34,992 nucleotides of DNA. Origin: a bacterium. GTDB taxonomy: Bacteria > JAGOBX01. Under the pieces are notes generated by a model that did not search any database, was not told the origin of the DNA, and saw only the letters and a program-made list of their open reading frames with translations. The stretch lies in assembly GCA_029551925.1 (NCBI GenBank), contig JAKPEO010000037.1, forward strand, positions 1-34,992, read 5' to 3'. The first letter of the stretch is position 1. Every line of letters starts with the position of its first letter. Position numbers and translations under genes: made by a program. Positions 1-34,992 of the stretch are shown in pieces.

Positions 1-3000
1 ATACAAATTTTAATTTTGTGAATCCGTTGATAAATGTAGAGACGACCGCTACGCAATATTCATATATACCGATGAATATTGATAGATATTATTGGCGTGT
101 GCGCGGTAAGAATAGTTTGCAGATTGGCGAATGGTCGCTAAAAAATATTTTAAATGTAAAAGATTTGACTCCCCCGAATATAATAAATTATTCTTTGACT
201 GATATGCATAATTTGAATATGGATATAAGCGATACTGCTATTAAAATATCTGCGTGTGTTAGTGATACTTCTATAATAAAAACTTTATCATTTGCATTTA
301 GTATAAATAATACAAGTTATACTGACCAGACATATTTTTGGTTGAATGTTAATACAGATACATACACCAAAATATTTACATTACCGAATTTATTAAATGT
401 TGGAGATACGATATACTATAAAATTTATGCAGAAGACATAGAAGGAAATTATACTAATGTTTATAGTTTTGTTGTGGTATCTACATTATTTATAGATTCC
501 CCAGTGTTTTCGCCGAATTTAAAAAATAAAACTAATAATGCTTTATTTACATTAACTGGCACAAAAAATCCGCGAACAAATGTTAGGATAAATGATAGTT
601 TTACTGCAATAAATACTTCTGATACTGAATGGCAAATAACATTATCATTAACATCAGAGACAAATATAATTTCAGCGAGAGCATATTTAGGTATGACTTA
701 TTCTGAAACTTCATATTTTACTGTGGTATATGATAATATCCCGCCAGTTTTTTCTGATAATATACAAAATACGATATATACGACAATTCCTACAATTATA
801 ACTATTACAGGAACAGACAATTTAACAGGTATAGATACAATACAATATAGAATAAATAGCGGCGCGTGGTTTAATGGCAATACAATTACAATAGATACAG
901 ACGGCTTATATTATATTCAATATCGCGGTTATGACGGCGTAGGTAATTTAAGCGCTATTTTAGATGGCGCTTATCCGGTATTATTAGATACCGCCAAACC
1001 GCAACCAGTTAATGTCTATGATGAAGGAAATATTAGCGCTGATACAATAATAGAATTTTTCTGGGATTTACCGATAGATAGCAGTCCAATAGTAAATTAT
1101 TATGTTCAGGTTGATAGTTCCACTTTATTTGTAACGCCGATATTTGAAAGTTGGACCAACAGCGCATCTTTATTTTTTAGAATATCAGGCGATTCCGGAA
1201 TAATCAATGGCGAGACATATTATTGCCGTGTGCGTTCAAAAGATGCGGTGGGCAATATTTCTGACTATGGTGCTGCAAGTGATGGGATATATATAGATAC
1301 TGCTATTGGCGAATCGTCAAAGCCGGAGCCGCCGAGTATTGATTCGCATCCATTATGGACGCGAAACAGTATTGTCACTTTAACCGGCACAAAAACAGAT
1401 ACTGAAAAATATATTTTTGTTAATAATTCATTAGCAGATATAAGCGGCAATAATTGGTCGCGCGTAGTAATTTTGAATTTCGGAAATAATGTATTGACAC
1501 TAACAAGTAAAAACGAATATGGCGTGACTTCTGATCCTGTATCAATCAATATTTATATGGATAACATTTCGCCGACGCGGCCGACATTTAATGTTGTTTC
1601 TCCGACGAATCAAGATACGCAATTAATAATAGGACAAAAAGCAAGCGATGCTGAAACAGTGTGGGTGAATGGAAATTTAGCTACTATTATAAGCGATACT
1701 TTATGGCAATATACCATTTCTTTGACAAATGAAATTAATATTGTAGAAGTTACATCATCAGATACCTTTGGCAATATTTCGGAAACAGTATCAAATACAA
1801 TAATATACGATACAGTGCCGCCGATAGAGCCGACAGTGAATTATATAAGTCCTTATTCTGGCTATGAACAGATTGTCAGCGGAACTTATGATACTGTTGC
1901 GACTGTATTGCTAACAGTCAATAATATTGCAGCTTCGTTAAATTCTGTATTAGGTATCTGGAATTTTACTTGTAGTTTATTAAATGAAGAAACAAATACA
2001 TTTACAATAAGAGCAATAGATGCAGCCGGCAATATCTCAACCAGGATATTTTATATAGTCCGCGATACATTAGGACCTGCTGCTCCTAATATTCTGTCGC
2101 CGTTTAATAATGCCGATGTTTTTGTCAGTCCTATAACTGTGTCGGGCACAGTGCCGGCAGATGCTGTCGGAGTGATTATTAATAATATTACTGATAATAA
2201 TATTTCGCCGAATGATACTTTTGCTGTTAACGTGCCATTGACGATCGGTAATAATCCTATTATTGCTTATGCTATTGATTCATTGGGCAATAAATCTTCG
2301 CCTACTGTTATAGTTGTAAATTATAACCCGCTCGCTTTTAAATTTGTATCAGAGCAATTGGATAATAATGAAATTTTAAATAATATTCCAGATAGTTTGA
2401 TAGTTTCATCAAATAATCAAATTAATTTTTCTACTATTACAAATACAACTGTAATTCTTACTTATAATAATGTTTCAAAAAATTATTCGATTATTCCGTC
2501 GCCTGATTCATATAGTTTTTATATTGTGCCGGCTGAACCATTTTTGATACATCGGACTTATAAATTAGAATTAACTACTGATATAAAAAATGTTAATGGC
2601 ATAAATTTAGGAGCAAATAAGATTTGGCTGTTCCGCACTGGAACTGATGACACAAAACCAGTTATTGTTTCATTTCAGACATTAGATCCGAATGGTAATT
2701 TGTTGATAGATGCATCTGATACCGGCATATTGTTAAGAGCGATAGCTACTGATACAGATATAGGTATTGACTATCTGCGTTTTGAATTAGGCGTAAATAA
2801 TCCGCGCCGCGATGATTATAATTTTACTTTTATGGATGTTGGGCAATCAACCGCTAATTTTCAAAAATTATTCACTGCCACTTTGAATGTAGACGATACC
2901 ATTTATACAGGTATATTTATTGCGGATTTAGCGGGAAATACGGTTGCATTATATGAAACAAAAACAGTCGGCGCGGTAATAGTGCCTGAACCGCAATTAA

Positions 3001-6000
3001 AAATCGGATTAGATACCACTGTATCTTATACGCCTATTTTATTAGAAGGGACAAAAGTGCCGGAAGTGTCTGTATTCATTAATGGCAATCAAGCGATTAA
3101 TATTGATACAGACAAATGGCGTTTTAATTTATCATTAAATCCTGGAATAAATAATTTTACAATTTTCGGGCGTATCGCTAATTCTGTGAGCCCTACGAGA
3201 AATCATATTGTTATTTATGATGTTACTCTGCCAACTGCCACAGATAATGCTCCGAGCGTGGCTGTCTATGATTCAAGAATTATTACTATAACTGGCATAG
3301 ACGAACAATCAGGCATAAAACGCACTTTATATTCTTTAAATGGTGGATCGTGGACTGTCGGTAATACAGTGTTGATTTCTAATGAATACGAAAATATTTT
3401 AAGATATGTAGTAGAAAATAATTGCGAATTATATTCAGATACTTATACAAAAAAAATCTATATAGACCGCACACGACCTGAACCAGTATATGTTACTGCG
3501 ACAAGTAGATATTCATTTGATACTACGCTTGTATGGTCTTGGGAAACGCCATTTGATTCGAGCCAGATTGTTAATTATATTATTCAAATAGCAGATGATA
3601 CTTCTTTTGCTAATTTAATAATTTTTGATACTGTCGCAGGTAATATAAATTTTATTGTTGCGCAAAATAATAATTTTCAAGATGGCAAAACATATTATTG
3701 TCGTATTGCCGCAAAAGACATAGCTGGCAATGTTTCAAATTATAATCCAGCTTATTATGAATTTTCTGCTATTACTATTGATACTAATTTAGCGAATCAG
3801 CCGTCGCCAGATACTCCTATTATTTTAATGCCTGCTAATGGCATTGAAACTAATGCCGCTAATATTTTAGTGAGAGGCATAAAAGATACAGATGCAACAA
3901 TTGTATTAGTTAATGGACTTTCTGCAACTATTATTGATTCTACTACTTGGACGCGTGTTATTCCACTAAATATATTAGGCGCGAATACAATTTATGTATC
4001 AGTTAAAAATATTTACGGTAAAGAATCTCCTGAAACTTATATTGTCGTGTATTTTAATAATGTTCCGCCAGCTGTGCCGATAATAACTACCACGCGGACA
4101 TTGACCAACAGCGAGACAATAGTAATTAGCGGTATTCGTGAGCCAGGCAGTTTTATTGCTATTAACGGCTCTACGCTCGGCATTTCGTTTGGTTATGATA
4201 CATTTGCTAAAACATTTATTCAGCCAGAAGGGCAGACAACTTATAATGTTGTAAGTTTTGATACGCTTGGCAATTATTCAAATACAGCGACAATTACTAT
4301 AACTGTGGATAAGACACCGCCTGCGCGTCCGACTGCAACTTTTACTTCGCCTACCAATAATTCGTATCAATTAATTTCTGGAACATTAGAAAGCGGCGCA
4401 TCGCTTTCTGTTAATGGCAATACAGAACAGGTTTTGATTTTTGGGACATTATGGCAGTTTCCTGTATCTTTAAGCGAAGGGGCAAATACTTTTACTGTAA
4501 TTTCGCGAGATTTAGCTGGGAATGCAAGTGATACTGTGTTTGTTATAATATTAGATACGATCGCGCCAGAAAAACCAAAAATATTATATCCGCCAAATGG
4601 CTATAAAACATCAGCGTCAAGTATAATAATCAGCGGTATCAAGCCAAAAGAAAGTTTTGTTTATATTAACGGTGTAATCGCAGAAAATAATAATTATATG
4701 GATACGCAGTGGTCAACCACCTATAATATGTTAGCAGGGTCAAATTTGATTACTGCTACAGCTCGCGATAATTTAGGCAATGTCTCTGATTTTGACCAGA
4801 TAATCGTAACATTTGATATAAATCTATTTTTAGTAGAAGTGCCGATATTAGAAGATAATGAATTTATAATGCCAACTAATAAAATAGACATACATCTGAA
4901 TAAACAATTAGATACAAACTCATTGAATACTGACAATATTTATCTTTTAAACTCACAAGGGCAGCGGTTAATTCCTGAAAATTTACTATATAATAGCGCA
5001 ACAAATGTTATTTCTGTTTATTATCCATTAGCGCCGAGCAAATCATATCAATTATTCATTTCCAGAAATTTGACTGATATTAATAGTGTAAAACTTCCGC
5101 AAAATCGAACATATAATTTTACTGTTTTAATAAATAAAGATACTGAAACAATAATCAATAATGATGAGTTTTTATCAATTTTTACGCCGCAAAATGCATT
5201 GTCTAATAATGCTTATTTTGTAATCAATGAATTATCGACTAATGACGCGCTTGTATTAGTGGCAGATGCTAAAATAGATTTTGCTGGATATATGCGTAAT
5301 TTAGGCGCATATAGAAAAATTTATCGCTTGAACGCTTTTGAAACGAATGGAAATAGTATAAATTCGTTTTTGATACCCCTGCTATTAAAAATAAATTATG
5401 CTGATAATAACAACGACGGTATTTTAGATAATACGACTTTAAAAACAAAATTTTTAGATTTGTATTATTTAGATACAAATGATAATACTTGGAAAAAATT
5501 AACAAATTCATTCAGCGATACGATTAATAAATATGTATCATCTGATTTATCTAAACCTGCGATATTTACTGTATTCGGCGGATATTTAGATGCGGATACC
5601 AAAGTGATGTTTATCGATTCTTTGAATAATGTAAGATTAAAAATTTATAATCCAGAAACAAATGACGCTTATATAAAAGCAACGGAAATTAATCCTTATG
5701 ATAATGCGAAAGTTATTGCTGCGGATAATAAATTACTGTCTGAGAGTGGATTTGTTAAATCATTGGGGATAGCGCGAAATGTTTATGAAATAAAAGCATA
5801 TAATAGTGCAGATCAGATTATCGCTAATTTTAATGAACCGATGATATTATATCTCGGCTGGGCTGATATTAATAATGACGGGATTATTGATAATACAGAT
5901 GTTGAAGAAAAATATGTTACTATTTATAGGTTGAATGAAGCTAACAATATTTGGGAAAAAATACCTACGCAGGTTGATGCCACGAATAATTTAGCGTATG

Positions 6001-6314
6001 CGCTGCTTAATCATTTTAGTATTTACACTTTGTTTGGCGTGAATTATAGTTCAGGGCAAATATTATTTTATCCTAATCCGACAATGAATAAAAAAATAAA
6101 TTTGCTTGCTGTTCCTCAAGTAAGTAATATATTATCGTTGACAATAATAAATCCGTTTGGGCGGATAGTATATCAGAATCAATTTAATGTAACACCGGGG
6201 ATTGAAAATCATATTACAAATATTGATTTATCAAAATTGCCGGTTGGCGGATACTATGCAAAAATTATAATGGACGGTATCGAAAAAATTTTAGGAGTAG
6301 GTATAGCAAAATAA
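1..6314 (+). CDS. Giant Ig/Fn3-repeat surface protein, 5' partial, with C-terminal T9SS-like sorting domain
   Basis: The reading frame is open from the window edge (first full codon at 3) to TAA at 6312, so the GTG at 18 is only an internal codon and the true start lies upstream. At least 2100 residues remain. Modules seen in order: an Ig-like module (168-480), a glucodextranase-like Ig module (about 490-720), a chitobiase-like 'IPP...SG' module (about 735-960), an Fn3 module (about 1000-1300), four Ig modules (1310-2330) and a Big_5-like module (2340-2650). The same nine-module order then repeats at 2652-5140. Two related domains follow (about 5210-5590 and 5650-6040), each with a DxNxDGIxD Ca-binding-like loop (near 5401 and 5868). 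An 85-residue tail from 6050 carries YPNP and ends ILGVGIAK, resembling Por_Secre_tail. Likely an exported cell-surface adhesin or structural protein, with the barrel gene directly downstream. Repeat reading is firm; substrate and partner are unknown. Confidence 0.85.
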   Translation, partial: TNFNFVNPLINVETTATQYSYIPMNIDRYYWRVRGKNSLQIGEWSLKNILNVKDLTPPNIINYSLTDMHNLNMDISDTAIKISACVSDTSIIKTLSFAFSINNTSYTDQTYFWLNVNTDTYTKIFTLPNLLNVGDTIYYKIYAEDIEGNYTNVYSFVVVSTLFIDSPVFSPNLKNKTNNALFTLTGTKNPRTNVRINDSFTAINTSDTEWQITLSLTSETNIISARAYLGMTYSETSYFTVVYDNIPPVFSDNIQNTIYTTIPTIITITGTDNLTGIDTIQYRINSGAWFNGNTITIDTDGLYYIQYRGYDGVGNLSAILDGAYPVLLDTAKPQPVNVYDEGNISADTIIEFFWDLPIDSSPIVNYYVQVDSSTLFVTPIFESWTNSASLFFRISGDSGIINGETYYCRVRSKDAVGNISDYGAASDGIYIDTAIGESSKPEPPSIDSHPLWTRNSIVTLTGTKTDTEKYIFVNNSLADISGNNWSRVVILNFGNNVLTLTSKNEYGVTSDPVSINIYMDNISPTRPTFNVVSPTNQDTQLIIGQKASDAETVWVNGNLATIISDTLWQYTISLTNEINIVEVTSSDTFGNISETVSNTIIYDTVPPIEPTVNYISPYSGYEQIVSGTYDTVATVLLTVNNIAASLNSVLGIWNFTCSLLNEETNTFTIRAIDAAGNISTRIFYIVRDTLGPAAPNILSPFNNADVFVSPITVSGTVPADAVGVIINNITDNNISPNDTFAVNVPLTIGNNPIIAYAIDSLGNKSSPTVIVVNYNPLAFKFVSEQLDNNEILNNIPDSLIVSSNNQINFSTITNTTVILTYNNVSKNYSIIPSPDSYSFYIVPAEPFLIHRTYKLELTTDIKNVNGINLGANKIWLFRTGTDDTKPVIVSFQTLDPNGNLLIDASDTGILLRAIATDTDIGIDYLRFELGVNNPRRDDYNFTFMDVGQSTANFQKLFTATLNVDDTIYTGIFIADLAGNTVALYETKTVGAVIVPEPQLKIGLDTTVSYTPILLEGTKVPEVSVFINGNQAINIDTDKWRFNLSLNPGINNFTIFGRIANSVSPTRNHIVIYDVTLPTATDNAPSVAVYDSRIITITGIDEQSGIKRTLYSLNGGSWTVGNTVLISNEYENILRYVVENNCELYSDTYTKKIYIDRTRPEPVYVTATSRYSFDTTLVWSWETPFDSSQIVNYIIQIADDTSFANLIIFDTVAGNINFIVAQNNNFQDGKTYYCRIAAKDIAGNVSNYNPAYYEFSAITIDTNLANQPSPDTPIILMPANGIETNAANILVRGIKDTDATIVLVNGLSATIIDSTTWTRVIPLNILGANTIYVSVKNIYGKESPETYIVVYFNNVPPAVPIITTTRTLTNSETIVISGIREPGSFIAINGSTLGISFGYDTFAKTFIQPEGQTTYNVVSFDTLGNYSNTATITITVDKTPPARPTATFTSPTNNSYQLISGTLESGASLSVNGNTEQVLIFGTLWQFPVSLSEGANTFTVISRDLAGNASDTVFVIILDTIAPEKPKILYPPNGYKTSASSIIISGIKPKESFVYINGVIAENNNYMDTQWSTTYNMLAGSNLITATARDNLGNVSDFDQIIVTFDINLFLVEVPILEDNEFIMPTNKIDIHLNKQLDTNSLNTDNIYLLNSQGQRLIPENLLYNSATNVISVYYPLAPSKSYQLFISRNLTDINSVKLPQNRTYNFTVLINKDTETIINNDEFLSIFTPQNALSNNAYFVINELSTNDALVLVADAKIDFAGYMRNLGAYRKIYRLNAFETNGNSINSFLIPLLLKINYADNNNDGILDNTTLKTKFLDLYYLDTNDNTWKKLTNSFSDTINKYVSSDLSKPAIFTVFGGYLDADTKVMFIDSLNNVRLKIYNPETNDAYIKATEINPYDNAKVIAADNKLLSESGFVKSLGIARNVYEIKAYNSADQIIANFNEPMILYLGWADINNDGIIDNTDVEEKYVTIYRLNEANNIWEKIPTQVDATNNLAYALLNHFSIYTLFGVNYSSGQILFYPNPTMNKKINLLAVPQVSNILSLTIINPFGRIVYQNQFNVTPGIENHITNIDLSKLPVGGYYAKIIMDGIEKILGVGIAK
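168..5140 (+). repeat. Two tandem copies of a nine-module protein block (about 2.49 kb each)
   Basis: Copy 1 is about 168-2651 and copy 2 about 2652-5140. Corresponding landmarks are offset by nearly constant distances: TPPN at 168 and TKPV at 2652 (2484), the GTK turn at 558 and 3048 (2490), the Fn3 D-S-S motif at 1077 and 3555 (2478), and the Big_5 NE motif at 2370 and 4860 (2490). Module order is the same in both copies. The match is at protein level; the DNA has diverged, so the duplication is old. Confidence 0.82.
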
Positions 6315-6318
6315 TGCT

Positions 6319-8385
6319 ATGTTGAAAGGATTAGTTTTAAAAAAATATTTTATCATAACGATGCTGGCGTTTATTATTATTTTTTTTAGACAGCGCTCTT
6401 ATGCTGTTGATAATGTATATGTTGACGATTATCTGTCAGCGGAAGCGCCGATTTCAGCCGCGCTTTTAGGGCTCTGCAATGCTGATTTGCATGATACCAA
6501 ATTGCCGGTGAGCGTAATATACAATCCGTCATTATTATCAAATTTACTTTCGCCGAATGTTTCATTATCTAAATCTGATTTGCCGTTAAAAGCGCAATAT
6601 AATAGTTTGTATTATTCTCAACCGTTTTTAAATGGCGGGCTCGGATTGGCTTATAATACTTTAACTCTCGATGATGAATTATTTGTTCAGACTAATGATG
6701 CTGGTTTTATAATTAATAATGGCTATAAAGTTTCATATTCAGCGTTATCTCTTGCATATGCCAGAAAATTTGAAATTTTCAAAAAAATGTTTGATGTAGG
6801 TCTGTCATTAAGGCAATTAAATTTAGCGGTGGCGAATACTTCATATTCCGCTATTTCTCCAATATTGGCGTGTTTATATACATTTAAAAATACAAACATA
6901 ACTTTATCGCATTCTATTACTAATTTTATTGGCGGGACAATTGGCGATGATAAATTACCGATGCGTCTGAAAACTTCCGCGAATATTAATATTCTAAAAA
7001 ATCTAAAAATTATTCCTGAATTTGAAAAAGTAGATGCGCGTATGGATTATCGGCTCGGAATAAAATATTCGCCTATAAAATTAGTTAATATTTATTCTGG
7101 CTATCAGCCGAGCAAAATATCTTTGGGTTTTGAAATATTATATTCGGATTGGGCTATTAATTATGCATATCAAACAAACTCTAATTATTTTGCTGAAAAA
7201 AATATTTCGTCTATGGGTGTTACTTGGAATATCGGATATAATAGAAAATTGCGAATGAATATTTATCGCAGTGAAATGCAGAATATTAGAAAATTAGTTG
7301 ATCGCGATGAAAATTACGACAGCGCAATTGTAATATTGAATAATTTAAAAAAAGTTTTGCATCCTAAAAGTGATGTGGATGAATATGATAATGTAGTATA
7401 TCGCATTGAACAATTGCAAAATTTAAAAAGAATACGCGATGAAATGCGCGAAAAAACTGAAGCTGAAAATAAAAGTTATTTAGAAGAAGCGGCAAGATTG
7501 ATTAATGAAAATTCTTTTGATTTAGCGCGCAAACAAATAGAGAAAATCGATGAAACCAGTCAATATTATGAAGAAGGTTTGAAATTGATGATAGAACTTG
7601 AAAAACGCGAACAAGAATCCGCAAAGAAAAAAGACGAATTATCACAAAAACAAATAGAATTTTTGTTAAGCGCTCTTGACGCTACAAAAGATATATTTGT
7701 GAAAATAGATATACTTGAAAAATTGATAAATTTATCACCGCTTGACGAATATAAAAATTTACACGAGCGTTTGAAAAAAGCGTCAGTTAATTTTACACAA
7801 CGTACTGAATCGCTTACTGAAACTTTTGATATAAATAGGCAATTATTAGATATCAATGCTGAACGCGCAACGCAATATTTAGAAAACGCAAGAAAATTTT
7901 TCAAAGAAAGACGCTATGAATTTGCAAAATACGAAATTCAGCGCGGTAGAGATTTATTAAAGGATTATAGATGGGAAGAACCATTTATGCAGCAAATAGA
8001 ATTTGAACTTGCCAAAGTTAAAGAAAGAGAACAATTGTCAAGATTAGACGACCAAAACAGAATGATGGCTTATAGATTAGCGGTAAATGAAGATTATGAA
8101 AGAGCGCTTACATTTTGGAATCGCGTGGTAAACCGCACGCCAGCAGATGAAGAAGAAATCCGAAAAATTACAGAAGCGATGCGTAAACGCGGTATAGCCA
8201 CAACTGTAAAAGTATCAAAAGCTTTGACGCCAGAAGAACGGCAATTGATAGAACAATTATTTATTCAAGGCAAACAATTATACATAGCGGAAAAATTTGC
8301 TGAAGCAAAAGAAAAATGGAATAGAATTTTGCAGTTAGATCCAAATAATGATAAAGCGAAAAGATATTTGAAGATGGTAGAATAA
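6319..8385 (+). CDS. Outer-membrane beta-barrel (PorV/UPF0164-like) fused to C-terminal helical/TPR domain
   Basis: 688 residues. A signal peptide at 1-30 (basic start, long hydrophobic run, cleavage near RSYA/VDN) leads into alternating amphipathic strands to about residue 310. That region resembles the PorV-like barrel at 30693: both have an LPM/LPL-x-K-S stretch followed by paired strands ending in a YAY motif and a final strand. Residues 310-635 are long charged helices with coiled-coil character, and 640-688 form a recognisable TPR (GKQLYIAEKFAEAKEKWNRI). The helical part probably lies in the periplasm. The ATG is 4 bp after the giant gene's stop with no Shine-Dalgarno site, suggesting coupled translation. 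Role inferred: partner or exporter of the upstream CTD protein. A plain PorP/SprF-like or lipid-transport barrel is an alternative. Confidence 0.7.
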   Translation: MLKGLVLKKYFIITMLAFIIIFFRQRSYAVDNVYVDDYLSAEAPISAALLGLCNADLHDTKLPVSVIYNPSLLSNLLSPNVSLSKSDLPLKAQYNSLYYSQPFLNGGLGLAYNTLTLDDELFVQTNDAGFIINNGYKVSYSALSLAYARKFEIFKKMFDVGLSLRQLNLAVANTSYSAISPILACLYTFKNTNITLSHSITNFIGGTIGDDKLPMRLKTSANINILKNLKIIPEFEKVDARMDYRLGIKYSPIKLVNIYSGYQPSKISLGFEILYSDWAINYAYQTNSNYFAEKNISSMGVTWNIGYNRKLRMNIYRSEMQNIRKLVDRDENYDSAIVILNNLKKVLHPKSDVDEYDNVVYRIEQLQNLKRIRDEMREKTEAENKSYLEEAARLINENSFDLARKQIEKIDETSQYYEEGLKLMIELEKREQESAKKKDELSQKQIEFLLSALDATKDIFVKIDILEKLINLSPLDEYKNLHERLKKASVNFTQRTESLTETFDINRQLLDINAERATQYLENARKFFKERRYEFAKYEIQRGRDLLKDYRWEEPFMQQIEFELAKVKEREQLSRLDDQNRMMAYRLAVNEDYERALTFWNRVVNRTPADEEEIRKITEAMRKRGIATTVKVSKALTPEERQLIEQLFIQGKQLYIAEKFAEAKEKWNRILQLDPNNDKAKRYLKMVE

Positions 8386-8412
8386 AAATTTTATAGTGTC
8401 GAGCGCGCTTTT

Positions 8413-8435
8413 AAAAAGTGCGAACCGCGCTTTTT
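8413..8435 (+). terminator. Intrinsic terminator
   Basis: Ten-base-pair stem with one G-U pair: left arm 8413-8422 (AAAAAGTGCG), loop AAC, right arm 8426-8435 (CGCGCTTTTT). The G+C-rich core followed by five T is typical of rho-independent termination. The A-tract on the left arm means it could also work in the other direction. It lies 28 bp after the barrel-TPR stop and separates that block from the promoter at 8593. Confidence 0.8.
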
Positions 8436-8592
8436 AAAGAAATTCTATGTCAGACATCTTGCCTGATAAATATTAAATTTCATATCATCATAAAATACAG
8501 CGCGTAACTAAAAAAATTATTATTATAATTCCGCACAATTTTTTAAAATAAATTCTGCCTGCGTTTTGGATAATTTAAAAATTTTATTTGTA

Positions 8593-8620
8593 TTGACAAG
8601 TGAATGAATTTTTGTATTAT
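8593..8620 (+). promoter_or_regulatory. Sigma-70-type promoter for the Gfo/Idh/MocA gene
   Basis: A perfect -35 TTGACA (8593-8598) is followed by a 16-bp spacer and -10 TATTAT (8615-8620). The start codon is at 8657 with GGAG at 8643-8646. The 271-bp gap 8386-8656 otherwise holds the terminator and no ORF I can support. Confidence 0.75.
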
Positions 8621-8656
8621 TAAAATAAAAATCAATAATAATGGAGCGTAATAAAA

Positions 8657-9607
8657 ATGAAAAAAGTAAAAGTCGGAGTAATAGGCGTAGGTCATTTAGG
8701 TCAGCATCATGCGCGAGTATATACAGAATTAGAAAATGCAGAATTAGTGGGTATTTATGATTTGAATAATGAACAAGCCCAAAAAGTAGCGGAACGCTGT
8801 AAATGTCGGATATTTGATAGTTATGAATCTTTATTAAAAGAAGCGGAAGCAGTGAGTATTGCAGTCCCGACGCGCGAGCATTTTAAAATAGCCGCTACCG
8901 CATTAAAAGCAGGCGCTCATATATTAGTTGAAAAGCCGATAACAGCGACGCTTGAAGAGGCGAAGAAATTATTAAAATTAGCGGAAAAACATAAAGCGAT
9001 ATTACAAGTTGGGCATATCGAGCGTTTTAATTCAGCGATAAAGGAACTATCAAGCAGAATAAAAAATCCAAAATATATAGAATGCGATAGATTAGCGCCG
9101 TTTAACATTCGCGGAACAGATGTGTCTGTGGTATTGGATTTGATGATTCACGATATAGATATAATATTGAGTTTAGTAAAAGAAAAAGTCAAAAAACTCG
9201 AAGCGCAAGGCGTAGCGATTTTTACTGATAAAGAAGATATTGCTAATGCCCGTATAATATTTGCTAATGGCTGCGTAGCGAATATTACGGCAAGTAGAGT
9301 AAGTATCGAGCGCACGCGTAAAATACGGATATTTGAAGATAATGTTTATTATTCTGTTGATTATTCTACGCAGACAATAAAAATAGTAACAAAAAAAGAA
9401 AATGCTGATATTAGAAAATTTCAAGAATTTAATGATTTGGTGAATATTGAAATTTTAAAAATAGATCCGGAAGAGCCGCTGAAAGCTGAATTAGCATCAT
9501 TCATTGATTGCGTTATAAAAGGCAAGCAGCCGCTTGTGCCCGGCGAAGCAGGCAGCGCAGCATTGGAAATTGCTGCGCAAATAGTCAATAAAATTCGTAA
9601 AAAATAA
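8657..9607 (+). CDS. Gfo/Idh/MocA-family oxidoreductase (possibly UDP-GlcNAc 3-dehydrogenase-like)
   Basis: 316 residues, close to usual family length. The N-terminal Rossmann fold shows GVGHLG at residues 10-15, the EKP motif at 92-94 (catalytic Lys93) and VGHIERFN at 118-125. The C-terminal half carries DLMIHDID (161-168), which supplies the Asp/His usual in the sugar-binding site. The enzyme should oxidise or reduce a sugar or sugar nucleotide with NAD(P) in the cytosol. Its short length and the GHIERFNP-like and D-x2-x-HDID motifs resemble the GnnA-type dehydrogenases found in lipid A gene clusters and also WlbA-type UDP-sugar dehydrogenases; I cannot choose between them from sequence alone. 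It has its own promoter and GGAG site, and heads the next transcription unit. Confidence 0.88.
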   Translation: MKKVKVGVIGVGHLGQHHARVYTELENAELVGIYDLNNEQAQKVAERCKCRIFDSYESLLKEAEAVSIAVPTREHFKIAATALKAGAHILVEKPITATLEEAKKLLKLAEKHKAILQVGHIERFNSAIKELSSRIKNPKYIECDRLAPFNIRGTDVSVVLDLMIHDIDIILSLVKEKVKKLEAQGVAIFTDKEDIANARIIFANGCVANITASRVSIERTRKIRIFEDNVYYSVDYSTQTIKIVTKKENADIRKFQEFNDLVNIEILKIDPEEPLKAELASFIDCVIKGKQPLVPGEAGSAALEIAAQIVNKIRKK

Positions 9608-9638
9608 TTTTGCTAATTTTTTATAAATAAGTTGGAAA

Positions 9639-10787
9639 ATGCCGATAATAAATTCAAATGTTAAATACCATCAAAACAAAAAAAATAGATTTATAAAATT
9701 AGTAATTATTTTATTGTCTTTTTTTATAGTTATATTTTTTTTTGTTAATCAATTGACGCAGCGCGCACCGAAAAAACAGCCGAGCGAAAAAATCGGAGAA
9801 CTAAAAAATTACGAAGCAAAGTTAGTAGAAAACTGGGCGAATATCGAAGCGCTGCTCTATACTGCACGACAGTATTATATATTGGCAAAAGAAGACGATG
9901 TGTTCTTGTCGTATTTAAAAAGCAGCGAAGATATACCAGAAAAGTTTTATATTAAAACTCTTTATAAATTAGAAAAATTGGGCTATCAAAATATTGCATT
10001 TTTGCAGGAAAAATTTAAGGAAAAATCGCAGGATTTGAAAAGTGTTTTTATTAGATCATTAAATATGATAATAGACGATATGTATGAAAAGTCATTGATA
10101 AATTATCGCAAGGTCGAAGCGCTTTCTAAAAAACTATTAAGCGCTAAGGACTATTATTATATTGGAATGATTTATTATAAAAAAGGCGAATTTTACGCTA
10201 ATGCTTCAATAGATTATTTTAATAAAGCATTGGATATGGGCTTAAAAGAAGCGGAGGTTTATTTAGCGTTAAGTAATAGTTATTATATGCTTAATCAAAT
10301 AGACGAAGGTTTGAAATATTTGCAAAAAGCTGATAGTAAAATCTCAGGTTTTAATCCAGTAATAAGATACAACATAGTTTGGTATTTATACAGTAAAAAA
10401 AAATACAAGGAAGCATTAGACGCGTGTGAAGCGTCAATCATACATTTAAAAAAAGTTATTGATAAAGCCAAAAGCGAAGAAATAAAAATAACAGATAAAA
10501 ATATATATGACAATACTTTACCGCTGTATAGCCCACATCATTTAATAAAATTTTACAGATTAAAAGCTAAAATTTATACTGCGCAAAATAATTATGAAGA
10601 AGCATTAGCAATATTACGTGAAGCTGAAAAAATAGCGGATACAGATGAAAATTTAAATGTTCAGATAGCAGAGACATTATTTTATCAAAACAGATTAGAC
10701 GATGCAAAATTTTATTTGAATAAAGTATTAACAAAAAATCCTGAAAATCAAGATGCGCTCGAATTATCGAGTAAAATGAAAAAATGA
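9639..10787 (+). CDS. Membrane-anchored TPR protein
   Basis: 382 residues. A basic N-terminus is followed by one hydrophobic segment at about 19-37, so this is an inner-membrane protein with a single anchor and a large, probably periplasmic, soluble part. Helix pairs of the tetratricopeptide type are visible at about 168-202, 203-236, 240-275 and 302-378; the last pair ends in the usual N-P-x-N-x-x-A-L. Such proteins are scaffolds for complexes and nothing identifies the partner. The stop overlaps the next start as ATGA (10784-10787), so translation of the radical SAM gene downstream is probably coupled. A weak GGA lies before the ATG. Confidence 0.78.
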   Translation: MPIINSNVKYHQNKKNRFIKLVIILLSFFIVIFFFVNQLTQRAPKKQPSEKIGELKNYEAKLVENWANIEALLYTARQYYILAKEDDVFLSYLKSSEDIPEKFYIKTLYKLEKLGYQNIAFLQEKFKEKSQDLKSVFIRSLNMIIDDMYEKSLINYRKVEALSKKLLSAKDYYYIGMIYYKKGEFYANASIDYFNKALDMGLKEAEVYLALSNSYYMLNQIDEGLKYLQKADSKISGFNPVIRYNIVWYLYSKKKYKEALDACEASIIHLKKVIDKAKSEEIKITDKNIYDNTLPLYSPHHLIKFYRLKAKIYTAQNNYEEALAILREAEKIADTDENLNVQIAETLFYQNRLDDAKFYLNKVLTKNPENQDALELSSKMKK

Positions 10788-13231
10788 AACTAATAAAATA
10801 CGGACAATTAATAAACATCGTAAAACCTGCGCGATATTTTAATTATGAAATAAACTCAACACATAAAAATTTCAAAAAACAATTAGCGCGTATCGCCTTA
10901 TGTTTTCCTGACGGCTATGAATTAGGAATGTCCAATACAGGTTTGATTTTATTATATAATATTTTGAATAGTATAGAAGGTGTGGTCTGCGAGCGCGTAT
11001 TTGCGCCATTTCCAGATTATGCTGAATTATTGAAAAAAAATCAAATACCGTTGACATCCTTAGAATCAGGCGAAGAATTGAAAAAATTCGATATTCTAGG
11101 TTTTAGTTTTCAATATGAAATTTCAGCGACAAATATTTTGTATATATTAGACCTTGCAAAAATAAGTTTGTTGAATTGCGATAGACGCGAAGATGAACCG
11201 TTAGTAATATGCGGCGGACCTTGCGCTGTAAATCCCGAACCGTTAAAAAAATTTATAGACGCATTTGTTATAGGCGACGGCGAAGAGATAATAACTGATA
11301 TAGTTGAAATTTTAAAAAACTATAAATCGCGCGCAAAACGGCTTGAAGAAATATCAAAATTAACAGGCGTGTATTGTCCGGAATTGCATAAATCGCCAGC
11401 CTTCAAAGTTAAAAGATTAATAGTAAATGATTATGAAAAATATTTAAAATACTATCAACCGTTAATACCGAATATAGATATTGTTCATAATAGAATAAAT
11501 TTAGAAATAATGCGCGGCTGCACGCGAGGCTGTCGCTTCTGTCTTGCTGGCTATATTAATCGTCCGAAACGCAATGCTGCTCCTAAAATAATCAAAGAAC
11601 AATTATTTGAGTTTGTCAATAAAACAGGAATACGAAATGTTACGCTGTCGTCATTAAGCAGTAGCGATTATGTTTATATTGAAGAGTTGCTGAATGATAT
11701 ATTGCCGGCTTGCAATAGAAAAAAAATAGTTTTATCAGCGCCATCGCTGCGAATAGATACGCTTGATAAATTAATATCGTTTAATTTGAATGAAACGAAA
11801 AAAAGCAGTTTGACAATTGCGCCGGAAGCCGGCTCGCATAAATTGCGCTGTAAAATAAATAAAAATTTGACAGATGAAGATATTGAAAAATCATTGAAAT
11901 TCGCAGTAGATCGCGGCTATCAATCTATAAAATTGTATTTTATGATTGGATTGCCAGAAGAAGAAGATAGCGATATTTTGGGTATAGTTGATATAGCGAA
12001 AAATCTGTTGTTTTACGGCGCCCGCAAAATCAAGAAGATAAAATTAGCGCTGTCAGTGTTTGTGCCCAAACCGCATACTGCGCTGCAATGGTTTGCGCTC
12101 GCGTCTGAACAAGAAATAAAATATAAAATCCAAAAAATTTGCGATTTATTGAAATATCGGAAAATTGAAATCACGTGGCATTCTTATAAAACCGCTGTGG
12201 TTGAAGCATTGATTTCGCGCGGCGCTGAACAAATAAATAATGTAATTCTGAATGCTTATAATAACGGCGCAAAATTTGACGATTGGAAAGAATATTTTAA
12301 TTTTGATTATTGGACTGCTGCATTGAACAAAGAAAATTTAGAGATTTCAAAATTAACAGGAAAATTAGAAGTTTTAGAAAAATTACCTTGGGATTATGTT
12401 GATATTGGAGTGAAAAAAGAATATTTAATAGAAGAATACAGTAATTATTTAAAAGGAATACTGCGAGAAGATTGCAGCGAAATTTGTCATAATTGCAGCG
12501 ATACCTTTAATTGCTCGTTTGCTTGTCCTATTGCTAATACTCATACAATTGAAAAAATAGAGGTAACTAAAAAAATCGCCGATGAAGATAAATTTTGCAC
12601 AGAGACTGTTGAGCAATATTATTATCGTGTAAGATTTATCAAGAGTTATAAAATAAAATTCATTTCGCATTTGGATTTGCAAAAATTATTGATTACCGGT
12701 TTATCGAATTTACAATTGGATTTTGCTTATACTCAGGGCTATAATAAAAAAATAAAAATTGAATTTATTGATGCGCTCGCATTGGGCATAATAGCAGTAG
12801 ATGAAATAATGGCTGTCACTACTCACAAAAAAATAGACGAATTATTGTTTATAAAAAAATTAAATGAATTTTTTAAAGGCAATATTATAATCAAAAGCGC
12901 GGAATTAATTTCTAAAAAAAAAATGGCATTAATTAATTCTGTAAAAGCATTTGAATATAATATAATCTTAAATAAGAATAGCGGAATATCAGCGGAAAAA
13001 ATTATAGATTATTTTTCAGGCAAACAGGAAATAGAATACAAATCAAAAATAAAAATTTTAGATTTGGATAATCTTATAATTTCAAAAAAATTAATTGGCC
13101 GCGAAGATTATGATATTATAAATTTACTAATAAAAAATGTTAATGGCTCGATAAATCCGTATCATATATTGAAGAAATATATAACGCCAGAATTTATAGT
13201 TGATATAATTCGTAAAAAAGTTATTATTTGA
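10784..13231 (+). CDS. TIGR03960-type B12-binding/radical SAM protein fused to DUF2344
   Basis: 815 residues. The N-terminal part (1-235) matches the cobalamin-binding-like region of TIGR03960 proteins (PDGYELGMSNTG near 45 and a CGGP-x-x-x-N-PEP stretch near 145-155). The radical SAM [4Fe-4S] motif CxxxCxxC is at Cys246, Cys250 and Cys253 within MRGCTRGCRFCLAGY. A second Cys group at about 563-580 (EICHNCSDTFNCSFACP) may bind another cluster or metal. Residues about 612-800 form DUF2344, starting YYYRVRFIKSYKIKFISHLDL. In other bacteria the two parts can be separate neighbouring genes; here they are fused. The substrate of this family is not established to my knowledge. The start overlaps the TPR gene by 4 bp. 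Confidence 0.92.
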   Translation: MKLIKYGQLINIVKPARYFNYEINSTHKNFKKQLARIALCFPDGYELGMSNTGLILLYNILNSIEGVVCERVFAPFPDYAELLKKNQIPLTSLESGEELKKFDILGFSFQYEISATNILYILDLAKISLLNCDRREDEPLVICGGPCAVNPEPLKKFIDAFVIGDGEEIITDIVEILKNYKSRAKRLEEISKLTGVYCPELHKSPAFKVKRLIVNDYEKYLKYYQPLIPNIDIVHNRINLEIMRGCTRGCRFCLAGYINRPKRNAAPKIIKEQLFEFVNKTGIRNVTLSSLSSSDYVYIEELLNDILPACNRKKIVLSAPSLRIDTLDKLISFNLNETKKSSLTIAPEAGSHKLRCKINKNLTDEDIEKSLKFAVDRGYQSIKLYFMIGLPEEEDSDILGIVDIAKNLLFYGARKIKKIKLALSVFVPKPHTALQWFALASEQEIKYKIQKICDLLKYRKIEITWHSYKTAVVEALISRGAEQINNVILNAYNNGAKFDDWKEYFNFDYWTAALNKENLEISKLTGKLEVLEKLPWDYVDIGVKKEYLIEEYSNYLKGILREDCSEICHNCSDTFNCSFACPIANTHTIEKIEVTKKIADEDKFCTETVEQYYYRVRFIKSYKIKFISHLDLQKLLITGLSNLQLDFAYTQGYNKKIKIEFIDALALGIIAVDEIMAVTTHKKIDELLFIKKLNEFFKGNIIIKSAELISKKKMALINSVKAFEYNIILNKNSGISAEKIIDYFSGKQEIEYKSKIKILDLDNLIISKKLIGREDYDIINLLIKNVNGSINPYHILKKYITPEFIVDIIRKKVII

Positions 13232-13255
13232 GAAAAACGGAGATTAATTAGAAAA

Positions 13256-14569
13256 ATGAAAAAAGCAGTGATTATGACATACGGCTGTCAGATGAACAAA
13301 CACGATTCAGAAGTTATTGCCGGATTATTGCGGACAATCGGATATGAATATTATGAAGACTTGATAGATAATCCGGATTTGATAATTATCAATACTTGCG
13401 CTGTGCGTCAGAATGCTGAAAATCGCATATTAGGTAGATTAGGCGAAATAAAAAAATATAAAGATAAAAATCCGAATATTATAATAGGGCTTTGCGGCTG
13501 CGTAGCGCAGGAGCACGGCTCGAAATTATTAGATCGCGCACCGCACCTTGATTTTGTTATGGGACCGTCTGATATACATAATATTGTTCAGATTATTTTG
13601 GATATCAGCAGCGTTTCAAATAAAAGAATAGCTGCGGTTAATAGTGAATATCGAAAATTAGACGCGCATACTCCGCGCAGCCGCACAAGCAGCACACAGG
13701 GCTGGATATCTATAATCAGCGGCTGCAATAATTTTTGTTCGTATTGTATAGTGCCGAATGTTCGCGGTCGCGAGATTAGCAGATTGCCAAAAGATATTTT
13801 AACAGAAGCGAGGAATTTAGTAGATAGTGGTTATAAAGAAATAACGCTGCTCGGTCAGAATGTAAATTCGTATGGTAATGATTTGAAAGAAAAAATCACA
13901 TTTCCGCAATTATTAAAACAAATAGATGATATTCCAAAATATTTTTGGATTAGATTTGTAACATCGCATCCAAAAGATTTGTCAGATGAATTGATTGAAA
14001 TAATGGCGAATTCTGAAAAAATTTGCAAGCATTTGCATCTGCCTGTCCAATCCGGCTCAACGCGAATATTAAGTTTGATGAATAGAAAATATACTGCCGA
14101 ACAATATTTAAAATTAATAGAAAAAATAAAGTGTGCGATGCCGGATATAAGCATCACAACAGATGTAATTGTAGGATTTCCCGGCGAAACCGAAGAAGAT
14201 TTTGAAGATACGTTTCAATTGTTGAAGACTATAAAATTTTCGAGCGCTTTTATTTTTAAATATTCGCGGCGCAGCGGAACAGCTGCTGAAAAATTGAAAG
14301 ATAGCGAGTTGCCGCAAAATATTATAATCGCTCGACATAAAAAATTATTAGATTTACAAACAGAAATTTCAGATGAATACAATAAAAATTATATAGGAAA
14401 AGAATTGAAGGTATTAGTGGAAAACATCAGCCCGAAAGATAAAAAATATTTGACAGGCCGCAGCGAACATAATAAAGTAGTGATATTTAAAGGAAACAGC
14501 GAATTAGTAGGAACTTTTACAAATGTAAAAATTAATGAAGCGAGAAGTTGGACATTATTTGGAGAATAA
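13256..14569 (+). CDS. miaB: tRNA-2-methylthio-N6-dimethylallyladenosine synthase MiaB
   Basis: 437 residues, the usual size. The three domains are all present. The UPF0004 domain has cluster-binding Cys11 (TYGCQMN), Cys48 (NTCAVR) and Cys82 (GCVAQ). The radical SAM domain has Cys157, Cys161 and Cys164 in SGCNNFCSYCIVPNVRGRE. A TRAM domain covers about 375-437. The enzyme methylthiolates i6A37 in tRNAs reading UNN codons, using two [4Fe-4S] clusters and SAM in the cytosol. The VPNVRGRE and NVNSYG sequences favour MiaB over RimO or MtaB. A GGAG at 13239-13242 precedes the ATG, 24 bp after the previous stop, so it belongs to the same operon. miaA is not in the window. Confidence 0.96.
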   Translation: MKKAVIMTYGCQMNKHDSEVIAGLLRTIGYEYYEDLIDNPDLIIINTCAVRQNAENRILGRLGEIKKYKDKNPNIIIGLCGCVAQEHGSKLLDRAPHLDFVMGPSDIHNIVQIILDISSVSNKRIAAVNSEYRKLDAHTPRSRTSSTQGWISIISGCNNFCSYCIVPNVRGREISRLPKDILTEARNLVDSGYKEITLLGQNVNSYGNDLKEKITFPQLLKQIDDIPKYFWIRFVTSHPKDLSDELIEIMANSEKICKHLHLPVQSGSTRILSLMNRKYTAEQYLKLIEKIKCAMPDISITTDVIVGFPGETEEDFEDTFQLLKTIKFSSAFIFKYSRRSGTAAEKLKDSELPQNIIIARHKKLLDLQTEISDEYNKNYIGKELKVLVENISPKDKKYLTGRSEHNKVVIFKGNSELVGTFTNVKINEARSWTLFGE

Positions 14570-14575
14570 AAAATT

Positions 14576-14923
14576 ATGCAACCGCGATTAAAAATCACGA
14601 TTTGCAATGAAAATAAAGAGCCGATATTAGGTCCGGGTCCATATCAATTATTGAAAAATATCCAAAAAGAAAAATCAATAAATAAAGTTTGTAAAAATAT
14701 GGAATTATCGTATTCAAAAGCAATGAGAATGATACATAATCTTGAAAATTCTACAAACAAAAAAATCCTTGAAAAAATAATAGGCGGCAAAGGCGGCGGC
14801 TGCACAGAATTAACTGATTACGGCAAAAAATTATTGAATGATTATGAAAAATTCGTAGAGAAACTCAATTGTACTTTAAACGAAGAATACAAAAATATTT
14901 TGTCAAAATATTTTAAAAAATAA
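14576..14923 (+). CDS. ModE-like winged-helix DNA-binding regulator, stand-alone
   Basis: 115 residues. The sequence follows the N-terminal domain of ModE: an HTH at about 33-55 (INKVCKNMELSYSKAMRMIH), then a glycine-rich wing (GGKGGGCTELTDYG at 78-91) and a C-terminal helix suited to dimerisation. The molybdate-binding TOBE domains of full ModE are absent, and no molybdate transport or Mo-cofactor genes lie near, so the effector is unknown. It starts 6 bp after miaB with a GGAG site. Two identical palindromic boxes lie just beyond its stop and before the phosphate transporter, making that transporter a plausible target (inference). Confidence 0.85.
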   Translation: MQPRLKITICNENKEPILGPGPYQLLKNIQKEKSINKVCKNMELSYSKAMRMIHNLENSTNKKILEKIIGGKGGGCTELTDYGKKLLNDYEKFVEKLNCTLNEEYKNILSKYFKK

Positions 14924-14932
14924 TTCTTGAAA

Positions 14933-14981
14933 AATTTTAAAATTGTAGTAAATTAAAAAGTTTATAATTTTAAAATTGTAG
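14933..14981 (+). promoter_or_regulatory. Pair of identical 16-bp boxes with palindromic core, candidate operator
   Basis: The 16-mer AATTTTAAAATTGTAG occurs exactly at 14933-14948 and 14966-14981, 33 bp apart (about three helical turns). The first 12 bases of each are a perfect palindrome. A TATAAT (14963-14968) lies between and overlaps the second box; no good -35 is seen. The pair lies between the wHTH regulator and the PiT start at 15000. The A+T-rich composition makes chance matches more likely than usual. Confidence 0.5.
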
Positions 14982-14999
14982 AAAAAAGGGAAAAAATAG

Positions 15000-16085
15000 A
15001 TGCCAGGTTTGTCAACTATATTTAAGTTGTTTAGTTGGAAATTATTTGGCGGGCTGTTTTTGGGTTGGGGAGTAGGCGCTAATGATTCGGCAAATATTTT
15101 CGGCACAGCTGTTGCCACTAATTCAGTTAAATATAAAACAGCGGTAATATTAATTGCAATATTTGTAGTATTGGGCTCTTGCATACACGGTCGTCATTTA
15201 TTTGAAGAATTGAATTTTAAAAAAGCCAAAGTTCAACAGCAAACGCAATCTGAAAATAAAACAGAAACGAATAATAATTCGCAAGAACAAAATAACAGAA
15301 CAAAATCAGAAGAAGAATCCGTAGCATTTATTTCTACACTTGCCGCGGCATTTACTGTGTTATTAGCGACATACGCTGCGATACCTGCTTCTACTTCGCA
15401 AGCTGCGATAGGCGCGATGGTGGGTATTGCAATAGGCGCGCATACTGGCGGAGTAGATTGGAGCAAATTCAGCAAAATGTTTTTATGCTGGGTTTTAAAT
15501 CCCATCGGTTCTGCTATTATCTCAATTATATTATTCATAGTTTTATCTAAAATAATACACTTTTTTTTCAGAAAAAATTTTTCGCGATTGAATAGAATTT
15601 ATAAAGTGCTATTGATAATCGCCGGCTGTTATGGCGCATATGAATTAGGCGCAAATAATGTGGTAGTCACAACAGCGCCATATTATAATGCCGGAATGTT
15701 TGGCGATCCAGCGAAAGTGGTAGAACATTTTTGGCAGGATCCTGCGTTTATTGCTGCGTTAATTGGCAGTTTAGCAATTGCATTAGGCGCCTTGACATAC
15801 AACAAAAAAGTTATATATACAGTAGGCAGCAGTATTACTGCTCTTGACCCGTTTTCAGCGATGATCACTGTTTTTTCGCATTCGTTGAGTTTGATGGTAT
15901 TTACAAGATTAAAGGTTCCTGTTTCGTCATCGCAAGCGATAGTCGGCGCTGTATTAGGCATTGGCTTACTTCGCGGCAGCGGCGCAGTTAGTTTTCGGAC
16001 ATTAGGCAAAATTTTTGTCGGCTGGATATTAACTCCTGTAATAGGGGGAACAATAGCATTTATTCTATTGAAAATTTTTATATAA
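15000..16085 (+). CDS. PiT-family inorganic phosphate transporter
   Basis: 361 residues, at the short end for the family. The first half has the signature GANDSANIFGTAVAT at about 25-39 and PASTSQAAIGA at about 127-137; the second half has the matching GANNVVVTTAP and PVSSSQAIVGAVLG, so the inverted two-half architecture of PHO4 proteins is complete. Several hydrophobic segments place it in the inner membrane, where it should import phosphate by ion coupling. Between the halves of the first domain, residues about 66-105 form a hydrophilic Q/N/E-rich loop. The second signature reads GANN rather than GAND. No PhoU-like (DUF47) gene is adjacent, unlike many PiT operons. An AAGGGA site at 14986-14991 supports the ATG. 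Confidence 0.93.
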   Translation: MPGLSTIFKLFSWKLFGGLFLGWGVGANDSANIFGTAVATNSVKYKTAVILIAIFVVLGSCIHGRHLFEELNFKKAKVQQQTQSENKTETNNNSQEQNNRTKSEEESVAFISTLAAAFTVLLATYAAIPASTSQAAIGAMVGIAIGAHTGGVDWSKFSKMFLCWVLNPIGSAIISIILFIVLSKIIHFFFRKNFSRLNRIYKVLLIIAGCYGAYELGANNVVVTTAPYYNAGMFGDPAKVVEHFWQDPAFIAALIGSLAIALGALTYNKKVIYTVGSSITALDPFSAMITVFSHSLSLMVFTRLKVPVSSSQAIVGAVLGIGLLRGSGAVSFRTLGKIFVGWILTPVIGGTIAFILLKIFI

Positions 16086-16095
16086 AAATATTTTA

Positions 16096-17211
16096 ATGCG
16101 TATAAATATCTTCACTGAAGTCAGCGGATTTTCATACGGCGTATTCGGTAAAAATTTAGCTATCGAATTAAACAAGCAATTAGAAGTATGTTTGATACCT
16201 GCGTTTTATAAATTAACTTGTATTGAAAAAAATGAAGTATCTGCCATAGAGCAGATGTTGATACGCACGGAAAAAGTGTCATTTAATGATATTGGTTTAA
16301 TGTTTGCTAATGGCGACCAAATGATAAGATTTTGCGGTAGAAAAAAAATAGGAATGACTTTTTTTTTTACTGATGTTTTGACTAATTCTTGGATTAATCA
16401 ATTAAAACAATTAGATATGGTCTGCGTACCGTCTCAGTGGCAATTAGAGATTTTGAAAAAATACAATATAAATTCTGCGGTTGTTCCGCCGGGTGTGCAT
16501 TTAGAGATTTTCAAGCCGTCGGATAAACAGCGCGAAAATTTGAAGTTTGATGAAACTAACAAATTCAAATTCTTTTCAATTGGCAAATGGGATACTCGTA
16601 AAAATCAAAAAATAATGATTGAAGCGTTTTGTGAAGAATTTAGCGCTGATGAGCCGGTGGCGCTTTATGGAATGTGGGATAATCCGTTTATGTCTAAGCC
16701 GCTGATAAATGAGGTATTGGGCTGTATTAGCAATAAACATAAAATATATACGCACAATAATGAAGAGCGCGCAACAATACATTTAATAAATTCAGTTAGC
16801 AGTTTTCAGCAGTTATCGAAAATTTATAGAGATATGCACTGCGCTGTATTTCCATATAAATCCGAAGCGACTGGCTTGCGATTGTTTGAATGTTTGGCTT
16901 GTGGAATACCGTGTATTGCCACAGATTATTCAGCACCTGCTGAATATTTGAATGATACTTTTGTTTATCTCTTGAAAAAAAATCAAAAAAAATTATTGAA
17001 AGAAGAAGAAAATTATAGTAAGGTAGAAGGTTATTGGGTTGAGCCAAATAAAGAAGAATTAAAAAAAACAATGCGCGGAATTTATAATAATTATTCAGCG
17101 GCGCTGGCAAAAGCGAAAATTGCAGTGAACGAAATGAAAAAAATGAGCTGGTGGCACAGTGCTAATAAATTAGTTAATTGCATTCTTAATGTTGCAAATA
17201 AAAAAAAATAA
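16096..17211 (+). CDS. GT4-type glycosyltransferase
   Basis: 371 residues with GT-B fold features. The N-terminal domain ends near PSQWQLEILKKY. The nucleotide-sugar domain begins with VVPPGVHLEIFKP and FFSIGKWDTRKNQ, and contains an E-x7-E motif (Glu257 to Glu265 in EATGLRLFE) followed by ACGIPCIATDYSAPAEYL. These are hallmarks of retaining family-4 glycosyltransferases. It would add a sugar from a nucleotide donor to an envelope glycan or protein; donor and acceptor cannot be told. No signal or membrane segment is seen, so it acts at the cytosolic face. The ATG is 10 bp after the phosphate transporter with no Shine-Dalgarno sequence. Confidence 0.9.
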   Translation: MRINIFTEVSGFSYGVFGKNLAIELNKQLEVCLIPAFYKLTCIEKNEVSAIEQMLIRTEKVSFNDIGLMFANGDQMIRFCGRKKIGMTFFFTDVLTNSWINQLKQLDMVCVPSQWQLEILKKYNINSAVVPPGVHLEIFKPSDKQRENLKFDETNKFKFFSIGKWDTRKNQKIMIEAFCEEFSADEPVALYGMWDNPFMSKPLINEVLGCISNKHKIYTHNNEERATIHLINSVSSFQQLSKIYRDMHCAVFPYKSEATGLRLFECLACGIPCIATDYSAPAEYLNDTFVYLLKKNQKKLLKEEENYSKVEGYWVEPNKEELKKTMRGIYNNYSAALAKAKIAVNEMKKMSWWHSANKLVNCILNVANKKK

Positions 17212-17215
17212 AAAA

Positions 17216-17222
17216 GGCGGAG
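17216..17222 (+). promoter_or_regulatory. Shine-Dalgarno GGCGGAG that sets the start at 17228
   Basis: GGCGGAG ends 5 bp before ATG 17228. An upstream in-frame start at 17189 would overlap the glycosyltransferase and has no such site. Confidence 0.75.
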
Positions 17223-17227
17223 AAAAA

Positions 17228-18247
17228 ATGGATATTATTATCAACAAAGAAAAATTAAGTTTTGAATTGAGCGGTAGCGAAAATTGCAAAGCGATTATTG
17301 ACGATTTGCGCAATTGGTTGCTTCAACGAAAGCATATATTATTAAAAACGCATATAAATGACGAAAATTACGATAAACAAAAACATGATAATTTAGGAAT
17401 TGCTGATATTAAAAGAATAGAAGTTGAATCTGAACATATAGAAATTTTGACAATCAATTCCATCGGTGAATTAAAGAATTACAGCGATAGAGTGGAATTT
17501 TATGTTAGAAAGATAAAAGAAGAAAATGCAGCATATAGCGATGATAAAATATTGGAAATTTATATGCAAGTGAAAGACGGTTTTTCTTGGTGCCTGAAAG
17601 CTGTTGAGAATATTTCAAAAGTTTTGACAATAGATAATAATGAAGAATGGAAAGAAAAATATCTACAATTAAAAGAAAAATTAGACGATATTGAATGTAT
17701 ATTTGATGGCGCCCGCGCCCGCGAATTATTTTTAGGTGATAAAATAGAAAAGGTGAATCATATTTTAATTGTGGCGATTTTGTTTTTATTTGAAGAATTG
17801 AAGAAAAAAAAGACATTATTATCATTTGACGAGATTTTAGAAAAAATAGAAGCATCGAATAAAGAATTAGAAACAGTAAAAACAGAACTGCCGCTGATTG
17901 CTGAAAAATTGCAAGTCGGCGAATCAGTTGAAGCGATGAATATTTTAAAAGAGCGCTTTGGCATATTGGAAAGTATTGTAAATTTTTATTATCAGATTCA
18001 ATGTTCGATAAGTATCGAATATGATAAATTGATGATAAAAGAAAAATCAATGCAAGATTATCTAAATGATTATTTGAAATTATTAAAAGATTTGTTAGAT
18101 GCTATGGAAACAAAAGATTATGTTATGCTGGCTGATTTATTAGAATATGAATTATCAGAATTTATAAGCGTTTTTATTGAAAGTTTTGTTAAGATAAAAG
18201 ATATAACATCGAATTTAAAAAAATCAATAAGCGTAAATAATGATTGA
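17228..18247 (+). CDS. Unknown, mostly helical cytosolic protein
   Basis: 339 residues from the ATG chosen by the Shine-Dalgarno site. I do not recognise a named family. The first 75 residues look like a small beta-rich module: strand (MDIIINKEKLSFEL), helix (IDDLRNWLLQRK), strand, then an IKRIEVESEHIEILTINS stretch. My recollection, unverified, is that similar modules precede helical regions in proteins of other anaerobes. The remainder is charged and almost wholly helical, with likely coiled coil near 205-255 and 285-335. There is no signal peptide or membrane segment; the hydrophobic run near 178-188 is short. It lies between a glycosyltransferase and the YycJ-type hydrolase, with 15 bp to the latter, so they are probably cotranscribed. 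Confidence 0.7.
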   Translation: MDIIINKEKLSFELSGSENCKAIIDDLRNWLLQRKHILLKTHINDENYDKQKHDNLGIADIKRIEVESEHIEILTINSIGELKNYSDRVEFYVRKIKEENAAYSDDKILEIYMQVKDGFSWCLKAVENISKVLTIDNNEEWKEKYLQLKEKLDDIECIFDGARARELFLGDKIEKVNHILIVAILFLFEELKKKKTLLSFDEILEKIEASNKELETVKTELPLIAEKLQVGESVEAMNILKERFGILESIVNFYYQIQCSISIEYDKLMIKEKSMQDYLNDYLKLLKDLLDAMETKDYVMLADLLEYELSEFISVFIESFVKIKDITSNLKKSISVNND

Positions 18248-18262
18248 TTTAAGGAAAAAGTA

Positions 18263-19042
18263 ATGTTTAGTATATGCTCGTTAACCAGCGGCAGCGCCGG
18301 TAATTCTTTATATATAAAAAATACAAAAGCGAGCGTATTAATAGATTGCGGTTTAAGCGGCATAGAAATAGAGCGAAGATTGAATGCGTTAAGCCTTAAT
18401 TGCGCTATTGAAAAAATAAATGGAATAATTATTACTCATGAACATTCGGATCATTGCAGCAGCGCTGGAATATTAGCACGTAGATATTCGATACCTGTCT
18501 ATATTCGTGAACAGACATTATCTAAAATATTTGATAAATTGACTAATTGCGAGATAAAAATAATAGAAAAGTATTTTAATATTGAAAATTTAGAATTTGA
18601 AACTTTTTCTGTTACGCACGATGCAGTTGACCCAATAGGATTGATAGTGAAATTTTGCGAAAAAAAAATCGGAATAGTTACGGATATTGGTTTTGCCACG
18701 CAATTAGTAATAGATAAATTATCCGGCGTAGATGGTTTGATAATAGAATCTAATTATGACGATAAACTTTTAATGCAAAGCGATAGGCCGCTAAATGTGA
18801 AGCAGCGGATAAAAAGCAGATTTGGACATTTATCAAATAATGATGCAGTTAAATTGGTTGACTGCATAGATAAAACAAATTTAAAATTCATCGGATTATT
18901 TCATATATCGTCAGAGCATAATAATTACGAATTAGCGTATAATACAATGAAAAAATATTTAGAAGAAAAAAAAATGGAATATGTGCAGATAACAGCGTGC
19001 CGGCAGGATATACCGCTGCTGTTAGCGAATTTAGAAAATTGA
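18263..19042 (+). CDS. yycJ: YycJ/WalJ-type metallo-beta-lactamase-fold hydrolase
   Basis: 259 residues, usual for the family. The opening LTSGSAGNSLYI and DCGLSG (Asp28) is typical of YycJ proteins. The metal motif HxHxDH is THEHSDH with His59, His61, Asp63 and His64. Further ligands are likely in SVTHDAVDPIG, ESNYD and the late GHLSNNDAV and SSEHNN segments. Members are metal-dependent, cytosolic and thought to act on nucleic acids; in Firmicutes the gene sits beside the WalRK two-component system, which is absent here. AAGGA lies 8-9 bp before the ATG. The neighbouring membrane PDZ gene begins 4 bp after the stop, so this is an operon. Confidence 0.9.
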   Translation: MFSICSLTSGSAGNSLYIKNTKASVLIDCGLSGIEIERRLNALSLNCAIEKINGIIITHEHSDHCSSAGILARRYSIPVYIREQTLSKIFDKLTNCEIKIIEKYFNIENLEFETFSVTHDAVDPIGLIVKFCEKKIGIVTDIGFATQLVIDKLSGVDGLIIESNYDDKLLMQSDRPLNVKQRIKSRFGHLSNNDAVKLVDCIDKTNLKFIGLFHISSEHNNYELAYNTMKKYLEEKKMEYVQITACRQDIPLLLANLEN

Positions 19043-19046
19043 AAAT

Positions 19047-20321
19047 ATGAAGACAATATTAAATTTATTAATTTCATTTTTTATAGTAATTTTATTGTTT
19101 TTGATAGGCTATATTTATTATGTAAATACAGGCAGAGTAAAAAATATATTAGCATTAAATTTAAAACGCGGACTGGAAAAAATAAAAATTTTTGATGATA
19201 ATCTTATAACATCGAATAACAGTGATACTGATAAAATTAAGGGAAATGAAGTTTATAAAGAACTTCCGAAACTTTCTGAAATTATAAATCAAAAAGCGAT
19301 AGTAGAAAATTTTAAAAATAGATATTTTGCAAAAATATTAGTAAATGAAAAGGATATTTTGCTCGATTATAATATTCCTGTTATAAATAAAAAATTTTTA
19401 ATAATACCTAATGACTGGATTAATAAAATAGTTGGAAATATTGAAATTTCTGGCGCCTCAGAAAATTATAAGGTAATAGTAAAAGATGAATATCGCGGAT
19501 ATGCGATATTAGAGATACTATATAAAACCCCTAAAAATTATGAAGAATCTATGTTTAAAGAATTAGATAAAATCGAAGAATCAGCGATAGCAAAACCTCT
19601 GGAAATTATTGGTTTTAGAAATAATCTTGCCTATTATCAGACATTGATTTCTAATGAAATAACAAATGAATTTGATTATAAATATTTTGGAAATTATCTG
19701 ATACAACAAAATTTTGATAAAAATTTACAATATATGGCATTTATAGACAATCAAATTGTCGGAGTAGTTTTTAATGGAATATTTTTTACTAATGATTATT
19801 TGAAAACTATTATTGACTATCATCAAAAAAATAATGAATCAGTGGTAATAATGAAATTTGATATAAAATTGCAGGAAAATAATGCGATTATTATATTGAA
19901 GGGCGCTATTATTCGCGAGAATTTAATAGTAGATAATATCAACGGCTGTAAAATTTATAACATTAATCAATTTAAAAATTTATTATTTGAATTATTAATA
20001 CAAAATCAAAAAATCGTAATAAATAACAAAATAGATGTTAGCGGATATATAGACAATACTGTTTCATTATTTAGATTTACTGATTTTGAATGTTCTAATG
20101 TCAATTATTTGGACCGCGGCGGAGTAAAGATAAATGATATTAAGCCTGAAAGTATTTTAGCAAGATTCGGCGTGAAGCCCGGCGATATAATTTTGAAGAT
20201 AAACGATATAGATGTCAGCAGCAGAAACCAATTGATAGAATTATTTTATTATTATAACTTGAAAGTAAAATCATTTGAAATAAAAACTAATGATAATATA
20301 ATTTTGGTTATTAAATTATAA
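19047..20321 (+). CDS. Membrane-anchored protein with C-terminal PDZ domain
   Basis: 424 residues. One hydrophobic segment at about 5-25 anchors the protein; the rest should be periplasmic. Residues about 354-424 read as a PDZ domain (GVKINDIKPESILARFGVKP, then GDIILKINDIDVSS). The middle (60-345) has alternating strand patterns and a segment, IVGVVFNGIFF, that could be a degenerate second PDZ or protease strand. No Ser/His/Asp triad is visible, so an active HtrA-type protease is unlikely. A TM-plus-PDZ layout also occurs in GspC of type II secretion, and two pseudopilins lie downstream in the same gene string; that link is inference. The start follows the previous stop by 4 bp with no Shine-Dalgarno site. 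Confidence 0.75.
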   Translation: MKTILNLLISFFIVILLFLIGYIYYVNTGRVKNILALNLKRGLEKIKIFDDNLITSNNSDTDKIKGNEVYKELPKLSEIINQKAIVENFKNRYFAKILVNEKDILLDYNIPVINKKFLIIPNDWINKIVGNIEISGASENYKVIVKDEYRGYAILEILYKTPKNYEESMFKELDKIEESAIAKPLEIIGFRNNLAYYQTLISNEITNEFDYKYFGNYLIQQNFDKNLQYMAFIDNQIVGVVFNGIFFTNDYLKTIIDYHQKNNESVVIMKFDIKLQENNAIIILKGAIIRENLIVDNINGCKIYNINQFKNLLFELLIQNQKIVINNKIDVSGYIDNTVSLFRFTDFECSNVNYLDRGGVKINDIKPESILARFGVKPGDIILKINDIDVSSRNQLIELFYYYNLKVKSFEIKTNDNIILVIKL

Positions 20322-20336
20322 TTTTGCCGTATTATT

Positions 20337-20909
20337 ATGTTGTTGAAATTTTCTGAATTAATTTATCCTTTGTATTTTTCGCTTTTTAAAAAGAATAAGA
20401 ATGCGCTGGCAATAGAATATTATATAGGCGCAGGCAGTTTATTATTTTGTTTGATTTTATCAGTTTTAAGTTATTCAATAGGCAGATTGTATATAGAAGT
20501 CAATGCAAATATAACATTTTATTATTTGATTTTAAATTTAATAAGCGCATTATGTTTTTTTATTTTTATTGTTATAATAGAAACTGCAATTATAAAATTT
20601 TTTTCAAAAATAATTGGGCTGTCAGCGCGTTTAAAAATATTATTAAAGACACTCGCGCTTTCTTATTCTCCGCTGATTTTTTTTGCGCCTGCTATTATAT
20701 TTTATAATATTCTTGGATTTAATATTTTTTTGCTTTTATTAATCGGCTGGATAATTATTTTAAAATTGCATTATTTGAAAATTGTTTTTAATATTGGTTA
20801 TTTTAAAAGTTTTATTTTATTGATGTCACCGGTAATATATTTGATTTCGTTTGTATTTTTTATTTTTTTATTTTTTTTGATTTTAATTTTTGCTGTTGTT
20901 ATAATCTAA
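20337..20909 (+). CDS. YIP1-family membrane protein
   Basis: 190 residues with about five hydrophobic segments (around 28-48, 60-82, 108-130, 130-145 and 158-190). The stretch LKTLALSYSPLIFFAPAI followed by GFNIFLLLLIGW matches the conserved core of bacterial YIP1-domain proteins, whose function is unknown. It should lie in the inner membrane. There is no Shine-Dalgarno site before the ATG, 15 bp after the PDZ gene. The composition is very rich in Phe, Ile and Leu. Confidence 0.72.
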   Translation: MLLKFSELIYPLYFSLFKKNKNALAIEYYIGAGSLLFCLILSVLSYSIGRLYIEVNANITFYYLILNLISALCFFIFIVIIETAIIKFFSKIIGLSARLKILLKTLALSYSPLIFFAPAIIFYNILGFNIFLLLLIGWIIILKLHYLKIVFNIGYFKSFILLMSPVIYLISFVFFIFLFFLILIFAVVII

Positions 20910-20916
20910 AAAAATA

Positions 20917-21057
20917 ATGAAAGCAAATAGTAAAAAAACGAGCAGTCAGAATAAATTAAAAATAGAAAAAAACAAAAAAAAATATCCCTGTAAAGATTGT
21001 TTGTATTGTCAATGGTGTCCGGAAAGCAAATGCCGGTTGTGTCGCGGAAAAATTTGA
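20917..21057 (+). CDS. 46-residue Cys-rich small protein
   Basis: An ORF of 46 codons plus TGA, beginning 7 bp after the YIP1 stop and ending 14 bp before the Ppx start, so it fills the gap exactly. The first 24 residues are Lys/Ser/Asn-rich; the rest is CKDCLYCQWCPESKCRLCR, with six Cys at residues 25, 28, 31, 34, 39 and 42. The C-x2-C spacing suggests a zinc or iron-sulfur site. I recall similar unnamed short proteins with CLxCQ-W-C...C-x-LCR but know no function. No signal peptide or membrane segment is present. The regular operon spacing and the dense Cys pattern support a real gene; codon bias cannot be judged at this length. Confidence 0.72.
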   Translation: MKANSKKTSSQNKLKIEKNKKKYPCKDCLYCQWCPESKCRLCRGKI

Positions 21058-21061
21058 ATGC

Positions 21062-21065
21062 GGAG
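21062..21065 (+). promoter_or_regulatory. Shine-Dalgarno GGAG that sets the Ppx/GppA start
   Basis: GGAG ends 6 bp before ATG 21072, after which the protein begins directly with MNIGAIDIGTNS as in the family. A TTG at 20997 in the same frame would overlap the Cys-rich gene. Confidence 0.75.
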
Positions 21066-21071
21066 CAAAAG

Positions 21072-22016
21072 ATGAATATCGGAGCAATAGATATAGGCAC
21101 AAATTCATTGCGGTCAATGATAATCAAAATTAAAAATTACGATGGTTTTGATTGTAAGTTTGATGTTGTTTATCGCAGTTTAAAGACTACGCGCATAGGT
21201 AAAGATTTAAGAAAAAACGGATATATATTAGACGAAAAAATAATAGAAAATATCGCTGAACTCAAAAAACTCGATAAAATATTTAGCGATTATGGAGTTG
21301 AACAAAAAATAATATTTGCAACCGAAGGGGTACGAATAGCGCGTAATGCCGGTGATTTTTTGACTGCCGCAAAAAATGAAGGCTTGGATGTTGAAATTAT
21401 AACTGGCGAAGAAGAAGCGAAATGGACATTTATAGGCGCACTGAAAGCGATAGATAAAAAAAATCTTTTTGGCGGATTCGGCGTAATTGACATAGGCGGC
21501 GGGTCTACCGAATTAGCATTTGGCAGAATTCAAGAAAAAAAAATTTTTTATGACGGCGGTATAAGTTTTCCGAGCGGATGCGTAGTATTGACCGAAGAAT
21601 TTAATACTGGTATTTTTCCGGTGCCGAAAGATAATATTATTGCGCTTGATAAAAAATTGGAAAAGACAATAACTGCCTTGCCGGTTAAATATATTGGCGA
21701 TACTCTTATAGGAGTAGGCGGAACAATTACTTGTTTATCCGCCATATATCAAAAATTAGAAAAATATGATTCTGAAAAAGTCCATAATTCAAAATTGCAT
21801 ATATCTCAAATTTTAGAGGTATATGATTATCTTGAAAATTTAGAAATATCCAAGCGCGAGGAATTGCCGGGATTGAATGATAAACGCGGAGATATTATTA
21901 TTGCAGGCATCAGAATTTTATTAGTGGTAATGAAACATTATAATTTTGATTCTATAATTATCAGCGATTATGGAATAATATTAGGAATTTTATTAGACAG
22001 ATGTTTAAAAAAATAA
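21072..22016 (+). CDS. Ppx/GppA-family exopolyphosphatase/pppGpp phosphatase
   Basis: 314 residues, the length of the short Ppx/GppA form without the C-terminal HD-like domain. It has the actin-like ATPase phosphate motifs DIGTNS (7-12), ATEGVRIARNAGDF, ITGEEEA, DIGGGSTEL and GVGGTITCLSA in the usual order. Members remove terminal phosphate from polyphosphate or convert pppGpp to ppGpp in the cytosol; the two activities cannot be told apart here. A PiT phosphate transporter lies 5 kb upstream, but no polyphosphate kinase is in the window. Its 3' end overlaps the first pseudopilin gene by 16 bp. Confidence 0.93.
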   Translation: MNIGAIDIGTNSLRSMIIKIKNYDGFDCKFDVVYRSLKTTRIGKDLRKNGYILDEKIIENIAELKKLDKIFSDYGVEQKIIFATEGVRIARNAGDFLTAAKNEGLDVEIITGEEEAKWTFIGALKAIDKKNLFGGFGVIDIGGGSTELAFGRIQEKKIFYDGGISFPSGCVVLTEEFNTGIFPVPKDNIIALDKKLEKTITALPVKYIGDTLIGVGGTITCLSAIYQKLEKYDSEKVHNSKLHISQILEVYDYLENLEISKREELPGLNDKRGDIIIAGIRILLVVMKHYNFDSIIISDYGIILGILLDRCLKK

Positions 22017-22387
22017 AAGGATTTAGTTTGCTTGAATTGATGATATCTGTATTTGTTATTACGATTGCACTCGGGGCAATAGTTTCAATGATATTATTGG
22101 GTTCGGATGTTTATCTAAATGCTTCGTATGAAAATAGAGCGTTAAATTTAGCGGCCAATAGAATAGAGTTTTTGAAAGCGCTGTCAAGCGATTCTGCGTT
22201 ATTTTATAATAATTTTTTTGAAGATTATAATTCCATCGCTGATTATCCTGAATTTTCAAGATTGACAATTGTTTATCCGAATACTGCAGGCGATACTAAA
22301 TTTTTGAAATTAGAATGTCGGATAAATTGGCAGGGTATTATAGAAAAACGAGAATATAGATTAACAGGAGTGAATTATTATCAATAA
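22001..22387 (+). CDS. Type IV pilin-like pseudopilin (GspI/PilV-like)
   Basis: 128 residues. A short basic leader ends in Gly7, followed by FSLLELMISV with Glu at +5 of the mature protein, the prepilin peptidase and N-methylation signal. The hydrophobic helix continues to about residue 33. The mature part holds NLAANRIEFLKAL, which resembles the A-x-x-x-x-E-x-L-K helix of GspI/PilV-type minor pilins. It would be processed by a prepilin peptidase and join a pilus or pseudopilus at the inner membrane. It overlaps the Ppx gene by 16 bp and the next pseudopilin by about 11 bp. No assembly ATPase, platform or secretin gene is in the window. Confidence 0.87.
   Translation: MFKKIKGFSLLELMISVFVITIALGAIVSMILLGSDVYLNASYENRALNLAANRIEFLKALSSDSALFYNNFFEDYNSIADYPEFSRLTIVYPNTAGDTKFLKLECRINWQGIIEKREYRLTGVNYYQ
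22367..22370 (+). promoter_or_regulatory. Shine-Dalgarno GGAG in front of ATT/ATC codons
   Basis: GGAG lies inside the end of the first pseudopilin gene. In the second pseudopilin frame it is followed by TGA (22371), then ATT (22374), ATT (22377) and ATC (22380). Spacings are 3, 6 and 9 bp, so 22377 or 22380 is the likely initiator. Confidence 0.6.
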
Positions 22388-22844
22388 AAATAGCGGCTTT
22401 ACATTAATAGAAGTAATAATTTGTTTGATAGTTATTTCTATTATCTCATTATTTTTTACAGATATTTTTAATAATGTTATAAATTTATCTGGTTCAATAT
22501 TAAAAAAAAATAATTCGATACTCGATACTGATTTAATGATCAAACATTTATCCGATGATATTCTTCATTCTATTAATTATGAAATACCGAACAGTGCGCA
22601 ATTAAAATTAATGACATTTGACAATTCTATTTCTGATACCACAGAAGCGATTGCGATTATTTATACTTTTAATAATCCATATCTTTATAAATATCATAGT
22701 TATTTTAATGATACATCGTATTTTTCCCAGGAATTTGATAATTTTGTTTTTTTAGCGAATGTATTTAGCGATACATTAATATCAGTAGAATATAAATTAA
22801 AAGGCGAAGATATTAAAAAAATTAATTTCACTATGAGAAACTGA
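22377..22844 (+). CDS. Second pseudopilin (GspJ-like), apparent ATT/ATC start
   Basis: 155 residues if the ATT at 22377 is used. No ATG, GTG or TTG lies between the in-frame TGA at 22371 and the signal sequence; the first such codon, TTG at 22425, would remove the prepilin cleavage site. With ATT 22377 the leader is seven residues ending in Gly7, the same length as in the preceding pseudopilin, then FTLIEVIICL with Glu at +5 and a hydrophobic helix. The mature part (DTDLMIKHLSDDILHS and later strands) resembles GspJ-type minor pseudopilins. It probably pairs with the upstream pseudopilin. A sequencing frameshift is an alternative, but each frame alone carries a complete pilin signal. Confidence 0.8.
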   Translation: MINKNSGFTLIEVIICLIVISIISLFFTDIFNNVINLSGSILKKNNSILDTDLMIKHLSDDILHSINYEIPNSAQLKLMTFDNSISDTTEAIAIIYTFNNPYLYKYHSYFNDTSYFSQEFDNFVFLANVFSDTLISVEYKLKGEDIKKINFTMRN

Positions 22845-22901
22845 TGATAAAATTATAAAAAAATATTTTTAGGAAAAAATGAAAAAAAGAAAATTTTTTT
22901 G

Positions 22902-22930
22902 TTGATTAAATCTTTATTTTTTAATAAAAT
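22902..22930 (+). promoter_or_regulatory. Sigma-70-type promoter for the TPR-giant protein-PorV operon
   Basis: TTGATT (22902-22907), a 17-bp spacer and TAAAAT (22925-22930), in the 136-bp gap after the second pseudopilin. A strong Shine-Dalgarno GAGGAGG (22961-22967) follows, 13 bp before ATG 22981. Confidence 0.65.
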
Positions 22931-22980
22931 ATATTAAATTTATGTTTTTAATATAAACGCGAGGAGGCGAAAAATATAAA

Positions 22981-23535
22981 ATGACAGAAAATCTCGAGGA
23001 AAAATTGAATCAAGAATTGCAGGAACTTGATAGTTTATTAGATTCTGAAATCAGCAATTTACAGAATTCCGAAAAAAACATAAATAATAATGTTGCTACC
23101 GCTAACGTATTGAAAGAAAAACAAGAAAATAAGATACCTTCTATAAATGAATTAAATGCAGAAAATTATACAGCAAAAGATTATATATCGCTTGGTCGTA
23201 AAGCGTATTTAAAAGGAATGCGAACAGATGCACTTCAATATTTTCAAAAAGCAGCGGAATTAGAGCCGAATAATTTAAACGCGGTTTTTAATATTGGCGT
23301 AATTTATTTAGACCGTGAAGAATATGAATTAGCAATGAAGCAATTTGAACAGGCATTAGAAATTAAACCAGATGACTATAAATCATTATGCAATCTTGCA
23401 GGTATTTATTATAAATTAGGTAAATTACGCGAAGCATACGATATACTAAATCGCGCAATTGCAATTAATCCCAATGATATTAACAGCATCCAAAATATGA
23501 AATTAATAGAAAAAAAAATATTAAAGAAAAAATAA
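22981..23535 (+). CDS. TPR-repeat protein, cytosolic
   Basis: 184 residues without signal peptide or membrane segment. Residues 1-30 are a charged, Leu-rich helix suited to coiled coil, then an Asn-rich linker. Three canonical TPRs follow at about 62-95, 96-129 and 130-163, each ending in the P-N/D-N/D turn (LEPNN, IKPDD, INPND), with a final capping helix. Proteins of this kind bind partner peptides; the partner is not shown. Its gene opens a transcription unit with a strong Shine-Dalgarno site, and the giant secreted protein starts 38 bp downstream. A role in handling that protein before export is possible, but only inferred from position. Confidence 0.85.
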   Translation: MTENLEEKLNQELQELDSLLDSEISNLQNSEKNINNNVATANVLKEKQENKIPSINELNAENYTAKDYISLGRKAYLKGMRTDALQYFQKAAELEPNNLNAVFNIGVIYLDREEYELAMKQFEQALEIKPDDYKSLCNLAGIYYKLGKLREAYDILNRAIAINPNDINSIQNMKLIEKKILKKK

Positions 23536-23573
23536 TTTATTTAACAAAAAAAGAGTTATTCGGAGAAATTATT

Positions 23574-26500
23574 ATGATTGGTAAATTATTAGAGCAAGTA
23601 GTAAAAATAAAGTTATGGTTGTTATTTGTTTTTATTATTTTTATTACTAGAAATATATTTGCTCAACCGACTGATATTAATTATATTGAATTTTTTAGAG
23701 AAAATCCAAAATCTGCGCAGCAATTAGATACAGTTACAACTTTTGCTCTTGAAGATTTTGTGTATATAAAAATTACAGCGCAATTAGGCGGTAGTTTACT
23801 TAATCCGCAGACAACTGACACTTGCGTAGTGCGATTGACCAATCTTACAACTTCAGAATATATAGATGTAATATTTGACAGAAAAATCGGATCTGATACT
23901 ACCAGTGCAGATTCGACATATTACTTTATTAGAGAGGGGTTAAAAAACATTCAGTTAAAATATATCGGATTGACGAATAATGATAATAATTATTTAGGTG
24001 CTTATTACGGACATACTATAAGTGTATCTGTATTAGGCGGTTTTACGAATACAAAAAATTTTACTATTGTCACGCCGACAGAACCAGCGAGTTTAAATTC
24101 ATTGTATATAATGAACAGTTCTTATACAGAAAGGATAGCAGAAACTGTTAGATTTACGCAAGGTGATATTGTTTACTTACAAGCAACAGCGCAGCAAGAT
24201 GCTCAACTGCTAACGCAAGATAGTTTATTAGTGACAGTAAAAAATAGCGACGGGACATTGATGACTGTTGAATTATTAGAAACAGGTAAAAATACAGGGA
24301 TATATCGAAGTAGCGAAATACAGATTACAAATTTAACTAATCCTAATCAAAAGACAATTGAAGAAATATTTGGCGATTCTGTATGGTTCGAAGCGAAAGG
24401 AAAATCAGATACCTTGTATTTTGTTGTGCCAAAAGTTCCACAGCAGATATACAATGCAAAATTTTATTATGGTGGTTTTACGAATTTAATGAGTTCGCAA
24501 TCATATCAAAAGCCATTGAATTTTTATGTACAGGTGGTAGCGCAAGATTCAGAGCCGTATTATATAGATACTTTGCCTGTAATTGTTCAACGCGCTTCAT
24601 CTAATGCGGATAGTATTATTGTGATTTTAACAGAGACTGCTAAAAGTTCTGGATTATTTCGTTCGCCGCTGATTACAATCGGCGATATAACAAATCAAAA
24701 TACATTGACATTGCGCGGAGAATATGGCGAAACAATCGGCTTGAGAATCAGCAATACTATTTACGATACTTTTTTATTATCTCCGAATACATCTGTAGAG
24801 CCGGCTGCATTAACTGCATTTACTTTGATGACCGCAAATTATGGAACGATTTTACCGGATTTTTATAAAATCGTCAAAGGCGATAGAATATATTTGCAAG
24901 CTACAGCGCAAACTGATTTACAGCCGTTAGTAGCGGATACTTTTCTTGTAAATGTAAAATTAAATGGCACTTTGATAATGACGATTACAATGTTAGAAAC
25001 TTCTTTGAATTCCGGTATTTTTAGAAATAGTGATATTGTAATAGCGGATAATACTGATAGTTCATTAAAAACAGTAGCAGAAACATTCGGCGCGCCATTA
25101 ACATTTGAAGCTAAAGGATTGACTGACACTGTGTATTTTGCGCTGCCGACTACTCCACTGGTAAATTTAGGGAATGCAAAATTTTATAATACATTATTTA
25201 CTCAAAGTTATTCACAACAAAAATTTGATAAACCATTGAATTTAGCAATAGAAATAAATGCTACTGATTTAGAACCGTATTATGTCGATACTTTATCTGT
25301 GATTGTTCAACGAAGAAATTCAAGCGTTGATTCTATTGCGCTGATATTAACTGAAACATCAAAAAGTTCTGGAAAATTTAGAAGCGAAAATTTTACAATA
25401 GACAATTATACAAGTCAGATTCAAAAGAGATTACGTGCAGATTATAATGACACAGTCGGGTTGGTTATTAATGGAGTATTGCACGATACGATATTGATTA
25501 ATAATGCTTCCGGTCCTAATATGCTGTATGAAATTTATTTTACTAATTCGGCTTTTACCGTAAAATTACTTGATAATGAAAGAGTGGATATTAATGAAAG
25601 ATTGTATATTGAAGCGAGCGGCGATTACGGCAATTCAAATTTAATTGATACTTTCAGCGTTTTTGTTAGAAATAATAGAACCGGCGATTCTGTTAGTATT
25701 GTATTAACCGAAACATCAAGAAATTCCGGAATTTATCGTAATTCCGAAATTTTGATTAAGGAACTAACATCGCAATATTTGAAATATTTAAAAGCGAATT
25801 ATTATGACAGTATCAGTATATTAAGCAATTATAATGTTTCTGATACGATTTATGTAGTGTCTCCATCTTCGCCTACGACTATATATGACGCGTTTTTTCA
25901 AAATGAACAATTCACAGATATTTTAAGCGGCCGTAGATTGCCGTTAAATACAAAATTGAATGTTTCGTTATTTTCAGAAGATTTAGAAATTAAATATAAT
26001 GATACAAACACTATTTATATTAGAAATACAGTAAATGGGGATTCTGTATTTGTTCAAGCGCGCGAAATAAGTTCTGGAATTTTGCGGACATTAAATTTTG
26101 TGACATTAGGAGATTATACGAATAATACATTATTTACGTTAAGAGCGGCAGAAGGCGATACGATTAATTTAATTATTAATAATAGAATTTATGATACGAT
26201 TTATTTAGTTACTAATAATTCGAATATTGTTGCTACATCATTTAATTTTTTATATAGTTTAGATACTTCTGCGATACGCAGCGATACGCGATTTCCGCCG
26301 TATTCTACTGTGTATATAGAATTAAATGGAATTGATAATGATGCATTTTCACAAAATTATGTTTTTGTCAGCGTAATAGATAAATTTAATCAAACCATAA
26401 CAGTGCGATTAAATGAGACTGGCTTAAACACTGGCAAATATCGCGGGCAATTTCATTTAAGAAGTTTTACAGACCAAACAAATTTGTATATTTATGCTTT

Positions 26501-29500
26501 TGATGAAGATGATACTATTAGAGTTATTTATAATGGTTTGACAAATTTGGAATTGCAATTAGTTTTGAAACAGCGCACATCATCAGGGCAGATAGTATCA
26601 ATAAGATTTAAAAATCAAGATTATTTTGAAGATTATATGAGCGAATACAATTTTGATGATGTTGTATATATTGAAGCTGTAGGATATGATTCAAATCCTT
26701 ATACAGTAGATATAATTGAAATTGAGTGTTTTGCATATACTGGCGTTCTGCCGAATCCTCCGTCATCAGAAAAAAGAATTTATGTTAGATTAACTGAAAT
26801 TGCGAAAGATGCTGGGATATTTAGAGGAACTTTTAGTTTAAAAAAATTAACGAATGATACGATAGATGATTTGCGAGTTGATTATGGCGATACAATACGA
26901 GTAAGAGTAAAAGAAGATAATTCAGTATTTGATGAAAAGCGCGTTACGATTCCTGTTTCGCCGATATATATTAACGAACTGAAATTCTATACTGATGGTT
27001 CGTTTGGAGAAATTCTTCCATATTATAAACAAAAAGATTTTTATGATGTGTTATATATTCAAGCGACTGGTTCAGATATAAATCCATTAAATGCAGATAC
27101 AGTAGGCGTAATTTTATACGATGCTACTTTGTATCGTGGTGAAGCAGATACTGGCGCTGGATTGATTATAGATATAGAAACATATAAATTAGTTGTTGGA
27201 AATTTTGTGAATTTGTCGTTAATTGAAACCGATAAAAATACTGGTATTTATCGCGGGCAGATCGGGATAGGGATAGATAATGTTAATAGCGAAGAATTAG
27301 GGAAAATAATAGGAACCTCGCGCGGTAATAATATTTTGTTATTTTGGGAAAATGATTTTAATCTATGGCATGCGCAGGGCAGACCAATTGGCGCTGATTC
27401 GCAACCGATATTGCGTTCAAAAGTTAAAATGATAGAATATGACCAGCCAGATTATATTCGCGAAATACAATTTATGAAGGACCAAACATATACAGAATTA
27501 TTACGCACTCCGCATTTGACAATGCAGCAAAGTTTAGAAAATAATCTGCCGTATTTGAAATATATTTATGTTCGTGCATTTGCTGATACAATGACAGCTT
27601 CTGATTTATTAGAAGATACTTTTGATTTAGTATTAAAGGTTTATTCATTAGATGAAAATGGCAATATTATTTGGGATATAGCAAATTCTGATGCGCTTGA
27701 TACTTTGGCAAATGAGGGCAGAAATTCATTGAAAGTTGTAAATATTAGAATGGTAGAAGAAGGGAAAAATTCTGGAATTTATACAAATAAAAATGATGTT
27801 AAAGCGATAATCGGGTATGATGCTACTACTCAAGCGCCGCAATCGCAAGATGGGCAGGTTATAGGTATAAATTTTTCAGAAGCGCCGTATCACTTATTGG
27901 TAGTAGAACCGACTATAAGGCATGGATTTAATAAAGATACTGCTTTGATAGGGCGTAAACCGCCGACGTCTAAAGCTGATTCGACTATAATAGCAAGTGA
28001 TACATCATTTATTGCTTTTCCTATTCCGCCTCGTATTATAAATCGCGTGCGAATATTTGAAGATGCCAAATATATTAATCCATTAATACCTGCTGAACGA
28101 ACATATAGTCCGCCATTTGATAGATTGTATATAAAAGCAGAAGATTCGTATGATTTAGCAGCTGAAAAATTCGGTGAAATATCATTAGAAATTTGGTCTA
28201 ACGATGCTTTGAAAGATGAGGTATATTTGCATTTAAGAGTGTGGCCATTTGAATCAAAATATTTTGATTGGCATAATCCTACTGGCGAATTTTATAAAGA
28301 ATACGGTGATTCTGTATTGATAGTGCGTTTACTTGAAACAGGTCCGGCAACAAATGAATATATTATTGATCCAACGCGTACGCCTAGATTAGTTACGCGC
28401 TTGGATATTAATACGCCTAAGCATACAAATCAAAGCGCTCAGGAATTACATATACTTAAAGGCGATACTATTACAGTTCGAGCATGGAATGATGTATTGA
28501 AAAAATATGTTGATACATTACATCAAGATGACACTCCGTATATTTTATTTCAATCAGCGCTGAATAGATTTCCGCGAGTAAGAGAATTAAAATTAATGAA
28601 TGCTACATATACAGAAGAATATACAAATAATTTATTGCATAATCAAAATATTTATATTCAGGTTTACGGTAGCGAAGGCGGAGGTAATCCAATATTAGTA
28701 GATACTGTGCCTGTAAAAATTACTAATTTAACTGGCGGAATATATAGCGATACATTAGAATTTTTCTTAACTGAAACAGATGTAAATAGCGAAATTTATA
28801 GATTATCTGGTGCGATTTTTCCGAAATTAGATAAAGAATATACTTTGGTTGAAAGTAAAATTTTAAAAGCTGATACAGGTCAATTTATTTTGTTTGAAGC
28901 ATTTGGTCAAGCAAACACTTATTTTGGTTTGACTAAACAAGTAGCGTCACCACGTAAACCTACTACTATATACAGCGTGAAAATTACTAAAGATTACAGC
29001 GGGATTTATGATTATATCGGCGATGAATATAGACAATTTGCGCGTGGTACGACAATATATATTGAATTAAGTGCAGATCCGGGCGACACGGCGTTAATTG
29101 ATAATACGGGCGATGATGTATATGTAGAAAATGGCCGCGGTCAGAAAATTTATGTTACATTAGTAGAAGATAATCCGTCATCAGGAAAATATCGCGGGTC
29201 ATTTAAAATAACTGATTTAACTAATGATACGCTCGATGAATTAGGCGTATTAGATAATGAAACATTTGTTGTTCGGACAAATGCGGATCCTACAAAGTTT
29301 TCAACTTTTGCGCAAGTAGCGACGCCCTCGCCTCCGCGTTTTATTAGTTCTATTGGTTTGAAAAATAGTTCTTACAGCAAAACTTTATTAGAAGAAACAA
29401 AAAATACTGTTTTTAATAGACAGAAACTGTATGTAGAATTAAATGGTCAGGACGCAAATTCTAATATTGTTGATAGAGTAGATATTTATGTGATAAGTTG

Positions 29501-30635
29501 GGCAAATAGAAATATCACGAGCGATACGCCTGCGGGATGGATTAAGATTCCATTAATTGAAACTGGCTTGAATACTGGTAAATACCGCGGCGATGTGCAA
29601 TTAGGCGATTATAATGATACTGACCAGCGAATGATAAAAACGTCTCCAAATTATTTAATAGCAGTTATTCCAGTAGCGATATATGAAGATACTCAAAGTT
29701 ATTTATTAAAGGACGGAGATATACTGTCTAAACCGCCATACAGACGAATAGAATTGTCATTAGCAGGCGGCTACGCTGATACTGCGTTTGTTACAATGAC
29801 TTCTTCGCCCACACAGATTTATGGTATTACTTTAAAAGATGAATCTTATACGAGACATAGAATTGTTAATAAAGAAAATCCGATGCGTTACGGCGAAATA
29901 ATATATGTTGAAGCGCAAGGAGATATCGCGAATGATTTATTAAAAGATACCACATTAGTAGAGGTTGTAGGTATTGATGTGAATGGCAGTGAAATGCCCG
30001 CTACGCGATTGATAATAGAGTTAGTCGAGAGTGATGTAAAATCCGGGACATATCGCGGAAAATTTAAAATAGCGAGCGATCCATACACTCAATCTCAGCA
30101 AGCGCGTGCATTTTATGAAGAAGATTATTATGTTCAGCGCATAAGTACTGCTCCGAAATTAGCGCAGGATTTCGCGCCTATATTAGATGCGGGCGTGCCG
30201 ATTAGCGATCCGTATTTAGCGCTGTTTGGTCCGCAAAATGCAGCGTATTTTATTATTCGGTCGATTATTTCGCCAGCTATTACTTATGGCGATACTAATT
30301 CTGCAGCGATAGATGCTTCGTCGATATTTAATGTATTTCCTAATCCTTGGAAACGCGGAAACGCATTATATGATTTTGTGGAATATAAAGGTACTATAAG
30401 AAATGGTATTAGATTTACCGGTTTGTCCAATGACGCGACAATAAAAATTTATGATATTGCTGGAAGATTGGTATTTTCGAGTCCGTGCGAATCAGGAGAT
30501 TCGCAAGATTATGGACAATTTTTGTGGACTGGTATTAATAATGATGGCAAGCAAGTAAGTTCGGGAATTTATATATATACGACGCGCGATAGAACTGGCG
30601 AGATACGAAAAGGAAAAATTGCGATATTAAAATAA
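23574..30635 (+). CDS. Giant secreted repeat protein with FlgD/T9SS-like C-terminal domain
   Basis: 2353 residues, complete. A signal peptide at about 1-34 ends NIFAQ/PTD. The body holds about fifteen repeats of 110-170 residues, each with an L-x-E-T-x-x-x-S/T-G-x-Y/F-R core. Early repeats add a G-x-T-I-x-L-x-x-x-x-x-x-D-T-I close. Similar 'ETG-NTGxF' beta-domains occur in surface proteins of other bacteria and archaea. Repeats between residues 173 and 650 arose by duplication of a two-domain block. The final 104 residues (from about 2250) contain FPNPW, then IKIYDIAGRLVF, WTGINNDGKQVSSGIYIY and KGKIAILK, the FlgD-like Ig fold that serves as a T9SS or related sorting tail. GGAG lies 8 bp before ATG. 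It is followed by a PorV-like barrel. No catalytic domain is seen, so it is probably structural or adhesive. Confidence 0.88.
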   Translation: MIGKLLEQVVKIKLWLLFVFIIFITRNIFAQPTDINYIEFFRENPKSAQQLDTVTTFALEDFVYIKITAQLGGSLLNPQTTDTCVVRLTNLTTSEYIDVIFDRKIGSDTTSADSTYYFIREGLKNIQLKYIGLTNNDNNYLGAYYGHTISVSVLGGFTNTKNFTIVTPTEPASLNSLYIMNSSYTERIAETVRFTQGDIVYLQATAQQDAQLLTQDSLLVTVKNSDGTLMTVELLETGKNTGIYRSSEIQITNLTNPNQKTIEEIFGDSVWFEAKGKSDTLYFVVPKVPQQIYNAKFYYGGFTNLMSSQSYQKPLNFYVQVVAQDSEPYYIDTLPVIVQRASSNADSIIVILTETAKSSGLFRSPLITIGDITNQNTLTLRGEYGETIGLRISNTIYDTFLLSPNTSVEPAALTAFTLMTANYGTILPDFYKIVKGDRIYLQATAQTDLQPLVADTFLVNVKLNGTLIMTITMLETSLNSGIFRNSDIVIADNTDSSLKTVAETFGAPLTFEAKGLTDTVYFALPTTPLVNLGNAKFYNTLFTQSYSQQKFDKPLNLAIEINATDLEPYYVDTLSVIVQRRNSSVDSIALILTETSKSSGKFRSENFTIDNYTSQIQKRLRADYNDTVGLVINGVLHDTILINNASGPNMLYEIYFTNSAFTVKLLDNERVDINERLYIEASGDYGNSNLIDTFSVFVRNNRTGDSVSIVLTETSRNSGIYRNSEILIKELTSQYLKYLKANYYDSISILSNYNVSDTIYVVSPSSPTTIYDAFFQNEQFTDILSGRRLPLNTKLNVSLFSEDLEIKYNDTNTIYIRNTVNGDSVFVQAREISSGILRTLNFVTLGDYTNNTLFTLRAAEGDTINLIINNRIYDTIYLVTNNSNIVATSFNFLYSLDTSAIRSDTRFPPYSTVYIELNGIDNDAFSQNYVFVSVIDKFNQTITVRLNETGLNTGKYRGQFHLRSFTDQTNLYIYAFDEDDTIRVIYNGLTNLELQLVLKQRTSSGQIVSIRFKNQDYFEDYMSEYNFDDVVYIEAVGYDSNPYTVDIIEIECFAYTGVLPNPPSSEKRIYVRLTEIAKDAGIFRGTFSLKKLTNDTIDDLRVDYGDTIRVRVKEDNSVFDEKRVTIPVSPIYINELKFYTDGSFGEILPYYKQKDFYDVLYIQATGSDINPLNADTVGVILYDATLYRGEADTGAGLIIDIETYKLVVGNFVNLSLIETDKNTGIYRGQIGIGIDNVNSEELGKIIGTSRGNNILLFWENDFNLWHAQGRPIGADSQPILRSKVKMIEYDQPDYIREIQFMKDQTYTELLRTPHLTMQQSLENNLPYLKYIYVRAFADTMTASDLLEDTFDLVLKVYSLDENGNIIWDIANSDALDTLANEGRNSLKVVNIRMVEEGKNSGIYTNKNDVKAIIGYDATTQAPQSQDGQVIGINFSEAPYHLLVVEPTIRHGFNKDTALIGRKPPTSKADSTIIASDTSFIAFPIPPRIINRVRIFEDAKYINPLIPAERTYSPPFDRLYIKAEDSYDLAAEKFGEISLEIWSNDALKDEVYLHLRVWPFESKYFDWHNPTGEFYKEYGDSVLIVRLLETGPATNEYIIDPTRTPRLVTRLDINTPKHTNQSAQELHILKGDTITVRAWNDVLKKYVDTLHQDDTPYILFQSALNRFPRVRELKLMNATYTEEYTNNLLHNQNIYIQVYGSEGGGNPILVDTVPVKITNLTGGIYSDTLEFFLTETDVNSEIYRLSGAIFPKLDKEYTLVESKILKADTGQFILFEAFGQANTYFGLTKQVASPRKPTTIYSVKITKDYSGIYDYIGDEYRQFARGTTIYIELSADPGDTALIDNTGDDVYVENGRGQKIYVTLVEDNPSSGKYRGSFKITDLTNDTLDELGVLDNETFVVRTNADPTKFSTFAQVATPSPPRFISSIGLKNSSYSKTLLEETKNTVFNRQKLYVELNGQDANSNIVDRVDIYVISWANRNITSDTPAGWIKIPLIETGLNTGKYRGDVQLGDYNDTDQRMIKTSPNYLIAVIPVAIYEDTQSYLLKDGDILSKPPYRRIELSLAGGYADTAFVTMTSSPTQIYGITLKDESYTRHRIVNKENPMRYGEIIYVEAQGDIANDLLKDTTLVEVVGIDVNGSEMPATRLIIELVESDVKSGTYRGKFKIASDPYTQSQQARAFYEEDYYVQRISTAPKLAQDFAPILDAGVPISDPYLALFGPQNAAYFIIRSIISPAITYGDTNSAAIDASSIFNVFPNPWKRGNALYDFVEYKGTIRNGIRFTGLSNDATIKIYDIAGRLVFSSPCESGDSQDYGQFLWTGINNDGKQVSSGIYIYTTRDRTGEIRKGKIAILK
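24090..25523 (+). repeat. Two tandem copies of a two-domain block in the giant protein (period 717 bp)
   Basis: Copy A starts near 24090 (SLNSLYIMNSSY) and copy B near 24807 (ALTAFTLMTANY), exactly 717 bp or 239 residues later. Matching pieces include GDIVYLQATAQ and GDRIYLQATAQ, FEAKGKSDTLYF and FEAKGLTDTVYF, EPYYIDTLPVIVQR and EPYYVDTLSVIVQR. This block is much better conserved than other repeats of the protein, so it is a later duplication. Confidence 0.85.
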
Positions 30636-30692
30636 AAAAGAAAATAAATATGAAATAAAAATTATTGAACAACAAAACGGAGGCAGTTTTTT

Positions 30693-31787
30693 ATGCGAAA
30701 ATTAATATACTGTTTTATAATTGCAGTATTTAGTTGCAATATATTTATTTTTAAGATTTATGCTGGCTCGCCGGGCGAAAGTTATTTAGGACTCATCGGT
30801 ATTACTGATATAGCAGCGCGACCATCGGCATTAGGCGGCGCTTATGGCGCAATGGCTGAAGATATTAATGCTTTAAGATTTAATCCTGCTGGTTTGAATA
30901 ATATCAATCAATATGAATTTCAATTTACACATTTTGCAAGTTTTGAAGAGATTAATTATGAATCATTAATGTTTGGTATTCCGCTATTGACTTATAATGC
31001 TGCTGCTGGTATAGCGATAGATTTTTTAAATTACGGCGATCTTAATAAACGCACAAGATACGGTGAAGATAAAGGTAAATTTTCTGCCGATGATTTACAG
31101 TTGACTTTTGGTTATTCTCAAAAATTAAAAAATAATATCGATGTTGGAATGAATTTAAAATATTTTACTTCTAAAATAGAAGAAGAAAAAGCGAATGCAA
31201 TGGCTTTTGATGCGGGCACTTTATTAGCTATAGAAGAAAATATAATATTAGGATTTGCAGTTCAAAATTTAGGTGGACAATTGAAATATATATCTCAAAA
31301 AGAAGATTTGCCGTTGAATTTTAAATTATCTACTAAATACAAACCAATGCGTTTTGATAATCCTCCGAATATATTAGTGGATATAAATATTCCGCGCGGT
31401 AATAAAGTTAATTTTAATGTAGGTATTGAAATGTGGCTGAATGAAGCTGTGGCAGTGCGTGGCGGTTATAAAGATAAAGTTGACGAAGGTAAGATAATTG
31501 CCGGACTCGGTTTTAGAAGTTCAGTATTTCAATTAGATTATGCTTATATGTGGGCAAATGAATTAGAAGCTGCGCATAGAATATCTGCTATTTTTAGATT
31601 TGGCGGAGATAAAGAAAAAAATATTTATACTTCTAAAAAACGCGCGTTTGAACAAAGATTTGCTCCGCGCGATACTTATTATGATCCTGAATTGCAAACA
31701 AAAGAACGCACTAAACGCACATTTCAATTTGATAAAGATTTGAATGAAGAAATAATGTTCTTTACGCCGTTAGGGACAATAAAATAA
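30693..31787 (+). CDS. PorV/PorQ (UPF0164)-family outer-membrane beta-barrel protein
   Basis: 364 residues. A signal peptide at about 1-25 ends near KIYA/GSPG. The family opening ARPSALGGAYGAMAEDINAL then RFNPAGLNNI (about 43-72) is typical of PorV/FadL-like proteins. Alternating beta-strands continue to about 310, closing with LDYAYMWANELEAAHRISAI and FRFGG. Residues 310-364 are an added charged tail (KKRAFEQRFAPRDTYYDPEL). In T9SS, PorV binds the C-terminal domain of cargo at the outer membrane and delivers it to the attachment complex. The gene follows the giant CTD-bearing protein by 57 bp with no terminator and has GGAGG 9 bp before ATG, so cargo and barrel are probably made together. 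Core T9SS genes (porK-N, sov) are not in the window. Confidence 0.88.
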   Translation: MRKLIYCFIIAVFSCNIFIFKIYAGSPGESYLGLIGITDIAARPSALGGAYGAMAEDINALRFNPAGLNNINQYEFQFTHFASFEEINYESLMFGIPLLTYNAAAGIAIDFLNYGDLNKRTRYGEDKGKFSADDLQLTFGYSQKLKNNIDVGMNLKYFTSKIEEEKANAMAFDAGTLLAIEENIILGFAVQNLGGQLKYISQKEDLPLNFKLSTKYKPMRFDNPPNILVDINIPRGNKVNFNVGIEMWLNEAVAVRGGYKDKVDEGKIIAGLGFRSSVFQLDYAYMWANELEAAHRISAIFRFGGDKEKNIYTSKKRAFEQRFAPRDTYYDPELQTKERTKRTFQFDKDLNEEIMFFTPLGTIK

Positions 31788-31820
31788 GTTTTTCTATAAA
31801 AGTATATTTTTATTTTTTTT

Positions 31821-32387
31821 ATGCAGATTAATCCCGCGTTATTAATAATTGATTTACAAAATGATTTTATTAAAAATGAGAACAGCCCTGTTTTTATACC
31901 ATCTGGTAAAAATATTGTCCAATCTATAATAAATATACGGGAATTATTTGCGCTAAAAAAATTATTTATTTTTAATATAATCACAGTTCATTCTACAAAT
32001 AAAAATGAATGGGGCAAAAAGGATATTGAATTATCGCGCAGCTATTGTATAGAAACTACAAAAGGCGCGGAAATAATCGATGAATTATTGCCTTTAAAGA
32101 ATAATGAGATAATAATAAAAAAAAAATTTTACAGCGCATTTTTTGAAACTGATTTGCTTGAAAAATTAAAAGAATATAAAATTACTGATTTATATTTCAC
32201 CGGATTAACTACCGGTTGCTGCGTGAGTTCTACTGCGCGTGATGCTTATAATTATAAGTTTAATCTTTTTTTTGTTAAAGATGCGTTAACTGCTACATCG
32301 TTAACAGCGCATGAATATGAATTAGCGTTTTTTCAAAAATCGCTCGGCGCTGTTATTGATTCCGCTGAAATTATAAATTATTTTTGA
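31821..32387 (+). CDS. Isochorismatase-family cysteine hydrolase
   Basis: 188 residues, usual for the family. The catalytic triad is readable: Asp11 in LLIIDLQNDF, a Lys at 100-102 in KKKFYSAFFET, and Cys134 in GLTTGCCVSSTARDAY. The second Cys of the GCC pair aligns with the nucleophile. Members hydrolyse isochorismate, nicotinamide, N-carbamoyl compounds and other amides. The YSAF and T-x-x-C-V-x-x-T-A-R-D-A pattern is shared by several subgroups, so substrate is not assigned; a nicotinamidase-like role is one option. It is cytosolic. The ATG follows a T-rich stretch with no Shine-Dalgarno site. Confidence 0.9.
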   Translation: MQINPALLIIDLQNDFIKNENSPVFIPSGKNIVQSIINIRELFALKKLFIFNIITVHSTNKNEWGKKDIELSRSYCIETTKGAEIIDELLPLKNNEIIIKKKFYSAFFETDLLEKLKEYKITDLYFTGLTTGCCVSSTARDAYNYKFNLFFVKDALTATSLTAHEYELAFFQKSLGAVIDSAEIINYF

Positions 32388-32397
32388 TTTAATCTTT

Positions 32398-33414
32398 ATG
32401 TCAGTAAGAAAAAAAATTTTATTTTTAATTTTATTTTTTTTTCTGATTTTTTTGTTTATAGAATCTATCGGTTTTTTTGTAGATTATAAATTTAATTTGG
32501 GTGTAGCGCGGTTTGGCGTGCCGATGCTCGTTGATTCTGAAAATGTTGTTAAAGATCCAAAATTATTCTGGCGTTTTAAATCAGCGAATGTTTTTAAATC
32601 GCGGTGGGAACCAGCAGGCGAAATAAAAATAAATCAGCAGGGCTGGCGCGATGATGATTTCCAAATTGAAAAACCGCGTAATTTAAAAAGAATAGCGCTG
32701 ATTGGCGATAGTTCGACTTTTGGGTATCGTAGAAGAATAGAAGAAATATTCGCCAATATCATAGAAAAAAAATTGAATGATATGCAATTAAATAATGTAA
32801 AATGGGAAGTGCAGAATTACGGAGTGCCCGGTTATACTATTCATCAGGGCTGGATTGTATTAAATGATTATGCGCTGCAATATAATCCAGATTATGTTTT
32901 TATTTTGTTCGGGATAAATGATTCAAGACCGTCGCCTGTTTCGGATGCGGAATATAAAGTTAATATAATTTCTTTTGAAAAATATTTGCAAAAATTATTT
33001 TCTTATAAATTATTAATGTCTTTTTATTTTAAAGCGCTTGAACGCCAAAAAATGCGGGGATTTGACACTGTCCGCGTGCCGTTGGATAAATACGAGGAGT
33101 TTATTATTGAATTTAATAATAACTCTAAAAAAAACAGATTTGTTTTTATACCGATGACTCAACCGTATAGACAGGAATTTGCCAATACGCCATTTGCTCA
33201 AAATATAAAGAAATATAATCAAGCGTTGCGGAATGTCTGTTTGCAAAATAATATTGAATTTATTGATTTAGAAAATGAGTTTAATAATTATTATTTGAAA
33301 AATAAAAGAGATTTGATTTGGGATGCCTGTCATCCGGATGCAGAAGGCAATATTTTTATTTCTGAACTAATGTTTGAAAAAATAAAAGCAATAGATCAAA
33401 AAGCGAGGAATTAA
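32398..33414 (+). CDS. Membrane-anchored SGNH/GDSL-type hydrolase
   Basis: 338 residues. One hydrophobic segment at about 6-25 is an anchor or uncleaved signal, so the enzyme faces the periplasm. The SGNH blocks are in order: GDSSTFG with Ser105, NYGVPGYT with Gly142, GIND with Asn174, and DACHPDAEG with Asp309 and His312 as the catalytic pair. Such enzymes remove or transfer acyl groups, often acetyl, on polysaccharide, lipid or peptidoglycan. The WbpD-type acetyltransferase gene starts 4 bp after the stop, which fits a role in envelope glycan acylation (inference). There is no Shine-Dalgarno site before the ATG. Confidence 0.88.
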   Translation: MSVRKKILFLILFFFLIFLFIESIGFFVDYKFNLGVARFGVPMLVDSENVVKDPKLFWRFKSANVFKSRWEPAGEIKINQQGWRDDDFQIEKPRNLKRIALIGDSSTFGYRRRIEEIFANIIEKKLNDMQLNNVKWEVQNYGVPGYTIHQGWIVLNDYALQYNPDYVFILFGINDSRPSPVSDAEYKVNIISFEKYLQKLFSYKLLMSFYFKALERQKMRGFDTVRVPLDKYEEFIIEFNNNSKKNRFVFIPMTQPYRQEFANTPFAQNIKKYNQALRNVCLQNNIEFIDLENEFNNYYLKNKRDLIWDACHPDAEGNIFISELMFEKIKAIDQKARN

Positions 33415-33418
33415 AAAA

Positions 33419-33961
33419 ATGACAAAAAAAATTTTTGTTCATCAGACAGCAATTATTGAAAAAAATGCTGAAATCGGCGAAAATACCAGAGTCTGGGCAT
33501 TTGCGCATATTATGAGTGGCGCAAAAATAGGGACTAATTGCAATATTTGCGATAATGTTTATATTGAAGGCGGAGCAGTTGTTGGCAATAATGTAAAAAT
33601 CAAAAACGGCGTTGCTGTCTGGGATAAAGTTATAATTGAAGACGATGTATTTATCGGACCTTTTGCTGTTTTTACTAATGACATTAATCCGCGTAGTTTT
33701 AAAAAAAAAGAACCATCTGAATTTTTAAAAACGATTATAAAAACTGGCGCTACTATCGGCGCTAATGCTACAATTGTTTGCGGAATAACAATAGGAAAAT
33801 ATGCGTTTATTGGCGCCGGCGCGGTTGTCACTAAAAATGTCCCTGATTATGCGTTGATTTATGGCAATCCTGCAAAAATTAAAGGATATGTTTGCGAGTG
33901 CGGCGAAAAACTAAATTCAGATTTTTTTTGCGAAATTTGTAAAAAGAAAATTTATATATGA
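33419..33961 (+). CDS. wbpD: WbpD/WlbB-like UDP-amino-sugar N-acetyltransferase with C-terminal Zn-ribbon-like tail
   Basis: 180 residues. Left-handed beta-helix hexapeptide repeats run over about 5-155. The WbpD family signature is visible: NTRVWAFAHIMSGAKIGTNC, NVYIEGGAVVGNNVKIKNG, DVFIGPFAVFTNDINPR, then GATIGANATIVCGITIGKYA and GAGAVVTKNVPDYALIYGNP. The family transfers acetyl from acetyl-CoA to the 3-amino group of UDP-2-acetamido-3-amino-glucuronate on the way to di-N-acetylated mannuronate/glucuronate residues of O-antigen. The tail has CECGEKL and CEICKKK, four Cys spaced like a small zinc ribbon. The dehydrogenase (WbpB) and aminotransferase (WbpE) partners are not adjacent; the Gfo/Idh/MocA enzyme at 8657 is only a possible relative. 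The exact substrate is uncertain. Confidence 0.88.
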   Translation: MTKKIFVHQTAIIEKNAEIGENTRVWAFAHIMSGAKIGTNCNICDNVYIEGGAVVGNNVKIKNGVAVWDKVIIEDDVFIGPFAVFTNDINPRSFKKKEPSEFLKTIIKTGATIGANATIVCGITIGKYAFIGAGAVVTKNVPDYALIYGNPAKIKGYVCECGEKLNSDFFCEICKKKIYI

Positions 33962-33967
33962 TTTTTG

Positions 33968-33996
33968 TTGATTTTATTTTTTTAATGATATATAAT
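33968..33996 (+). promoter_or_regulatory. Sigma-70-type promoter for the CheX-CheY unit
   Basis: TTGATT (33968-33973), a 17-bp spacer and a perfect TATAAT (33991-33996), in the 75-bp gap before ATG 34037. It shares the TTGATT-17 layout with the promoter at 22902. AAAAGGA at 34016-34022 is the likely Shine-Dalgarno site, rather distant from the ATG. Confidence 0.7.
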
Positions 33997-34036
33997 AATT
34001 TTTTAAAAAAAATAAGAAAAGGACATAATAAAAATA

Positions 34037-34906
34037 ATGAATCAATTATATCAAGATGAATTTTTTGGGTTGTATTTATTAAATAAAAATTATATTAATT
34101 ATCCTATTCTTTATAAAGCGGTTGAACTTCAAAAGCGTCTTAACAAGAAAATTGGCGATTGGGCTGTTGAACTAAAATATCTCACTCACGAGCAAGTTGA
34201 GATGATTTATAATGAACAAAAAAGAACTAATAATTATTTCGGCGAAATTGCTATTAAAAAAGGACTGCTCACAGAAGAACAATTTGAAAAATTAATGAAA
34301 CATCAAAAAGAATCGCATACTTTCATTGGCGAGTTATTATTATTAATGGGTTTTATCACGCAGTCGCAACTTGATAAGGAATTAGAAGAATTTTCTAAAA
34401 ACGAACGTGCAAGAATAGATAAAATTCATGCTTTTATAAAAGAAAATATTAAAGAATTTGAATATCTTGATTTATTGCTTGATGCGGCAGAGCATACTGT
34501 TTATCGAATGCTGTTAATTTCATTAAAAATCAGCGGAAATATAGAGCAGTGTGATAAAATAAAAAAGATGTATGAAATGTATAAAGTGAAATTTTTCGGT
34601 GATGTAAATTTTGTTATTTATTATAACTTTGATAAAATGTTTGCTGCTGATGCGTTATTTAATTTTTTTAATGCGTATCCTAAAAAGAAAGTTATAAAAA
34701 TGGGCAGTTCGATTTTGCAAGAATTAACAAATATTGTGTCTGGCGTAATAATTACTGATTTTTCAAATTTAAAGAATCTTAATTTAAAAATATCTGTCCC
34801 TCAAAAAATTAAAGATGATGAAGTTAGTTTCTCCAAAAAAGTTTTGAAAATACCATTTGTTTCGCCTGACGGAGTGCTGGAACTTTTTTTAGTTATCGAA
34901 GATTAA
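34037..34906 (+). CDS. Two-part protein: MshEN-like N-terminal repeats and CheX-like C-terminal domain
   Basis: 289 residues, no signal or membrane segment. Residues about 10-130 contain three helical repeats in which an I/L-G-x-x-L/A-x-x-x-G/L-x-L-T/I-x-x-Q-x-x-x-x pattern recurs (KIGDWAVELKYLTHEQVEMI, FGEIAIKKGLLTEEQFEKL, IGELLLLMGFITQSQLDKEL). This resembles the MshEN/T2SSE N-terminal fold, known to bind c-di-GMP in MshE. Residues about 135-289 resemble CheX: LQELTNIVSG matches the E-x-x-N-x-x-x-G motif of CheC/CheX phosphatases, with N in TN, followed by KISVPQKI. CheX dephosphorylates CheY-P, and the next gene is a CheY-type receiver. Function as a receiver phosphatase is likely; ligand binding by the N-terminal part is inference. 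Confidence 0.78.
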   Translation: MNQLYQDEFFGLYLLNKNYINYPILYKAVELQKRLNKKIGDWAVELKYLTHEQVEMIYNEQKRTNNYFGEIAIKKGLLTEEQFEKLMKHQKESHTFIGELLLLMGFITQSQLDKELEEFSKNERARIDKIHAFIKENIKEFEYLDLLLDAAEHTVYRMLLISLKISGNIEQCDKIKKMYEMYKVKFFGDVNFVIYYNFDKMFAADALFNFFNAYPKKKVIKMGSSILQELTNIVSGVIITDFSNLKNLNLKISVPQKIKDDEVSFSKKVLKIPFVSPDGVLELFLVIED

Positions 34907-34926
34907 AAAAAATTGGAGACATTATT

Positions 34927-34992
34927 ATGTCGAAAGTATTAATAGTTGATGATGCAATGATTATGAGAATGATGTTGAGAGAAATACTTGAA
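34927..34992 (+). CDS. CheY-type response regulator receiver, 3' partial
   Basis: Only 22 codons lie in the window: MSKVLIVDDAMIMRMMLREI and two more. KVLIVDDA is the first strand of a receiver domain with the acidic pair Asp8-Asp9 that binds Mg2+, and the following helix MIMRMMLREIL fits CheY. Whether it is a stand-alone CheY or has an output domain cannot be seen. GGAG stands 10-11 bp before the ATG, 20 bp after the CheX-like gene, so the two are cotranscribed and probably act together. Confidence 0.87.
   Translation, partial: MSKVLIVDDAMIMRMMLREILE

What the first reader, a model, noticed from the sequence alone, without database searches (positions are those of the whole stretch)
1..31787. 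Twice-used cassette: giant CTD-tagged repeat protein followed by an outer-membrane barrel
The window holds two unrelated giant proteins, each ending in an FPNP/YPNP sorting-type domain, and each followed directly by a signal-peptide beta-barrel of PorV/UPF0164 type (4 bp and 57 bp gaps). In known T9SS one PorV serves many scattered cargo proteins. A barrel paired with each cargo would be a different arrangement, closer to two-partner secretion. TPR domains accompany both (fused in the first, separate upstream in the second), which strengthens the parallel. The pairing is seen in sequence; the functional link is inferred.
Basis: partly seen in the sequence, partly recalled or inferred. Interest (0 to 1): 0.75.

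Follow-up and report, generated by a model that had tools for sequence, protein, structure and literature searches.

The report
Secreted giants with dedicated carrier barrels
This bacterium from a little-known lineage makes many very large secreted proteins, and for most of them the very next gene encodes a private outer-membrane carrier related to PorV, the shared carrier of type IX secretion; the same pairing turns up in more than a dozen other phyla where this secretion system is usually said to be missing.

Summary
The pairing is real and is not limited to this window. In the 2.96 Mb genome, 17 of 22 assessable proteins with a type IX (T9SS) C-terminal sorting domain have a PorV-family barrel as the very next gene, and 17 of 20 assessable barrels follow such a protein (chance about 3e-32). 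Both window barrels are PorV relatives by profile and by model: 14 strands, best PDB match the PorV of the substrate-bound T9SS translocon. The sorting domains are type A-like and match PorZ, PorU and translocon-bound substrates. An SprA translocon gene is present; PorU (C25 peptidase) was not found here or in the sister genus. Within single genomes, sorting-domain and barrel divergence correlate (r 0.68-0.87). Orthologous pairs persist in the sister genus with unrelated flanking genes. The same order, cargo then PorV-type barrel, was found at 48 of 80 loci over many named phyla. So this is not two-partner secretion. It works like the type B CTD/SprF dedicated-carrier scheme of Bacteroidota, but is built from type A-like sorting domains and PorV-type barrels, outside Bacteroidota. 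Binding and secretion are inferred. Verdict: new variant of a known kind, widespread and, in the papers I could search, undescribed.

The parts
3..6314 (+). cargo A: giant repeat protein, 5' end cut by the contig start (at least 2103 aa; Glucodextran_B / Big / fn3-like / OmpL47-type repeats)
   Evidence: orthologue next to the orthologous barrel in the sister genus, 54% identity
6033..6311 (+). C-terminal sorting domain (CTD) of cargo A, type A-like, with the YPNP motif
   Evidence: CTD profile hit E 2.4e-19 (this sequence is in the profile); TIGR04183 matches all 17 members at E<=0.1
6319..8385 (+). carrier A: signal peptide, plug, 14-stranded PorV/FadL-type barrel, then a helical TPR-like C-terminal half; 4 bp after cargo A
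   Evidence: leave-one-out profile 87.5 bits; AlphaFold2 model with exactly 14 strands; best PDB match PorV 8gl6_F
6556..7230 (+). barrel strands of carrier A (residues 80-304)
   Evidence: pLDDT mostly 84-95
7243..8379 (+). C-terminal helical/TPR extension of carrier A (residues 309-687), expected to face the periplasm
   Evidence: Pfam TPR_2 E 6.6e-4, below its cut-off
23574..30635 (+). cargo B: giant secreted repeat protein (2353 aa, apparent signal peptide)
30303..30632 (+). CTD of cargo B, with the FPNP motif
   Evidence: E 4.9e-28; TIGR04183; profile matches PorZ, PorU and translocon-bound substrate CTDs in the PDB
30693..31787 (+). carrier B: PorV-family 14-stranded barrel, 57 bp after cargo B, with an apparent Shine-Dalgarno (GGAGG) and a 50-60 aa helical C-terminal tail
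   Evidence: NF033709 E 3.9e-48; model and structure match PorV 8gl6_F Z 33.4, 6h3i_F Z 32.7; junction
22981..23535 (+). TPR protein upstream of cargo B, no signal peptide seen; probably not part of the cassette
   Evidence: not seen to recur at the other cassettes

Best explanation
Each unit is a type IX-like secretion cassette: a giant cargo with a type A-like CTD plus its own PorV-type outer-membrane carrier, encoded directly downstream. The cargo crosses the inner membrane by Sec and enters the SprA-like translocon. Its CTD binds the extracellular loops of its private carrier, which is docked at the side opening of SprA. The carrier-cargo pair then leaves the translocon, and the cargo probably stays on the carrier as its surface anchor, because PorU, which cuts the CTD off in known type A systems, was not found. 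Carriers with TPR or other C-terminal extensions could tie the pair to periplasmic structures, as the PorP-PorE pairing is proposed to do. A few CTD proteins without a neighbouring barrel would use the few barrels without a neighbouring cargo. Shown here: gene pairing, families, folds, presence of SprA, co-divergence, conservation of pairs, spread over phyla. Inferred: CTD-barrel binding, secretion, anchoring, energy source.
For: Own genome: PorV_fam hits, neighbourhoods, CTD inventory; 17 of 22 CTD proteins and 17 of 20 barrels are paired, most gaps between -8 and 89 bp (C85c overlaps by about 31 bp as called), P about 3e-32 assuming 2600 genes. CTDs: all 17 members of A1 match TIGR04183 type A, only 2 weakly type B; the profile matches PorZ, PorU and substrate CTDs seen in the translocon. 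Barrels: profile matches PorV 6h3i E 5e-34; both models match PorV first. SprA: E 2.4e-35, 2027-residue ORF, sister-genus orthologue 58% identical. Over 145 genomes PorV_fam occurs in 48 of 49 SprA-bearing ones and 17 of 96 others, Fisher 1e-22. Within-genome CTD/barrel distance correlation: own r 0.68, p 2e-4; G059 0.84, p 0.003; G046 0.87, p 6e-4. Orthologous pairs kept in the sister genus: C42a, C26, C51, C89a; flanking genes at C42a, C26 and C51 unrelated. Order cargo-then-barrel at 48 of 80 named loci, against 7 of 80 with a CTD in the downstream gene. PorU absent in G000 and G001 while found in 11 of 14 genomes compared. Mechanism by analogy: PMC10994853, PMC12635249, PMC12618676.
Against: No physical interaction was shown: the CTD-barrel model was one read-through chain and gave no interface score. 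Correlated divergence can also come from duplication of whole cassettes. No GldM/PorM was found here or in 13 other genomes compared (no positive control in that search), and GldK/PorK matches are only sulfatase-domain-like, so the energy source is unknown. The SprA match is below the family's curated cut-off. The genome is 86% complete. Five CTD proteins have no neighbouring barrel.
Confidence: 0.72

Rival explanations
1. The barrels are PorV-type carriers but not specific: any barrel serves any CTD protein, and adjacency reflects shared expression or duplication of the block.
For: Five CTD proteins lack a neighbouring barrel, so at least some must use a barrel in trans; crosstalk between carriers is reported in Flavobacterium (PMC12618676). 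Whole-cassette duplication alone would give correlated trees.
Against: The one-to-one order persists across many phyla and across a genus boundary with changed flanks; a promiscuous carrier would not need one copy per cargo. Correlation holds within three unrelated genomes.
Confidence: 0.17
2. Two-partner secretion: the barrel is itself the pore through which the neighbouring cargo passes.
For: One cargo, one outer-membrane barrel, one apparent transcription unit.
Against: 14-stranded FadL/PorV fold with an N-terminal plug, best PDB match PorV; an SprA translocon is encoded; the sorting signal is C-terminal, not an N-terminal TPS domain.
Confidence: 0.05
3. The barrel is a FadL-type nutrient channel working with the cargo as a surface binding or digesting protein, like a SusCD pair.
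For: FadL channels are the next structural matches after PorV; one cargo is a subtilase.
Against: Cargo bodies are very diverse (Ig-like, invasin-like, beta-propeller-like, subtilase) while the CTD is the constant part and co-varies with the barrel.
Confidence: 0.05

Closest known systems
Type B CTD adhesins with SprF/PorP-like dedicated carriers, Bacteroidota T9SS (PMC12618676, PMC9143113, PMC12635249)
   Same: Giant CTD cargo, its own FadL-family 14-stranded carrier encoded directly downstream, a minority of orphan cargos (9 of 12 paired in F. johnsoniae; 17 of 22 here), SprA translocon.
   Different: Here the carriers are PorV/PorQ-family, not PorP/SprF (no TIGR03519 hit over cut-off), the CTDs are type A-like, and the genome is not close to any named Bacteroidota in the searches; several carriers carry fused C-terminal TPRs.
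Type A CTD substrates with the general carrier PorV and sortase PorU, Bacteroidota T9SS
   Same: CTD family, carrier family and translocon family; some compared genomes also have a C25 (PorU-like) CTD protein next to a PorV-family gene.
   Different: About 20 PorV-type barrels rather than one, mostly next to a cargo; no C25/PorU found in this genome or its sister genus.
Two-partner secretion (TpsA/TpsB)
   Same: Large exoprotein and outer-membrane barrel as neighbouring genes.
   Different: Barrel fold, signal position and presence of a separate translocon.

Membership tests
Type IX secretion system | SprA/Sov translocon | tested here: met
   TIGR04189 E 2.4e-35, below the curated cut-off of 200 bits but several ordered segments in one 2027-residue ORF; orthologue in the sister genus. 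Distant; phmmer against the PDB gave no hit.
Type IX secretion system | cargo with a T9SS C-terminal domain | tested here: met
   TIGR04183 in all 17 CTDs of A1 at E<=0.1, best 2.3e-10; PDB matches PorZ, PorU, translocon-bound CTDs
Type IX secretion system | PorV carrier | tested here: met
Type IX secretion system | PorL/PorM motor | tested here: inconclusive
   No TIGR03517 match in this or 13 other genomes compared, but no positive control rang; GldL not searched
Type IX secretion system | PorK/PorN ring | tested here: inconclusive
   Only weak sulfatase-domain-like hits, also in unrelated control genomes; PorN not searched
Type IX secretion system | PorU C-terminal signal peptidase (C25) | tested here: not met
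   None in G000 (86% complete), G001 (87%) or G117 (97%), found in 11 other genomes with the same model. PorU serves type A processing only; type B substrates stay on their carriers.
Type B CTD / SprF cassette | type B CTD (TIGR04131) | tested here: not met
   2 of 17 weakly, against 17 of 17 for type A; Pfam CHU_C matches 15 weakly, so the distinction is by degree
Type B CTD / SprF cassette | carrier of the PorP/SprF family | tested here: not met
   No hit over the TIGR03519 cut-off; one barrel matches it weakly but PorV_fam far better
Type B CTD / SprF cassette | carrier gene directly downstream of each cargo | tested here: met
   17 of 22
Two-partner secretion | Omp85-type TpsB barrel with POTRA domains | tested here: not met
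   14-stranded FadL/PorV fold with plug, no POTRA in either model

The most novel reading that the evidence does not exclude
Dedicated PorV-type carriers, one per giant cargo, are the common and possibly ancestral form of type IX-like secretion across many bacterial phyla; the single general PorV with PorU of Bacteroidota would be the special case, and the SprF scheme a parallel one.
Probability: 0.35. Interest if true: 0.82.

Novelty: new variant of a known kind. Interest (0 to 1): 0.62.

Why it matters
A 2024 paper states that T9SS genes are absent outside the Bacteroidota (FCB) group (PMC11285876), and type A substrates are described as all sharing one carrier (PMC12618676). If the reading holds, a type IX-like translocon with private carriers is a major, overlooked surface-display route in uncultured phyla. 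Each cassette is a ready-made matched CTD-carrier pair for asking what makes a carrier recognise its cargo.

Tried and rejected
Two-partner secretion: rejected on fold and presence of SprA. Coincidence: rejected. The first barrel being a different fold: rejected. TPR as a shared cassette part: only as a C-terminal fusion on some barrels; the upstream TPR gene of cargo B does not recur. One Pfam call failed on a wrong coordinate and was repeated without that protein. Paper searches for PorV with candidate phyla or Elusimicrobia found no description of this pairing; the library is open-access only, so this is not proof of absence.

Full report
OBSERVATION. The window is the complete contig C42 of a 2.96 Mb, 131-contig, 86% complete genome; only one other genome among 60 relatives searched is from the same family, the rest share only the domain. 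The two giant ORFs, their FPNP/YPNP sorting-type ends and the two following barrel genes are as described, with gaps of 4 and 57 bp. Cargo A lacks its start because the contig begins inside it. The two cargo bodies show no similarity to each other.

HOW OFTEN IT RECURS. The PorV/PorQ family model gives 19 hits in the genome. I read the surroundings of each. Fourteen directly follow, on the same strand, a protein ending in the same kind of domain. The first window barrel and two further barrels (C85c, C70), missed by that model, make 17 pairs. A profile of the CTDs finds 26 stretches, which I count as 22 assessable proteins plus one (C41) that ends at a contig edge and internal copies. Seventeen are followed by a barrel; five are not (C26a, C30, C4, C14, C110). 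Of 20 assessable barrels three lack a CTD neighbour (C85b, C41, and C36/C47, which looks like one gene split over two contigs); C17 is cut by a contig edge. With an assumed 2600 genes the chance of 17 of 22 is about 3e-32.

WHAT THE PARTS ARE. All 17 CTDs in alignment A1 (15 from this genome, 2 from the sister genus) match the type A sorting-domain model TIGR04183 at E<=0.1; two match type B weakly. Pfam CHU_C, FlgD_ig and Por_Secre_tail also match weakly. In the PDB the profile matches PorZ, PorU, gingipain CTDs and the substrate CTDs solved inside the translocon, 8glk and 8glj, with FlgD matches much weaker. The barrel profile matches PorV 6h3i_F at 5e-34. For structure I used the native DNA of cassette B read through its stops as one chain, CTD plus barrel, with aligned homologues from named loci: mean pLDDT 79.9, 14 strands behind a helical plug; best PDB match PorV of the RemA-CTD-bound translocon, Z 33.4. 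Carrier A has exactly 14 strands and then about 380 helical residues; its best match is again PorV. C11, C85a and C85c barrels also carry C-terminal TPRs by Pfam. Cargos range over Ig-like and invasin-like repeats, beta-propeller-like repeats and a subtilase.

THE REST OF THE MACHINE. SprA is present as one 2027-residue ORF matched in four ordered segments. C25 peptidase (PorU) is absent here and in the sister genus, while the same search finds it in 11 of 14 genomes compared. GldM was not found here or in 13 other genomes compared, without a positive control, so nothing can be concluded. GldK-like hits are weak and also occur in unrelated control genomes. PorP/SprF has no hit over its cut-off.

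ARE THE PARTNERS MATCHED? Within this genome, distances between CTDs and between barrels correlate, r 0.63-0.68, p 2e-4. In two genomes of other families, r is 0.84 (p 0.003) and 0.87 (p 6e-4); permutations were made only within a genome, so species history cannot cause it. Two smaller sets (G001, G080) were positive but not significant. Duplication of whole cassettes could also produce the correlation. In the sister genus, cassettes C42a, C26, C51 and C89a have counterparts in which the barrel points to that cassette and the cargo matches it too (for C51 a repeat-rich cargo matches C6 better); for C42a, C26 and C51 the flanking genes do not match. A fifth (L243) is less clear: its barrel is closest to C20 and its CTD to C40.

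HOW WIDESPREAD. Among 145 genomes, mostly one per family across the domain, PorV_fam occurs in 65 and SprA in 49; 48 of the 49 have PorV_fam (Fisher 1e-22). The best PorV hit of 13 of 30 other genomes follows a CTD protein; in fetched sets it is 8 of 10 (G059), 7 of 11 (G046), 4 of 5 (G080), and lower elsewhere. Some of these are PorU-type: a C25 protein lies beside the barrel. Of 80 named loci, 48 have a CTD protein directly upstream, against 7 with a CTD in the downstream gene; they include Elusimicrobia, WOR-3, Poribacteria, KSB1, Edwardsbacteria, Delongbacteria, Ignavibacteria, Caldithrix, Lindowbacteria, Firestonebacteria, Desantisbacteria, Sumerlaeota, UBP2 and Rhodothermales. Two or three of the four query barrels came from cassettes, so that fraction is biased upward. 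MAG labels are the submitters'. A tree places 16 of the 17 own barrels outside a well-supported clade of the barrels from other genomes, and carrier B inside it: a lineage-specific expansion plus one shared type.

MECHANISM AND COMPARISON. In Bacteroidota a substrate CTD binds the loops of a carrier in the SprA pore, and the pair is pulled off (PMC10994853). Type A substrates share PorV; each type B substrate has its own carrier, usually encoded directly downstream, to which it stays bound (PMC12635249, PMC12618676). In F. johnsoniae 9 of 12 type B genes are adjacent to an SprF-like gene and three orphans share one orphan carrier (PMC12618676). The numbers here, 17 paired and 5 orphan cargos with 3 orphan barrels, look alike. 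The most likely reading is a type B-like way of working built from type A-like parts, with carriers serving as anchors since PorU is missing. Binding, secretion and anchoring are inferred. It cannot be filed as a type B/SprF member (two defining features tested, not met); as a T9SS it meets three core features, PorU is not met, and motor and ring are inconclusive, so I claim 'type IX-like' rather than membership.

Noticed in passing
L075-L078, L159, L160: SprA-like translocon genes in 49 of 145 genomes sampled mostly one per family across the domain, 34 over the curated cut-off, although the literature confines T9SS to the FCB group. Names of these genomes are hidden, so how many lie outside FCB is unknown.
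   Followed up: partly
No C25 peptidase (PorU) in this genome, its sister genus or G117, all with SprA and many PorV-type barrels.
   Followed up: partly
window 22001-22844: Pseudopilin-like genes (FSLLELMISVFVITIALGAIV...) shortly upstream of cargo B.
   Followed up: no
L029:2892-10268(-) and L035:2520-6809(-): Giants downstream of two cassettes end in dockerin-like repeats instead of a CTD.
   Followed up: no
L030:10147-14235 and 14225-14863 (-): Cargo of cassette C20 appears split by a frameshift near its N terminus (real or assembly).
   Followed up: no
C89: barrel at 68672-70252 (L032/L033): Barrel C89b has a non-TPR C-terminal extension that by eye resembles a CsgG/TolB-N-like domain; two cassettes lie in tandem here, and the tandem is kept in the sister genus (L242).
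   Followed up: partly
L186-L192, L200, L209, L212, L229: Fermentibacterota PorV-family genes follow a small conserved protein of about 145-151 aa instead of a CTD giant.
   Followed up: no
L081 (contig C4) after 3937: About 14 kb with almost no protein-coding ORFs after a CTD gene, perhaps an rRNA operon or a misjoin.
   Followed up: no
window 23574-30635 and L040:2617-9843: Cargo bodies of cassettes C42b and C40 are homologous over about 1900 aa (27%), although their barrels are not close in the tree, hinting that cargo bodies and CTD-carrier pairs can be reshuffled.
   Followed up: no
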